Part shown: positions 1 to 52,384 of the stretch, piece after piece
Layout: every line of letters starts with the position of its first letter
Position numbering within the stretch: the stretch's first letter is position 1
Assembly: GCA_016235865.1 (NCBI GenBank)
Contig: JACRIK010000029.1
Location: forward strand, 1-52,384
Length of the DNA stretch: 52,384 bases
Direction: 5' to 3'
Origin: Planctomycetota bacterium
Lineage (GTDB): Bacteria; Planctomycetota; MHYJ01; JACQXL01
Position numbers and translations under genes: made by a program
Notes under the pieces: model-generated
The model's input: only the letters and a program-made list of their open reading frames with translations
Told to the model about the DNA's origin: nothing
Database searches by the model: none

Positions 1-281
1 CCGGAATGGTCAAGGCGCCGGAGGAATATCCGTATTCCAGCGCCCGGGCGCATATCACCGGCGTGCCGGACGAGGTGCTGAGCGATGAATTAATTACTGA
101 AGACGGCAGGTCGAGTTATATAGAGTTCGTCAAGGCGCCGATCCCGAAAAGGGAGATAGAACGGATAAGAATTACGACCAAGCGGGGGATGCCATTAGGT
201 GGCAATATCTTTGTAGAACGCCTGGAGCGCCGGCTAAAACGGCGTTTTAGGAAGAAGAAGTCAGGTAGGCCGCGGAAATAA
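1..281 (+). CDS. REP-associated tyrosine transposase (RAYT, Y1_Tnp family), C-terminal part only
   Basis: Only the C-terminus lies in the window; the frame is open to the left edge, so the ATG at 6 is probably internal. The segment begins with MVKAPEEYPYSSA, the usual end of the catalytic domain in IS200-like/RAYT transposases (the 'NPVRAGLV..PEDYPWSS' region). It ends in a very basic tail rich in Lys and Arg (ERLERRLKRRFRKKKSGRPRK region), also typical of RAYTs. The catalytic HUH motif and Tyr would lie upstream, outside the window. RAYTs are single-copy domesticated transposases thought to spread REP palindromes; several REP-like palindromes occur in this window. Whether the full gene is intact cannot be judged. 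Confidence 0.75.
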   Translation, partial: GMVKAPEEYPYSSARAHITGVPDEVLSDELITEDGRSSYIEFVKAPIPKREIERIRITTKRGMPLGGNIFVERLERRLKRRFRKKKSGRPRK

Positions 282-294
282 AGGGAAAGAAAAT

Positions 295-339
295 ATGTGG
301 TCTGTCCCCCACTCGCCATGTGGTCTGTCCCCCACTCGC
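295..339. repeat. 22-bp direct repeat, two copies, beside the RAYT gene
   Basis: A 22-base unit (core TGTGGTCTGTCCCCCACTCG) occurs at 295-316 and again at 318-339. It is followed by a GC-rich hairpin at 357-371 (CCCGGC, three-base loop, GCCGGG) just beyond the stop codon of the minus-strand radical SAM gene. The direct repeats may be REP-type sequence related to the neighbouring transposase. The hairpin could slow transcription at the end of the minus-strand operon, but it has no T-run. Confidence 0.5.
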
Positions 340-373
340 GCCATGCGGGGTAGATTCCCGGCCCCGCCGGGTC

Positions 374-1501
374 TTAACCCGGTTCCACCCAGCAGCCGGG
401 GTCAGGCCCGTAGGCGCTGCCGGATCCGACATAGCCGGGTCCGCATTCAATACAATAATCAACTACCGGACAGGCCCGGCATTTGGCAAACTCCTGTTTC
501 TTATGGGCAATAAACGGCTCTCTTTCCAACGACCTTAATAAGCCGGATGACTCGTAGATTCCCTGGAAAGAGTCGCCGGGCATTTTCCCGATCTTTACCG
601 GGATGAGGGTGCGGGGCTGAACCGTTCCATCAGGCAGGACCACAAAACAGATGCCGGCAATCATCGGCCCGACAGTTATCCTGGGACCATAGGTCCGGAC
701 ATATTCATCCCAGCGCCCCAGTTCATAAAATACCCGCGCGAACAACGGCTCGCCGCTGAGCAGCGAGGTCTTAAGACGAAGATACCGTTCATCCAGCGAA
801 TCAAGGAAATTTATGATATTGACCAGGACCGGGCGGTATTCCAGGGATGAGAGCGCGTCATCTTTAAGTTTTTCGCCCCGGCCGGCCGGTAACAGCAACG
901 CAATATTCATTGCCCCGGCTCCGGCCTCAACTGCCTGGCTGATAATTTCAATTATTTCCGGGGCGCTATTCCTGGAGATAGTCAGCCGGACGGCCGAAGG
1001 TAACCCGGCCGCAGCCAGTAATTTCAAGGCATCCAGGGTCTGCCGGAAACTGCCCGGTTGCCGGATAAAATCGTGGTATGACCGGCTGCCTTCCAAACTC
1101 ATTACATAAACCGCCACCCCGCGCTCTTTCAGCCGGCCGGCTGTTTCGGCGGTCAGATGCGCCGGATTGCCGTGGATAGATATCTGGCTGATCGGCGCGC
1201 CGGCCTCCCGGTATTCTTTGGCGATTTCCAGGATATCCATAAAGTCCGGCCGTAAGAGCGGGTCGCCGCCGGTGAAGAGTATTTTACCGTCCAGATTATT
1301 GCTCCGCAGGAATTCCCTAAAAGAACCTAATATCTTCAGACAGTCGCTATAAGGCAGGTCCGGCCGGGTGGTGTCGCGGTCAATAAAACAATGTTTACAA
1401 CCCAGGCCGCATTTATGGGTAATCTCCCAGCGGATGAGGCACTGCTTCCCGGAAGTATCGGCAGAACCTGGACCATGATTTTTAAGTATTGGCGATAACA
1501 T
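374..1501 (-). CDS. radical SAM/SPASM-like protein, paralogue 1 of the 375-aa family
   Basis: About 375 residues from the ATG at 1501. The radical SAM CX3CX2C is C31-GLG-C35-KH-C38, followed by a GGDP glycine motif. The C-terminus has an accessory-cluster pattern CxxCx5C with a final Cys in the ending 'PDPGCWVEP', shared by all five paralogues. The frame extends upstream to an ATG at 1633, but those 44 residues are translated from 9-bp tandem repeats. The next paralogue starts at the matching MLS.ILKN, so 1501 is preferred. Such enzymes reductively cleave S-adenosylmethionine; those with C-terminal auxiliary clusters often modify peptides. The substrate is unknown. Last gene of the minus-strand array. 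Confidence 0.85.
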   Translation of the reverse strand: MLSPILKNHGPGSADTSGKQCLIRWEITHKCGLGCKHCFIDRDTTRPDLPYSDCLKILGSFREFLRSNNLDGKILFTGGDPLLRPDFMDILEIAKEYREAGAPISQISIHGNPAHLTAETAGRLKERGVAVYVMSLEGSRSYHDFIRQPGSFRQTLDALKLLAAAGLPSAVRLTISRNSAPEIIEIISQAVEAGAGAMNIALLLPAGRGEKLKDDALSSLEYRPVLVNIINFLDSLDERYLRLKTSLLSGEPLFARVFYELGRWDEYVRTYGPRITVGPMIAGICFVVLPDGTVQPRTLIPVKIGKMPGDSFQGIYESSGLLRSLEREPFIAHKKQEFAKCRACPVVDYCIECGPGYVGSGSAYGPDPGCWVEPG

Positions 1502-1605
1502 AATATAATTTAACCGGTTAGGATAGTTTTGCCGGTTTAGCCAGTTAAGATAGTCAGACCAGTTTAGCCGGTTAGACCAGTTAAGGCAGTTTTGCCGGTT
1601 TACTG
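1502..1605. repeat. 9-bp tandem repeat array upstream of radical SAM paralogue 1
   Basis: About ten imperfect 9-base units of the form CCRGTTWAG (for example CCGGTTTAG, CCAGTTAAG, CCAGTTTAG, GCAGTTTTG) run head to tail. Because 9 is a multiple of 3, the array stays open in the reading frame of the downstream gene and gives a spurious Leu-Asn-Trp-like repeat if translated. The stretch is nearly identical to 2906-3008, so array and gene start were duplicated together. Confidence 0.8.
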
Positions 1606-1783
1606 AACTCTTGCGAAACGCCCCCTCTGTCATTCCCGCGAAGGCGGGAATCCAGTAATTACAGGGGGCATGGATTCCTGCTTTTCCTACGGAACTCTCA
1701 TTAATGAAAATCCCGTTAGGGGTCGCAGGAATGACACCTTTTGGGTGGTCTTTTCCCCATTTCGCAAGAGTTCAGTAAACCGG
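1595..1783. mobile_element. 189-bp inverted-repeat (MITE-like) element
   Basis: A perfect 24-bp inverted repeat bounds this segment: 1595-1618 (CCGGTTTACTGAACTCTTGC...) and its reverse complement at 1760-1783. Inside is a REP-like palindrome near 1630-1658 (CATTCCCGCGAAGGCGGGAA) and a related inverted copy near 1671-1735. No transposase is encoded. The right arm carries the last codons and TGA stop of radical SAM paralogue 2. The outer 9 bases of each arm match the 9-bp repeat unit, so the structure could be a fold-back duplication rather than a true transposable element. Confidence 0.55.
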
Positions 1784-2905
1784 TTCCACCCAGCAGAACG
1801 GATTCGGGGCGTAAGGGCTGCCCGAAATCTGATAACTGTTGCCGAGCATACTGCCGCAGTAATCCACCGCCGGACAGGCCCGGCATTTGGCAAATCCGGC
1901 TTTCTTTCTATTGGTATATTCTTCATCTTCCAGAGACCTCAATAGTTCGGATGATTCATAAATCTGCCGGAACGAATCCCGGGGCGCCCGGCCAATCTGC
2001 ACCGGGATGAGCCGCCGGGGATATACCGCGCCGTCAGACAATACAAAGAAAGTCAAGCCCTTACTGAAGACCGAGGTTCTCGCCCCCAGGGAAGAAATCA
2101 GTTCCTGATATTCCGGCCAGCGTCCGAGTTCGTGGAAGAGCCGGGCGAAAAGATGCTCGGCTCCGAGCAGCGTATGACTGAAATGATGCCCCGGCGCTCC
2201 GAGCGTATCAAGAAATTCCAGCACTTTTACCAGAAGACGGCGGTATTCTAAAGGGGTAAGAACCTTTTCCGCATTATTTCCGCCATTGGCCGGGCTAATC
2301 AGTGGGTTAATATTAAAAGCGCTCACCCCCTCGGCGACGGCCAGACGAAGAATATGGGGCAGTTCGCGGGCATTAGAACGGGTGAGCGTAAACTTAATAG
2401 CGGTTCTGATGCGCGCGGCGCGCAGTTCCCTTAAACTCATCAGGACTTCCTGAAACCGCCCCCGGTAGTGCCAGGTATCATAGATTGAGGGCCGATGATG
2501 CAAACTGAAGCGGTACTGGGAAACATCCGCAGATTTCAGCCGGCTGACGATGTCTCCGTCGGCTGGAAACGGCCGGCCTGAAATAATAATGCGGTCAATC
2601 GCACCGGCCCGGCGATATTCGTCAGCCGCTTTCAGGATATCCCAGAAATCTTTCCGTAGAAGCGGGTCGCCGCCGGCAAAAATCAAATCGCCCCTGAGAT
2701 GATTCTGCCGGAGGAAGGAAATAAACGAGTCCAGTATTTTAAGGCAGTCCGCCTGATTTAAATCAGGCCGGGACGAATTACCGGCCGGAAGGCAAAACGG
2801 ACAATCCTCGGCCGGCCGGCCGGTAATCTGCCAGAAAAGCAGGCATTTCTTCCTGGAAGTATCGGCAGAACCTGGACCCTGATTTTTAAGTATTGACGAT
2901 AACAT
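1772..2905 (-). CDS. radical SAM/SPASM-like paralogue 2, degenerate cluster motif
   Basis: 377 residues, colinear with paralogue 1 (MLSSILKN start, GGDP motif, C-terminal CxxCx5C and 'NPFCWVEP' ending). The [4Fe-4S] motif is damaged: where relatives read ITHKC-GLG-C-KH-C this protein reads ITGRP-AED-C-PF-C, so the first cysteine is Pro31 while C35 and C38 remain. The DNA at this point is a run of GGCC repeats. With two of three cluster ligands it is unlikely to cleave SAM in the normal way. It may be a pseudoenzyme, for example a partner of an active paralogue, or a decaying copy. The frame is otherwise intact and the accessory cysteines are kept. The TGA stop lies inside the terminal repeat of the 1595-1783 element. 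Confidence 0.8.
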   Translation of the reverse strand: MLSSILKNQGPGSADTSRKKCLLFWQITGRPAEDCPFCLPAGNSSRPDLNQADCLKILDSFISFLRQNHLRGDLIFAGGDPLLRKDFWDILKAADEYRRAGAIDRIIISGRPFPADGDIVSRLKSADVSQYRFSLHHRPSIYDTWHYRGRFQEVLMSLRELRAARIRTAIKFTLTRSNARELPHILRLAVAEGVSAFNINPLISPANGGNNAEKVLTPLEYRRLLVKVLEFLDTLGAPGHHFSHTLLGAEHLFARLFHELGRWPEYQELISSLGARTSVFSKGLTFFVLSDGAVYPRRLIPVQIGRAPRDSFRQIYESSELLRSLEDEEYTNRKKAGFAKCRACPAVDYCGSMLGNSYQISGSPYAPNPFCWVEPVY

Positions 2906-3011
2906 AATATAATTTAACCGGTTAGGACAGTTTTGCCGGTTTAGCCAGTTAAGATAGTTAGACCAGTTTAGCCGGCTAGATCAGTTAAGGCAGTTTTGCC
3001 AGTTTAGACAG
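2906..3011. repeat. 9-bp tandem repeat array upstream of radical SAM paralogue 2
   Basis: Second copy of the 9-base array (CCRGTTWAG units), about eleven units. It matches 1502-1600 with only a few substitutions. Together with the first codons of the gene it forms a duplicated block (2866-3004 against 1462-1600). Confidence 0.8.
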
Positions 3012-3386
3012 TTAGGATCGTTTGGTCTTTGAACGAAGATACCTCATCAGGCCGTCCGTTATTTTACGGACTTCAGTACATTCGTTATATAATTCCTTAA
3101 ATGTTGCCTCATCAATATAATTCTGGTCTAATGCTACATAAAGACAATTCTGAACTTCAGAAACAGACCTTCGGGCATAAGTAAGAAACCTGACAAATTC
3201 ACGGTTAGATTGACTATCAAAACCCTCCGCCATATTGTTCATAATAGAGACAGATGCGCCGGTAATTTGGTCTCTCAATCTATAATCAGAAGCAAATCCT
3301 TTTGGCTTGGTCAACGTGTAAACCTTTTTAGTAACAATTCTGGCTCGTTTCCAGCATTCCAAGTCCTCAAACTTTTCTATTCGCAT
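3012..3386 (-). CDS. four-helix bundle protein (23S rRNA intervening-sequence type)
   Basis: 124 residues. The opening IEKFEDLECWKRAR, the central 'LRDQITGASVSIMNNMAEGF' region and the 'EFVRFLTYARRSVSEVQNCLYVALDQNYI' region are characteristic of the small S23/IVS four-helix bundle family (TIGR02436-like). Members are encoded in 23S rRNA intervening sequences and as stand-alone genes in many environmental bacteria; their function is not settled. A strong ribosome site (AGGAGG, 8 bases upstream) fixes the start at 3386. The gene interrupts the radical SAM array and has a 9-bp repeat array on each side, which suggests insertion as a passenger. Confidence 0.9.
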   Translation of the reverse strand: MRIEKFEDLECWKRARIVTKKVYTLTKPKGFASDYRLRDQITGASVSIMNNMAEGFDSQSNREFVRFLTYARRSVSEVQNCLYVALDQNYIDEATFKELYNECTEVRKITDGLMRYLRSKTKRS

Positions 3387-3412
3387 AATTACTTCCTCCT
3401 TTTCATATTAAC

Positions 3413-3555
3413 ATGCCGGTTTAGATAGTTATGCCAGTTAACCAGTTTTTGCCGGTCAATCGGCTCAACTGACTAAACTGTCTCAACTGGCTAAACTAAC
3501 TCAATTATCTCAACTGACTTAACTAACTAAACTGACTCAACTGCCTAAACTGGTT
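3413..3555. repeat. 9-bp tandem repeats in two opposed orientations
   Basis: From about 3413 to 3467 the units read CCRGTTWAG-like on the plus strand. From about 3470 to 3553 they read in the reverse sense (CTCAACTGA, CTAAACTGT, CTCAACTGG, CTAAACTAA and so on), nine to ten units. The two halves form a large imperfect inverted repeat. The last units run into the stop codon of radical SAM paralogue 3, whose terminal codons CCA GTT TAG match the repeat unit. Confidence 0.75.
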
Positions 3556-4678
3556 CCACCCAGCAGCCGACAGCGGGGCCATACGGACTGCCCGAAACAA
3601 AGTAAGTCATTCCTATATTTTTACAGTAGAGCGCAACCGGACAAGTCCGGCACTGCTCAAATTTATCATTCCTGATTTCCAGGTATGCGTTATCTTCAAA
3701 CGACTTTAACAACCCGGAGGATTCATAAATCTCCTGGAAAGAATCCCGCGGCACCTGCCCGATTTTAACTGGAATGAATCGCCCGGGCCAGACCGTTCCG
3801 TCAGATAAAACAGCAAATGTCAGGCCGGGGGAAAGCTGTGTGGGAATGATTGTATACGGATAGAAACAATCCAGGTATTCTTGCCAGCGGCCCAGTTCAT
3901 AGAAAAGCCGGGCATATAAACCCGCGTCAGCTATAGTTGAGGCCTTGAAAACACGATAATGTTCATCCAACGTATCCAGAAAATTAAGGACATCCAATAA
4001 AACCTGCCGGTATTCAGGGGGCGAAAGGATATGCTCCTTTAATTCTTCTCCCCGGCCTGATGCAATTAGCGGGGCGATATGCAGAGAATAAAGACCGGCC
4101 TGAAGCATTGTTTTAATAACTTCAATTATGTTCGGCGCATTAAGTTTGGAAACAGTCAAACTCATTGAGGTTTTAATGCCCGCTTGACGCAGGTGGTTCA
4201 AAGCGGAAAGGGTTTGCCGGAAACTGCCCGGCTTACGAAAGAAATCGTGCACCCGCTCATCGCCTCCCTCTGTGCTGAGTCCGTAGGAATCAATGCCCAG
4301 ATATTTCAGTTTCCCGGCCATTTCTTCGTTTATGAAAACAGGATTCCCTTGAATAGCCACCCAGTAGATGAACCCGGATAAGCGGTATTCTCTTATGTTT
4401 TCCAGGATATCCAGAAAGTCCTTTCTAAGAAACGGGTCGCCGCCGGTTAAAACCATCCTGCCCGCAAGGTTATTACGTGAAAGGAAGTTCTGGTAAGAAT
4501 GCAACACCCGGCCGCAATCTTCGTAAGACAAATCATCGGACGGTTTTTTATCCGCGATGATGCAGTGCTTACATTTCATACTGCACTTATGGGTAATTTC
4601 CCAGCGCAATACACAGGATTTCCCGGCCGGCGGTCCGGCATTCCCGATTATCCGGTTATGCAGTTCTGATGTATTCAT
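3545..4678 (-). CDS. radical SAM/SPASM-like paralogue 3
   Basis: 377 residues. The radical SAM motif is intact (C32-SMK-C36-KH-C39), followed by GGDP. The 'KPGSFRQTLSALNHLRQAGIK' region and C-terminal CRTCPVALYC plus 'AVGCWVEP' match its siblings. The N-terminus before WEITHKC is unlike paralogues 1 and 2, so these first 20 residues are not under tight constraint. Probable AdoMet-dependent modifier of a peptide or protein; substrate unknown. Confidence 0.85.
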   Translation of the reverse strand: MNTSELHNRIIGNAGPPAGKSCVLRWEITHKCSMKCKHCIIADKKPSDDLSYEDCGRVLHSYQNFLSRNNLAGRMVLTGGDPFLRKDFLDILENIREYRLSGFIYWVAIQGNPVFINEEMAGKLKYLGIDSYGLSTEGGDERVHDFFRKPGSFRQTLSALNHLRQAGIKTSMSLTVSKLNAPNIIEVIKTMLQAGLYSLHIAPLIASGRGEELKEHILSPPEYRQVLLDVLNFLDTLDEHYRVFKASTIADAGLYARLFYELGRWQEYLDCFYPYTIIPTQLSPGLTFAVLSDGTVWPGRFIPVKIGQVPRDSFQEIYESSGLLKSFEDNAYLEIRNDKFEQCRTCPVALYCKNIGMTYFVSGSPYGPAVGCWVEPV

Positions 4679-4720
4679 ATTTTATTGTATGGACTCTCAA
4701 ACCGGTTCACCCTCGCCCAA

Positions 4721-4774
4721 CCTCTCCCCATCGGGGAGAGGACCTGTCTGCGTCCCGCCTTGCGGGACAGGCAG
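4721..4774. repeat. two palindromic repeats between radical SAM genes
   Basis: The first hairpin (4721-4741) has arms CCTCTCCCC and GGGGAGAGG; the second (4752-4768) has arms GTCCCGC and GCGGGAC. A close relative of the first lies at 5956-5976 in the next intergenic gap. They have the form of dispersed REP-like palindromes. They might also act as weak transcript-processing hairpins between genes; no T-run follows. Confidence 0.55.
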
Positions 4775-4794
4775 ATAGATGAGGGAGATTTTTC

Positions 4795-5913
4795 TTACTC
4801 CACCCAACAGCCGGGATTAGGGCCATACGGACTGCCCGAGGCGATATAACTCGTTCCGCACTTGGTGCAATAATCAAGGACCGGGCAGGTCCGGCATTTG
4901 GCAGATGCCTTTTTCTTGTTTTCTATGTAATCCTCATCCAGCGACCTGAGTAACTCCGCTGATTTCTCGTAAATCTTCTGGAATGAATCACCCGGCAGCC
5001 GTCCGATGGTTACCGGGATGAGCCGGCGCGGATAAACCGTCCCGTCCGGCAAAATCGCAAACCCCAATCCCGAACTATTAACTCCGTGGGTGGGCCGGGC
5101 GCCATAGGTCTCCTGATACTCATTCCAGCGCCCCAATTCGTAAAAAAGGCGGGCGAATAATGATTCATCTCCGACCAGAGAAAACCGAACCGCATCAGAG
5201 CGTCCATCCAAAGTATCCAGGAAATTCAGCACCGTCAGAAGGGTCCGGCGATATTCGGCCGGGGTCAGGACCTGGTTCTGTAACATTTTGCCCCGCCCGG
5301 ACGGCAGGAGCGGTCCGAGATTCATCGTGGAAACACCGGCGCTAATCATTGTTTGAATAACCTCAACGACCTGGCCGTCATTAATCCGGGATACGGTCAA
5401 TCTGACCGGGACCTGAATACCGGCCTGACGCAGACAACGTATGGCCGATAAGGTCTGCCGGAAACTGCCCGGCTGGCGGAAGAAGTCGTGTAGTTTTTCA
5501 CATCCTTCCGTGCTCAGGGCATAGACCGAAACGCCGTTTTCTTTCAGACGGCTGGCCACGGTTTCATCCAGGTGGGCCGGATTACCCTGGATAATAATGG
5601 CCCGGACGGTTCCCGCCCTGAGATATCCGGCGGTGATTTTAAGGATGTCCAGAAAATCAGTCCTGAGAAGCGGGTCGCCGCCGGTAAAGAATATCTTCGC
5701 GCTAAAATTATTAGCGCTGACAAAATCACCCAGGGAGGCCAAGACGCCCAGACAATCTTCATAAGAAAGATTTCCGGCCGGGGTGTTGTAGGCCTGGATG
5801 CAGTGTTTGCAGCCGACATCGCACTGATTCGTGATTTCCCAGCGGATGAGGCAGGTTTTCCTTTCATCCTGAGCCGCAGACAAGGGTTTCTGATAACCTG
5901 ATGTTATATGCAT
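4795..5913 (-). CDS. radical SAM/SPASM-like paralogue 4
   Basis: 372 residues from the ATG at 5913. A longer frame begins at 6093, but its first 60 residues cross repeat DNA and the end of the upstream gene, and 5913 has a GGAAT ribosome site and gives the family's usual length. Radical SAM motif C31-DVG-C35-KH-C38, GGDP, 'RQPGSFRQTLSAIRCLRQAGI', then C-terminal CRTCPVLDYC and 'NPGCWVE'. Same predicted chemistry as its siblings. Confidence 0.85.
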   Translation of the reverse strand: MHITSGYQKPLSAAQDERKTCLIRWEITNQCDVGCKHCIQAYNTPAGNLSYEDCLGVLASLGDFVSANNFSAKIFFTGGDPLLRTDFLDILKITAGYLRAGTVRAIIIQGNPAHLDETVASRLKENGVSVYALSTEGCEKLHDFFRQPGSFRQTLSAIRCLRQAGIQVPVRLTVSRINDGQVVEVIQTMISAGVSTMNLGPLLPSGRGKMLQNQVLTPAEYRRTLLTVLNFLDTLDGRSDAVRFSLVGDESLFARLFYELGRWNEYQETYGARPTHGVNSSGLGFAILPDGTVYPRRLIPVTIGRLPGDSFQKIYEKSAELLRSLDEDYIENKKKASAKCRTCPVLDYCTKCGTSYIASGSPYGPNPGCWVE

Positions 5914-5955
5914 CTTATTCCATTCCCTTTTGGTAAGAGTAATTACTTCCTTGCT

Positions 5956-5976
5956 CCTCTCCCCGCTGGGGAGAGG
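5956..5976. repeat. palindromic repeat, second copy
   Basis: Arms CCTCTCCCC and GGGGAGAGG around a three-base loop, the same family as 4721-4741. It lies between paralogues 4 and 5. Confidence 0.5.
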
Positions 5977-6040
5977 GATTATGTTCCATCTTGTCTCTCC
6001 CCGCCGTGGTTCCAGCAACGGAGCGAAGCACGACGAGAAT

Positions 6041-7159
6041 TTACTCCACCCAGCACATCGGATTGGGCGCATGCGGATTTTCGGACGCGGCATAGGAATC
6101 GGCCATCATATTACCGCAGTAGTCCACCACCGGGCAATTACGGCATTTCTCAAACTGGGCCTTCTTTTGCCCGATATACGCGCCCGTTTCAAGCGAGCGG
6201 ACTAAACCGGACGAGTCATAAATTTCCTGGAAAGAATCCCGCGGCGCCTGTCCGATTTTCTCCGGGATAAACCTCCGGGCCCGGACCGTCCCATCCGGCA
6301 GGACGGAAAAAGAAAAACCCTTGCCGCAGGCCGGGATAAGCCGGTGCGATTCAATCAGTTTCCGGCAGTCAGCCGGCCGGCCTAATTCATAAAAAAGACG
6401 GATAAACAGGTGTTCGGCGCTCAACACCGAATATTTTAACCGGTCATATTGGACCGGTACCGTATCCAGCAGATTAATTACATCCATTAAAATCCGGCGA
6501 TACTCTGCCGGCGCCAGCCGTTCATCCTGAAGGTTTTTCGCGTCGCCAAAAAGAACCAGTTGCGAGAACTGGAATGAATTCGTCCCTTCGGTCATCATCA
6601 GGCGGATGACATCCACCAGGTCGCGGGCATTGAGCCGGCAGAGCGTGGATTTTACCGAGGTGCCGACGCCTTCGGACTTCAGGCACCGTAAGGCATTGAT
6701 GGTCTGCCGGAAACTGCCGGGTTGACGAAGGGCATCGTGGGCGGCCTCAAGCCCGTCAATACTTAACTGGAGTCGGGGCGCCCCCAGCGCCTTTAGACGC
6801 CTGGCCATGGCCCGGTCTATCAAGGTAGGATTAGCCAGAATAGTGAAATCCGCCAGACCGCCGGACCGGCGGTATTCATCCGCGACCTTTAAGATATCCA
6901 GGAAATCATTGCGTAAGAACGGGTCGCCGCCCGTAAAAATCAGGGAGGCCGATAGATTATTACTCAGGGCGAATTCCCGGTATGAGTCAAGCACCTTTAG
7001 ACAATCCTCGTAAGAAAGTTCATCCGCGGGGATATCCGTCCCGCGATAGCAGAATTTGCAATGCAAATCACACCGGCTGGTAATTTCCCAGTGGAGCAGG
7101 CAGCTCTTGTCCCGGGACGCCGCAGGGAGAAACTGATTCTTCAGGTTAAATATTCCCAT
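6041..7159 (-). CDS. radical SAM/SPASM-like paralogue 5
   Basis: 372 residues from the ATG at 7159, which has GAGGG about 9 bases upstream and aligns MGIFNLKN with MLSPILKN of paralogue 1. A start at 7189 is also open. Motif C30-DLH-C34-KF-C37, then GGDP, 'RQPGSFRQTINALRCLKSEGV', C-terminal CRNCPVVDYC and 'NPMCWVE'. It overlaps the end of the upstream radical SAM gene by 14 bases, so the two are probably translated in a coupled way. This is the junction between the two radical SAM families. Confidence 0.85.
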   Translation of the reverse strand: MGIFNLKNQFLPAASRDKSCLLHWEITSRCDLHCKFCYRGTDIPADELSYEDCLKVLDSYREFALSNNLSASLIFTGGDPFLRNDFLDILKVADEYRRSGGLADFTILANPTLIDRAMARRLKALGAPRLQLSIDGLEAAHDALRQPGSFRQTINALRCLKSEGVGTSVKSTLCRLNARDLVDVIRLMMTEGTNSFQFSQLVLFGDAKNLQDERLAPAEYRRILMDVINLLDTVPVQYDRLKYSVLSAEHLFIRLFYELGRPADCRKLIESHRLIPACGKGFSFSVLPDGTVRARRFIPEKIGQAPRDSFQEIYDSSGLVRSLETGAYIGQKKAQFEKCRNCPVVDYCGNMMADSYAASENPHAPNPMCWVE

Positions 7160-8174
7160 CCGGACTTTCCCTCTCATTGACTGATTCATAATTTCTGCGC
7201 CGGCCCAACTGCCCGACGAGCCAATGCGGCCGCCTCAGGGTTCTTATGGGCTTAAGTTCGTCCAGCCCGATTAACCGGGCATAGGAAATCCAGACGCCGA
7301 AACATAAATCATTCGCCTGGCATTCCCGGCAGAAAACAGATTTGACAAAGGAGAAGTCAGCCGGCCGGTTTTCCCAGTACCGTTCGGCCCCATAAATCGT
7401 TTTTGTGGTATAAGGCAGACGGAAGATGAACGGATAATAATCCTCCGGCGCGGGGAAAATACATACCGGCAGATACTGGAGAAAAATGTTCTGCTTGAGA
7501 GCGACGGCCGTCTTGACCGCATCCGCCAGACAGGGCTGCGCCTCGGTGAAAGTGATTGAGGTTTTATCCCTATTTGCGCTGGTTATGTCCGGCATGCTCA
7601 ATGGTTCAATACACAACATATCCGGCCTGGGAAATTCATGGTCAATGAACCGGATAATTTCAGAAAGATATTTTGCCGTCATTTTCCCCAGAAGTATTTT
7701 CAACATAATTTCAAGAGGATAACCGCGGTCTTTCAGGGCAAATAGGTTTTTGATACCGGCCACGGTTTCCGCAAAACTGCCCGGCACACCCGTGTAATCA
7801 TCGTGGATGGCGTGATTTGATCCGTGCAGGGGAATCACGACGCTCCGGATACACGTTTCCAGCGCCAGCCGGGCGAACTCTTCAGAGCGGAATGACCGGC
7901 CGTGGGTAAACAAGCGGACCTGTCCGCCTAATCGGTTGGCATAATCAGCCACCCTGATAAAATCCGGATGGAGCGTCGGTTCGCCGCCGGTAATTGATAC
8001 GAATTGCCCGGCCCGGAGATTTTTATCAAGATATCCTTTAATCTCTGAGAAGGCCAGCATTCCATTCCGGCCCTGGGGCGGACAGGCGATGCAATTATTG
8101 TCACAGGTATAACATAATTCAATCAGATGACAATGGTCCTGCCTGACTTCCTGAATTACTTTCTCGGCGTTCAT
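7146..8174 (-). CDS. radical SAM protein, compact family, member A
   Basis: 342 residues. CX3CX2C is C24-DNN-C28-IA-C31, followed by GGEP. The C-terminal part has an isolated Cys ('VCIFP') and then CRECQANDLCFGVW...GLDELKPI, a CxxCx5C accessory-cluster pattern. The layout (GGEPTLH, 'GRSF', 'IPLHGSN..IHDDYTGVPGSFAETVAGI', C...CxxCx5CxG) resembles HxsC-type maturases of the His-Xaa-Ser system, but that is only a pattern match. A GGAGG lies 15 bases before the ATG, farther than usual. The C-terminal 25 residues are extended relative to members B and C and overlap the next gene. Confidence 0.8.
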   Translation of the reverse strand: MNAEKVIQEVRQDHCHLIELCYTCDNNCIACPPQGRNGMLAFSEIKGYLDKNLRAGQFVSITGGEPTLHPDFIRVADYANRLGGQVRLFTHGRSFRSEEFARLALETCIRSVVIPLHGSNHAIHDDYTGVPGSFAETVAGIKNLFALKDRGYPLEIMLKILLGKMTAKYLSEIIRFIDHEFPRPDMLCIEPLSMPDITSANRDKTSITFTEAQPCLADAVKTAVALKQNIFLQYLPVCIFPAPEDYYPFIFRLPYTTKTIYGAERYWENRPADFSFVKSVFCRECQANDLCFGVWISYARLIGLDELKPIRTLRRPHWLVGQLGRRRNYESVNERESPDGNI

Positions 8175-8420
8175 ACATTATTTTAACATCCTCCGTATTA
8201 TTGTATAATGAGATTGTTGACCAACCCATCTTTTTGGACACCCGATAATAGGTTATCATATTCCCGAGCCGGGGTCAAGGGATATTTTAACCGGCATTAG
8301 CCGTAAAATTGCACCGATGTTTATCCATTCCCCGCGGTCCAGCCCGGGCCGGATAAAATCTGCGGTTAAAAAGCATCGGCGCTTCACTCGGATAATATAT
8401 CAAAAAGTTGTTTTATCAGG
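8175..8420. promoter_or_regulatory. intergenic gap with a possible minus-strand promoter
   Basis: The largest gap between radical SAM genes (246 bases). On the minus strand TTGACC (8273-8278) is followed 17 bases later by TAACCT (8250-8255), a weak sigma-70-like pair, and AT-rich DNA runs toward the ATG at 8174. A 29-codon minus-strand frame (8287-8376) also fits here; see findings. The downstream radical SAM genes may thus have an internal promoter. Confidence 0.3.
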
Positions 8421-9374
8421 TTACATCAATCGGGACGCACCTCTAATCCATACCGGTAATTTTAACCGCCTGATAGGTTTTAATTCCGCGAGCCCCGCCA
8501 ATTCCCCGTAGGAACGCCAGACCCCGGCGCAGAATTTGTCTGCTTCGCATCCCGGACATAAACCCGATTTAACAGTCATTTTCTTCAAGCCCATATTCTG
8601 AGGATGGCGCATTGGTCCATAGATTGATCGGGTTTCTTTTATAAGAGGTAAAAGAAGACGATAATAAAACCGCGGATCCGGAAATACACAAGGAGGAATA
8701 TCCAAAAGAATAATATTCTGGCCGTGGGCCAGACCAAATTTCACCCCCTTATCAATATGGGGCGCCGCTTCAGTAAAGGTTATTAAAAGATCGTCTTTGC
8801 TGTTTAAGGCCTTGTATATTATATCCGTGATTTCCACAAACAAACATTCCGGACGGGGGAAATTATCGTTTATAAATCGGACACTGTCCATAAAATATTT
8901 TATGTTCATCCTGGAAACGAGTAATTTCAGGACAATGTTACCCGGATAGCCAAGCGCCGTTAGAATAAAAAGGTTTTTTATCCCTGTGGTTGTTTCTTCA
9001 AAACTACCGGGGGAGCGGGTTATCCGATTATGAATCTCAGGGTCAGGGCCATGCAAGGCGATATAAATAGTTCCAACACCTGATTTAAGCGCGGATTCAG
9101 CGAACTCATAGTCGCAAAATTTGCGGCCATTGGTTAATAAATTTACTTTTCGTCCGGAGTTGCCGGCATATTCCATAATTCTTATAAAATCAGGATGAGT
9201 TGTCGGCTCTCCGCCGGTAATCGCAATAGTTGAACCTTCTCCGGCATTCGTGTCAATGAAATCTTTTATTTCCTCAAATGATAGTATTTCATTATTCCAA
9301 GGAGTAGGACAGGAGATGCAGTTATTATTACATCCACCGCATATCTCAAGGTAAAGGTTGTTCGGTTTAGACAT
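8421..9374 (-). CDS. radical SAM protein, compact family, member B
   Basis: 317 residues from the ATG at 9374. An upstream TTG at 9392 is possible, but the ATG follows the previous stop directly and has AAGG 8 bases before it. Motif C15-NNN-C19-IS-C22, GGEPTTHPDF, 'IALHGPDPEIHNRITRSPGSFEETTTGI', an isolated Cys in 'PPCVFPDP', then CPGCEADKFCAGVWRSYGELAGLAELKPI. Clear tandem duplicate of its neighbours. Substrate unknown. Confidence 0.85.
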   Translation of the reverse strand: MSKPNNLYLEICGGCNNNCISCPTPWNNEILSFEEIKDFIDTNAGEGSTIAITGGEPTTHPDFIRIMEYAGNSGRKVNLLTNGRKFCDYEFAESALKSGVGTIYIALHGPDPEIHNRITRSPGSFEETTTGIKNLFILTALGYPGNIVLKLLVSRMNIKYFMDSVRFINDNFPRPECLFVEITDIIYKALNSKDDLLITFTEAAPHIDKGVKFGLAHGQNIILLDIPPCVFPDPRFYYRLLLPLIKETRSIYGPMRHPQNMGLKKMTVKSGLCPGCEADKFCAGVWRSYGELAGLAELKPIRRLKLPVWIRGASRLM

Positions 9375-9376
9375 TT

Positions 9377-10312
9377 TTAACGCCTTATACAAAACGGCGG
9401 TTTTAGGTTTTTTATGGGCTTAAGTTCGTCAAATCCAACCACTTGTGCATAAGATTCCCAGACGCCGGCGCAGAATTTGTCTGCTTCGCATTGCCGGCAG
9501 GATTCCGCCTTAACGGCCGTCCCGTCCAGGAGAAAGTTTTCCTGGTAACGGGTCGGACCATAGATAACCTGCGATTCTTCAGGTTGCGTCTGATAGACCA
9601 CCGGGTAATAAAATTCAGGATTAGGAAAGATACAGGGCGGGATATCCTTGAGTTGGAGATTCAGCCCCTTGGCCAATCCGATTTCCACGGCCTGAGCCAC
9701 ATAAGGAACCGCCTCGGTCAGCGTCAGCAATAACTTATCCTTGTTTTCCTCTGCCTTGCAGACGATATCCATTGCGCAGAGCATCACCAGATTGAGACCG
9801 GGGAATTCATCGTCTACGAACCTGACGGTCTCCGGCAGGCGCTCTATATTTATTTTGGATATAAGTAATTTCAAGGTAACGGTTACCGGCGCGCCGCTGG
9901 TTTTTATTCCCAGGATATTCTTGATGCCGGCCACGGTCTCGGTAAAACTGCCTTTGGACCGGGTAAGTTGCTCGTGGATTTCCTCATTGGGCCCGTGCAA
10001 GGGGATGCAGATACCGTAGAGCCCGGCTTTGACAGAAGCATCAGCAAATTCCCGGTCAGAGAACCGCCGGCCGTTGGTCAATAAACTCAAATGGGCGCCC
10101 AATTTATGGGCGTAAGCAATAATATTAATGAAATCAGGATGGATCGTTGGCTCGCCGCCGTTGACGGCCACAATCGTGCCTGGCTGCACCTTATCATCCA
10201 GAAACTCTTTTATCTTGTCAAAGGGCAATATACCGCCCTCCCAGGGCGTGGGACAACTCAGGCACCGGCTGTTGCAGGTGTAACAGAGTTCCAGATAACA
10301 ACGATTAGCCAT
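9377..10312 (-). CDS. radical SAM protein, compact family, member C
   Basis: 311 residues from the ATG at 10312 (a GTG at 10321 is also in frame). Motif C13-NSR-C17-LS-C20, GGEPTIHPDF, 'IPLHGPNEEIHEQLTRSKGSFTETVAGI', Cys in 'PPCIFPNP', C-terminal CRQCEADKFCAGVWESYAQVVGFDELKPI. Its stop is two bases before the ATG of member B, so the pair is translationally linked. Confidence 0.85.
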   Translation of the reverse strand: MANRCYLELCYTCNSRCLSCPTPWEGGILPFDKIKEFLDDKVQPGTIVAVNGGEPTIHPDFINIIAYAHKLGAHLSLLTNGRRFSDREFADASVKAGLYGICIPLHGPNEEIHEQLTRSKGSFTETVAGIKNILGIKTSGAPVTVTLKLLISKINIERLPETVRFVDDEFPGLNLVMLCAMDIVCKAEENKDKLLLTLTEAVPYVAQAVEIGLAKGLNLQLKDIPPCIFPNPEFYYPVVYQTQPEESQVIYGPTRYQENFLLDGTAVKAESCRQCEADKFCAGVWESYAQVVGFDELKPIKNLKPPFCIRR

Positions 10313-10358
10313 AATATACACTGATTAGCGCAGGATAAAAGCGCAAGATTAACGCAGA

Positions 10359-10736
10359 TTAAGTATAAATCCTTCTTTTTATAGACAATTTAGGAGTACC
10401 AAAGTTGACCAATAGCGCAAGTTTATACTTTGAACCTTTTACATAATAATACATTTGGTCTGCCATTGCTTTAGATAAAACAGGGACGGCTTTTATCTCA
10501 AGAATAACCTTATCGTCAATTATAAAATCCGGCCGATAGGCGCCAACTTTTTGTTCCTTGTATTTCACTTCAAGCGTTTTCTCGCCAACAAAAGGAATAT
10601 CCTGGAGTTGGAACTCTATTTTAATCGCCCCGTGATAAATATTCTCCTTATGAACATGACCCAAATTATTATGCACCTCAAAAAGCGCCCCGATAATTTT
10701 ATAGGTTAAATCCTTATAAATATAATCTGTAGTCAT
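10359..10736 (-). CDS. GxxExxY family protein
   Basis: 125 residues. The signature region reads 'ALFEVHNNLGHVHKENIYHGAI', matching the GxxExxY family (TIGR04256-like). It is followed by 'RPDFIIDDKVILEIKAV', which has the D...ExK spacing of PD-(D/E)XK nuclease folds. Function is not established for the family; such genes often occur as scattered extra copies in environmental genomes. The gaps on both sides (10322-10358 and 10737-10857) hold 'aatctgcg'-type repeat DNA, suggesting that it is an insertion in the operon rather than a working member. Confidence 0.85.
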   Translation of the reverse strand: MTTDYIYKDLTYKIIGALFEVHNNLGHVHKENIYHGAIKIEFQLQDIPFVGEKTLEVKYKEQKVGAYRPDFIIDDKVILEIKAVPVLSKAMADQMYYYVKGSKYKLALLVNFGTPKLSIKRRIYT

Positions 10737-10857
10737 TTGTTTTTACACCAGATTATCACAGAACATACAATCTGTAACCATCTGCGTATCTCTAATCTGC
10801 GCCAATCTGTGTATGCTTACCAAATATTCCAAGTATAGTCAAGAGGTATTTTATGTT

Positions 10858-11904
10858 TTATCTTAACTGCTGTAATAAGAGTTTTAGCAAAATAAACAAT
10901 GCCGAAGCGATTATGAACGGGGCAAAAGGAATTGACTGGGCCGCGCCCCGGACAGGGATTCGCAACATCTTCTGTTCCCGCTCTTTTTCTTTCAGGTAAT
11001 TGATATCGGACTCGGTTAATTCTTTAGGCGCCTTCATTACTATTTCCGCATCATTGCGGATGAAAGGGCTGCCGATAATTTTCCGGCCTGACTTGTACAG
11101 GTTATACGCCAATTCCATGCCGGCTTTTAAGCCATCAGGCGCAAAGAATGCCAGATGTGAGAAGAAATCCAGCGAAAAATATAAAGTAACCAGGAAGATA
11201 AACCCAAATAAGTGTAACAGATTAATAAGCGGAAAAGCGTTATTGGTTGTTTTGATTAATGCCAGAAGCCCGATAGCCAGAAGTGCGTAAATATGCCAGA
11301 TTTTAATCCGGCCGGTGAAATAACGATTAAGCCGGCTCTGGATAAGGTAAAACAGCAGGTATATCACAACCGTCCGCAAGGTGACATCTATGTTGAGCTG
11401 GATGATCAATGACACCGAATACGTAAAGATTGCCTGACATAACCGTTCTACGGAAAAGACGGCCCAGCCGGTTCTAAGAAGAACAATCCAGAGTTTTCCT
11501 CTAATGATAGATTTGAACAATAACCATAAGAACAGCAGAAGGTAACAGAGAGCCAGGGATAAACAGAAATTAAAAATAACCAGTTTAAGAGGATATAACG
11601 CCAGAGGAGTGATATTCAGGGTGGCGGCGATAAAAAGTTTACCGTCGCCTCCATGCCAGAGGTTGAAATAGTATGAGCCGAATCCCAGCCCTGACGCCAA
11701 TGTTAAGGCGAGAAGAATATCCCCGGTTGTATTTGTTCCGGTAAAAATGGTCAGCATATTGGCGAATAGGCCGAAGATTAAGAAGATGAGCAAAGGACGG
11801 TTGGGGATTGTCCGGCGGGTGATGTCGGTATAAGAAAAGTATATCCCGAAAATCAGGGTCATCGCCAGGGTAATAGCACATTGGATAAAAAATCTTTCAT
11901 TCAT
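10858..11904 (-). CDS. A24-family prepilin-type peptidase, multi-pass membrane protein
   Basis: 348 residues with about eight to nine hydrophobic segments. The two catalytic aspartates of A24 peptidases are visible: D27 in YTDITRRTIPN and D87 in the HGGDGKL motif. The N-terminal methyltransferase domain of classical PilD is absent. The C-terminal half (from about residue 115) is longer than in usual A24 proteins and ends in a charged loop plus a final membrane segment. Known members cleave class III leader peptides of prepilins and preflagellins. No pilin, pilus ATPase or secretin gene is in the window, so a role in trimming a modified precursor is an attractive but unproven idea. Confidence 0.75.
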   Translation of the reverse strand: MNERFFIQCAITLAMTLIFGIYFSYTDITRRTIPNRPLLIFLIFGLFANMLTIFTGTNTTGDILLALTLASGLGFGSYYFNLWHGGDGKLFIAATLNITPLALYPLKLVIFNFCLSLALCYLLLFLWLLFKSIIRGKLWIVLLRTGWAVFSVERLCQAIFTYSVSLIIQLNIDVTLRTVVIYLLFYLIQSRLNRYFTGRIKIWHIYALLAIGLLALIKTTNNAFPLINLLHLFGFIFLVTLYFSLDFFSHLAFFAPDGLKAGMELAYNLYKSGRKIIGSPFIRNDAEIVMKAPKELTESDINYLKEKEREQKMLRIPVRGAAQSIPFAPFIIASALFILLKLLLQQLR

Positions 11905-11978
11905 TAATGTGATTTATTCAAAGATTGATGCTAACCCACTCCCAATACCCTAATGGTTTAGACGGATTTTTAACGGCC

Positions 11979-13550
11979 TCATTTACTGCCTGCCTGATAT
12001 ATGCTGAACTTCTTCAGGGTTACTTCATCCGCCAGGGATTTGGTCAATCCTTCCAGTAATTTCTTTGATGATTCGTCTGTTTCTATCGTTTTGTCCCAGA
12101 GGAGGTAAGCCGAGCTAAGTAAAGGATATTTACCTGTTTTGACGGCACCTGAATCAGTAGGTAATATATCATCAATACTAAGAATAGATACTTTTTCCTT
12201 GTCCGGTGCGGTCAAAGAGTCCAACGGGACCATTCCGATACCCTGTTTATCCTGTGATACCGAATTAATAACCTCTCTGTAGGTTGTTATAGCAGGAGCC
12301 CAGTCGGTTATCTGTGTGGCCCGGTAAACAGTTATCTTACCGCTGAGTTTTTGAGAAATCTTTGTCCAGTCAGTGATTTTACCGGTAATAATACCGCTTA
12401 AATCTGCCGCACTTATATTCTGCAGGTCTGCGGAAGATTTGGGAATTATAGCAACCCTCGGTACCACTCCAATTTTTTTATGAGAAAACCCCCATTCCCC
12501 TGCGTAGGTTGACAACATTTTCTCCTCTTCGCCTATATGGCCAATCCAAATTGTGACGCCTTTTTTCGCCATACCTCCAGTTTGCTCTGGAAAATAAACC
12601 GCAAAATCTTTAGGCAGGCCCAAGGAATTAAAAAGCGTTAGAATATCATCCCTGACTGATTTTTCAGCAGCCAGCCGAATAAGAATAATGTCTCTCTGGA
12701 ATATACGATACCCCCTTACGGTTTCACCATTAAACCTTTTGTTAAATTCCCCGAAGAATGGGTGTTTGGATATTTTAGGCGTCCAGAATAAATACAACGG
12801 CAAAATATAGGGGTAGTCGCCTGTTAAAACCGCTTGTCCGTCCGTAGGCAAGATGTTATCCACCCTCAGGATATTCAGACGCTGAAGCTCTGTTTCAGTT
12901 AATCCTGCTAAAGGAATAACCGCAATAGAATTTTTCTCTTCAGCCACGAGTTTAATTATTTTGCTGGTTTGCGCTTCTGCCAACACTATTTTATCAGGCA
13001 ATGGAACCGTCTCAAGTATGCCTAATCCGAAAGGGGCATAAACTGTTATTTTACCAGTGAGTTTATCGGAAACCTTAGACCAATCATCTGCCTTACCGGA
13101 AATAATATTCCTTAAGGACGAAGAGGTCAAATTGGCCAAGCCCTTATCCGATTTAGCCGTTACTACAATAAGAGGAGTAATGCCGAGCTTTTTGTAAGAG
13201 CGCCCGATTTTAGCCGGGGTGTTTTCTGTCGCGGGCGGACTAATAATCGGGGCAATAAAAATCCCTTCTTTATCAGTTATCTCACCTGCCATTGTGCGGC
13301 TGAAGTTTTCGCTTATCGCCTCCAGCCGGACCGTAAATTTTTCCTGTTTGGTTGCCGGATTATTCTTAAGTGTTCCATAGATGTCCATTACCATTTTTTT
13401 CATTGATTCTTCCATTGGAGAAGGAACGCTTAAATAAAAAATTGGCCCGGGACTTTCTTCTGTATTCGGATGTTCTTGTTCCGTATATGATATCCCGCCG
13501 CCGGTCGTTACCAACAAGGCGATTGCAAATAACCACAATAATCTTAGCAT
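11979..13550 (-). CDS. secreted protein with two PstS-like substrate-binding domains
   Basis: About 523 residues from the ATG at 13550, which has AGGA 7 bases upstream; a start at 13568 overlaps the previous gene. A signal peptide (MLRLLWLFAIALLVTTGGG) precedes two related domains of the PBP-like_2/PstS type. Each has a 'SSLRNIISGKADDWSKVSDKLTGKITVY' or 'ADLSGIITGKITDWTKISQKLSGKITVY' segment and an 'ILPTD(G/S)..(A/V).TG.YP' segment. PstS-type domains bind phosphate or other oxyanions, or serve as surface adhesins. No pstCAB genes are nearby and the protein sits in the radical SAM operon, so phosphate uptake is not assumed. Confidence 0.7.
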   Translation of the reverse strand: MLRLLWLFAIALLVTTGGGISYTEQEHPNTEESPGPIFYLSVPSPMEESMKKMVMDIYGTLKNNPATKQEKFTVRLEAISENFSRTMAGEITDKEGIFIAPIISPPATENTPAKIGRSYKKLGITPLIVVTAKSDKGLANLTSSSLRNIISGKADDWSKVSDKLTGKITVYAPFGLGILETVPLPDKIVLAEAQTSKIIKLVAEEKNSIAVIPLAGLTETELQRLNILRVDNILPTDGQAVLTGDYPYILPLYLFWTPKISKHPFFGEFNKRFNGETVRGYRIFQRDIILIRLAAEKSVRDDILTLFNSLGLPKDFAVYFPEQTGGMAKKGVTIWIGHIGEEEKMLSTYAGEWGFSHKKIGVVPRVAIIPKSSADLQNISAADLSGIITGKITDWTKISQKLSGKITVYRATQITDWAPAITTYREVINSVSQDKQGIGMVPLDSLTAPDKEKVSILSIDDILPTDSGAVKTGKYPLLSSAYLLWDKTIETDESSKKLLEGLTKSLADEVTLKKFSIYQAGSK

Positions 13551-13561
13551 AAATATTTCCT

Positions 13562-14479
13562 TTAGCATGAACCCGCTACAAAAGGATTCAACTCTGCTGT
13601 CCCATATATTCTAATGTAGTTCGCGTCTACACCGGGACATTTAGTCATCAGGCGACACCTTTGGCATTTATTAGAATATATTTTACCCTTATTAGCCGCG
13701 TTGTCAATAAAATAATCACCGTTTTTAATATACCCGATATAATTCCTCGGATAGCGGGATGCGGCTATTTCACGCGGCGCCAGGCAGAGCGGAAAATCCC
13801 TCAGAATAATATTAAGTTTTTCCTGTTGGGCAAGGGTATTTATCTTTTGTAAGTATGGTCTAATTTTACTCATTTCTACCGAAAGGTTCTTGTTTTCTAA
13901 AACCCGACCGTGATATTTAAGAGCAAGTATTTGTAATCCGTCCAGACCCAATCCGAAGTTATTAAAGAGTTTTTCACTGAATTCATATAATCTTGTATAG
14001 TTTTCTGCGGTGCAGACGCAATTGATGATAAATTTCCGGTTATTTTCCTGGAGGTAGTTCAGGGTTTTCATTACCTGCGAAAACGAATCATCATTGCCGA
14101 CCAGGCGGTTATGGACATCAGGGATATGGGAATGCAGGGATACCAGGAGGACATCCACCTTATCTATAATCTTCCTGAACTCCGGTGAACCAGGCAGGAG
14201 CACGCCGTTGGTGGTCATCAACACCCGGAGTTTGTTCTGACGGACTAATTCAACCGCCTTATTTAATGAATCATACAGGAGCGGTTCGCCGCCTCCGAAC
14301 CAGATTCCCTTAATCCGGTATTCGGCTATGCCTTTCTTGATAAGAGCGTCCAAATCCTTAAGAGTTATTGAATCTTCGCCCCAGAAATCTGCCTGCTTGA
14401 AACAGAACCGGCATTTCTGGTTGCATTTATTAGAAATATGCACAACTAATGTCGGGTAGCGGTCAAAAAAGAATCTCAT
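13562..14479 (-). CDS. radical SAM protein, HxsC-like layout
   Basis: 305 residues. Radical SAM motif C19-NQK-C23-RF-C26, GGGEP, and 'SLHSHIPDVHNRLVGNDDSFSQVMKTL'. The C-terminal part has an isolated Cys in 'FPLCLAPRE' followed by CQRCRLMTKCPGVDANYIRIYGTAELNPF, the same C...CxxCx5C pattern as the compact family and HxsC maturases. The start overlaps the stop of the asparagine-synthetase-like gene in an ATGA, indicating coupled translation and a shared pathway. Confidence 0.85.
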   Translation of the reverse strand: MRFFFDRYPTLVVHISNKCNQKCRFCFKQADFWGEDSITLKDLDALIKKGIAEYRIKGIWFGGGEPLLYDSLNKAVELVRQNKLRVLMTTNGVLLPGSPEFRKIIDKVDVLLVSLHSHIPDVHNRLVGNDDSFSQVMKTLNYLQENNRKFIINCVCTAENYTRLYEFSEKLFNNFGLGLDGLQILALKYHGRVLENKNLSVEMSKIRPYLQKINTLAQQEKLNIILRDFPLCLAPREIAASRYPRNYIGYIKNGDYFIDNAANKGKIYSNKCQRCRLMTKCPGVDANYIRIYGTAELNPFVAGSC

Positions 14480-15951
14480 ACATGCCCCCTAAACCATATC
14501 TCTAAAACAGCCAGACAATATCTAAGGAAGTCGTTTCTATTATCCGTATCTATATCTATAGAATCAACAATCTTTTTAATGGAAGCCCCATTTAAAATAC
14601 CTTTATCCACCAAATAGGAGGCGCTAAGAAAAGAGCGCTCTATCTCTTTTAAACCGATAGCAAATCGTTCTCCTGGTCTTGTTCCTCCCCTATGAATATC
14701 CTCCCGCGTCACGACTTCCTGAGGCAGGTAAGGTCTCGCTGATTGCCGCAGAATATATTTTTCTATACCATCTTTTATTTTATACCGCACAGGTATTGTC
14801 AAGGCAAACTTCATGAAATCTTCTGCCAGGTAGGGATAAATGTTACCATATCCTATCCAAATAAGTTGCCAGTGAGGGATACGGTATCTCAGGCAAAACT
14901 CCTGAAGTAATTTTACCCCCTCTTCAGGCGTCTGAAATAAGGTATAACCTCTTAAAGGCTGCTTATCCATATACATAAGCACATCTTCTAATGCTTGTTT
15001 TGTGAATAGCAAGTGTTTCTGGTTTTCCGTAAAAGGGAATGTCATCAAATAAGGAAGCAGCCGTTTAGTGGCGTTTTGTCTCATCAGAAAACGAGGTAAA
15101 AATACTTCTTTATTGACATCATCCGGCTGAAGGAGTTGGTGGAACTGTGGCCAGCCCAGGAATAATTCATCTCCACCCATACCGGTAATATGAACCATTC
15201 CCGTGTTCTCATCCTGATAATACTTCCTGATAAATACTCTCTGATTTGAAGTGGGCAGATCTATTTCTCTGATTGCGCTGAGTAGCCCTGCAATCGCCTC
15301 ATCTCCGGATAATATTTTTTCGCGATGGTCGGTCTTGAGATGCCTGGCGACCTTTCTGGCATAATGGATATCATCGCCCAGCACTTCTTCAAAACCAACG
15401 GTAAAAGTTCTCAACCTCTCTTTAGGATACATTTCTCTTACCAAGGCAGTAAGCATACTGGAATCAATCCCGCCGGACAGCATAATTACGGCTTCTTCCG
15501 GATTCTTCTCTTGTAATGTTTTTTTTATAGACGCCCTTAAGAGATTCTGTATCTGCGCAACATAATAAGATTCGTCATTAGCATCGGGTGCGAATTCAAA
15601 TTGGGGTAGCGTCCGATTTATTTCTTTTTTAATCCCGGCCTGAGCATTCCAGGTAAGGGTTTCGCCAGGTTCCAATTTATAAATATTTTTAATGGGCGTG
15701 AGTTCAAAAGGCAAATAACCAAAAGTAAGAAAATTATAAACGCCAACCGGGTCAGGGTGTACTTCCGACATCTGACAAATCAAATTCTTTATATTTGTAT
15801 CATAAATAAAATAATTATTTTCATGGTAATAATAAATGGGCGGGTCGGTAATATAATTACGAACAAGTTTAACGTCAGAGGAGGATTGTTTTATGGTCAT
15901 TTTTATGTCTTGAGGTTTATTTTGTTTTGATAAACCGGCCGCATCGTTCAT
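14476..15951 (-). CDS. asparagine synthetase-like ATP-dependent amide-forming enzyme
   Basis: 491 residues. An ATP pyrophosphatase loop SGGIDSS lies at 159-165, followed by 'TFTVGFEE....D..YAR.VA..L.TDH' and 'TGMGGDELFLGW', all typical of AsnB-type synthetase domains. The N-terminal part (about 30-140) looks like a worn-down Ntn glutaminase domain ('LTFGYLPFELTPIKNIYKLEPGETL') but has no Met-Cys-Gly start, so glutamine hydrolysis is not expected. Lasso-peptide cyclases and beta-lactam synthetases show the same loss and adenylate a carboxylate for intramolecular amide formation. It overlaps the radical SAM genes on both sides (35 and 4 bases). A peptide substrate is inferred from context only. 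Confidence 0.8.
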   Translation of the reverse strand: MNDAAGLSKQNKPQDIKMTIKQSSSDVKLVRNYITDPPIYYYHENNYFIYDTNIKNLICQMSEVHPDPVGVYNFLTFGYLPFELTPIKNIYKLEPGETLTWNAQAGIKKEINRTLPQFEFAPDANDESYYVAQIQNLLRASIKKTLQEKNPEEAVIMLSGGIDSSMLTALVREMYPKERLRTFTVGFEEVLGDDIHYARKVARHLKTDHREKILSGDEAIAGLLSAIREIDLPTSNQRVFIRKYYQDENTGMVHITGMGGDELFLGWPQFHQLLQPDDVNKEVFLPRFLMRQNATKRLLPYLMTFPFTENQKHLLFTKQALEDVLMYMDKQPLRGYTLFQTPEEGVKLLQEFCLRYRIPHWQLIWIGYGNIYPYLAEDFMKFALTIPVRYKIKDGIEKYILRQSARPYLPQEVVTREDIHRGGTRPGERFAIGLKEIERSFLSASYLVDKGILNGASIKKIVDSIDIDTDNRNDFLRYCLAVLEIWFRGHV

Positions 15952-17149
15952 AAAACAAAAACGGGCCCTCTGATTTGGTTCTCCAAAGTTTTTTATCCGT
16001 CAGGGAAACATTGTCAATATGCCCCACTACCTCAGTGTCTCTGGGGCAACCGATGATATATCCCTCCGGGTCAATACTGGTGCCGTTCCAGCCGATACCG
16101 CAGCCGAAATCATAGCCGCAGGCGCCGACATAGCGCCGTTCCAGCATACCGGTCAATGCCAGTTTAAATGTCTCCCATTCCGCGCGGGTCAACACCTCCA
16201 AATCTTCGTTAAACGGCACGTATGGCGTAATATGCGGAGTGGCATCATATTTATCGCAAAGGTCCAAGATGTATTCCAGGCTGAACCTGTTCAGGCGCGA
16301 GATGCTGATGGCGATTTGTCTTTTGATGTTACTTTGGGCCAGAATATCCAAAGCCCGTAAAGGGATATCAATCTTTTGCCCGCGTATCTGCCTATATATT
16401 TCGGCGTCGCCGTCAATACTGACCTGGACTGAAAACCTTTCAAATAAATCACGCGCCCGTTTCAGTAACTCTATATTTTTTGGCACCAATAAACCATTGC
16501 TCCCCAATCGGACATCATTGAAATACAGTCCGTTGACTTTTAAATCACCAATCAGGTCTACGACTTGGGGCAATTCAGGATGAAGAAACGGCTCGCCGCC
16601 TAACAGATAAACAGAGATATCAGCGAAATCCCTGGCCCGCTCAACAGCCAGAAACTGCCGGCACATTTTCTCGATTGCCTTCAGGGATAAATCCGGATTT
16701 TTCAGGTGTTTGTTCTTCAGTTGATTATAACAATGCTTGCAGTCAAAGTTACAGCGGCCGGTAAGCTGTAAATTAAGGAAAAATCTTGGCCTGTGAAGCG
16801 ATTCCAGGAGAGAGATTGACTCCAAACAGTAGAAATCACTCCCTCTTTTCACCGATACCTTCCTTTGGCCATAAAGCCGTTGATAGCCGGCCAGGGCGGA
16901 AAGAACAAACCTCTCATCCCGGGGTGATAAATTATTTATCTCCGCCTTGATATCTTCATCGGGCTTGAGATATCTGGAAAAACCGCTGAAATTATCGGGT
17001 GTAATCCCTATCTGAGGCGTAAACGCAACGGATTCTCTTAAGGTATAATATTGCTTACTCATCCTGACATGATTTACCGACTTTATACTTTCGGCTGGTA
17101 ATCTAAATCTACCGACCTTCCGCTCATCCGGGAAGTTGCTTCCCACCAT
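15917..17149 (-). CDS. radical SAM/SPASM protein next to the HxsB-like gene
   Basis: 410 residues if the ATG at 17149 is used. An ATG at 17062 (381 residues) lies just after the previous stop, and neither has a convincing ribosome site. Motif C133-NFD-C137-KH-C140 (long form), preceded by about 100 residues with a YQRLYGQRK stretch. GGEPFLHPELP follows, then 'SIDGDAEIYRQIRG'. The C-terminus has 'GACGYDFGCGIGWNGTSI' and 'GYIIGCPRD', SPASM-type cysteines for auxiliary clusters, and a final Cys. It takes the place of hxsC in the gene order, but its C-terminus is not of the HxsC pattern. Confidence 0.8.
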   Translation of the reverse strand: MVGSNFPDERKVGRFRLPAESIKSVNHVRMSKQYYTLRESVAFTPQIGITPDNFSGFSRYLKPDEDIKAEINNLSPRDERFVLSALAGYQRLYGQRKVSVKRGSDFYCLESISLLESLHRPRFFLNLQLTGRCNFDCKHCYNQLKNKHLKNPDLSLKAIEKMCRQFLAVERARDFADISVYLLGGEPFLHPELPQVVDLIGDLKVNGLYFNDVRLGSNGLLVPKNIELLKRARDLFERFSVQVSIDGDAEIYRQIRGQKIDIPLRALDILAQSNIKRQIAISISRLNRFSLEYILDLCDKYDATPHITPYVPFNEDLEVLTRAEWETFKLALTGMLERRYVGACGYDFGCGIGWNGTSIDPEGYIIGCPRDTEVVGHIDNVSLTDKKLWRTKSEGPFLFYERCGRFIKTK

Positions 17150-18504
17150 TCCAGTAAGGTATTTTTATGTTCACCCAGCAGGAGTTTAACCACGTATTCT
17201 AATTGTTTCTGCCTGAGTTGGCAGTGGAAGTCGCGGAGTTTAATGGGAATAAATCCTTCTTCTTTCCCGGATGGCTGAAGCAGGCAGGTCCCGCAATAAG
17301 GCGACCAGACACATTGCCTACAAGGAGTATTCAGGTTACTCAACCCCCTGAGTCCTTTGGTTTTGGTTATCAAATCCTCGTATGTCATCTCACTGACATT
17401 CCCGATAGTAAATGACTCGCCAAAACTTCTGCTTGCGTCGCAGAAATAAATATCACCGGCCGGGTCGTATGACACCTGGTTTATACCGGCGCCGCAAGGA
17501 CTTCTGTAACACATATACACTCCGCCTGCGGGGCTAAGTAATCTTTCTAAAATAATCGTGGTCATATCCTCCCGCATGGGAATACCCTGTTCATAGAGTT
17601 GGATACAATAGTCCACTCCTTCTTTCCAGAAGTCAAAATACTCTTCCGGCGTGTAGCCGATTTCTTTCCAATGAGGAATAGTTGCGCCCGATAAATTCAG
17701 CTCCCTTAATCTAATATGATATATTTTATGCTTCACGTACTCACCAATAATGGCCTTGGCGCCATACTCCAAAGAATAACGTGTCGTAGTAGCCAAAGTC
17801 CCAATATTCTTGTTGAATCGTTCCCGCGCATAATCAAACCATTTAATAACATTATCATAGCTGTTTGTATTCGCCATCAGTCGCTGCTTGTTATGCAATT
17901 CCTTAGGGCCATCCAAAGAAGTAACTACATTGAATCCCATCTTTAATAAATCAGTAAAGATTTCCTCTGTCATCCCTGAAAGATTTGTCACTAAACGATA
18001 AATTATTCTTTTATCACCTCTTTCTTTTTCCAATTTACCGGCGATATATTTTACTATTTCTAAATTCAGAAGTGATTCGCCTCCCTGGAACTCAGCCGAA
18101 AGAACCTTAGCAGTTGACGATAAGATAAAATCAGATACATTATCGGCTGTTTCTTTAGACATATCTTGCACCCCCGTCAGTTCCGGAGCAGGCGATGCCG
18201 CATGACAATATATACAGCGGTGCGTGCAGCGATTAGTAGCCACAATAATATGGAGCGCCACCGGCTCGCATAAGAAAGAATAGCGCTGACGGAGCCGGTT
18301 TTTAATAAGTTCTATATTCCCCTTGGTAAGAATAATGCCTTCTTCTTCCAACCTCTTATATAAATCCGGGTCTTTCTCAGCTTGGTAGGTTATCAGCGAC
18401 TTATATTCCGGCTCGGTCAGGACATCCCAGGCGCCGGAAATAGTAGAAACCAGATATTTGTCATCCAATTTCTTGCTCATCACATCAGCGATATAATTTG
18501 CCAT
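17083..18504 (-). CDS. HxsB-like radical SAM/SPASM maturase
   Basis: 473 residues, a usual HxsB length. The N-terminal 80 residues ('GAWDVLTEPEYKSL...LYKRLEEEGII....IELIKNRLRQRYSFL') resemble the HxsB leader region. The radical SAM motif is C93-THR-C97-IY-C100 in 'LHIIVATNRCTHRCIYCHA', then 'AEFQGGESLLN' and 'NVVTSLDGPKELHNKQR'. The C-terminus is a full SPASM domain: 'SPCGAGINQVSYDPAGDIYFCDASR' and CRQCVWSPYCGTC (CxxCx5CxxC). In the His-Xaa-Ser system HxsB acts with HxsC and HxsD on the HxsA protein. Here it directly follows two HxsD-like genes. Assignment is by recognised pattern, not by a search. Confidence 0.7.
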   Translation of the reverse strand: MANYIADVMSKKLDDKYLVSTISGAWDVLTEPEYKSLITYQAEKDPDLYKRLEEEGIILTKGNIELIKNRLRQRYSFLCEPVALHIIVATNRCTHRCIYCHAASPAPELTGVQDMSKETADNVSDFILSSTAKVLSAEFQGGESLLNLEIVKYIAGKLEKERGDKRIIYRLVTNLSGMTEEIFTDLLKMGFNVVTSLDGPKELHNKQRLMANTNSYDNVIKWFDYARERFNKNIGTLATTTRYSLEYGAKAIIGEYVKHKIYHIRLRELNLSGATIPHWKEIGYTPEEYFDFWKEGVDYCIQLYEQGIPMREDMTTIILERLLSPAGGVYMCYRSPCGAGINQVSYDPAGDIYFCDASRSFGESFTIGNVSEMTYEDLITKTKGLRGLSNLNTPCRQCVWSPYCGTCLLQPSGKEEGFIPIKLRDFHCQLRQKQLEYVVKLLLGEHKNTLLEWWEATSRMSGRSVDLDYQPKV

Positions 18505-18515
18505 TTTATATATAT

Positions 18516-18770
18516 TCAGTTAGGAAACAGTGAAACACCGCTAATCAGGGCATCGTTATATAATATTGCCAGGTTTTCCTGATTGGCCCCGGTTTTTATT
18601 GATGTCAGAATAACCTCATAAATATCCTTCTTGTCAACCACAACCATTTTGCATTCATCGGCTACGGCGTGCCCGGCCCCATTAATCATATCCGTGTTAT
18701 AAATTTCCTTTTCCAGAAATAGAATGATTTTGCCGTCTTTTATGGTATAATTATTAAACTCTTGGTTCAT
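18516..18770 (-). CDS. HxsD-like small protein, second copy
   Basis: 84 residues from the ATG at 18770, chosen because a GGAG lies 9 bases upstream; starts at 18785 and 18800 are also open. It aligns with the first copy through the pattern 'K...I.L...IY....I.GAGHAVADE..MVV.DKKDIYEVILT.I....NQENLAILYNDALISG', but lacks the C-terminal helix. HxsD-like proteins are the small partner of the two radical SAM maturases in the Hxs system, possibly for substrate recognition. It overlaps the first copy by 17 bases. Confidence 0.6.
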   Translation of the reverse strand: MNQEFNNYTIKDGKIILFLEKEIYNTDMINGAGHAVADECKMVVVDKKDIYEVILTSIKTGANQENLAILYNDALISGVSLFPN

Positions 18771-19089
18771 CTTTTTGGACTCCATATAGCGCGGTGGCAA
18801 TAAGCACTTTTCTTAATTCGTCATTCTTGGCTGATTCCTGATAAAACATCGCATAGTTTACCAGCTGGTCGTTAAAATCCCGGGCCAGTTCGTCCAGGAT
18901 ATTATCGCCGGCCTTTTCATCTATCGGAGTCAGCTTAGCCAGGAACTCGCCGTTCTTTTTGTCCTTGCCCACTACTAGATGTGCTTTACCCAACATGGCA
19001 TATCCTGCTGCCAATACTGCCTCTTTACTGTAAAGTGCCGGGTCTATGGTAACAACTACAGAACCTTTTTCTTTATGATAATTCTCCAT
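18754..19089 (-). CDS. HxsD-like small protein, first copy
   Basis: 111 residues, with a strong AAAGGAG ribosome site 8 bases before the ATG. The sequence pattern 'VVVTIDPALYSKEAVLAAGYAML..AHLVV..DKKNGEFLAKLTP....DNILDELARDFNDQLVNYAMF.......ELRKVLIATALYG' matches the HxsD family as remembered: an (I/L)D...Y...A...A.Y.......V........V.L.P......LAGEFLNELL.......R......I...AL core. First gene of the operon, behind the promoter at 19114-19143. Confidence 0.65.
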   Translation of the reverse strand: MENYHKEKGSVVVTIDPALYSKEAVLAAGYAMLGKAHLVVGKDKKNGEFLAKLTPIDEKAGDNILDELARDFNDQLVNYAMFYQESAKNDELRKVLIATALYGVQKDEPRV

Positions 19090-19113
19090 TCGCTATACTC
19101 CTTTCAAAGGATA

Positions 19114-19143
19114 ATTATCCGTATAAATAACTGCTATTGTCAA
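19114..19143 (-). promoter_or_regulatory. sigma-70-type promoter for the HxsD/radical SAM operon
   Basis: On the minus strand a perfect TTGACA (19138-19143) is followed after 18 bases by GATAAT (19114-19119, five of six to consensus). The -35 box overlaps the end of the aspartate kinase gene. Transcription would start near 19107, leaving a short leader with an AAAGGAG ribosome site before the ATG at 19089. This is the best promoter match found in region 1. Confidence 0.6.
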
Positions 19144-20522
19144 GTAAAAAACTCTTTATATAGCGTCGTGATGGTTTTCTTGAGGTCCCGGCGGCGGATG
19201 ATAAAGAATCCGGCCGCGGATGATGCCCCGGCTGAAATCATCTCAATATTAATTCTCTTGTTAGCCAGGCAATTGAAAACCCGGGCCGCGACGCCCTGCT
19301 CTTTGGTCATGCCCTCTCCGACAAAGGCAATCAGCGCCTGGTCCAGAACCTTCTCAAACCCGCTGACCAGTTTAATCGGCGTTCGGCTCAAAACTGAGAA
19401 GGCCTCATCAAAATCCTCTTTGCCGAAGACCAGTCCGATGCCGGTCGGCGCCGAAAGAATGCTTTTAATATTTATATTATTTTCTAGCAGACGTCCGGTA
19501 ATCTCGTTGACCACCTCTGGCTTATATCCAAATCCGGAGCCATAGCCATGCACCTTGATAAAACCCGACGCCTTTTCATACGTAATGCCTTTAACCGGGA
19601 TAGAATGCGCAATGTGATAATTATGTATAACTGTGCCTGAGCCCTTTGGATTAAAGGTATTGCGAATTATAATGGGTATATTCTTCAACAGCACCGGTTC
19701 AACGGTCCGGGGATGAAGTATAGTTGAACCGAAATAGGCCAATTCCGCGGCTTCCTTGTAAGAAAGATGTTTTATCAAACGCGCCTGGGGGATAATCTCC
19801 GGGTCGGCGCTCATAAAGCCGTCCACATCCTTCCAGAGTTCCAGCGCATCCGCATCAAGGGCATAAGCCATGACCGAGGCGCTGTAGTCGCTCCCGCCCC
19901 GGCCGAAGGTGGTGGTCCGGCCGTGCTTGTCGCATCCAAAATAACCGGTGATGACCGGAACAATATTACGCCTTATCAGCGGCATCACCACCCGGCCCAT
20001 ATTCTTGCGCACCACCGGTAATAAAGCCGATGACTTGCCGAACAGTCCGTCGGTGACCACGCCGATTTTGTCCGCCTCAAGCGCCTGGCAGTTTATCCCT
20101 AAATGAGTCAACGCCTCAGCCGCGATAATAACCGAAAGCCGCTCCCCAAAACTGTTTATCAGGTCGCGCGAACGCTCGGTTATCTCATCTATGTAGCGCA
20201 GGCCGTAAAGCAGCCGCTCCAACCGATTGCACTGCCCTTCAATCAACCGGTAGGTCTCGTCAAACACCGCGATGCCGGATAACGCCTGCTTGAGAAACTC
20301 CAGGTGCTCCAGTTTAAGCTTATTAACAAAAGTGCTGATCTGCTTCTCGCTGAAATTCTTATTAAGAATACGGTTCAGCAAATTATTCAGTTCATCTGTG
20401 ACGCCGTTAAAGGCGGAAAGAACTATGGCTTTGGGGCCCTTGGTGGTGGAAATAACATCAGCAATCTGTTTCAGGGAGTTGCCGTCCTGCAAACTGGCGC
20501 CGCCGAATTTTAGTACTTTCAT
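19140..20522 (-). CDS. lysC: aspartate kinase
   Basis: About 460 residues from the ATG at 20522. Phosphorylates aspartate, the first step toward lysine/diaminopimelate, threonine and methionine. Visible are KFGGASL at the N-terminus, 'TTTFGRGGSDYSA' in the ATP/aspartate site, 'LWKDVDGFMSADPEIIPQARLI', and 'LAYFGSTILHPRTVEPV'. Two C-terminal ACT domains (about 310-460) would give feedback control by amino acids. Length and layout match the LysC/AK-III type rather than the short alpha/beta type. It runs in the same direction as the radical SAM operon, 50 bases upstream, so read-through is possible. Confidence 0.92.
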   Translation of the reverse strand: MKVLKFGGASLQDGNSLKQIADVISTTKGPKAIVLSAFNGVTDELNNLLNRILNKNFSEKQISTFVNKLKLEHLEFLKQALSGIAVFDETYRLIEGQCNRLERLLYGLRYIDEITERSRDLINSFGERLSVIIAAEALTHLGINCQALEADKIGVVTDGLFGKSSALLPVVRKNMGRVVMPLIRRNIVPVITGYFGCDKHGRTTTFGRGGSDYSASVMAYALDADALELWKDVDGFMSADPEIIPQARLIKHLSYKEAAELAYFGSTILHPRTVEPVLLKNIPIIIRNTFNPKGSGTVIHNYHIAHSIPVKGITYEKASGFIKVHGYGSGFGYKPEVVNEITGRLLENNINIKSILSAPTGIGLVFGKEDFDEAFSVLSRTPIKLVSGFEKVLDQALIAFVGEGMTKEQGVAARVFNCLANKRINIEMISAGASSAAGFFIIRRRDLKKTITTLYKEFFT

Positions 20523-20579
20523 AATCAATAAAACTTAGTAATTTCTGCCACAAAGACACCAAGAATTCTTTACGTCTTC

Positions 20580-20689
20580 TGGCGCCGAAGCGCCATGGCG
20601 CCCTTATGGCTCTCAGTGGCTAATCTTATACTCTCCTACACCCAAATGTCAAGTATTTTCCTTGACTAAACCGGTTAAATCAATTTAAT
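20580..20689 (+). promoter_or_regulatory. palindromic repeat and promoter before the FG-GAP gene
   Basis: The gap between lysC and the FG-GAP gene holds a palindrome at about 20580-20604 (TGGCGCCGAAGCGCCATGGC...), repeated almost identically at 34334-34358. It is followed by TTGACT (20662-20667), 16 bases, and TTTAAT (20684-20689), a fair sigma-70 promoter. Transcription would begin about 10 bases before the ATG at 20706, so the transcript would be nearly leaderless. Confidence 0.45.
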
Positions 20690-20705
20690 CTTGGTGTTTG
20701 CTATT

Positions 20706-22307
20706 ATGAGACGTGTCATAATTGTTCTATTTCTGCTGCTTCCCCTATCCGTCTTTGCCCAGCGGGGCGACCTGGATGAGGAAACCCAGCCGATTGGATT
20801 AGAGCATTTCAGCATAAAAGATATCGCCATAAACGGACATTCAGAATCGTTTAACCTGATAGACCTTAACAACGACGGGATTAAGGAAATCATCTATATC
20901 CAAACCGAGACTGCGTCCCTGGAAATACTTTCTTATGATAAATCCAATTCGGAGTATCGTCCTAAGCAGACGATAAAAATACCTGCGGGAGCTATGATTA
21001 TATATGTCGGAAATTATCTTCCGGCCGGCGGCGCAGAAATCGCCTTCTACACCTCCGATAGCGTCTTCTGCTATAAGCAAGCTGACGGCTCCGGTTATAA
21101 TGAAGAAAGAATATTATTGGCGTCCGAACAATCTATTTTCTATCCTTCCGAAACCAATACCAACGCCCTACCGCTTATCAAGGAAGGCGCGGATATAAAT
21201 AATGACGGCATAGACGATCTGATTATCCCGACCAAAGACGGCTATCTGATTTGCTGGGGGCCTTACGAAAACGCCAAACCGGCCAGAAAACAGATTATCA
21301 ACCAGCCGGCCTCACACGCAATCAAGACATCGGATTCGTCTTTTATCACCATCTCCTCAGCGCTGCCGCATGTTTCCCTCAAGGATTTGAACGGGGACGG
21401 GCTGAAAGATGTTGCTTTAGGGTTCCCCAACAGATTAAATTACTACTTCCAGAACAAGGCAAACGGATTCTTCCCCGAAGCCCCATCGGGCGAATTCCGC
21501 ATGGATTTCCTTGCCCCTTCCGCCAACCAAAGCGGCAGTAACGTCCTGCTTTATTCAAACCAGTTCGCCGATTTGAATGCTGACGGCTTTATGGACCTGG
21601 TAATCGCTTCGACCAGCGGAGATATGTCAGATATCGGCAATATGGTGACGCGCATATTTATCTTCCTCAATAACAGTTCCGGCAATCCTGCCCCCAACGG
21701 GAGTCGGGGTGGGAAAGGAGAAATATCGGCTGGACCTATTTATTCCACGCCGCCGGCCCAGGTAATAAACCTAAAAGGAATCTGCCCGCTCTGGGGTATA
21801 ACCGAAATAAACGGCGACAATTATCCGGACCTGTTCATCATCTCATTTAAATTCTCGCTCATAAAAAAGGCCGTCCTGGGATACATACCTATAATTTATC
21901 AGGTATACCTGAACACCGCAGTGACCGCGCCAGCGAACAAACCGGGGAAAAACTTCCCGATGGCGCCCGACTATGAACGCAATGTCAGTTTCCCATCTTC
22001 GTTTTTAGGCAAGGGAACCGGCTATTTCTCGCATATCTATTTCGGCTATGATTACAATGCTGATAATCGAACCGATCTCCTGACCATATCCGGGCCGGAA
22101 AAGAAGAAAGGCGCGGTCACCATCTATTGCGGCCGGCAGAAGGATAAATTAACCCGGCCGGATGGCGTGAGTTTTGAAAAGGATGAACTCCTCCTCTGCC
22201 CGGTAAGAATCCCTGATAAGGCAGTGGTAGCCGACCTGAATAACGACAAAAAAAACGACATCATCCTGCAGTATAAATCAAAACTGACGATTCTAATGGC
22301 AAAATAA
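20706..22307 (+). CDS. secreted FG-GAP/VCBS repeat protein
   Basis: 533 residues from the ATG at 20706 (an upstream TTG at 20691 is less likely). Signal peptide MRRVIIVLFLLLPLSVFAQ. Seven calcium-binding-type FG-GAP motifs are spread through the protein: LNNDGIKEII, INNDGIDDLI, LNGDGLKDVA, LNADGFMDLV, INGDNYPDLF, YNADNRTDLL and LNNDKKNDII. This predicts a seven-bladed beta-propeller acting outside the cytoplasm, perhaps in binding. No enzymatic motif is seen. folC begins 9 bases downstream, so the two may share a transcript. Confidence 0.85.
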   Translation: MRRVIIVLFLLLPLSVFAQRGDLDEETQPIGLEHFSIKDIAINGHSESFNLIDLNNDGIKEIIYIQTETASLEILSYDKSNSEYRPKQTIKIPAGAMIIYVGNYLPAGGAEIAFYTSDSVFCYKQADGSGYNEERILLASEQSIFYPSETNTNALPLIKEGADINNDGIDDLIIPTKDGYLICWGPYENAKPARKQIINQPASHAIKTSDSSFITISSALPHVSLKDLNGDGLKDVALGFPNRLNYYFQNKANGFFPEAPSGEFRMDFLAPSANQSGSNVLLYSNQFADLNADGFMDLVIASTSGDMSDIGNMVTRIFIFLNNSSGNPAPNGSRGGKGEISAGPIYSTPPAQVINLKGICPLWGITEINGDNYPDLFIISFKFSLIKKAVLGYIPIIYQVYLNTAVTAPANKPGKNFPMAPDYERNVSFPSSFLGKGTGYFSHIYFGYDYNADNRTDLLTISGPEKKKGAVTIYCGRQKDKLTRPDGVSFEKDELLLCPVRIPDKAVVADLNNDKKNDIILQYKSKLTILMAK

Positions 22308-22316
22308 CCTGACGCT

Positions 22317-23768
22317 ATGCTCTACACCAAACTTAAATCCTATTCCGACGCCTATCAATATCTCTGCAGATTCACTGACTACGAACGAATGGCCAAGGTC
22401 CACTACAGCCAGACCACTTACAACCTCAAACGAATGAAGTGGCTCCTGCAGGCGCTCGGCAATCCGCAAAATAACCTGCATTGCATCCATATTGCCGGCA
22501 CCAAGGGCAAGGGCTCGACCGCGCTGATGATTGCCAGGATATTATCATCTGCCGGATACCGGACCGGGCTTTACACCTCACCCCACCTGGTTGACCTGCG
22601 CGAACGGATACAGCTATGGCATAACGACAAACAAACCCTCATCCCCAAGAATGATTTCACTAACCTAATGAATCATATTGCAGATAAAACTCACTTCACC
22701 ATTCGCCATTCACCATTCGCCATTGGTTCGCCCACTTTCTTTGAGACAATGACAGCCATGGCATTTTTATACTTTACACAACACAAAGTTGACTTTGCCG
22801 TAATTGAAGTCGGCCTGGGCGGACGGCTTGACGCCACCAATCTGATTACGCCGATAGCCAGTGTCATCACCAGGGTTGACCTTGACCATACCGATAAACT
22901 GGGGGATACCATAAAAGAAATCGCTCATGAGAAGGCCGGGATTATCAAACCGGGTGTTCCCGTAATAACCTTCAGGCAAATGACGCCAGCTGATAAGGTT
23001 ATCAAAGAAAGTGCGAAAGCCAAAAAGGCGCCTCTTCATCTTGCAAAAATACTGCCCCATAAACTTAACCTGCTCGGCAATCATCAGCAGGAGAATTACT
23101 CGCTGGCCTGCGGCGCGATTAAACTGCTCAACTCCGCTAATTACACCAAAATAAATACAGCGGAAATAAACCGGGCGCTTAAAGAATTGGTGCTGCCCGG
23201 CAGACTGGAATTAGTCAGCCGCAAACCGGACCCCGTTAGAGGTAGGTCGCCCTTAGGCGACCGTGAATCGGTAACACCAAACTCTACTTTACCTAAAGAT
23301 AATAATAAAGAAACTGTCTCAGATAAAATAAGATTTACCTCCAACGGGGCGGACATCATCCTGGACAGCGCCCATAATCCGGTTTCTATCAAGGCAACCA
23401 TAGAAACAATTCAGCGCTTAAAATACCGTAAAATCATCCTGGTACTCGCCCTTTCAAAAGATAAAGACGTAAAAAAGATACTGGATATAATAACTCCTTC
23501 AGTTGATGTTATAATCCTTACCAAAACCAGCCATCCGCGCTTACTGGAGCCGAATGAATTCCTGAAATATCTACCCGAAAACACCGATCAGGTTTTTATT
23601 ATTGAACCTGAGCATAAAAGGGCATTGGAAAAGGCGGTTAAATTAGCCGCTGAAGATGACCTGATTCTCATCACCGGCTCGTTCTACCTGGCCGGGGAAA
23701 TAAAACGAATATTTAACACGAATCACACGAATAAAGACGAATCATACCCTTCGTTTTACTCAGGGTAA
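22317..23768 (+). CDS. folC: folylpolyglutamate synthase / dihydrofolate synthase
   Basis: 483 residues, longer than the usual 420-430. Mur-ligase-type ATP enzyme that adds glutamate to folates. P-loop 'HIAGTKGKGSTAL', 'TSPHLVDLRERI', 'VIEVGLGGRLDATN', 'HEKAGIIKPGVPV', 'LLGNHQQENYSLA', 'LPGRLEL' and 'DSAHNP' are all present. Extra length comes from repeat-like DNA inside and after the gene: near 22698-22727 (CCATTCGCCATT units), an insertion of about 35 residues between GRLEL and DSAHNP (23222-23340), and a tail after IKRIF made from an ATTCGTGT-type repeat. The core is intact and it is probably functional. Confidence 0.9.
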   Translation: MLYTKLKSYSDAYQYLCRFTDYERMAKVHYSQTTYNLKRMKWLLQALGNPQNNLHCIHIAGTKGKGSTALMIARILSSAGYRTGLYTSPHLVDLRERIQLWHNDKQTLIPKNDFTNLMNHIADKTHFTIRHSPFAIGSPTFFETMTAMAFLYFTQHKVDFAVIEVGLGGRLDATNLITPIASVITRVDLDHTDKLGDTIKEIAHEKAGIIKPGVPVITFRQMTPADKVIKESAKAKKAPLHLAKILPHKLNLLGNHQQENYSLACGAIKLLNSANYTKINTAEINRALKELVLPGRLELVSRKPDPVRGRSPLGDRESVTPNSTLPKDNNKETVSDKIRFTSNGADIILDSAHNPVSIKATIETIQRLKYRKIILVLALSKDKDVKKILDIITPSVDVIILTKTSHPRLLEPNEFLKYLPENTDQVFIIEPEHKRALEKAVKLAAEDDLILITGSFYLAGEIKRIFNTNHTNKDESYPSFYSG

Positions 23769-23900
23769 ACTCATTAAATATTCTGTGAGTTTACACTGAG
23801 CGCAGCGAATGTGTCCTATTCACTTCGTGGTCACGCTTCGCTTAGTGCGTGTTTCTATTTTCCTTGACCGCTTAATACGGTTCTTGTAATATAAATCATT
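23769..23900. repeat. inverted and dispersed repeats between folC and the dGTPase gene
   Basis: The segment near 23757-23807 holds facing arms of the form ACTCAGGGTAAACTC and GAGTTTACACTGAG, followed by 'CTTCGCTTAGTGCG'-type palindromic DNA. It has the look of a dispersed repeat. No gene is seen here; a promoter for the next gene was not identified with confidence. Confidence 0.4.
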
Positions 23901-25076
23901 ATGAATACTCGTAATGTCCTGGAAAAACTGGAAAACAAGCTACTGGCGCCCTATGCCATGAGGAGCGCTAACTCGCTCGGCCGCAAATATCCCGAGCCGG
24001 AGCATCCCTACCGAACCGCTTTCCAGCGGGACCGGGACCGGATTATCCACTCCACGGCCTTCCGGAGAATGGAATATAAGACCCAAGTCTTTGTCAACCA
24101 CGAAGGCGACCATTACCGCACCCGCCTGACCCATACCATTGAAGTCACTCAGATTGCCCGAACCATCGGCCGGGCCCTGCGACTGAATGAAGACCTGATA
24201 GAAACCGCTGCCCTAGCCCACGACCTCGGACACACCCCTTTCGGCCACGCCGGCGAGGAGGCATTGAACCACCTGATGAAGGAATACGGCGGCTTTGAAC
24301 ATAATTCCCAGGGGCTTAAGGTCGTTGAATTCCTGGAACGCCGTTACCCACAATTCACCGGATTGAATCTTTCCTACGAGGTGCGGGAATCACTGATAAA
24401 ACACTCCACCGCCTACGACAATGCCGAAATACCCGAGGCATACCACCCTGAATGGCAGGGACTGCTCGAGGCGCAGGTGGTGGCCATGGCTGATATGATT
24501 GCCTATGACAACCACGATTTGGACGACGGTATCCGGGCCGGCCTGATTAAATATGAAGCCCTCAAGAACTGCTCCCTCTGGCAAAAGGCCTCAGCCGGAC
24601 ACAAGAAGAAACTATCCCCGGCTGAGCAGGAAATGTTCCTCCGGCCCCAATCCATCATCTCGCTGATTAATATCGAGGTCAGCGATTTGGTTGAGAATAC
24701 CTTGAAACTGCTCAAGAAATGTAATATCAAAAGCGTGGCTGATGTGCGGAAACACGACGAAGTGATTGTCCGGTTCTCCGATAAGATGGCCGAAGAAAGC
24801 AAGGAGCTGGAATCATTCTTATACGAGAATCTCTATAAGCATTACCGAGTGGAGCGGATGACCCAGAAGGCCAAGCGGTTTATCGAAGACCTGTTCAACG
24901 CATATTTGAGCGACCCGAAACAGCTGCCGCCCCGATACCAAAAACTGGCCCGGGAGCCGGGTTCTGACCCGGAAATGGCGCTGCGCCGGTCCATCTGCGA
25001 TTATATCGCCGGCATGACCGACCGCTACGCCCAGGAAGAATATAAGAAACTATTTTATCCGTTTGAAAGAATATAA
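23901..25076 (+). CDS. dGTP triphosphohydrolase-like HD-domain protein
   Basis: 391 residues. Members hydrolyse dNTPs, classically dGTP, to the nucleoside and triphosphate. The family signatures 'RDRDRIIHSTAFRRMEYKTQVF' and the HD metal site are clear: H78 in RLTHTIEVTQIART, and H107-D108 in ALAHDLGHTPFGHAGEEAL. The fourth ligand is likely the Asp in 'ADMIAYDNHDLDDGI'. Length fits the dGTPase-like subgroup rather than the 505-residue E. coli Dgt. The C-terminal helical region ends near RYAQEEYKKLF. Confidence 0.9.
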   Translation: MNTRNVLEKLENKLLAPYAMRSANSLGRKYPEPEHPYRTAFQRDRDRIIHSTAFRRMEYKTQVFVNHEGDHYRTRLTHTIEVTQIARTIGRALRLNEDLIETAALAHDLGHTPFGHAGEEALNHLMKEYGGFEHNSQGLKVVEFLERRYPQFTGLNLSYEVRESLIKHSTAYDNAEIPEAYHPEWQGLLEAQVVAMADMIAYDNHDLDDGIRAGLIKYEALKNCSLWQKASAGHKKKLSPAEQEMFLRPQSIISLINIEVSDLVENTLKLLKKCNIKSVADVRKHDEVIVRFSDKMAEESKELESFLYENLYKHYRVERMTQKAKRFIEDLFNAYLSDPKQLPPRYQKLAREPGSDPEMALRRSICDYIAGMTDRYAQEEYKKLFYPFERI

Positions 25077-25218
25077 TTATATAAATGGCAATCCCGACAT
25101 TCGTCGGGATAACTCGCTGGGACTAAGCGAAGCGTGACTCCGAGCACCCCGCCCCGAATGCTTTCGGGGTCGGGGCGCGCAGGTCAACGACCAAGGTCTA
25201 ACAGCGAGTAAGGAGTAT
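25077..25218. repeat. hairpin-rich intergenic repeats
   Basis: Contains ATCCCGACATTCGTCGGGAT (25090-25109) and a second GC-rich palindrome (about 25148-25178, CCCCGAATGCTTTCGGGG core). Both sit inside a larger ACTCGCTG...CAGCGAGT pairing. A good AAGGAG ribosome site at 25210-25215 belongs to the next gene. The hairpins might end transcription of the preceding gene, but no T-run is present. Confidence 0.45.
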
Positions 25219-25220
25219 TT

Positions 25221-26210
25221 ATGCTATACGTTTTAAGGGCATTATTCATCGCCACCAGCGGGCTGATCGGCTGGAACATCTCCGGTAATTTCATCGGTGT
25301 TATCGTCGGCGTGTTGCTGTCCACCCTTTTCGTCCTGATAGAATTGTGGTTCACCCGCCGGTTCATCGCCACAATTTCCATCGTGATTTTCGGGCTGATT
25401 TTCGGATTCATTGTTTCCTACCTGTTTACCAATGTCGTCTTTATGCTCGGCTGGACCGAGATAATGGCCAAGGACCTGCCGGACTTTAAGTTCTGGTTCC
25501 AGTTCTCCATCACCTTCCTGTTCAGTTTCATTACAGTCATCGCCATTATCCGCAGCAAGGATGATTTCAAGTTCGTGATTCCCTTTGTGGAACTCTCGCC
25601 CAGCCATAAAAGCGGCAAGCCCTGGATTGTCGATACCAGCGTCATCATCGACGGCAGGATCGCCAGCATCCTTGAGGCCATGGCCATTGATTCCCCACTG
25701 ATTGTCCCCAAGTTTGTCCTGGAAGAACTCCAGAAGGTGGCCGACTCATCGGACAAATCCAAGCGGACCAGGGGCAAATACGGGCTGGATGTCCTGGACC
25801 AGATACGCAAGAATAAGCGATTGGATATTCGGATTGACGAGGCCGAATTCCCCTACATCAAGGAAACCGACATGAAACTGGTCAAACTGTCCCAGTCGCT
25901 CAACGGCCATCTGGTCACCAACGACTTCAATCTAAATAAGGTGGCCAAATTGCAGGGTCTGGAGGTCATCAATATCAACGAACTCTCCAACGCCCTAAAA
26001 CCGGTGGTCCTGCCCGGCGAGATTATAGAACTGAAGATTCTTAAACCCGGCGAAGAGCCCAAGCAGGGGGTGGGTTATCTCCAGGACGGCACCATGGTGG
26101 TAGTGGAGGGCGCCCAGCATCGCATCGGCCAGAAGGTCATGGTGACGGTCACCAGCGCCCTGCAAACCGCGGCCGGCAAGATGATTTTCGGGGAATTGGA
26201 AAGACGGTAG
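25221..26210 (+). CDS. membrane PIN-TRAM domain protein (YacL-like)
   Basis: 329 residues. Four hydrophobic segments fill the first 110 residues. A PIN ribonuclease domain follows, opening with 'PWIVDTSVIIDGRIASI' and with 'VSDFNL'-type 'HLVTNDFNLNKVA' later, supplying acidic residues for a metal-dependent nuclease. A C-terminal TRAM domain ('LPGEIIELKILKPGEEPKQGVGYLQDGTMVVVEGA') should bind RNA. This is the architecture of Bacillus YacL and relatives. Preceded by AAGGAG at a good distance. Confidence 0.88.
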   Translation: MLYVLRALFIATSGLIGWNISGNFIGVIVGVLLSTLFVLIELWFTRRFIATISIVIFGLIFGFIVSYLFTNVVFMLGWTEIMAKDLPDFKFWFQFSITFLFSFITVIAIIRSKDDFKFVIPFVELSPSHKSGKPWIVDTSVIIDGRIASILEAMAIDSPLIVPKFVLEELQKVADSSDKSKRTRGKYGLDVLDQIRKNKRLDIRIDEAEFPYIKETDMKLVKLSQSLNGHLVTNDFNLNKVAKLQGLEVININELSNALKPVVLPGEIIELKILKPGEEPKQGVGYLQDGTMVVVEGAQHRIGQKVMVTVTSALQTAAGKMIFGELERR

Positions 26211-26211
26211 C

Positions 26212-26247
26212 CGGAAAAGTTTTCCGTCACTGCGGAAAAGTTTTCCG
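26212..26247. repeat. pair of identical 15-bp palindromes
   Basis: CGGAAAAGTTTTCCG occurs at 26212-26226, immediately after the PIN-TRAM stop codon, and again at 26233-26247, six bases apart. Each is a perfect inverted repeat with a one-base centre. They could be paired operators, REP-type repeats or RNA hairpins. Confidence 0.6.
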
Positions 26248-26400
26248 TGCATAAGACCGCCCTGATTTTTCGTACGAATTGCGTAAGATTCTCTATCCTG
26301 TTGATAAATAAGGGGATTGGCTAATAAACCCGTCGGATTTGCCCGGTAATCTTCAGAACTGGCATGCTAGTTGCCACTATATATATATTATCCCTCTCCG

Positions 26401-26499
26401 GAGTGCTTAGGCTATTTTGTCCCGTAAGGGCATAGCTTAGGTCTCCGCACTCATTCCCCCGTTCCCCGATATCTTCGGGGGGCGGGGGTTATTCATTTC
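26401..26499 (+). ncRNA. possible small structured RNA with terminator
   Basis: Nested pairing is visible at 26401-26452: GAGTGC with GCACTC (outer), GCTAT with ATAGC (middle) and CCC-GTAA-GGG (inner, with a GNRA-type loop). A strong stem follows at 26456-26488 (CCCCCG/CGGGGG and CCCCGA/TCGGGG) and then a T-rich TTATTCATTT, a plausible plus-strand terminator. An AT-rich stretch (ACTATATATATATTATCC, 26377-26394) could supply a -10 box. The whole 26211-26539 gap has no convincing protein gene. No known RNA family was recognised. Confidence 0.35.
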
Positions 26500-26539
26500 A
26501 GGTAAAATATTCTTTCGCTTATGCAAGTTATGTGCGGGG

Positions 26540-28816
26540 TTATTGCCTTCCGGCCGTGGTTTTAGCGTTCTCCCAATCTGCCAGATTCATGATGACCTCC
26601 CTGGCCTTGCTGTTCTTATAGCCGCCGACGATACCGACCTTGGCCATCATCTCTATCAACCGGGCAGCCCGGCTGTATCCGATATTCAGCCGGCGCTGGA
26701 TTAATGATACCGACCCGCGCTGGGTTTCCAACACCACCCGAACCGCGTCCTCAAATAACTCATCGTCTTCCAGATTCTCAAAGTCGCGTTTGCTTTCCAG
26801 TTCCAGCAATTCCGTATCATAGACCGGCGAACCCTGTTTCTTGAGGAAGTCCACAATGTTATGGATTTCCTTGTCGCTGACAAAGGTGCACTGGGCCCGA
26901 ATCAGATCAGTCGAGGACGGTGGCAGGAAGAGCATATCGCCCTTGCCCAGCAGGCGTTCGGCGCCGTTGCGGTCCAGGATGGTCCGGGAATCCACCTTGG
27001 AAGCCACCTTGAAGGCAATCCGGGCCGGCATATTGGATTTTATCAGCCCGGTTATCACATCCACGGACGGCCGCTGGGTGGCCAATATCAGGTGAATCCC
27101 GACCGCCCTGGATTTCTGGGCCAGCCGGGTAATGGCGTTTTCCACGTCGTCCGAGGCGGCCATCATCAGGTCGGCCAGTTCGTCTATCACCACCACGATA
27201 TAAGGCAGTTTGTTGGGCACGTCCACAGGTTCCTCACCTTCCTCGCTCAGCCGCTCCTTGATTTTATCGGTGGTCAACTGGTTATAAGAACTTATCTTCT
27301 TGACGCCCACCCGGAGGAGTAATTCATAGCGCTCGTCCATAGTCCGGACCAGCCACTGAAGAATCAACGGCGCCCGTTTCATATCCGTCACCACCGGCGA
27401 AATCAGGTGCGGGATATCCTTGAATGCCGACAGCTCCACCATCTTCGGGTCAATCAGCAGGAGCTTGAGTTCATCCGGCGTCCGCTTCATGAGCATGCTC
27501 AGGATGCCGCTGTCAATGCAGATGGACTTGCCCGAGCCGGTCGTGCCGGCAATCAATATGTGCGGCATCTCGTCCAGCTCGCGGACGACCGGGGTTCCGG
27601 CCGCGTCCTTGCCCAGGCACAGCGGCAGGATAAAGTCGTTATTGGTAACCAGTTCCTTCAGGCGGACAATGCCTTTATAGGTATTGGGCACGTCGATGCC
27701 GACCGTGGACTTGCCCGGAATCGGCGCCACCACCGTGACATTGGGCGATTTCAGGGCAATAGACAAATCATCTATCATCCCGGCCACCTTGTGGACGCTG
27801 ATGCCGGGCGCCAGTTCTATCTCGTATTTGGTCACCACCGGCCCACGTTCAATGTTTACCACCTTGGCCTCGATGCCGAAATTGCGCAGGGTTCCTTCTA
27901 TCACGACAATCCGGTCCTTGACCTCGTCGGCATTATCCGAATCCGGCATCGCCTCCGGGTCTTCCAGCAGGTCCAAGCCGGGCAGCTTGAAATTGCCGAC
28001 CATAACCTCCCGAGCCTTGGCCGGCTCTCTTACCGGAGCAACCCTGGGCTTGGTCTCGGCAATCTTGCTGATTCTGGCGTCATCATCCTCTCCCGGCTCA
28101 TCCTGATCAGAGCCAAAATCGCCATCTTCCACGGAAACCATGGGTGTTGTAACCGGAGCTGGCACACCGGATTTGGTCAGTTGTTTAATCATCTTATCCT
28201 GGGCGTGCTTGCGGTCAATGCCCTGGCGGAGCGCATTAATGAATCCGATGAATCTGGCGGCCATGGCGTATATAATCCGGCCGAATTTGGCGCCGACATC
28301 ATAGGCCAGCCAATCCGTGGCCAAGATAATGGAAGCCCCCAAGACAAAAAGAGCCAGCAGATACGAACCGATTGAGCCAAAGGTATGGATGGTGAATCCG
28401 GCCAGAGCCGCGCCGGTCAGTCCGCCCAGGGTCTCCATCCGGCCCGAGTTAAACCCGGCCGGCGTAACCAATCCGGCTAATGACAATGCGGCGGCTATGA
28501 ATATAATCAGGCACAATATCTTTAGCGGCAGGACCGAAATCTGCCGGCGCCATATCAGGAATATGCCCCAGAGCCCGACCATGGCCGCTAAAAGATATGC
28601 CACAATACCGAAAACAAGAAACAGGTTGGTGGCGAAGAAATTGCCGACCGTCCCGCCCCAGTTGCTGAAACCAACCGGCTTATCCGCGTTATAATGCCAG
28701 GCCGGGTTATCGGTTGTGCTGTGGGTAATCAAACTGAACTCTAAAAATAGGGCCAATAGTATTAAGAATACGCCGATAATGGGCCTGATGGAACGCTTGT
28801 TTTTGTCTGCAGTCAT
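26540..28816 (-). CDS. ftsK: DNA translocase FtsK/SpoIIIE
   Basis: About 758 residues from the ATG at 28816. Moves chromosomal DNA at the closing septum and activates dimer resolution. Four membrane segments occupy about the first 180 residues. A short acidic linker follows (about 215-290), then the motor: Walker A 'HILIAGTTGSGKSICID', Walker B 'IVVVIDELADLMM', and 'GIHLILATQRPSVDVITGLIKSNMPARIAFKVASKVDSRTIL'. The C-terminal gamma winged-helix is present ('AVRVVLETQRGSVSLIQRRLNIGYSRAARLIEMM'), which reads KOPS/SRS sites. The linker is short compared with E. coli, as in many other phyla. Confidence 0.95.
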   Translation of the reverse strand: MTADKNKRSIRPIIGVFLILLALFLEFSLITHSTTDNPAWHYNADKPVGFSNWGGTVGNFFATNLFLVFGIVAYLLAAMVGLWGIFLIWRRQISVLPLKILCLIIFIAAALSLAGLVTPAGFNSGRMETLGGLTGAALAGFTIHTFGSIGSYLLALFVLGASIILATDWLAYDVGAKFGRIIYAMAARFIGFINALRQGIDRKHAQDKMIKQLTKSGVPAPVTTPMVSVEDGDFGSDQDEPGEDDDARISKIAETKPRVAPVREPAKAREVMVGNFKLPGLDLLEDPEAMPDSDNADEVKDRIVVIEGTLRNFGIEAKVVNIERGPVVTKYEIELAPGISVHKVAGMIDDLSIALKSPNVTVVAPIPGKSTVGIDVPNTYKGIVRLKELVTNNDFILPLCLGKDAAGTPVVRELDEMPHILIAGTTGSGKSICIDSGILSMLMKRTPDELKLLLIDPKMVELSAFKDIPHLISPVVTDMKRAPLILQWLVRTMDERYELLLRVGVKKISSYNQLTTDKIKERLSEEGEEPVDVPNKLPYIVVVIDELADLMMAASDDVENAITRLAQKSRAVGIHLILATQRPSVDVITGLIKSNMPARIAFKVASKVDSRTILDRNGAERLLGKGDMLFLPPSSTDLIRAQCTFVSDKEIHNIVDFLKKQGSPVYDTELLELESKRDFENLEDDELFEDAVRVVLETQRGSVSLIQRRLNIGYSRAARLIEMMAKVGIVGGYKNSKAREVIMNLADWENAKTTAGRQ

Positions 28817-28918
28817 AATAAATACAATAGCGTCATAAATGGTCAAGAATAGTCAAATCCGCCTTCGGCGGGTCAGTAGGTTATCTGTACTTGACAATCC
28901 TTGACTGCTTGACGTATT

Positions 28919-29686
28919 TTAACGCACAAACATTACAATAAACAATCCGACTAACAGGCAATACCAGCCAAAATATGACAGGTGTCCGCGCCTGACCGTC
29001 CGAACCAGGATGCTTATTGCCAGCAGGCTTACCCCTAAACAGATGATAAAGCCGACCATTATAGGTATCGGCTGAAGTGCCCCTGAAAGTTTACCGAAAT
29101 CTTTTAGTTTCAGTATTGACGCCCCGCCTATCACCGGAATAGCCAGCAGAAATGAAAACTTTATGGCGGACGAACGATCCAGGCCTTTTAATAGCCCAGT
29201 GGCTAAAGTCGTCCCTGAACGGGAAATTCCCGGGATAATCGCAATCATTTGGGCAATGCCGACCCAGAACGCCTGTTTGGGCGTGGCGCGCGCTAATGTA
29301 GTCGGCGACCCCTTCCAGTGCAATTCCGATAACAGCAGATATATGCCGGTCAATAACAATCCAATCCCGGCCACCAGTGGGCTGGCAAACAAGCGGCTTA
29401 TCTGGTCGTTAAATAAATAGCCGACCAGTCCGGCCGGGATGGTCCCGATAATCACCAGCCAGAGTATCCTGGGATTAAGCACCATCTCTATGATTTCCTG
29501 ATAAAAACTTATACAAATCGCCAGCAGCGAGGCCAGATGAAGGATGACAATCAGCAGAAGATTCGTCTCAGGATTGGTCATCTTAAACAGATGCTCGGCA
29601 ATCACCAGATGGCCGGAACTGGAGACAGGCAGGAATTCCGTTATGCCCTGGATGATGCTCAAAATAATAATTTCCCAGAAGGTCAT
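28919..29686 (-). CDS. uppP: undecaprenyl-diphosphatase
   Basis: 255 residues, multi-pass membrane protein. Removes a phosphate from undecaprenyl pyrophosphate to recycle the lipid carrier of peptidoglycan and other envelope polymers. The two family motifs are complete: 'GITEFLPVSSSGHL' near the N-terminus and 'PGISRSGTTLATGLL' in the middle. Same direction as ftsK, about 100 bases upstream of it. A small hairpin (CCGCCTTCGGCGG, about 28861-28873) lies between them. Confidence 0.93.
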   Translation of the reverse strand: MTFWEIIILSIIQGITEFLPVSSSGHLVIAEHLFKMTNPETNLLLIVILHLASLLAICISFYQEIIEMVLNPRILWLVIIGTIPAGLVGYLFNDQISRLFASPLVAGIGLLLTGIYLLLSELHWKGSPTTLARATPKQAFWVGIAQMIAIIPGISRSGTTLATGLLKGLDRSSAIKFSFLLAIPVIGGASILKLKDFGKLSGALQPIPIMVGFIICLGVSLLAISILVRTVRRGHLSYFGWYCLLVGLFIVMFVR

Positions 29687-29696
29687 ATATATTCTA

Positions 29697-29743
29697 ATCC
29701 CCCTATTTCCCCCTTTGCAAAAGGGGGATTAAGGGGGATTTTG
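29697..29743. repeat. dispersed palindromic repeat, copy 1 (CCCCCTTT...AAAGGGGG type)
   Basis: Reads CCCCCTTTGCAAAAGGGGG with a flanking GATTAAGGGGGATTTT. Close relatives are at 33528-33558 (inside proS), 48905-48950 and 51972-52018. It lies between uppP and the iscU-like gene. Confidence 0.75.
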
Positions 29744-29772
29744 GAGGCGAAAATCCTTATTCGTGATAATCC

Positions 29773-30288
29773 CTATTTATTTTTATCTGCCTTCGCGCCG
29801 CAGGGCTTGCATATCTTATCGTGCGCGTCCTGTATTTCCTTCTTGCAGAACTGACAGACGCACGGCCCTTCAACCTGGGGCTCTTTGGCTGGCGCCGGAA
29901 CTGACGGTGTCTTTAAACCGGACTTTTTCTTCTCATAATCCTCGATGGCCTTGGTCAGCGCCTCGGCGCCTAAGTTGGAACAGTGCATCTTATTGGGCGG
30001 CAGGCCGCCTAACTCCTTGGCCACCTCCGCCTTGGTAATCTTCTTGGCTTCTTCCAATGTCTTGCCCATCCCCATCTCAGTGACCATGCTGGAAACCGCG
30101 ATGGCCGCGCCGCACCCGAAAGTCTTGAACTTGATATCGGCTAACCGGTTATCCTTAACCTTGATGTAGAATGTCATCATATCGCCGCAGACCGGATTGC
30201 CGACCTCGCCTACGCCGTCCGCATCCGGTATCTCGCCGACATTACGCGGATTCCGGAAATGGTCCATCACCTTATCACTATATATCAT
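29773..30288 (-). CDS. IscU/NifU-N iron-sulfur scaffold with C-terminal zinc ribbon
   Basis: 171 residues. Residues 1-125 are an IscU-type scaffold on which Fe-S clusters are built. The three cluster cysteines are C34 (GNPVCGD), C59 (FGCGAA) and C103 (MHCSNLGAEAL), and the start MIYSDKVMDHFRNPRNVGE is typical. After a Pro-rich linker the protein adds a small CxxC...CxxC module (C145/C148 and C160/C163), which plain IscU lacks. A GGAG ribosome site 6 bases upstream fixes the start. No iscS is adjacent. Supply of clusters to the many radical SAM enzymes in the window is an obvious but unproven link. Confidence 0.88.
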   Translation of the reverse strand: MIYSDKVMDHFRNPRNVGEIPDADGVGEVGNPVCGDMMTFYIKVKDNRLADIKFKTFGCGAAIAVSSMVTEMGMGKTLEEAKKITKAEVAKELGGLPPNKMHCSNLGAEALTKAIEDYEKKKSGLKTPSVPAPAKEPQVEGPCVCQFCKKEIQDAHDKICKPCGAKADKNK

Positions 30289-30367
30289 TCTTTGCTCCTC
30301 TTACTTGCTGTTAGGTATCCCAGAGGGAGAGCGTTACAGCAAGTTAGATCCCGCCTAATGGCGGGAT

Positions 30368-31765
30368 TCATCTTATTATCTGCGCTACTTCCTGCCTCAA
30401 GAATTCGGCTGCCTGCTTTTCAGCCAGGCCGATGTATTTCTTTGGCTCGAGCATGTCTTTCAGATGTGGCACCACCCGGGCAAAGGCCTTATCATTCTTG
30501 AGCCGGGCCAGCAGGTCATTCTTCCCGCCCTGCTTGATATTCTTAATTACCTCCATCGAACGTTCCCTGATTCTCTGGTGCAGTTCCTGGCGGTCCGCGC
30601 CCAATTTCACCGCCTTCATCAGTATCTCCTCGGTTATCATAAATGGCAATTCCGTCTCGATGCGCCGGTTAATCACGCCTTCATAAACCGTCACGCCGGC
30701 CATGATTTTATTGTAGGTTCTGAGTATGGCGTCCGTGGCCAGGAATGCCTCGGGTATGGAAATCCGACGGTTGGCCGAGTCGTCCAGAGAACGCTCCAGC
30801 CATTGGACTGAATGGGTCAGGGCCAGGTTATCGGGCAGGAGAATGACAAACCGGGCCAGTGAGGTAATGCGCTCGCTCGAGACCGGATTCCTCTTATACG
30901 GCATGGCCGATGAACCGACCTGTTCCTTGCCGAACGGCTCTTCCAATTCGCCTAAGCCCTGCAGCAGCCGCAGGTCCTGGCTGAATTTATGGGCCGACTG
31001 GGCAATGCCTGAAAGCACGGTCAGCATCTGGTAATCCTGTTTGCGCGGATAGACCTGGCCGGTAATCGGGAAGGTCTTATCAAAACCCAGTTTCCGGGCC
31101 AATATCTTATCCAACTGCATTACCTTTTTGGCATTGCCGTTAAAGAGCGACAGGAAACTGGCCTGGGTGCCGATGGCGCCCTTGGCGCCCAAGCACTTGA
31201 GATTGAATTCCAGGTATTCCAGGTGATGAAAATCCTCCACCAAATCCTGGAGCCACATGCAGGCCCGCTTGCCCACCGTAGTCAGCAAGGCCGGCTGGAA
31301 ATGGGTGAACCCGCAGCAGGGCATGCCCTTATATTTCTTCACAAAGGCGCTCAAGGATTTAATGGTCTTGACCAGTCGCGCCTTGATGAGCGCGATGGCG
31401 TTTTTATAGATTATCAAATCGGCGTTGTCCGTAACCATGGCGCTGGTGGCGCCTAAATGGATTATCGGCCGGGCCTTGGGGCACTGCTCGCCGAAGGCCT
31501 TGATATGCGCCATGATATCGTGATTGGTCCGGGTCTCCCAATCGGCTATCCGTTTATAATTAATCTTGGACTGGAACCGTTTCATCTCGGCGATTTGCTG
31601 GGCGGTCACCGGCAAGCCCAGCTGGCGCTCGGCCTCGGCCAAAGCAATCCAGATTCTGCGGTGCGTCTGAAAACGGTATTCATCGGAGAAATTATAGAGC
31701 ATCTCCGGTGAGCCGTAGCGCGTGGTTAGGGGCGACTGGAATTTCTGGAATTCGTTGTTCTTCAT
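30368..31765 (-). CDS. purB: adenylosuccinate lyase
   Basis: 465 residues from the ATG at 31765 (a GTG further out is less likely). Acts twice in purine synthesis, cleaving SAICAR and adenylosuccinate to release fumarate. The fumarase/aspartase-superfamily signature 'GSSAMPYKRNPVSSE' is present. Also seen are 'RTNHDIMAHIKAF', 'IHLGATSAMVTDNADL', 'GFTHFQPALLTTVGKRA' with the catalytic His region, and 'WLERSLDDSANRRISIPE'. Hairpins (ATCCCGCC/GGCGGGAT at about 30345-30364, and CTTGCTGT/ACAGCAAG nearby) follow the stop codon. Confidence 0.94.
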   Translation of the reverse strand: MKNNEFQKFQSPLTTRYGSPEMLYNFSDEYRFQTHRRIWIALAEAERQLGLPVTAQQIAEMKRFQSKINYKRIADWETRTNHDIMAHIKAFGEQCPKARPIIHLGATSAMVTDNADLIIYKNAIALIKARLVKTIKSLSAFVKKYKGMPCCGFTHFQPALLTTVGKRACMWLQDLVEDFHHLEYLEFNLKCLGAKGAIGTQASFLSLFNGNAKKVMQLDKILARKLGFDKTFPITGQVYPRKQDYQMLTVLSGIAQSAHKFSQDLRLLQGLGELEEPFGKEQVGSSAMPYKRNPVSSERITSLARFVILLPDNLALTHSVQWLERSLDDSANRRISIPEAFLATDAILRTYNKIMAGVTVYEGVINRRIETELPFMITEEILMKAVKLGADRQELHQRIRERSMEVIKNIKQGGKNDLLARLKNDKAFARVVPHLKDMLEPKKYIGLAEKQAAEFLRQEVAQIIR

Positions 31766-31869
31766 ACCTAATAAACACCTTAACACGAATCACACGAATA
31801 TTAACGAATCGCACGAATAAATCAGGAATTATTCGTGTCATTCGCTCTGATTCGTCCTATTCGTGTTTA

Positions 31870-32505
31870 CTATTTCTGTATCCCCTCAGGCAATAATTCC
31901 TTCCAATCCTGAACCTCAATGGCCGCCTTGGGCTGAGCCGCGGTCATGAACAGGAATATCGCCTGCTGGATGCGGTTGAATTTCTCCTTCAGTGGCTGGG
32001 GCAGATTATCATAGCACACGCTGTAGGCCACCCCGTTTATATCCACATTGATTACTTTAGTAAAAAAGTCGGTCCGTTTCAAGTCATTTATGTTAAATTG
32101 CGCCGGGGTCGTCTCCGGCAGCGCGAAGAATTCCTCGTGGTTGATGAACTTGAACAACTCGCCGGCCGTCTCGTCATCCACCACCATCACCCGGGGCGTA
32201 TTGACCTGCTCAAAGATTTCATTCAACTTCAGCCCGGATTTCACATTCCGCTCGCCGGAAATCATGGCCACATAGATGCCGATCGGCTCCTTGGCGGACC
32301 TGCCTTGGGTCAGCTGGAAGAACGAAACCTTTATCTCGCCCGGAGAGACCGCCATGTTTGTGGCCGGACCGCCGGCGCACCCCGTTAGAAAGCCCACTAC
32401 CGCTATCATTAACACCATCATTAGTATAACCCTTGCCCGAGTTCTTTCTAACGGGGCGCAGCCGGCCAATGCCAACAATAATACCGCCATACTTATTCTA
32501 AACAT
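31870..32505 (-). CDS. small lipoprotein of unknown function with two lipobox-like signals
   Basis: 211 residues. The first signal peptide ends in a lipobox (LLLALAGC, Cys at 16). A second hydrophobic segment about 25 residues later ends in another (VVGFLTGC). The intervening codons lie in a DNA inverted repeat (32371-32466), so the second signal, or the first, probably came from an insertion. The mature part has no recognised domain; it carries 'PRVMVVDDETAGELFKFINHEEFFALPE' and ends 'AAIEVQDWKELLPEGIQK'. Probably a membrane-anchored envelope protein. Confidence 0.6.
   Translation of the reverse strand: MFRISMAVLLLALAGCAPLERTRARVILMMVLMIAVVGFLTGCAGGPATNMAVSPGEIKVSFFQLTQGRSAKEPIGIYVAMISGERNVKSGLKLNEIFEQVNTPRVMVVDDETAGELFKFINHEEFFALPETTPAQFNINDLKRTDFFTKVINVDINGVAYSVCYDNLPQPLKEKFNRIQQAIFLFMTAAQPKAAIEVQDWKELLPEGIQK
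32371..32466. repeat. inverted repeat inside the lipoprotein signal region
   Basis: Arms at 32371-32392 (GCCGGCGCACCCCGTTAGAA...) and 32444-32466 are nearly exact reverse complements over about 22 bases, spaced by about 51 bases. CCCGTTAG-type motifs recur at about 1712 and 23233 in other repeat DNA. It looks like a small palindromic element inserted in frame. Confidence 0.55.
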
Positions 32506-32531
32506 ATTATTATACGCTTCACGCTCGGAGT

Positions 32532-34274
32532 TTATCCCGCCAGGAGCGGGACTAAACGCTCTGCGATGAATGCCACCGCCTTATCCAGCTCCACGCTTTC
32601 CTTCTTCCCGCTGGCCCGGGTTTTCAGGTCCACCTTCTTCTCTTTCAAACCCTTACCGATGGTAACTATCAGCGGGATACCCAGCAGATCCGCATCCTTG
32701 AATTTGATGCCCGGCGATACCTCGCGGTCGTCCCAGAGCACCTCGGTGCCCCGGTTGGTCAGCCCGTCATAGATATCCTTTGACGCCTGGAATATCTCCT
32801 CATCAGCCGGGTTAATAGAAATAATCAGCACCTGATACGGCGCCAGGGCCTCGGCCCAGATAATCCCGTTCTGGTCAAATGAATTCTCGATAGCCGCGGC
32901 AATGATGCGGTTGACGCCGATGCCGTAACAACCCATAATCATCGGATGCCGCACTCCTTTTTCGTCCAGGAACTGGGCATTAAGCGCCTGGGAATACTTG
33001 GTGCCTAACTTAAAGATATGCCCCAGTTCAATCCCGTTCAATATCTTCAACCCCGGCTTGCCGCAACCCGGACAGACATCCTTATCCGTAATCATCCGGA
33101 TATCCGCGGACTGGTCTATCTTGAAATCGCGGTTGATATTGGTATTCAAAAGATGCGCATCCAACTTATTGGCGCCGGTAATGAAATCCATCAGCCCGAC
33201 TACGGAATAATCAGCAATGATGGTGATATTCTTTAAGCCCACCGGGCCGGAAAACCCCACCGGGCCGTTGGTTACCTTGGCTATGGTCTTGTCATCAGCC
33301 AGTTCGCAGGACGCGGTCCCTTCGGGTTCCATCACCGGTGAATTAAGCAGTTTGGCCAGCTTGGACAGGTTCAGTTCATAATCGCCCCTCACCAGCGCCG
33401 CCACCGGTCCTTTGGAGGTATTGCAAATCATGGTCTTGACCATCTGTTCGGGCTTGGCATTGAGGAACCCGGCCAGCGCCTCGATAGTTGACTTGCCTGG
33501 GGTGGCCACTTCCTTAAGCGCCTTGAATTCCCCCTTATTAAAGGGGGATTTAGGGGGTTGTATCGTCGCCAAATCCGGATTAGAGCTATAACTGCACTGG
33601 GTGCAGGTCACGAACAGGTCTTCGCCGGCCGGAGACGGGCAGGTGAATTCATGCGAGCCGCTCCCGCCCATCAGGCCCGGGTCGGCCTCGATTATCTTAT
33701 ACGGAAGTTTACACCGGTCAAAGATGCGGCAATAGGCGTCATACATCTTCTTATAACTCTGGTCCAAAGACGCCGTATCCGTATGAAAGCTGTAGGCGTC
33801 CATCATCAGGAATTCCTTGCTCCGGATAATCCCGAACCTGGGCCGGAGTTCATCCCGGAACTTGGTCTGAATCTGGTATAAGGTCACCGGCAGTTGCCGG
33901 TAAGATGAAACCTCATTGGCAACGAGCGAGGTGATAATCTCTTCGTGGGTCGGCCCAAGCACATTCAGTTTCCCGGTCCGGTCTATCACCTTGAACATGT
34001 TATCGCCGAAATCCTTTAGCCGTCCGGTCTGTTCCCAGGGTTCAGGCGGATGCAGAGCCGGTAGCAACACTTCCAAAGCCCCAGCCCGGTCCATCTCCTG
34101 GCGCACTATATTAATAACCTTATTAAGGATTCTCATGCCCAGAGGCAGATAATTATAGGTGCCGGCGGCCAGTTTGCGGATTAAGCCGGCCCGCATCATC
34201 AGCTTGTGGCTGATGCTCTCGGCATCGGCCGGGTCTTCCTTGACTGTTGGTATAAAACTATTGGTCCATTTCAT
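32532..34274 (-). CDS. proS: prolyl-tRNA synthetase (bacterial type)
   Basis: 580 residues from the ATG at 34274; the frame extends 38 residues upstream into repeat DNA. Charges tRNA-Pro and edits mischarged alanine. Class II motifs are visible: motif 1 region 'AGTYNYLPLGMRIL', motif 2 'KFRDELRPRFGIIRSKEFLMMDAYSF', and C-terminal motif 3 'MGCYGIGVNRIIAAAIE'. The editing INS domain lies between (about 225-390). Within the start of INS about 13 residues (IQPPKSPFNKGEF) are encoded by a dispersed palindromic repeat (33528-33558). The C-terminal anticodon-binding domain is present. Confidence 0.94.
   Translation of the reverse strand: MKWTNSFIPTVKEDPADAESISHKLMMRAGLIRKLAAGTYNYLPLGMRILNKVINIVRQEMDRAGALEVLLPALHPPEPWEQTGRLKDFGDNMFKVIDRTGKLNVLGPTHEEIITSLVANEVSSYRQLPVTLYQIQTKFRDELRPRFGIIRSKEFLMMDAYSFHTDTASLDQSYKKMYDAYCRIFDRCKLPYKIIEADPGLMGGSGSHEFTCPSPAGEDLFVTCTQCSYSSNPDLATIQPPKSPFNKGEFKALKEVATPGKSTIEALAGFLNAKPEQMVKTMICNTSKGPVAALVRGDYELNLSKLAKLLNSPVMEPEGTASCELADDKTIAKVTNGPVGFSGPVGLKNITIIADYSVVGLMDFITGANKLDAHLLNTNINRDFKIDQSADIRMITDKDVCPGCGKPGLKILNGIELGHIFKLGTKYSQALNAQFLDEKGVRHPMIMGCYGIGVNRIIAAAIENSFDQNGIIWAEALAPYQVLIISINPADEEIFQASKDIYDGLTNRGTEVLWDDREVSPGIKFKDADLLGIPLIVTIGKGLKEKKVDLKTRASGKKESVELDKAVAFIAERLVPLLAG
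33528..33558. repeat. dispersed palindromic repeat, copy 2, within proS
   Basis: CCCCCTTATTAAAGGGGG followed by ATTTAGGGGG, the same family as the intergenic copies at 29697, 48905 and 51972. The reading frame of proS is kept through it. Confidence 0.75.
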
Positions 34275-34333
34275 AAAACAATAATATATCTCTATCAGAT
34301 AAAGGTCAAGGAAAAGAAATAAGTTATTGCCAC

Positions 34334-34412
34334 TGGCGCCGAAGCGCCATGGCGCCCTAATGGCGCCAAAAGAACACAAAGGGGTCATTCCTGCGAAAGC
34401 AGGAATCCAGAC
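34334..34412. repeat. two REP-like palindromes upstream of proS
   Basis: 34334-34371 holds the TGGCGCCGAAGCGCCATGGC-type palindrome also found at 20580. 34384-34411 holds GTCATTCCTGCGAAAGCAGG-type sequence, a relative of the palindrome in the 1595-1783 element. They begin the 699-base gap between proS (34274) and the next gene (34974). Apart from these repeats and the minisatellite the gap shows no gene. Confidence 0.6.
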
Positions 34413-34518
34413 GCTAATTCTTTATATTCTTCGTGTCTTAGTGCCTTAGTGGCAAATTAGTATAATTTCTCGCATTGGGAGTGGTATGTTCATAAGAGGG
34501 GCGGAGTATTTACTTACC

Positions 34519-34740
34519 AGACCGGGAGGGGATACTATATAGGCCGGGAGTGGGTACTGCATAGACCGGGAGAGGATACTACATGGACCGGGAGAGGATA
34601 CTACATAGACCGGGAGAGGATACTACATAGACCGGGAGAGGATACTACATGGACCGGGAGGGGATACTACATGGACCGGGAGGGGATACTACATAGGCCG
34701 GGAGAGGATACTGCATAGACCGGGAGTAGGTAGATACTAC
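34519..34740. repeat. 22-bp minisatellite, about ten units
   Basis: Nine full head-to-tail 22-base units (core ACCGGGAGAGGATACTAC with AGG/AGA/GGA variants at the start) run from 34519 to 34716, with a degenerate tenth to 34740. There are no spacers, and 22 is not a multiple of three, so it is neither CRISPR nor a coding repeat. It is followed at 34743-34759 by a GGGGGG...CCCCCC hairpin. Copy number could vary between strains. Confidence 0.9.
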
Positions 34741-34973
34741 CCGGGGGGTACCTCCCCCCTCCCGCTATAAGGGATTGATTTATAATGGTTTACGGAAGAG
34801 AAAATAGCCCAAAATGGCCTGTTTTAGGGGTATCCATACGGGTTAAAAAGACGTCTCTACGGGTTATGGCGCCAAGGCGCCACAAGTTATAAGGACATCC
34901 CCATAAATTATAGGTAGATACCGATATAGGTATGGAAATGGGCTAAGCGACCCCCTTCAGGGATGGATACTGG

Positions 34974-36644
34974 TTATTGCAGTAGCCGGAGACTCGCGCG
35001 ACGTAATCCCATAAGCAACAGGATAAACAGGAACGGTTCTATGCCCAGATAGCCGCAGACCCCGCGGCTGTCGTGAGCGCCGCCGCTGGAGCCGGCCAAG
35101 GCGCCTTCCTGGTTAAGGTCAAAGGCGATAATGCCCCGATAGGTTGTCGTGGAATAGGTTATCTCAATATAGGCCGTGTAGGTCTGGTAGTCATCAAGAT
35201 TGGGATTATCCCAGGTGGTCCTGAAAACCCCCCAGGTATCCGGGGTTGAGGAAGTCATGGTTCTGAGGTCGCTGTCCGCAAAGTCAGTGATGGTGATAGT
35301 GACGCTGTCCGGCGCGGCGATAATCATCCCGTCATAGGTCAGCCAACTGGTGGTTTCCAGCCGGTTTGAGACGATGTTATAATTGATATTTCCCTTGACC
35401 TCCCAGGTATGCGTGGTTCCGCCTGCGTCCAATTCAATCTCAAATGTCGAGGCGCTTCGGTAAGGGGTGGTAGCATATGTTACTTCGCTTTTCGCCCAAT
35501 AGGTTTTATTGGCTACCAGCGTGGTATTGGTCCAGGTGATAGTAAAAACACCATCAACACTCGGAATATTTGATTCAAGCGTCCTGACAAGGTTATCGTA
35601 TTGGTCGTAGATGTCAATACGCAGATTGGTCAGGAGCGGGTTACCTTCCGGGTCCAAGACCGGCATTACCAACCCGTCCCTCGTAAACCAGCCGGTAGCA
35701 GTCAGACTATTATCAGACGGTTCATAGTTAAAGGTAACCGGTATCTGCCAGTTGTGAACCACAGACCCTTCCATCTTAATGGTGAATGTCCTATCAGCGT
35801 TAGCATCCCAGTTGTCCACGCCGGTATCCAGATACCCCATCTTGGTAAATATGGAGTTATGATTAGTATTATAAGGATAACCAATAGTTTTCGGAGAACT
35901 AACCGGATATATGGTCAAACCGCGGGTCGGATCCTGATATGTCATTGTTTTCATATGTTCGTTAGTCACCGTATCCAGGACATTGAAAGTAATGTAATAA
36001 TAATCAATAGAGAATGGATTAGGGCTCTGGCCGTAGGCGGCTAAATCCCGGCTGTCGCAGATTCTGACCTTACTGTTGGCCTTTAGGCCACCCCGGTCCG
36101 GAATAGTCCAGTTATAAGAGCCGGTGTTTGAGGTGGTGATGACCAATTGGTTGTCGCTGACGAAGTTATCCGTAGAATAATATATTCCGACTGTGGGGAC
36201 CGTGCCGGTGATAGCCCAACTGATGGTCTCGGTTCTGTTGGTGACCCATCTTTCGCCGCCGTCCGGGGCAAGCACATTGATATCGGCCCTGATTTTGAAT
36301 GCCGCTGAGGTGCTTGATATTGATGGGGTGTCGAACGAGGAGACCCTGACCTTGACGCTGAAGTCCGGGGTGATGTCATTTGGGATGGTCCAGGCATAAC
36401 CATTGGTATTATCGCAGGTGGTAATGGCATTTATATCGCTGACAAAATCATCCTTGGAATATTCTATGTTGACCGTGGCGATAGCGCCTTCGCTGGTCCA
36501 GGTAATGGGCTCGCTGGCGCCGACCTTGAGCGACTCGCTGCCGGCCGGATAGGTCACGGTAATCGCATCAGCCGGGGCAGCCAGCGCGCTGACCATCAGG
36601 ATGAGAGCAGCCAGTGCAGTCCCAAGGATAATCTTGTTAATCAT
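34974..36644 (-). CDS. secreted Ig-like-domain protein with a sorting-type C-terminus
   Basis: 556 residues. Signal peptide (MINKIILGTALAALILMVSA). Two tandem N-terminal beta-sandwich domains (about 28-120 and 122-215) share the pattern 'GxSESLKVGASEPITWTSEG...VNIEYS.D.FVSD...NT.GYAWTIPND'. Two or three larger repeats follow (about 225-520), marked by 'W.....TYDGM(I/V)' and 'Y.TT.YR...'. The last 30 residues are a Gly-rich stretch, Cys-Gly (GVCGYLGIEP), a hydrophobic run (FLFILLLMGL) and Arg residues. This resembles bacterial CTERM-type sorting signals that are cleaved by dedicated proteases. Likely displayed on the cell surface. Confidence 0.7.
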   Translation of the reverse strand: MINKIILGTALAALILMVSALAAPADAITVTYPAGSESLKVGASEPITWTSEGAIATVNIEYSKDDFVSDINAITTCDNTNGYAWTIPNDITPDFSVKVRVSSFDTPSISSTSAAFKIRADINVLAPDGGERWVTNRTETISWAITGTVPTVGIYYSTDNFVSDNQLVITTSNTGSYNWTIPDRGGLKANSKVRICDSRDLAAYGQSPNPFSIDYYYITFNVLDTVTNEHMKTMTYQDPTRGLTIYPVSSPKTIGYPYNTNHNSIFTKMGYLDTGVDNWDANADRTFTIKMEGSVVHNWQIPVTFNYEPSDNSLTATGWFTRDGLVMPVLDPEGNPLLTNLRIDIYDQYDNLVRTLESNIPSVDGVFTITWTNTTLVANKTYWAKSEVTYATTPYRSASTFEIELDAGGTTHTWEVKGNINYNIVSNRLETTSWLTYDGMIIAAPDSVTITITDFADSDLRTMTSSTPDTWGVFRTTWDNPNLDDYQTYTAYIEITYSTTTYRGIIAFDLNQEGALAGSSGGAHDSRGVCGYLGIEPFLFILLLMGLRRASLRLLQ

Positions 36645-36773
36645 AATATTATCTCCTTATAATTTATTAGCAACTAAAACGCTGATGCTCATCTCACAGA
36701 TGCTTTCAATCTATATATTAATATAAACGTTATTCCTGACTTGTCAAGTGGAATCTGAAAAATACTCCAGTGT

Positions 36774-37391
36774 TTAACTGACACTGACCAATTTAATTAT
36801 AAACCCGCTGATTTGCTTCTTGGAGGTATTGTTAAACCGCTTGACCAAGCCCTGTCTACTATACATTTCAACCGTGGACCTGTCACTGCCAAAGGCATCC
36901 GGAGAGTTCAGGACCACATAATCAAGATTCTTGGCCCTTAGTTTCTTCAGGGCGTTACGCTTACCATTATCTGTCTCCAGGGCAAAGCCGATGAGAACCC
37001 TTTTTCCCTTTTTCCGCCCTAATTTCCTGAGGATATCCACAGTCGGAATGAGTTTAAGATTAAAGGTCTTAGAGGTCTTCTTTAACTTGCCCTTGAAACA
37101 ATGGACCGGGGTGTAGTCACTGACCGCCGCGGCCATTATGACCGCATCGGTCTTGGCGTATGCCTTCATCACGGCCTGATACATCTGATGGGCCGAGGTT
37201 ATCTTTATAATACGAACTCCGGACGGGGCTTTTAGCCCGGTCGGGCCTGAGATGAGAGTGACCTGATGACCCTTGCCTTTAGCGGCCCGGGCCAGTTCAT
37301 AGCCCATCTTGCCTGAGGACAGGTTAGCCAGATAGCGAACCCGGTCGATGTATTCGTAGGTCGGCCCGGCTGTAATGAGAATATTCGCCAT
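36774..37391 (-). CDS. coaB: phosphopantothenate-cysteine ligase, stand-alone CoaB domain
   Basis: 205 residues. Joins cysteine to 4'-phosphopantothenate in coenzyme A synthesis. Family landmarks: 'ILITAGPTYEYIDRVRYLANLSSGKMGYELA', 'VTLISGPT', 'AAAVSDYTP', the Lys-rich 'FKGKLKKTSKTFNLKLIPTVDILRKLG' and 'LIGFALET'. In most bacteria CoaB is fused behind CoaC as one protein of about 400 residues. Here CoaC is a separate gene just upstream, with 71 bases and in-frame stops between them. Confidence 0.9.
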   Translation of the reverse strand: MANILITAGPTYEYIDRVRYLANLSSGKMGYELARAAKGKGHQVTLISGPTGLKAPSGVRIIKITSAHQMYQAVMKAYAKTDAVIMAAAVSDYTPVHCFKGKLKKTSKTFNLKLIPTVDILRKLGRKKGKRVLIGFALETDNGKRNALKKLRAKNLDYVVLNSPDAFGSDRSTVEMYSRQGLVKRFNNTSKKQISGFIIKLVSVS

Positions 37392-37462
37392 AAGTAGACA
37401 GTAGGCAGTACACAGTAGACAGGTAAAATAAATACCTGGTACTGTTTGCTCCTTTAACTGGA

Positions 37463-38020
37463 TTATTTAATAAGCGAACCCAGATATTTTATGATAGTGT
37501 CAAAGTCAGCCAACCGGCCGATACCTGAGCCGCAAACCAGATGACCCTTGGCCGGGTCTATGAAATGATAGCCCTGTTCTTTTAGGCGCTTGATGTTGTT
37601 CTGGACAATCGGATTAAGGTACATTCGTTCATTCATGGCCGGGGCAATGATAACCTTAGACGCCTTGACCGACATAACCAAGGTGGTCAGGGCATCGTCC
37701 GCAATGCCCGAGGCAATCTTGCCGATGATATTCCCGCTGGCCGGCGCAATCAGCAGCGCCGAGAGTTTCTCCGCCAGGGCAATGTGCTGTGGGTCGAATT
37801 CATAATCCTCAGTAAATAAATCCGTAATAACCTTATGGTGCGACAGGGTCTGGAATGTCAGGGGCGTGACGAATTTCGCGGCCCCGGCGGTCATAACCAC
37901 CGTGATATTTGCGCCCTGCTGGCTTAGGTAGGAAACCAGCTCGGCCGTCTTGTAGGCGGCAATGCTGCCGGTGACGCCGATGCCGATTTCCTTGCCTTTA
38001 AACTGGTTCTTGGTGACCAT
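37463..38020 (-). CDS. coaC: phosphopantothenoylcysteine decarboxylase, stand-alone CoaC
   Basis: 185 residues. Flavoprotein that decarboxylates phosphopantothenoylcysteine. 'GVTGSIAAYKTAELVSYL' binds FMN, and the catalytic His region lies around 'PQHIALAEKLSALLIAPASGN'. The 'APAMNERMYLNPIVQNN' substrate motif and the C-terminal 'GHLVCGSGIGRLAD' with the catalytic Cys are present. It ends before any ligase domain. The start is three bases after the rpoZ stop. Confidence 0.92.
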   Translation of the reverse strand: MVTKNQFKGKEIGIGVTGSIAAYKTAELVSYLSQQGANITVVMTAGAAKFVTPLTFQTLSHHKVITDLFTEDYEFDPQHIALAEKLSALLIAPASGNIIGKIASGIADDALTTLVMSVKASKVIIAPAMNERMYLNPIVQNNIKRLKEQGYHFIDPAKGHLVCGSGIGRLADFDTIIKYLGSLIK

Positions 38021-38023
38021 ATA

Positions 38024-38242
38024 TTATTTCTTTTTTGTCTTGGTCTCCTCGCCCGCCACCGTTAACCGGTCATCCAGGATCTCATCCAACATCGGTTCCA
38101 TCAGGGCATAAAACGCCTTGTCCTGCTTTAAGCCGGCCTGCCTAAGGTCCCTAATGCGATGGATGAGGATAGCGGTTAATTTCAGCCGGCCGCCCAGTTT
38201 ATCGGCTGCCAATTCTATCTTCTTCTCCAAGCTGTTTACCAT
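38024..38242 (-). CDS. rpoZ: RNA polymerase omega subunit
   Basis: 72 residues. The sequence '...LAADKLGGRLKLTAILIHRIRDLRQAG......KAFYALMEPMLDEIL' follows the omega pattern ('NRFELVLLAAKRARQL.....AL.EI'), and its place between gmk and coaBC is the usual bacterial arrangement. Omega aids RNA polymerase assembly. Sequence similarity is weak by eye, so the call rests partly on position. Confidence 0.72.
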   Translation of the reverse strand: MVNSLEKKIELAADKLGGRLKLTAILIHRIRDLRQAGLKQDKAFYALMEPMLDEILDDRLTVAGEETKTKKK

Positions 38243-38328
38243 ATTTATTATCTCGCTTTCTTAGGGTCCCGCCTGAAGCGGGACTCTTAGACCTCGCCGT
38301 AACCCATAAGGGCGGAGGCGGGTTACAT

Positions 38329-38916
38329 TTAGTATAAATTCTTTTTCACTATCTGCCGCATCTCTCCGACAGCCCGGGCAATGCGGTCGTTAATAACGTG
38401 GAAATCGTAATCGCGGGCATAGCGCATCTCAGCCCTGGCCCGCTTGAGGCGCTTATTTATCTCCGCTAATGTCTCCCGGCTCTGCCGTTTAATCAGCCGC
38501 TGTTTCAAGGTCCGGGCATCCGGCGGCAGGATAAAGATATAGACGCCCTTAAATCCCTTTCGTTTTAACGCCCTGGCGCCCCGGACATCAACCCGCAACA
38601 GCGGATATCTGCCCTGCCTGAAGACGCCGTTGAGCGACGCAACCGGCGTTCCATAATAATTACCAAAAAGCCGGGTATATTCAACAAATTTCTTATTTCT
38701 TATGCCGCCGGTAAATCCCTTAACAGTAAGGAAGTGATAATCCCGTCCGTCCTTTTCGCCGGGCCGGGGCTGGCGCGTGGTGGCGGTAATACAGGGTTTC
38801 AGCCGCCGCTCCAGGCGTAAGAGGTGTTCGCACAGGGTGGTCTTGCCCACGCCGGACGGGCCGGAAACAACTAAAATCTGGCGTAAAATAGTATCTCTCC
38901 CTTGCGAACTTTCCAT
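38329..38916 (-). CDS. gmk: guanylate kinase
   Basis: 195 residues. Phosphorylates GMP to GDP. P-loop 'ILVVSGPSGVGKTTLCEHLL', GMP-binding 'TATTRQPRPGEKDGRDYHFL', then 'FVEYTRLFGNYYGTPVASLNGV', 'LLRVDVRGARALKRKG', 'IFILPPD' and 'RLKRARAEMRYARDYDFHVIND'. The annotated ATG sits directly behind AAGGA, closer than ideal, so the exact start is uncertain within a few codons. Part of the yicC-gmk-rpoZ-coaC-coaB run. Confidence 0.93.
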   Translation of the reverse strand: MESSQGRDTILRQILVVSGPSGVGKTTLCEHLLRLERRLKPCITATTRQPRPGEKDGRDYHFLTVKGFTGGIRNKKFVEYTRLFGNYYGTPVASLNGVFRQGRYPLLRVDVRGARALKRKGFKGVYIFILPPDARTLKQRLIKRQSRETLAEINKRLKRARAEMRYARDYDFHVINDRIARAVGEMRQIVKKNLY

Positions 38917-38958
38917 TCCTTAGGGTATACCCCCACACCTATGCATAGGTGTAGGTGG

Positions 38959-39912
38959 TTATTCAATATTCTGCACCTGTTCCTTGATTTTCTCCAGTTC
39001 GCTCTTAAGCGAAATCACCGCATAGGTTATGGTAGTATTGGCGGACTTGCTGCCGATGGTGTTAATCTCCCTGAGCATCTCCTGGGTGATGAAGTCGAGT
39101 TTCTTACCCACCTCGTTATTCTGTTTTAAGGTGGCAGTAAACTCAGTTATATGCGAAGACAATCTTTTTATCTCCTCGTTGATATCCGACTTCTGGGCAA
39201 AGAGCGCCACCTCAACCGCGATATTGCGCTCCAGGCTGCTGAGGTCATTATTTCGGTTCTTTGGCTTGGCCCCATTATCAGGGTTGGAATGGCCTGAAAA
39301 ATCCTTGTTCAGGGTGTATTTGTCCAGCACGTCCTGCAACCTCTTCCTGAAAGACGCCTCATAATCCGCCCGGATAGACGGCACAAACTTTTCTATCTTA
39401 TTCAGGGAATCGCCCATCCGGTTCAGGTCTTTCTGGAGCGTCTTGGCCAGGCGGTCGCCTTCCCGCTGCCGCATCTTGACCAGGTTGCCCAGCGCCTGCC
39501 TGATTACCTTAACTATATACGACCATTCCTTATTGGTGATGTAATCGGTCTTGACCACCGGCTCCAGGACGCCGGGCAGGTTAATCAGGGTGTTAAGCGG
39601 AATATCATCCTTTAACCCCAGGGTTTTCTGGAGCAGTTTTAACTCCTGGTGATAATGCTTGATGATGGCCCGGTTGATTATCAATCGCGGGGTCCGGTCG
39701 GAGAATACCTTGATAAAAAGATTAATCGCGCCCCGCTTGAGATACTGGCGGGCAATCTCTTCGATATCGCTTTCATAGCCGCTCAGCAGTTCAGGCAGGT
39801 TCATCTTGAGATTCAGGAACCGGTTATTGACCGAGCGGACCTCGACCCTGATATTAAGCCGATTGGGGGCAATCCGGCCCCGGGCCTCGCCGTATCCGGT
39901 CATGCTCTTCAT
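38959..39912 (-). CDS. yicC: YicC-family endoribonuclease-like protein
   Basis: 317 residues, a little longer than the usual 290. Opens with the family signature MKSMTGYGEARG and carries 'VRSVNNRFLNLKMNLPELLSGYESDIEEIARQYLKRGAINLFI'. It ends 'NNEVGKKLDFITQEMLREINTIGSKSANTTITYAVISLKSELEKIKEQVQNIE', typical of YicC. E. coli YicC is reported to be a ribonuclease. A stretch of about 20 residues ('DKYTLNKDFSGHSNPDNGAKPKNRNNDLSSLE') is longer than usual. The start abuts the pyrE stop. Confidence 0.93.
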   Translation of the reverse strand: MKSMTGYGEARGRIAPNRLNIRVEVRSVNNRFLNLKMNLPELLSGYESDIEEIARQYLKRGAINLFIKVFSDRTPRLIINRAIIKHYHQELKLLQKTLGLKDDIPLNTLINLPGVLEPVVKTDYITNKEWSYIVKVIRQALGNLVKMRQREGDRLAKTLQKDLNRMGDSLNKIEKFVPSIRADYEASFRKRLQDVLDKYTLNKDFSGHSNPDNGAKPKNRNNDLSSLERNIAVEVALFAQKSDINEEIKRLSSHITEFTATLKQNNEVGKKLDFITQEMLREINTIGSKSANTTITYAVISLKSELEKIKEQVQNIE

Positions 39913-40542
39913 TTACTTTAATCCTCTTGAGCCGGGTTTTTCAGCCGGTATGCCCTGCTTGCAGAGCGGGCAGTTATCCGGCCGGTATATCGGCGGGTTA
40001 ACCTGGATGATGGAATTATATCTTATGCCGAAGATTTCCTTGCCTTTCTCGGGACGGCGGTCCACCAGCGAGATAATACCAAGCACCTTGGCGCCCTGCT
40101 GGGTTATGACATCGACCACCTCCTTGACCGAGCCGCCGGTGGTAATGACATCCTCGGCTACGATGACCTGGCTTCCATCAGGCACGTTAAATCCCCGGCG
40201 CAAAGCCAATTTTCCCTCGACCCGCTCCAGATACATGGCCTGGGCCTTGTGGCGCAAACCAATACCCTTCCTTTGCCATCCCGAATTCATTCGGGAAAGC
40301 GCTCGGGCTAATTCATAGGAAAGAATGATACCGCCCAGGGCCGGGCCGACCACGATGTCTATGCCCTTGTTCTTCCAGGGTTTAATCAACTCCCTAGCCA
40401 GCTTGGCGGTCACTTTGGGGTCTTCCAGAATCCGGGCGCACTGGACATAGGTGTCGCTGTGGTTGCCCGAGGTCAGGATAAAATGCCCCTTCCTGACTGC
40501 CTGCAGTTTCTCGAATAATTTTATATAATTATCTGTGTTCAC
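39913..40542 (-). CDS. pyrE: orotate phosphoribosyltransferase
   Basis: 209 residues with a GTG start. Makes orotidine 5'-phosphate from orotate and PRPP. Visible are 'GHFILTSGNHSDTYVQCARI', 'VVGPALGGIILSYELARAL', the PRPP loop 'VIVAEDVITTGGSVKEV', and a C-terminal 'NPPIYRPDNCPLCKQG' ending found in a subset of PyrE proteins. About 15 residues between 'RALS' and 'AMYLER' are unexpected; their DNA (about 40275-40300) includes the palindrome TCCCGAATTCATTCGGGA, so they look repeat-derived. Confidence 0.93.
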   Translation of the reverse strand: MNTDNYIKLFEKLQAVRKGHFILTSGNHSDTYVQCARILEDPKVTAKLARELIKPWKNKGIDIVVGPALGGIILSYELARALSRMNSGWQRKGIGLRHKAQAMYLERVEGKLALRRGFNVPDGSQVIVAEDVITTGGSVKEVVDVITQQGAKVLGIISLVDRRPEKGKEIFGIRYNSIIQVNPPIYRPDNCPLCKQGIPAEKPGSRGLK

Positions 40543-40582
40543 TTATCAACGTCTTTCATAACGCCGGATGCCCAGCGCCTGC

Positions 40583-41050
40583 TCATCTTCCCGTCGGAGA
40601 AACCGGAGCCGGTGCCGGTGCTTCCGGCGGTTTAGGCGGCGCCGGAGGAGTTACCGGTGCGGGTGGATTAACCGGCTGCGGCGGATTAGCCGTGACGGGC
40701 GTCTGAGGAACAGCCACCGGCGCAGTTGCAGTCGGTGTCACCTGGGAGGTTGCCACCTCTTTAGCCGGTGGAGCCTCTTTTTCATTGCTGATTAAGCCCC
40801 GGCTTATAGAAGTCCGCGGCATTTGGGCCAGAATAATAGCCAGAAGCAGGAATATCACGGCCAGGACCACAGTGACTCTGGTGGCCACTGAAATGGCTTT
40901 GACGCCCAGGAATGAATCCATTCCGCCGCCGCCGCCGAAGGCGCCGGCCAGCCCGCTCTCGCTATAATGCGGCTGGAGCAGTATTATCACAATGAGCAGA
41001 ACGCTCACGATTACAAATAACACGGTTAAAAGTACTATCAGTATACCCAT
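40583..41050 (-). CDS. secG: preprotein translocase subunit SecG
   Basis: 155 residues. Two membrane segments (about 3-25 and 53-75) with the conserved 'ILLQPHYSESGLAGAFGGGGG' loop between them; part of the SecYEG channel. A long Pro/Ala/Thr-rich tail (about 95-155) follows, longer than in model SecG and presumably disordered. It lies 8 bases downstream of tpiA, a common pairing. Confidence 0.92.
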   Translation of the reverse strand: MGILIVLLTVLFVIVSVLLIVIILLQPHYSESGLAGAFGGGGGMDSFLGVKAISVATRVTVVLAVIFLLLAIILAQMPRTSISRGLISNEKEAPPAKEVATSQVTPTATAPVAVPQTPVTANPPQPVNPPAPVTPPAPPKPPEAPAPAPVSPTGR

Positions 41051-41058
41051 ACCTATAT

Positions 41059-41820
41059 TTATCCTTTCTTTACCCCATTCACAATCTTAATAAACGACTC
41101 GGCCGTAAGCGAGGCGCCGCCCACCAGGGCGCCGTCAATATCCTCTTGGGCCGCTAATAATCCGATATTATCCGGTTTGACGCTGCCGCCGTAGATAATC
41201 CGTATCTCCCGGGCAATGGTCTCGCTACTCAGGTGCGCCAGGAGCTTGCGGATAAATAAATGCACCTCCTGGGCCTGTTCCGGCGTGGCGTTTTTGCCGG
41301 TGCCGATGGCCCAGACCGGCTCGTAGGCCACAATGATATTCGGGAAATTATCCGCGGCAATCTCATCAAGCCCGGCCTCGACCTGCTGGCGGATGACCCG
41401 TTCGGTGGTGTTCTCCTGGCGCTCCTCCAGCAATTCACCCACGCAGAAGATGGGCTTTAAACCCGCGGCCAGGGCCGCCTTAATCTTCTTATTAATGGCA
41501 TCGTTATCCTCCTTGAATATCTGCCGGCGCTCGGAATGCCCGATAATCACGTATTCGCAGCCGATATCCTTGAGCATGGCGAATGCCACCTCGCCGGTAA
41601 ATGCGCCCTGGGGCTGGAAATATCCGTTCTGGGCGCCCAGCCGTATCTCCGAACCCTTCAGGGCATCTTTGACGGCCGCCAGGTAGACATAAGGCGGACA
41701 GAGCGCCGCCTCCTTGCCTTCCATATCCTTTAAACCGTTCTTGATATCCGCGGTTAAGGTTATCGCCTCTTCCAACTTAGTATGCATCTTCCAATTGCCG
41801 GCAATAAAAGGCGTTCTCAT
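41059..41820 (-). CDS. tpiA: triosephosphate isomerase
   Basis: 253 residues. Interconverts dihydroxyacetone phosphate and glyceraldehyde 3-phosphate in glycolysis. 'FIAGNWKMHT', catalytic His in 'VIIGHSERR', catalytic Glu in 'VAYEPVWAIGTGKNATPEQAQEVH', and phosphate-binding 'IIYGGSVKPDNI' are complete. A GGAG ribosome site 7 bases upstream supports the ATG. Confidence 0.96.
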   Translation of the reverse strand: MRTPFIAGNWKMHTKLEEAITLTADIKNGLKDMEGKEAALCPPYVYLAAVKDALKGSEIRLGAQNGYFQPQGAFTGEVAFAMLKDIGCEYVIIGHSERRQIFKEDNDAINKKIKAALAAGLKPIFCVGELLEERQENTTERVIRQQVEAGLDEIAADNFPNIIVAYEPVWAIGTGKNATPEQAQEVHLFIRKLLAHLSSETIAREIRIIYGGSVKPDNIGLLAAQEDIDGALVGGASLTAESFIKIVNGVKKG

Positions 41821-42118
41821 ATCTGATCTCCTCTTTACTGCCCGTTTGAGTAAAACGAATTATGGCGCTCACGGGCAGTTATCCCGACAGTATTTGCCGG
41901 GGCAATACCTTTCAGGAACCACCATTATTATTTCCTGTTTTCCCAAAGTCAACTAAATTAGCAATTATTTAACCCGGCACGCAAAAGTATGCGCCGGACT
42001 GAAAAATACGATTTTACTTATTTTTCTTGAATATCCTGCCGATAATAATAATAATCACTGCCAGGCGGATATTATCCACCGGCCGGGATAAAATATTAAA
42101 AAAAGGAAAGGAGCGGAT
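41821..42118. promoter_or_regulatory. divergent intergenic region between tpiA and the porin gene
   Basis: Both genes point away from this 298-base gap, so it should hold two promoters. On the plus strand TTGAAT (42027-42032) with TAATAA (42049-42054) is a weak pair. A hairpin with arms CCGG..CGCA and TGCGCCGG lies at 41974-41997 (loop AAAAGTA). The porin ribosome site GGAAAGGAG is at about 42104-42112. No riboswitch family could be assigned. Confidence 0.35.
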
Positions 42119-43486
42119 ATGAAGAAAATAGGACTGCTGGTCGCGGTGGCATTCGTCATTGCGGCTGCCAACCTGCTTGATGCGAACCCGGTTGTGACAG
42201 ACCAATCGGCTACCGGCGCCAAGCAAATCAAGATCTCTGGCGAGATGGAAACACCCATGGTCTCCAGGGATGCCGGGGTAAACAGCGTTCTGGACGGCGC
42301 CCCCCAGGTGGGCGATACCCTCTGGTCACCCCTTATCACACTCAACCTGGAAGCGGCCTTGGGCGACAAAATCACCGGATTGATTCAATTACAGAACAGA
42401 CGCCTTGAGACCGGAGTCGGCACTGCCGCCAATATGGATTTCTTCGGCGGCACTAATGTTGAACCGGCCGTAAAACAGGCGCTGCTTAAATTGGAGAAAT
42501 TCATCGTCCAGGACCTGACCTTCACCTACGGCTTGCAGAATCTCAAAACCACCCTGCGCGACGGCGAAGGGGCGTTCTTCCTGGATACCGGCTATGCCAG
42601 CACCACTGGCCCCCTGACCGAACCGAACGGCGCCGTTTGGAACCGCGCCAAGACTAACGGCGAATTCGGCGGGCTGCGTTTTGATTACGGCTCGCTCAAG
42701 AACAGCAATTTACAGGGCTTACTATTTACCGGCACGGTAAATAAAAACCCCACCGGCGGATTGCACGATACGACCTCGCTCACCGGCGCTGTGGCCTGGT
42801 TTAAGCTGGGCGATGAGAAAATCATCAATGCCCTGCTGACCCAGTTAAACAATGCCGAGAACGGGCTGAAAGTCCAGACTATCGGCGCGGGCGTCAATTA
42901 CAACGGCGCGATGCCCAATTTGGGAGCTTATGCCGAATATTACAACCAGACCGGCGATGCCGCGGTTGGCGTAAAACAATCCGCCTCGGCTTATCGGCTG
43001 GGCGCAAAGTATGATGTCCAGCATTCCTTAAAACCCTATGTGGATTTATCATACTGGTTCCTTTCAGGCGGCGGCACCACCAAGAACAATAACTTCATCT
43101 CTCTGGAAAACGTCAAATCCACCATGATACTGGAAGATGAGGTGTTCGGCCTGGATTTGGACAGCAACTATACCGCCATTAAGCTGGAAACCGGCGTGGC
43201 GACCAAGGTTGACCTGGACAAGGACGGCTCACCCGAAGACCTTAAGGTAAAACTCCTGTTCGGCCAGTTTACGCTTTCGGACCAGCCCATGGGTATGACC
43301 GGTGTTGACGATTCCCTGGGCACCGAGGTTGATTTGGTTGTCACCCTGCAGTATAACCCGAGCGTTTCGTTTACGTTGGGTTATGCCACCTTAAGCAGCG
43401 GCGGGTTCTTCACAGACCCAACAACATATGGTGCGGCTGAGGATTCAATGAAAATGGTGTCCTTTGGCGCCAATGTAAAATTCTAA
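42119..43486 (+). CDS. outer-membrane beta-barrel (porin-like) protein
   Basis: 455 residues. Signal peptide MKKIGLLVAVAFVIAAANLLDA. The rest alternates short amphipathic strands with turns ('ITLNLEAALGDKITGLIQLQNRR', 'FTYGLQNLKTTLRDGEG', 'YRLGAKYDVQHSLKPYVDLSYWFL'), ending in an aromatic-rich final strand and a terminal Phe (MVSFGANVKF), a typical outer-membrane insertion signal. This predicts a 14-18 strand barrel; the substrate is unknown. It has a strong ribosome site before it and a strong terminator behind, so it is a single-gene unit likely to be well expressed. Confidence 0.8.
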   Translation: MKKIGLLVAVAFVIAAANLLDANPVVTDQSATGAKQIKISGEMETPMVSRDAGVNSVLDGAPQVGDTLWSPLITLNLEAALGDKITGLIQLQNRRLETGVGTAANMDFFGGTNVEPAVKQALLKLEKFIVQDLTFTYGLQNLKTTLRDGEGAFFLDTGYASTTGPLTEPNGAVWNRAKTNGEFGGLRFDYGSLKNSNLQGLLFTGTVNKNPTGGLHDTTSLTGAVAWFKLGDEKIINALLTQLNNAENGLKVQTIGAGVNYNGAMPNLGAYAEYYNQTGDAAVGVKQSASAYRLGAKYDVQHSLKPYVDLSYWFLSGGGTTKNNNFISLENVKSTMILEDEVFGLDLDSNYTAIKLETGVATKVDLDKDGSPEDLKVKLLFGQFTLSDQPMGMTGVDDSLGTEVDLVVTLQYNPSVSFTLGYATLSSGGFFTDPTTYGAAEDSMKMVSFGANVKF

Positions 43487-43508
43487 GAGTAAGCATCCGG
43501 AGATGTCC

Positions 43509-43549
43509 GCCCCCCGCCCCGATGTAACATCGGGACGGGGGGCTTTTTT
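43509..43549 (+). terminator. strong rho-independent terminator after the porin gene
   Basis: GCCCCCCG (43509-43516) pairs with CGGGGGGC (43536-43543), and CCCGATGT pairs with ACATCGGG inside. A run of six T follows (43544-43549). It stops plus-strand transcription; on the minus strand no T-run follows. Confidence 0.9.
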
Positions 43550-43563
43550 ATTGGAGTCTATCA

Positions 43564-44550
43564 CTAATCCAGCGCCGGGTTGTATTCCTCGTTAATGTCT
43601 AGGTAATTGGCGCCGGTATCCAGTCCGCCGATGGCATATATCTTGTTGTTGACTACCGCAACAGACAGTCCGGTCCGAAAGGTAGGCATCGATTGCTTTA
43701 CCGCCCATTGGTTGGCATTCGGGTCATAGAAATAATTGGTCTGGTAATAATAATATTGCCCTGAACTGTAGTTTTCGCCTCCGATAAAGTATATCTTGTT
43801 ATTGATTACGCCCAGTCCGGCACACCCCCTTTGAGCCGGCACAACCGCCCCATTGAACCAACTATTTAAACCGGGTTCGTACATCTCATTGGCGTCTTCA
43901 TAGGTGGTTAAGCTGGTGATTCCGCCCATGGCGTATATTTTGTTGTTGGCCATTCCGGCGCAATGTCCGCCCCGGCCGACAGTCATCGAGGCGCCGGTAG
44001 TCCAGGTGTCGCTGGCCGGAGTGTATATCAGGATAGGCAGGTAAAGCGTACCGAAATCGTTTCCGCCGGTGACATATATCTTGTTGTTGAATACCGCCAC
44101 AGCCACCGCGCTCCGGGATACCGGCATAGGCGTTTTGGCCGCCCAGGTGTTGGAGACCGGGTCATATTCGTCGACCGTGGCATAGTATGTCGAGCCGTCA
44201 TATCCTCCGATGGCGTATATCTTGTTATTGACCACGCCGATGGCCAGGGCCCGCCGGGCTATAGGTATGGGCGCTTTGGCGGTCCAGGTGTTGGCCACCG
44301 GGTCGTATTCCTCGTTTACAGCCTGATTGCTGAATGAATTAATGCCGCCGATGGCGTATATCTTGTTATTGACCACGCCGACGGCGCATAAGGCCCGGGC
44401 AGTGAGCATGGGTGACTTGGTGAACCAGGCCTGCTGAGCGCTGCTGCCGCTTGAGCCGCTACTGCCGCCGCAACCGCCGTAACTCGCCACGCTAACACAG
44501 GCAATGAATACGCTGAATATGATAACCTTTAACCATGGCTTGTTTGTCAT
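43564..44550 (-). CDS. Kelch-repeat lipoprotein
   Basis: 328 residues. The signal peptide ends with Cys in 'SYGGCGG', a possible lipoprotein site, followed by a Ser/Gly linker. Six Kelch repeats fill the rest, each with 'VVNNKIYAIGG....' and '..(E/Y)YDP..NTW..K.PMP..R' segments, predicting a six-bladed beta-propeller. Such extracytoplasmic propellers bind ligands or partner proteins; the ligand is unknown. A good AAAGGA ribosome site precedes the ATG. Confidence 0.85.
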   Translation of the reverse strand: MTNKPWLKVIIFSVFIACVSVASYGGCGGSSGSSGSSAQQAWFTKSPMLTARALCAVGVVNNKIYAIGGINSFSNQAVNEEYDPVANTWTAKAPIPIARRALAIGVVNNKIYAIGGYDGSTYYATVDEYDPVSNTWAAKTPMPVSRSAVAVAVFNNKIYVTGGNDFGTLYLPILIYTPASDTWTTGASMTVGRGGHCAGMANNKIYAMGGITSLTTYEDANEMYEPGLNSWFNGAVVPAQRGCAGLGVINNKIYFIGGENYSSGQYYYYQTNYFYDPNANQWAVKQSMPTFRTGLSVAVVNNKIYAIGGLDTGANYLDINEEYNPALD

Positions 44551-44653
44551 ATATTATTCCTTTCTGTTATATAAAAACTAAGCGGGCAAAATCACTGATG
44601 TCTTGGATGTAATATAACCGGATTTACCGGGAAATCAAGCACTTTCTTATTTT

Positions 44654-46846
44654 TTATCTCCTGCCGAATCGCCAGGCCAGGAGCATCTCCAGACCCACCG
44701 AAACCAGCAGGATGTAGAGCAAATACTTCCACAATTGACTGGTGGATAAGTCCGAAGAATCCTTCAGCGGCAGCCCGATTGTCCCTACGGGATAAACTCC
44801 ATTGTCCCTGAAATCAAGCCCTTCGGCCGGGAATATCTCAACCGAAGGAATAAATGCCTTCAGTTCCTCCAGTGTTATCTTGCGCAGGTCGCCCTCAACC
44901 GGGTTCGGATTGACCGCAAAGAAAAACCCCTGGCTGCCGCCCGAGAGGGTGTATAAACCGGCATCCCGGGTGTCGTAGCGTATGACCGAGGATGTGGAAC
45001 TGAGCGCCGACGGCGCCAGTGAAATAGAATCATTTTTAGACAGGCGCAGAGTATAGTTAGCTGACGGCGACTCCGCGGAAATCTCTATCGGCTCGCCGAC
45101 AATCAGGTTGCGATTCACCGCCCGGTCGCGAAACGAGGCCAAATACATGGCCAGTTGGTCAACCAGCATCACATACATCGGCCGGGCCGGCATCAGGTTC
45201 CATTCGTTATCAGCCGAGGTGCCAATAACCATCACCCGGCCCTTGCCAACGGTTTTCTCGGCTATGATGGTTGGTTTATCAGGCCGGTTGAGCCGCGCTA
45301 AAACTGTTGCCGTTACTCCCTCTTCCACCAATCCGTAATACTGATAGACCGCCAGCGTATTAAACCGCTCTTTGATGGACGAGAAGAACGCCAAGGCCGG
45401 GTGGGCTAAATCAATCTCGCCGAACCTGGCTATTTCATTGTGCGCCGGGTCGCCCTTGACCTCGCCTAACGGGCAAGGCAACAACCCGGCCCCATTATTA
45501 TATAGTAATTCATTATAGGCCGCCCGGTTTACCCGGTCGCCCAAGAACACCATCAGCCCACCGCCGTTACGGACGAAATTCTCCAGCTGCTCCGCCTTAT
45601 CCCGGGTCAGGAATTCCACGTTTGCCATGATAATCAGGTCATATATCCCGATTTTTATGTCCTCAGTATTTATAAACTGGGTAGCGGTGGCCGTATCAAT
45701 CCGGTACGGGGAAAAGACATCGCCGCTTGTCCCGTAAGGAGCTGACTGGGCAGACGGCGCTAAGGCATAACGCAAGAAAAGAATCTCGTCCTCGGACGGC
45801 TCAATCCCTGGCTCTCCGTTAATTATCACGGTATTTATGCCATCCTTGACCGCCACCGGATACAACCGGCTGTCATCGAGCATCAGGTTATCCGAGCCCA
45901 GCTCTATCTTTACCCAATACTGGCCCGGCTCGTTAAATGTATGGATAAAGGGAACTACCACCGAATTATTTCCCGGTATCTCCGCGGTTGACGAAGCATA
46001 TCTCTGCCCCTGGATAGAGAAACTAACCTGAAGCGCACCCGGCGGAGCATCAGAGTTTGAATAATTCTTTATCTCAGCATAAAAGGTAACCGGTTTCCGG
46101 GCGGTAATAATAGTCTTATCGGTATAGACGCGGCTAATCTGGGTATTGCCGGGATTGAGCGGCCCGACCTGAATAACATTTACGGGCGTCGAGCCCAGAA
46201 TATCCTTTTCTTTGAGGGTATTTATTTTATCCCAGGCCACCCGCTGGTTATCGGTTACCAGATACATAATCTTCCTGGATGAGGTGGATTTGTTCAATAT
46301 CTCCCGGGCCAGGGCAAACATCTTGGATATATCCGTATCATAGTCCGAGAGAGCCAGATTAGCCAGTTTGCTCCTGGCCTGTTCCATCTGGTATGCTGAC
46401 TCGCTGATAAGTATTTCCGGCCGGCCTGAGATGGTGATAATGGAAAGCTTGTCGCCTTTTTCGGGCTTGAGCTGCCCCATCAACCCGGCCGCCGCCTTTT
46501 TGGCATCTTCAAATGCATTTGACATGCCCAACCGGTAACCCATACTGTAGGAATTATCTATGGCAATGACCAGATGGGTATCCGGTTCCTTGAAGAGCAC
46601 GCTGCCTTTGAGATACGGCTTAGCCAGGACAAAGGCCAAAACGGTGACAATCAGCATGCGCAGGAGCAGCAGGATGAGCGATTCCATCCGGAGCCGACGC
46701 CGGTTCTTATGCAGCGCCTTCAAGAGAAAATCCATGGCCGCCCAGCGGACTTGCTGGTAGCGCCGGCGGTTCAGCAGGTGGATAATCAGCGGTATGGCCG
46801 CGGCCAGGGCCAGCCAGGCAAATAACGGATTGACAAAATTCAGCAT
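44654..46846 (-). CDS. BatA-like membrane protein with von Willebrand A domain
   Basis: 730 residues. The N-terminal BatA/DUF1550-like module has two membrane segments and 'NPLFAWLALAAAIPLIIHLLNRRRYQQVRWAAMDFLL'. A VWA domain follows with the metal-ion site 'VIAIDNSYSMG'. A beta-sandwich region and a glutamine-amidotransferase-like fold region ('FVRNGGGLMVFLGDRVN') come next, and a membrane segment lies near the C-terminus. Similar proteins sit with MoxR and DUF58 proteins in one operon, as here, and are thought to act in envelope stress or complex assembly. Confidence 0.85.
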   Translation of the reverse strand: MLNFVNPLFAWLALAAAIPLIIHLLNRRRYQQVRWAAMDFLLKALHKNRRRLRMESLILLLLRMLIVTVLAFVLAKPYLKGSVLFKEPDTHLVIAIDNSYSMGYRLGMSNAFEDAKKAAAGLMGQLKPEKGDKLSIITISGRPEILISESAYQMEQARSKLANLALSDYDTDISKMFALAREILNKSTSSRKIMYLVTDNQRVAWDKINTLKEKDILGSTPVNVIQVGPLNPGNTQISRVYTDKTIITARKPVTFYAEIKNYSNSDAPPGALQVSFSIQGQRYASSTAEIPGNNSVVVPFIHTFNEPGQYWVKIELGSDNLMLDDSRLYPVAVKDGINTVIINGEPGIEPSEDEILFLRYALAPSAQSAPYGTSGDVFSPYRIDTATATQFINTEDIKIGIYDLIIMANVEFLTRDKAEQLENFVRNGGGLMVFLGDRVNRAAYNELLYNNGAGLLPCPLGEVKGDPAHNEIARFGEIDLAHPALAFFSSIKERFNTLAVYQYYGLVEEGVTATVLARLNRPDKPTIIAEKTVGKGRVMVIGTSADNEWNLMPARPMYVMLVDQLAMYLASFRDRAVNRNLIVGEPIEISAESPSANYTLRLSKNDSISLAPSALSSTSSVIRYDTRDAGLYTLSGGSQGFFFAVNPNPVEGDLRKITLEELKAFIPSVEIFPAEGLDFRDNGVYPVGTIGLPLKDSSDLSTSQLWKYLLYILLVSVGLEMLLAWRFGRR

Positions 46847-46873
46847 AAATTAATAGCTCATCCAAAAATCTAA

Positions 46874-47764
46874 CTACTTCGCCGTTCTCCGGGCCAGATA
46901 GGCGCTTAAAGCCACATCCAATTTCTGATCCGTGGTTATCAGGTTATAATCAATCCGATTGGCCTGGCAGCCACGCCTGATGCCGTCCGTAAAGTCGTTG
47001 AGCACCTTGAGATAATCGGCCTTTAAAGCAATCGGGTCAGAGGTTATATCAGAATATTCCTCCAGTCCTTCAAAACGGGTCATCCGGTTGAACGGGAACC
47101 TCATCTCAAAATCGTCCAGGATATGGAAGACAATCACATCCTGGCCCCGCGACCTGATGCGGTTCAGGCCGGTCAGAATATTATCCGGTTCATCCAGCAG
47201 GTCTGAGATAACGATAACCATGCCCTTGCGGTCCAGGCGCTCGGAAATATAATCAGCCACGTTTTTGATATCGGTCTTCTTCTGGGGTGTAACAATCGAA
47301 AGTTGGTTGAGCACCAGATTCAGATGCGCCTGGTTGCTGTGCGGGGCGATGATTTCCCTGATTTCCGAATCAAACAGCACCAACCCGACCGCATCCTGCT
47401 GCTGAATCATCAGATAACTCAGGGCCGCGGCGATATAACGGCTGTATTCCAGCTTGGTCACCTCGCTCGAACCGTAGGCCATTGACTCCGAGACATCAAA
47501 GAGGATATAGCAGGCCAGATTGGTCTCCTGCTTGTATTGCTTGACCGAGAGCCGGTCCGAACGGCCGAAGAGTTTCCAGTCCAGGTGGCGCAGGTCGTCG
47601 CCCGGCACATATTCCCGGTGTGTGACGAACTCGGCGCTCACGCCCTTATACGGACTCTGGTGCATCCCGGCAATGTAACCCTCGACCACCAGCCGGGCCT
47701 TGAGGTCCAGGCGACTAATCTTGTTCAGCACCTTGGGGTCTAAATATTTAAGGTATTCTTGCAT
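46874..47764 (-). CDS. DUF58 family protein with VWA-like fold
   Basis: 296 residues from the ATG at 47764 (the open frame runs back to a TTG at 47782). The DUF58 signature is clear: 'GVSAEFVTHREYVPGDDLRHLDWKLFGRSDRLSVKQYKQETNLACYILFDVSESM', where 'DVSESM' is the VWA metal site. It lies between the moxR and BatA-like genes, the standard three-gene set. Function is probably MoxR-dependent maturation of partner proteins. Confidence 0.92.
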   Translation of the reverse strand: MQEYLKYLDPKVLNKISRLDLKARLVVEGYIAGMHQSPYKGVSAEFVTHREYVPGDDLRHLDWKLFGRSDRLSVKQYKQETNLACYILFDVSESMAYGSSEVTKLEYSRYIAAALSYLMIQQQDAVGLVLFDSEIREIIAPHSNQAHLNLVLNQLSIVTPQKKTDIKNVADYISERLDRKGMVIVISDLLDEPDNILTGLNRIRSRGQDVIVFHILDDFEMRFPFNRMTRFEGLEEYSDITSDPIALKADYLKVLNDFTDGIRRGCQANRIDYNLITTDQKLDVALSAYLARRTAK

Positions 47765-47826
47765 AAGTAAAGCGTAGAGCAAAGAGCGTAGAGCAACCCC
47801 GAAAGCATTCGGGGAAGCCCTATGCT

Positions 47827-48888
47827 CTATGCTTTAAATATCTTCGGCAATGACTTGTCTTCCAGCAACTCATTCTTGGCCAGGGGCGTAATCTCGATAA
47901 GCTTATCAATAATCTTATCCGTAGTGATACCCTCGGCCTCGGCCGCGAAGTTCCTGATAATCCGATGCCGCAGGACCGGATAGGCCACCGCCTTGACATC
48001 ATCGCTGGTGACATAATAACGTCCCTGGAGCAGAGCCCGGGCCTGGGCGCTGGTGATGATATACTGGCTGGCCCGCGGCCCGGCGCCCCAGGATATCCAC
48101 TGCCGGATAAATTCCGGCACCTCGCTGGCGTCCCCGTTTGTCGCATTCACCCGGGTCTGCCGGACTAATTTCAGGGTGTATTTCAATATGTAATCCGCCA
48201 CCGGCACCTGCTTGACGGTCGACTGCAGTTTCAGGATATCCTCTTTCGTCAGCACCTTTTCCAGTTTGACATCAAAAGGCGACTGGGCCAGGTTCATGAT
48301 GCTCATCTCCTCTGCATCCTTTGGGTAATCCACCTGGATACTGAACATAAACCGGTCCAGCTGCGCCTCGGGCAGCGGATACGTGCCTTCCTGCTCGATG
48401 GGATTCTGGGTGGCCAGGACAAAGAACGGCTGTTCCAGATGATATTTATTCCCGCCGGCCGTCACCTGCAGCTCCTGCATCGACTCCAGCAACGCTGATT
48501 GGGTCTTGGGCGGCGTCCGGTTGATTTCATCGGCCAGAATCACGTTGGCAAAAACCGGCCCGCGGATGAATTGCAAGCATCGGTTGCCGGTGGTCCGGTC
48601 GTCCTGGATGACATCCGTGCCGGTAATATCCGAAGGCATCAGGTCCGGCGTGAATTGTATCCGATTGAATGACAGCGACAGCGTCTGGGCCAGGGCCCGG
48701 ACCATCAGGGTCTTGGCCAGTCCCGGCACGCCCACCAGCAGGCAATGCCCCTTGGAAAAGATGGAAATCAGCATCTCCTCAATCACCTGCTCCTGTCCGA
48801 CCACGGCCTTCTTCATCTCTGCCTTAATGCGCTCATAGGCGTCCTTCATTTTCGTTACCGATTCCATATTTAATTCTTCTGTTGGCAT
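47827..48888 (-). CDS. moxR: MoxR-family AAA+ ATPase
   Basis: 353 residues from the ATG at 48888, which has AAGGAG 6 bases upstream; the longer frame starts in repeat DNA. Walker A 'CLLVGVPGLAKTLMVRALA', Walker B 'ANVILADEINRTPPKTQSALLESM', sensor 1 'FVLATQNPIEQEGTYPLPEAQLDRFMF', and sensor 2 region 'GASPRAS'-type 'WGAGPRASQYIITSAQARALL' are all present. A chaperone-like ATPase working with the DUF58 and VWA proteins encoded downstream. Confidence 0.94.
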   Translation of the reverse strand: MPTEELNMESVTKMKDAYERIKAEMKKAVVGQEQVIEEMLISIFSKGHCLLVGVPGLAKTLMVRALAQTLSLSFNRIQFTPDLMPSDITGTDVIQDDRTTGNRCLQFIRGPVFANVILADEINRTPPKTQSALLESMQELQVTAGGNKYHLEQPFFVLATQNPIEQEGTYPLPEAQLDRFMFSIQVDYPKDAEEMSIMNLAQSPFDVKLEKVLTKEDILKLQSTVKQVPVADYILKYTLKLVRQTRVNATNGDASEVPEFIRQWISWGAGPRASQYIITSAQARALLQGRYYVTSDDVKAVAYPVLRHRIIRNFAAEAEGITTDKIIDKLIEITPLAKNELLEDKSLPKIFKA

Positions 48889-48904
48889 ATTATTCTCCTT
48901 TACA

Positions 48905-48989
48905 AATCCCCTCTTACCCCCCTTTGACAAAGGGGGGAAGCCTGGGGGGATTTAATTCGTGTGATTCGTTTTATTCGTCTTATTCGTGT
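48905..48989. repeat. dispersed palindromic repeat, copy 3, plus ATTCGTGT-type repeat
   Basis: 48905-48950 reads CCCCCCTTTGACAAAGGGGG with flanks like the copies at 29697 and 51972. It is followed by a run of TTCGTGTGATTCGTTTTATT-type units up to the end of the GH99-like gene. Similar ATTCGTGT units are seen at 31770-31865 and at the end of folC. Confidence 0.65.
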
Positions 48990-50213
48990 TTACTCTTTCA
49001 GTCCCTCTTTGGTCAACCTCAAATACAAGTCTTGGTAATTATAATACCTGTATCCGCCGGTCAGCTCTGCCGGCGCCGAGCCCGGGGTCATAAAATCACT
49101 CGTCACCGGCTCAATCTGGGTATCGTCCGAGAACCCGTTGAACGAATTTATCATCAGCATGCCCAGCGACGGGTCAACATATTTCCGGGCGATATCAAGA
49201 TAAACCGCATAGGTCGTACCCTCGTTTTCCTTGTCCACCGTGGCCTCGCGCGGCAGGATCGAATACTTATCCGCCTCTTTATTATACCCGCGGTTATTGA
49301 ATCCGGGCATGGCGCAGGGAATAAACATCCCGTTACTCTCCCGGGCCAGCTGCTGGTAACTGCGGAATAGCGCGTCCAAATCCTTGAAGAACCCGGTCAG
49401 GACCGGCAGTCCGTCGTATCTGGTCGGACCGACAATCGTGTGCGCGGTGATGGCGTCAAAAACCGCTATCCGCTTTTTGTCCGGCCTGGTCTGGCGGCTG
49501 TCGCCTTCCGGGAAAATCACCTCGTCGCCCACCAGGAAGATATCCAATCCCGTCCTCTGCTGAACCACGTTGCAGGTCTTGGTTAGGGCCAATTCATAAT
49601 CGCCCCGCAGCAGGTGCGAGACATATATGAACACCACCGGCCGGTTATTGATTTTCAGGTAATTCGGCTCCTTGAAATACTCATCCGCCGCGTAGAGCAG
49701 GTGATTCTGCAGCAACCTCAAGCTGTCATGGTCTATAATCACCACCCCCTTCTCAAAAGTCAGGATATAAGGCGTCTGGTAAACCAGGCAGAACTTAAAA
49801 TCGCTCTTAGCGCGCTTGAGATAGGCGCTGAAATAGTTCTTGATAGTCACGTCCGAGGCCGAGCCCGGCCCGAACCAGTTCATGGCGAAGAAATCAATGC
49901 CGGCGCCCCTGGCCCAGTCCAGGTGCTGCTTTATCACCGCCTCGTCGCGGCAGGTGTATTCGCCCAGCTGCGGCTGCTGCTGGATATTCAGTTTCTCACG
50001 CAGGTATCTCTGCCAGAACGGCGAATCCTTGGCATCGTAGGTGTGATAATAGGCGCCGACCGAAATAGTCTTGGTTATCGGCGCCGCCTGGGCCGGAACG
50101 GCCTGGCCCGGCTTGCCCTTAGACACAGACAAAATCACCACAAAGGCAATGGCCGCGACCAGCGTCAGCGCGCCGACCACGATTAAAATAATATATATCT
50201 TTCGCATCGCCAT
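48990..50213 (-). CDS. GH99-like glycoside hydrolase-family protein, membrane anchored
   Basis: 407 residues. One N-terminal membrane segment (about 5-30) acts as signal or anchor. The catalytic-type domain begins 'SVGAYYHTYDAKDSPFWQRYLRE...QPQLGEYTCRDEAVIKQHLDWARGAGIDFFAMNWFGPGS', the hallmark of the GH99/WbsX-like group. 'KINNRPVVFIY' and 'LMINSFNGFSDDTQIEP' (where GH99 enzymes have 'W.NEW.EG..IEP') follow. The usual 'WNEW' acid motif is altered to NSFNGFSDDTQIEP, so activity is uncertain. Probably processes a surface glycan. Confidence 0.75.
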   Translation of the reverse strand: MAMRKIYIILIVVGALTLVAAIAFVVILSVSKGKPGQAVPAQAAPITKTISVGAYYHTYDAKDSPFWQRYLREKLNIQQQPQLGEYTCRDEAVIKQHLDWARGAGIDFFAMNWFGPGSASDVTIKNYFSAYLKRAKSDFKFCLVYQTPYILTFEKGVVIIDHDSLRLLQNHLLYAADEYFKEPNYLKINNRPVVFIYVSHLLRGDYELALTKTCNVVQQRTGLDIFLVGDEVIFPEGDSRQTRPDKKRIAVFDAITAHTIVGPTRYDGLPVLTGFFKDLDALFRSYQQLARESNGMFIPCAMPGFNNRGYNKEADKYSILPREATVDKENEGTTYAVYLDIARKYVDPSLGMLMINSFNGFSDDTQIEPVTSDFMTPGSAPAELTGGYRYYNYQDLYLRLTKEGLKE

Positions 50214-50332
50214 CTAATATACTATTTGTGCCGACCCAAGACAAATAAAACCGCCTTTTACTTGACCAAAAGTTTTATATATACCATTATGTGCTGAAAT
50301 TGACTTAATCCTTGTATAGAAAGAAGGAACGT

Positions 50333-51952
50333 ATGAAGAAATCAGTCTGGTTGAGCGCATTGGTCACCGCCGGCATCATCACTTCTCTGGCCTGTAATAG
50401 TTCGCCTCAGGAACCGGTTAAGGCCGCCGCGCCAACCCCGCCAACTGAGCAAGTAAAAGTCGACTCGTCCGGCCGCATGGGCTCAACGATGAACGGAGAA
50501 CAATCCAAGCCGGCTGCCAAGGCCAAACCGGCGGTTGACGAAAACGCCATTAAAGCCAGCGAACTGATGCGCGCCGGCGTTGAGGCCATCCAGTCCGGCG
50601 ATTACCCTAAATCCCTGCAAACATATCAGGAAGTGCTCAAGCTAATCAAGGAAGACAATCCTGAGATAGGCACGGTATATTATAACTTGGCCTGCACCTA
50701 TGCCCTGATGTCCCTTAAAGGCGGACCCGCCTCGGGCGGAAAGGAGACAACTCTGGCCCTGGAATACCTGGCCAAGGCCATCAAGGCCGGCTATGACAAC
50801 CGGGAGTTCATTGAAGCCGACCCGGACCTGGTGTTCTTAAAGGACATGCCGGAATTCAAGGCGGTGCTGGATTTGATTCCGCCCATTACCGCGCTGGCCA
50901 ATACGCCTGAGGACGACGCGGCCCAGAAAGAGGCCATAGAACTGATAGAAAAGGTGCACGGGCTGAAATTCAAGGAAATGCCCAAGTATCAGACCCTGAC
51001 CCCGGAGATGTTCGCCCGCTCCTACGGCGGCCAGAGCGACTCCATCCAGGGATTCTACCGCTGGGCCGACAAGACCCTCTACCTCAAACAGGGACTTGAC
51101 CCGGTCCGGTTCAAAGGCACCCGCATCCACGAGACCTTCCACGCCCTCCAGGACCAGTTATTCGGAATGGGTGAACTGCAAAAAACCATCAAGACCACGG
51201 ACGGGAATTACGCCCTGCTGGCTTTGATAGAAGGCGATGCCACGCTCACCTTTATCGAATGCATGCCCGAGAGCATGGCCAAGATGATGATTGCGTCAGC
51301 CACGCCATGGCGGATGATGGGCGGTGAGCCGAAATACGACCGGAGCCAAAGGGGCGAGGCGGCCGCGCGCCAGGGCGCCTTCGGTTACTCCATCGCCGCC
51401 CGGTTCGTCCAGGCCATCAAAGAGGCCAAGGGCTGGGCCGGCGTCAACGCCATGTATACCAATATCCCCAAATCCACCGAACAGGTGCTCCATCCGGCCA
51501 AATACCTGGCCCAGGAACAGCCGGTCGAGGTCGCCTTACCTGAGGTAGCCGCCTCGCTCGGCGCGGGCTGGGAAGCATCCAAGCCGGATACGGCCGGCGA
51601 ATTCGGGCTGCTGCTCGGCCTGCTGACTAATGAAAAATCCGGGCCGCTGGCCGAAGAGGCCGCCCTGGGCTGGGCCGGTGACAAGATTATCCTGGTCGGC
51701 AACAAAGGCGCGCAAAAAGGATTTGCCATTCATAAATCCGCCTGGGACACGGCCAAGGACGCCCGGGAATTCTTTGACGCCTCGGTCCTGGCTATGGAAT
51801 CAAACGGCCAGGTCCAGAAAGACGGCAACATTGCCACGTCAGTTAACGACACCGGCGAGACTGATTATCTGGCGCTCAACGGCCTGAATGTGGTCATGGT
51901 CAATAACCTGCCGCCGGAACTCAAGGATAAGGTCATCCAATTGGTAAAATAG
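50333..51952 (+). CDS. TPR lipoprotein with HExxH putative metallopeptidase domain
   Basis: 539 residues from the ATG at 50333 (AAGGA just upstream). The signal peptide ends at lipobox SLAC (Cys21), followed by a Pro/Ala-rich linker. TPR-type helices cover about 70-185 ('AGVEAIQSGDYPKSLQTYQEVLKLI'). A zinc-protease-like site H266-E-T-F-H270 lies in 'RIHETFHALQDQLFG', with 'ALIEGDATLTFIE' 30 residues later supplying a likely third ligand (gluzincin style). The C-terminal part (about 420-539) has no recognised fold. Proteolysis is predicted from the motif only. Confidence 0.7.
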   Translation: MKKSVWLSALVTAGIITSLACNSSPQEPVKAAAPTPPTEQVKVDSSGRMGSTMNGEQSKPAAKAKPAVDENAIKASELMRAGVEAIQSGDYPKSLQTYQEVLKLIKEDNPEIGTVYYNLACTYALMSLKGGPASGGKETTLALEYLAKAIKAGYDNREFIEADPDLVFLKDMPEFKAVLDLIPPITALANTPEDDAAQKEAIELIEKVHGLKFKEMPKYQTLTPEMFARSYGGQSDSIQGFYRWADKTLYLKQGLDPVRFKGTRIHETFHALQDQLFGMGELQKTIKTTDGNYALLALIEGDATLTFIECMPESMAKMMIASATPWRMMGGEPKYDRSQRGEAAARQGAFGYSIAARFVQAIKEAKGWAGVNAMYTNIPKSTEQVLHPAKYLAQEQPVEVALPEVAASLGAGWEASKPDTAGEFGLLLGLLTNEKSGPLAEEAALGWAGDKIILVGNKGAQKGFAIHKSAWDTAKDAREFFDASVLAMESNGQVQKDGNIATSVNDTGETDYLALNGLNVVMVNNLPPELKDKVIQLVK

Positions 51953-51971
51953 GACGATTAACCGCTCTTCT

Positions 51972-52018
51972 AATCCCCCTTCTTCCCCCTTTGCCAAAGG
52001 GGGATTGAGGGGGATTTT
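51972..52018. repeat. dispersed palindromic repeat, copy 4
   Basis: CCCCCTTTGCCAAAGGGGG with a GATTGAGGGGGATTTT flank, nearly identical to 29697-29743. It is followed by 'AATCTGTGTCATCTGTGG'-type short units up to the next gene. Confidence 0.75.
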
Positions 52019-52066
52019 AATCTGCGTAATCCGTGCCATCTGTGTAATCTGTGTCATCTGTGGTTT

Positions 52067-52384
52067 TTACATCACATACCCCAAAATATAGATTACCAGT
52101 TCGGTGGAGTTGTTTCCTGACACGTATGCCTGCCACAAGAGGGTCCGGTCAGATGCCACCGGCATCAGGACTGATGCCCCGTTAGATACCCCAGGAGCGT
52201 TAGCCGGCGGCGCCATTACCTGCAGGGCATATTCCGCTCCCAACTGCCGAAAGATATAAACCATCATCCCGCCGTTGGCATAGCTCTGATTGATGACTGC
52301 GATGGAGACAATCACGGCTTTGGTGTTGAGCGGAATAATCGCCGAGAGGTCAACAGTCGCGGGTTGGGTGGTGGCAACAATCCC
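52067..52384 (-). CDS. unknown protein, N-terminus cut by the window edge
   Basis: The frame is open from the right edge to a stop at 52067, giving at least 105 residues; the GTG at 52315 is probably internal. The visible part ('ATTQPATVDLSAIIPLNTKAVIV' region, then 'LGAEYALQVMAPPANAPGVSNGASVLMPVASDRTLLWQAYVSGNNSTELVIYILGYVM') looks like a beta-rich domain. It vaguely recalls phage-type or surface structural proteins that end in repeated hydrophobic strands. No function is assigned. Confidence 0.5.
   Translation of the reverse strand, partial: GIVATTQPATVDLSAIIPLNTKAVIVSIAVINQSYANGGMMVYIFRQLGAEYALQVMAPPANAPGVSNGASVLMPVASDRTLLWQAYVSGNNSTELVIYILGYVM

Follow-up and report, generated by a model that had tools for sequence, protein, structure and literature searches.

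What could a bacterium make with eleven radical SAM enzymes encoded in a single array? The array lies on a 52,384-nucleotide contig of a Planctomycetota bacterium (GCA_016235865.1, JACRIK010000029.1), the whole of which we call the window (contig C29 of genome G000). An earlier note on this DNA had described eleven such genes on one strand, grouped into two expanded families and three distinct members, and both statements hold: PF04055 finds exactly 11, all above the Pfam cut-off and all on the minus strand (374-18504). Five are ACGX/AhbD-like paralogs (40-51% pairwise identity) and three are short HxsC-like paralogs (43-49%). The singletons are a fourth HxsC-like enzyme, an orphan and an HxsB-like enzyme. 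Family models also recover the partner genes named in that note, namely an AsnB-type enzyme, a secreted two-domain PstS-like protein, an A24 peptidase and a pair of HxsD-like proteins, the second of the pair weakly (Table 1). Coordinates are those of the longest open reading frame, and several of the overlaps said to join the genes are artefacts of that choice; alignments with paralogs and orthologs suggest later starts for rS1, rS4, rS5 and the orphan enzyme. Judging from its motif, rS2 is probably a pseudo-SAM partner or an inactive copy. Two unrelated small genes, encoding a 23S rRNA IVS four-helix-bundle protein (3012-3386) and a GxxExxY protein (10359-10736), also lie within the array.

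Table 1. Genes of the array and their relation to G005, a genome from another family of the same order
Feature	Position	Strand	Model match	Remarks	In G005
ACGX-like radical SAM/SPASM paralog rS1	374-1633	-	TIGR04340, E=3.5e-44	probable start ~1501	
ACGX-like paralog rS2	1772-2905	-	TIGR04340, E=1.2e-32	lacks first Cys of CxxxCxxC (motif scan)	
ACGX-like radical SAM/SPASM paralog rS3	3545-4678	-	TIGR04340, E=1.7e-41		
ACGX-like radical SAM/SPASM paralog rS4	4795-6093	-	TIGR04340, E=4.9e-50	probable start ~5913	
ACGX-like radical SAM/SPASM paralog rS5	6041-7189	-	TIGR04340, E=3.6e-49, 168 bits (cut-off 400)	probable start ~7159	46% identity with rSb
Short HxsC-like radical SAM enzyme 1	7146-8174	-	TIGR03977, E=2e-29		
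Short HxsC-like radical SAM enzyme 2	8421-9392	-	TIGR03977, E=5e-30		
Short HxsC-like radical SAM enzyme 3	9377-10321	-	TIGR03977, E=1.9e-36; NF038332 (HxsC4), E=1.2e-29	both below cut-off	52-53% identity with one protein
Long-form A24 (prepilin-type) membrane aspartyl peptidase, candidate leader peptidase	10858-11904	-	PF01478, E=5e-7, 30.5 bits (cut-off 26.5)	motifs YTDIxRRxIPN and GDGKLF	both motifs kept
PstS-like protein, two PBP domains	11979-13568	-	PF12849 (PBP_like_2), E=5e-10; TIGR02136, 50 bits (cut-off 206.6)	N-terminal signal-like segment	35% identical ortholog, adjoining A24
HxsC-like radical SAM enzyme 4	13562-14479	-	TIGR03977, E=2.6e-22		ortholog, 48-49% identity
AsnB-type ATP-dependent amide-forming enzyme	14476-15951	-	PF00733, E=6e-45	no N-terminal Cys; SGGIDSS at residue 159; PDB matches: Asn synthetases, CarA, beta-lactam synthetase	no homolog found within the examined stretch
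Orphan radical SAM enzyme, partial SPASM	15917-17149	-	PF04055, E=6.5e-14; no NCBIfam model near its cut-off	probable start ~17062	60% identical ortholog, same position
HxsB-like radical SAM/SPASM enzyme	17083-18504	-	TIGR03978, E=5e-99, 332 bits (cut-off 370)	match spans positions 9-465 of 466	67% identity
HxsD-related protein 2, 94 aa	18516-18800	-	NF038315 (HxsD_rel), E=0.019 (weak)		48% identical ortholog, same position
HxsD-like protein 1, 111 aa, first array gene	18754-19089	-	TIGR03976, E=1.2e-7, 32 bits (cut-off 50)		65% identical ortholog

The earlier note knew of no described system with such content. Judged by its sequence matches, the array is instead a divergent, expanded offshoot of the Hxs systems already known, with the NCBI HxsA3/HxsA4-HxsC4 types closest to it, and the AsnB gene is not common to the G005 cluster. 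Hxs systems (hxsD-hxsB-hxsC with hxsA) were named by Haft and Basu, according to a passage in PMC9062424, and are recognized by the NCBIfam models TIGR03976 (HxsD), TIGR03977 (HxsC) and TIGR03978 (HxsB). They occur across many bacteria; the literature searched yielded no characterised Hxs product. Like canonical Hxs loci, the window has an HxsD gene directly before the HxsB gene, an order also found in named plasmid loci, together with a full-length HxsB-like enzyme, the HxsC Cys pattern and a small exported target (predicted here) with His-containing repeats. Unlike them, it has two HxsD-type genes and four short HxsC-like genes without the canonical N-terminal domain, the short enzymes sharing 15 invariant columns with canonical HxsC, and every score lies below its curated cut-off (for HxsC, at most 125.5 against 267.9 bits). 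It adds the ACGX-like, orphan, AsnB, PstS-like and A24 genes, and the core of its target carries H-x-[N/D]-T-V rather than H-x-S.

A closer likeness is found in a distant genome of the same phylum, G262, which encodes a true His-Xaa-Ser-repeat HxsA (HxsA4 above cut-off) and exemplifies the HxsA3/HxsA4-HxsC4 types (NF038309, NF038313, NF038332). Both systems have an HxsA3-type leader, paired short HxsC genes, an HxsD gene with an HxsD-related gene, and a long-form A24 peptidase. The HxsD_rel gene of G262 scores above cut-off and adjoins HxsB, in the same position as HxsD-related protein 2. The G262 target differs in its long true His-Xaa-Ser repeats, and the ACGX-like array, AsnB and PstS-like genes were not seen on that genome's short contigs. 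The many HxsB-like matches in another genome, G009, turned out to be other SPASM enzymes or a contig-edge fragment. For HxsD-like protein 1, the predicted fold (pLDDT 79, from a two-sequence alignment) had no PDB match at E<=0.001 and gave no clue to function. The best sigma-70-like promoter match of the region lies just upstream of this gene, at 19143-19114; the aspartokinase gene beyond it (19140-20528) was ruled out as part of the array, as other genes precede HxsD in G005.

Dispersal of these genes in relatives had been named as a result that would speak against a common system. Their linkage is kept in G005, where a syntenic cluster has at least eight gene types in common with the window, including the order D1-D2-B, and ends in a gene for a 100-aa precursor peptide preceded directly by ACGX-like genes. 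This synteny already contradicts the view that unrelated radical SAM genes came together by chance, through local duplication and mobile elements, and share no product; the presence of the precursor and HxsD1 together in the same 2 of 392 genomes also speaks against it. The IVS-protein and GxxExxY genes and repeated sequences do interrupt the array, and gene order is partly unlike that of G005, but we regard a chance run as extremely improbable.

The target, which the earlier note could not see, is indeed absent from the window contig; besides the G005 cluster, it is found on another contig of the window's genome, C37. The G005 precursor has one homolog there, the only one found (G000:C37:9867-10136, 89 aa, E=6e-29). 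It begins with an HxsA3-type leader; a hydrophobic segment for export follows, with a VFA-like signal-peptidase site at its end, and then come a core of two H-x-[N/D]-T-V repeats and a Trp/Cys tail. In both genomes the same giant secreted protein is encoded downstream, and a 262-aa protein of the G005 cluster has a homolog near the precursor on C37. An exact sigma-54 promoter lies 36 bp upstream of the G000 gene; no such site was seen at the G005 precursor. The leader region, and only that region, matches NF038309 (HxsA3, cut-off 65 bits), strongly in G005 (33.1 bits, E=3.6e-8) and weakly in G000 (22.2 bits, E=8.8e-5). These are the top two HxsA3 matches among 59 genomes, with that of G000 alone near noise. 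The leader also aligns with that of the G262 HxsA, and its codon changes fall 7/4/21 by codon position, indicating a coding gene under selection. Neither precursor matches an ACGX target model. An exact DNA pattern for HTNTV[S/other] had no match in G000, since the precursor core of that genome has HADTVD and HANTVS instead. The precursor had no tblastn match among the plasmids, and of the weak profile matches across the phylum (E 5e-4 to 0.1), most either carry stop codons or fall within long ORFs that are unrelated. A short precursor with a conserved leader is thus genetically linked to the enzymes in G005; in G000 the two are on separate contigs, which counts against pairing this precursor with the array. 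Similar short repeats occur near the left ends of C29 and C37, and the C29 end is also repeated in C33 and C27.

We consider it likely that the genes of the array together mature a divergent, expanded Hxs-type RiPP and that this 89-aa precursor is their substrate. Full-length HxsB homology together with HxsC- and HxsD-type proteins speaks for this, and the support we observe comprises gene content, synteny, leader homology, coding selection on the precursor, a locus-restricted extra A24 gene and the exact sigma-54 site. The scores of HxsB, HxsC and HxsD below the NCBIfam cut-offs and a core free of His-Xaa-Ser repeats count against it. The repeats would be modified by a core machinery of HxsD-, HxsB- and short HxsC-like proteins. 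Further modifications, perhaps on the Trp/Cys tail, would come from the orphan and the ACGX-like SPASM enzymes, and in this strain the AsnB-type enzyme may form an amide link. The peptide would then be exported and its leader removed outside the membrane by a dedicated A24 aspartyl peptidase, a signal peptidase or both, and the PstS-like and giant secreted proteins would act there as well. Of the exported peptide with several SAM maturases that the earlier note had envisaged, the precursor, with leader, export segment and repeated core, is thus found; its modifications, like all chemistry, the cleavage site, the step order and the function of the system, we infer from sequence. With two short repeats in fewer than 100 residues and a rich predicted enzyme set, the locus offers a small target on which chemistry and leader removal become directly testable.

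Eleven enzymes are many for one precursor, and the ratio of radical SAM genes to visible substrates is unusual. The locus might therefore be composite: the Hxs-like module (HxsD/B/C and A24) would mature the C37 precursor, and AsnB and the five ACGX-like enzymes would act on other, unseen peptides or in a small-molecule (e.g. heme-like) pathway. Consistent with this, the ACGX-like enzymes also score against the AhbD, NirJ and SbtM models and AsnB is missing from the examined G005 stretch; moreover, the array is cut short after rS1, where the contig ends in a repeated transposase-like sequence, and additional targets may be encoded past that point. However, the best model for the SPASM paralogs, with whole-length matches, is that of a peptide system (ACGX, TIGR04340) rather than heme synthesis, although they reach only 114-171 bits against a cut-off of 400 and their partner genes are Hxs-type. 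ACGX-like genes also stand directly before the precursor gene in G005 and within the window's array, and the array's intergenic spaces showed no further small precursor. We judge a composite locus unlikely.

To return to a single Hxs-type pathway, the A24 peptidase is the part that known Hxs systems would gain. Like prepilin/A24 leader peptidases (PF01478), it has the pair of Asp motifs found in two-aspartate membrane proteases, but it differs from them in a long C-terminal extension, its location in an Hxs-type cluster and its presence as an extra copy. Each carrier (the window's genome and G005) has two A24 genes, each of four non-carrier relatives one; a canonical A24 gene lies elsewhere in both carriers, and the array copy is thus restricted to the locus. 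A24 enzymes normally process pilins, and in both genomes the precursor gene is followed by one for a giant secreted protein. The A24, PstS-like and giant proteins might instead belong to a pilus or surface-assembly system, the radical SAM enzymes modifying its surface protein in place of the small precursor or in addition to it. Against this stand the separate canonical A24 gene and, in G262, the association of the long form with a classical HxsA; the array yielded neither a pilin nor an assembly ATPase, and the H-x-[N/D]-T-V motif is confined to the precursor across C29 and the scanned part of C37. We hold such a system to be very unlikely.

Tentatively, we propose that in one class of radical SAM RiPPs, Hxs systems with HxsA3-type leaders, a prepilin-type membrane aspartyl protease such as this one is dedicated to removing the leader. 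Heavy modification of a tiny H-x-[N/D]-T-V peptide by several radical enzymes would thereby be coupled to release of the peptide at the cell surface, next to a giant secreted partner. The candidate A24 site in the precursor (SExGG/IS, the stroke marking the cut) has no Glu at +5, unlike the sites of classical prepilins, and leader removal could also be explained by a signal-peptidase site. G262 encodes a whole-length homolog of the long form in its Hxs cluster, the sole A24 match found in that genome, which could serve other substrates there. Prepilin peptidases are absent from a review of RiPP leader proteases (PMC10885120), and the locus adds a protease to the picture of Hxs systems: three genomes of the phylum have the long-form A24 gene together with an HxsA3-type target.

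Eleven radical SAM genes lie in the window, a complete contig of the 2.67-Mb draft genome. As the earlier note had proposed, they share one strand: in a PF04055 search all were on the minus strand, at 374-18504, and two HxsD-like genes open the array at 19089. Pairwise identities agree with the proposal of two expanded families plus three distinct members, giving one family of five proteins (40-51% identity), one of three (43-49%) and three singletons. The CxxxCxxC motif is kept in 10 of the 11 proteins, the first Cys being lost in the product of 1772-2905. The same-strand arrangement stands, but several of the overlaps said to join the genes are longest-ORF artefacts because paralogs and an ortholog in G005, a relative from another family of the order, point to later starts.

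Hxs-like features of the array in the window
Feature	Coordinates	Strand	Evidence
HxsB-like	17083-18504	-	Full-length match, 332 bits (cut-off 370)
HxsD-like	18754-19089	-	NCBIfam profile match
HxsC-like	7146-8174	-	Profile match
HxsC-like	8421-9392	-	Profile match
HxsC-like	9377-10321	-	Profile match
HxsC-like	13562-14479	-	Profile match

The best match of the five-member family is the ACGX-system model, far under its cut-off, and the second-best model of the three short HxsC-like paralogs is NCBI's HxsC4. Relative to canonical HxsC, the array's HxsC-like proteins lack the N-terminal domain and retain the Cys pattern. Judged from sequence, the system is a divergent relative of Hxs rather than a canonical member because scores fall under the cut-offs throughout. 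The named Hxs loci examined encode hxsD, hxsB and hxsC, with or without hxsA, and unlike the window have no adjoining A24 peptidase, AsnB or ACGX-like genes. The AsnB-like protein has SGGIDSS but no N-terminal Cys, a pattern that, by analogy with lasso cyclases and beta-lactam synthetase, suggests amide formation rather than glutamine hydrolysis. CarA and beta-lactam synthetase are among the protein's relatives in the PDB.

G005 encodes a cluster syntenic with the array: HxsD1, HxsD2, HxsB, the orphan radical SAM enzyme, PstS-like, A24, two HxsC-like, a B12-type radical SAM, the counterpart of the window's HxsC-like protein at 13562-14479 and two ACGX-like proteins. Its last ORF (100 aa) contains two copies of an HTNTV repeat and a tail rich in Cys. 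The B12-binding-domain gene (L021:9431-10777) and a glycosyltransferase gene (L021:12738-14012) of this G005 cluster are absent from the window's array.

The target had been described as not visible, which holds for the window; the sole homolog of the G005 precursor found in the genome is on another contig (C37:9867-10136, E=6e-29, MKENKRKPARNLVNFIKSEAGGISQDKVIKIGGLTLGLLAGMSGQVFAPRTHADTVDLVFNAGAPSVGTHANTVSWSWGWGNWSACSCA). Its leader is strongly conserved, with 7/4/21 nucleotide changes by codon position, and HxsA3 matches both leaders, that of G005 clearly and that of C37 weakly. Both precursors are followed by a gene for a giant secreted protein, the two having a common stretch of 58 residues with 59% identity. 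The C37 giant ORF (G000:C37:10321-21936; >3,800 residues) extends past the contig end and carries FG-GAP/G8-like and beta-helix-like stretches; the ORF start after the G005 precursor is homologous to it. C37 also encodes a homolog of a 262-aa G005-cluster protein. A conserved family of ~265 residues, with no Pfam match, lies near the precursor in both genomes (L031:4635-5438, L021:5256-6044).

The C37 precursor gene has an exact sigma-54 site 36 bp upstream of its start codon, and a sigma-54 activator gene lies further upstream; the G005 precursor showed no such site. Exact sites number 18 in the genome, against 0-1 for the reversed pattern, and the precursor gene is apparently one member of a sigma-54 regulon. 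Several of the 18 -24/-12 sites precede genes for lipoprotein- or signal-peptide-like proteins.

In a sample of 392 genomes of the phylum, with members outside the sample possible, the precursor and a strong match to HxsD1 occur only in the window's genome (G000) and in G005, and HxsB above cut-off only in G262, a distant genome from another family. One 6.6-kb G262 contig groups Hxs genes: an HxsA whose His-Xaa-Ser repeats are long (HxsA4 model, 62.8 bits, above cut-off) and whose leader is of the same type, two HxsC4-like genes, one HxsD, one HxsD-related gene and a 394-aa A24-type protein that matches the window's over the full length. A second contig carries HxsB and an HxsD-related gene, both above cut-off. 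Three genomes therefore combine this leader type and a pair of short HxsC genes with HxsD genes and the long-form A24. Within the order, the two genomes with the locus carry a pair of A24 genes apiece, and each of four genomes lacking it has a single one. The search of G262 found no A24 match besides the one at its locus.

By homology, the HxsD-, HxsB- and HxsC-like proteins would recognize the leader and modify His-containing repeats; synteny with G005 suggests further modifications by the ACGX-like and orphan enzymes. More speculatively, AsnB may contribute an amide link as a step confined to this strain. The precursor's hydrophobic segment could direct export. Co-occurrence and conserved Asp motifs suggest that A24 and/or signal peptidase cleaves off the leader; Glu is absent at +5 after the candidate Gly of the predicted A24 site. 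A review of RiPP leader proteases makes no mention of prepilin peptidases (PMC10885120). The PstS-like and giant proteins would work outside, and the likeliest candidate role of the product would be that of a surface-attached or signalling peptide. We found no Hxs product in the open-access papers searched, though newer work may exist.

The left end of the window (1-344) is repeated in contigs C33 and C27, and an ORF within it resembles the terminal part of a transposase. Both C29, the window's contig, and C37 (G000:C37:1-340) have short atgtggtctgtcccc repeats close to their left ends. In-frame short-repeat stretches (such as RSDRDSE-like or GDRESVT-like) seem to occur within coding regions at 22317-23768 (folC-like) and L031:6759-8951, a pattern resembling insertion of repeat elements into these genes.
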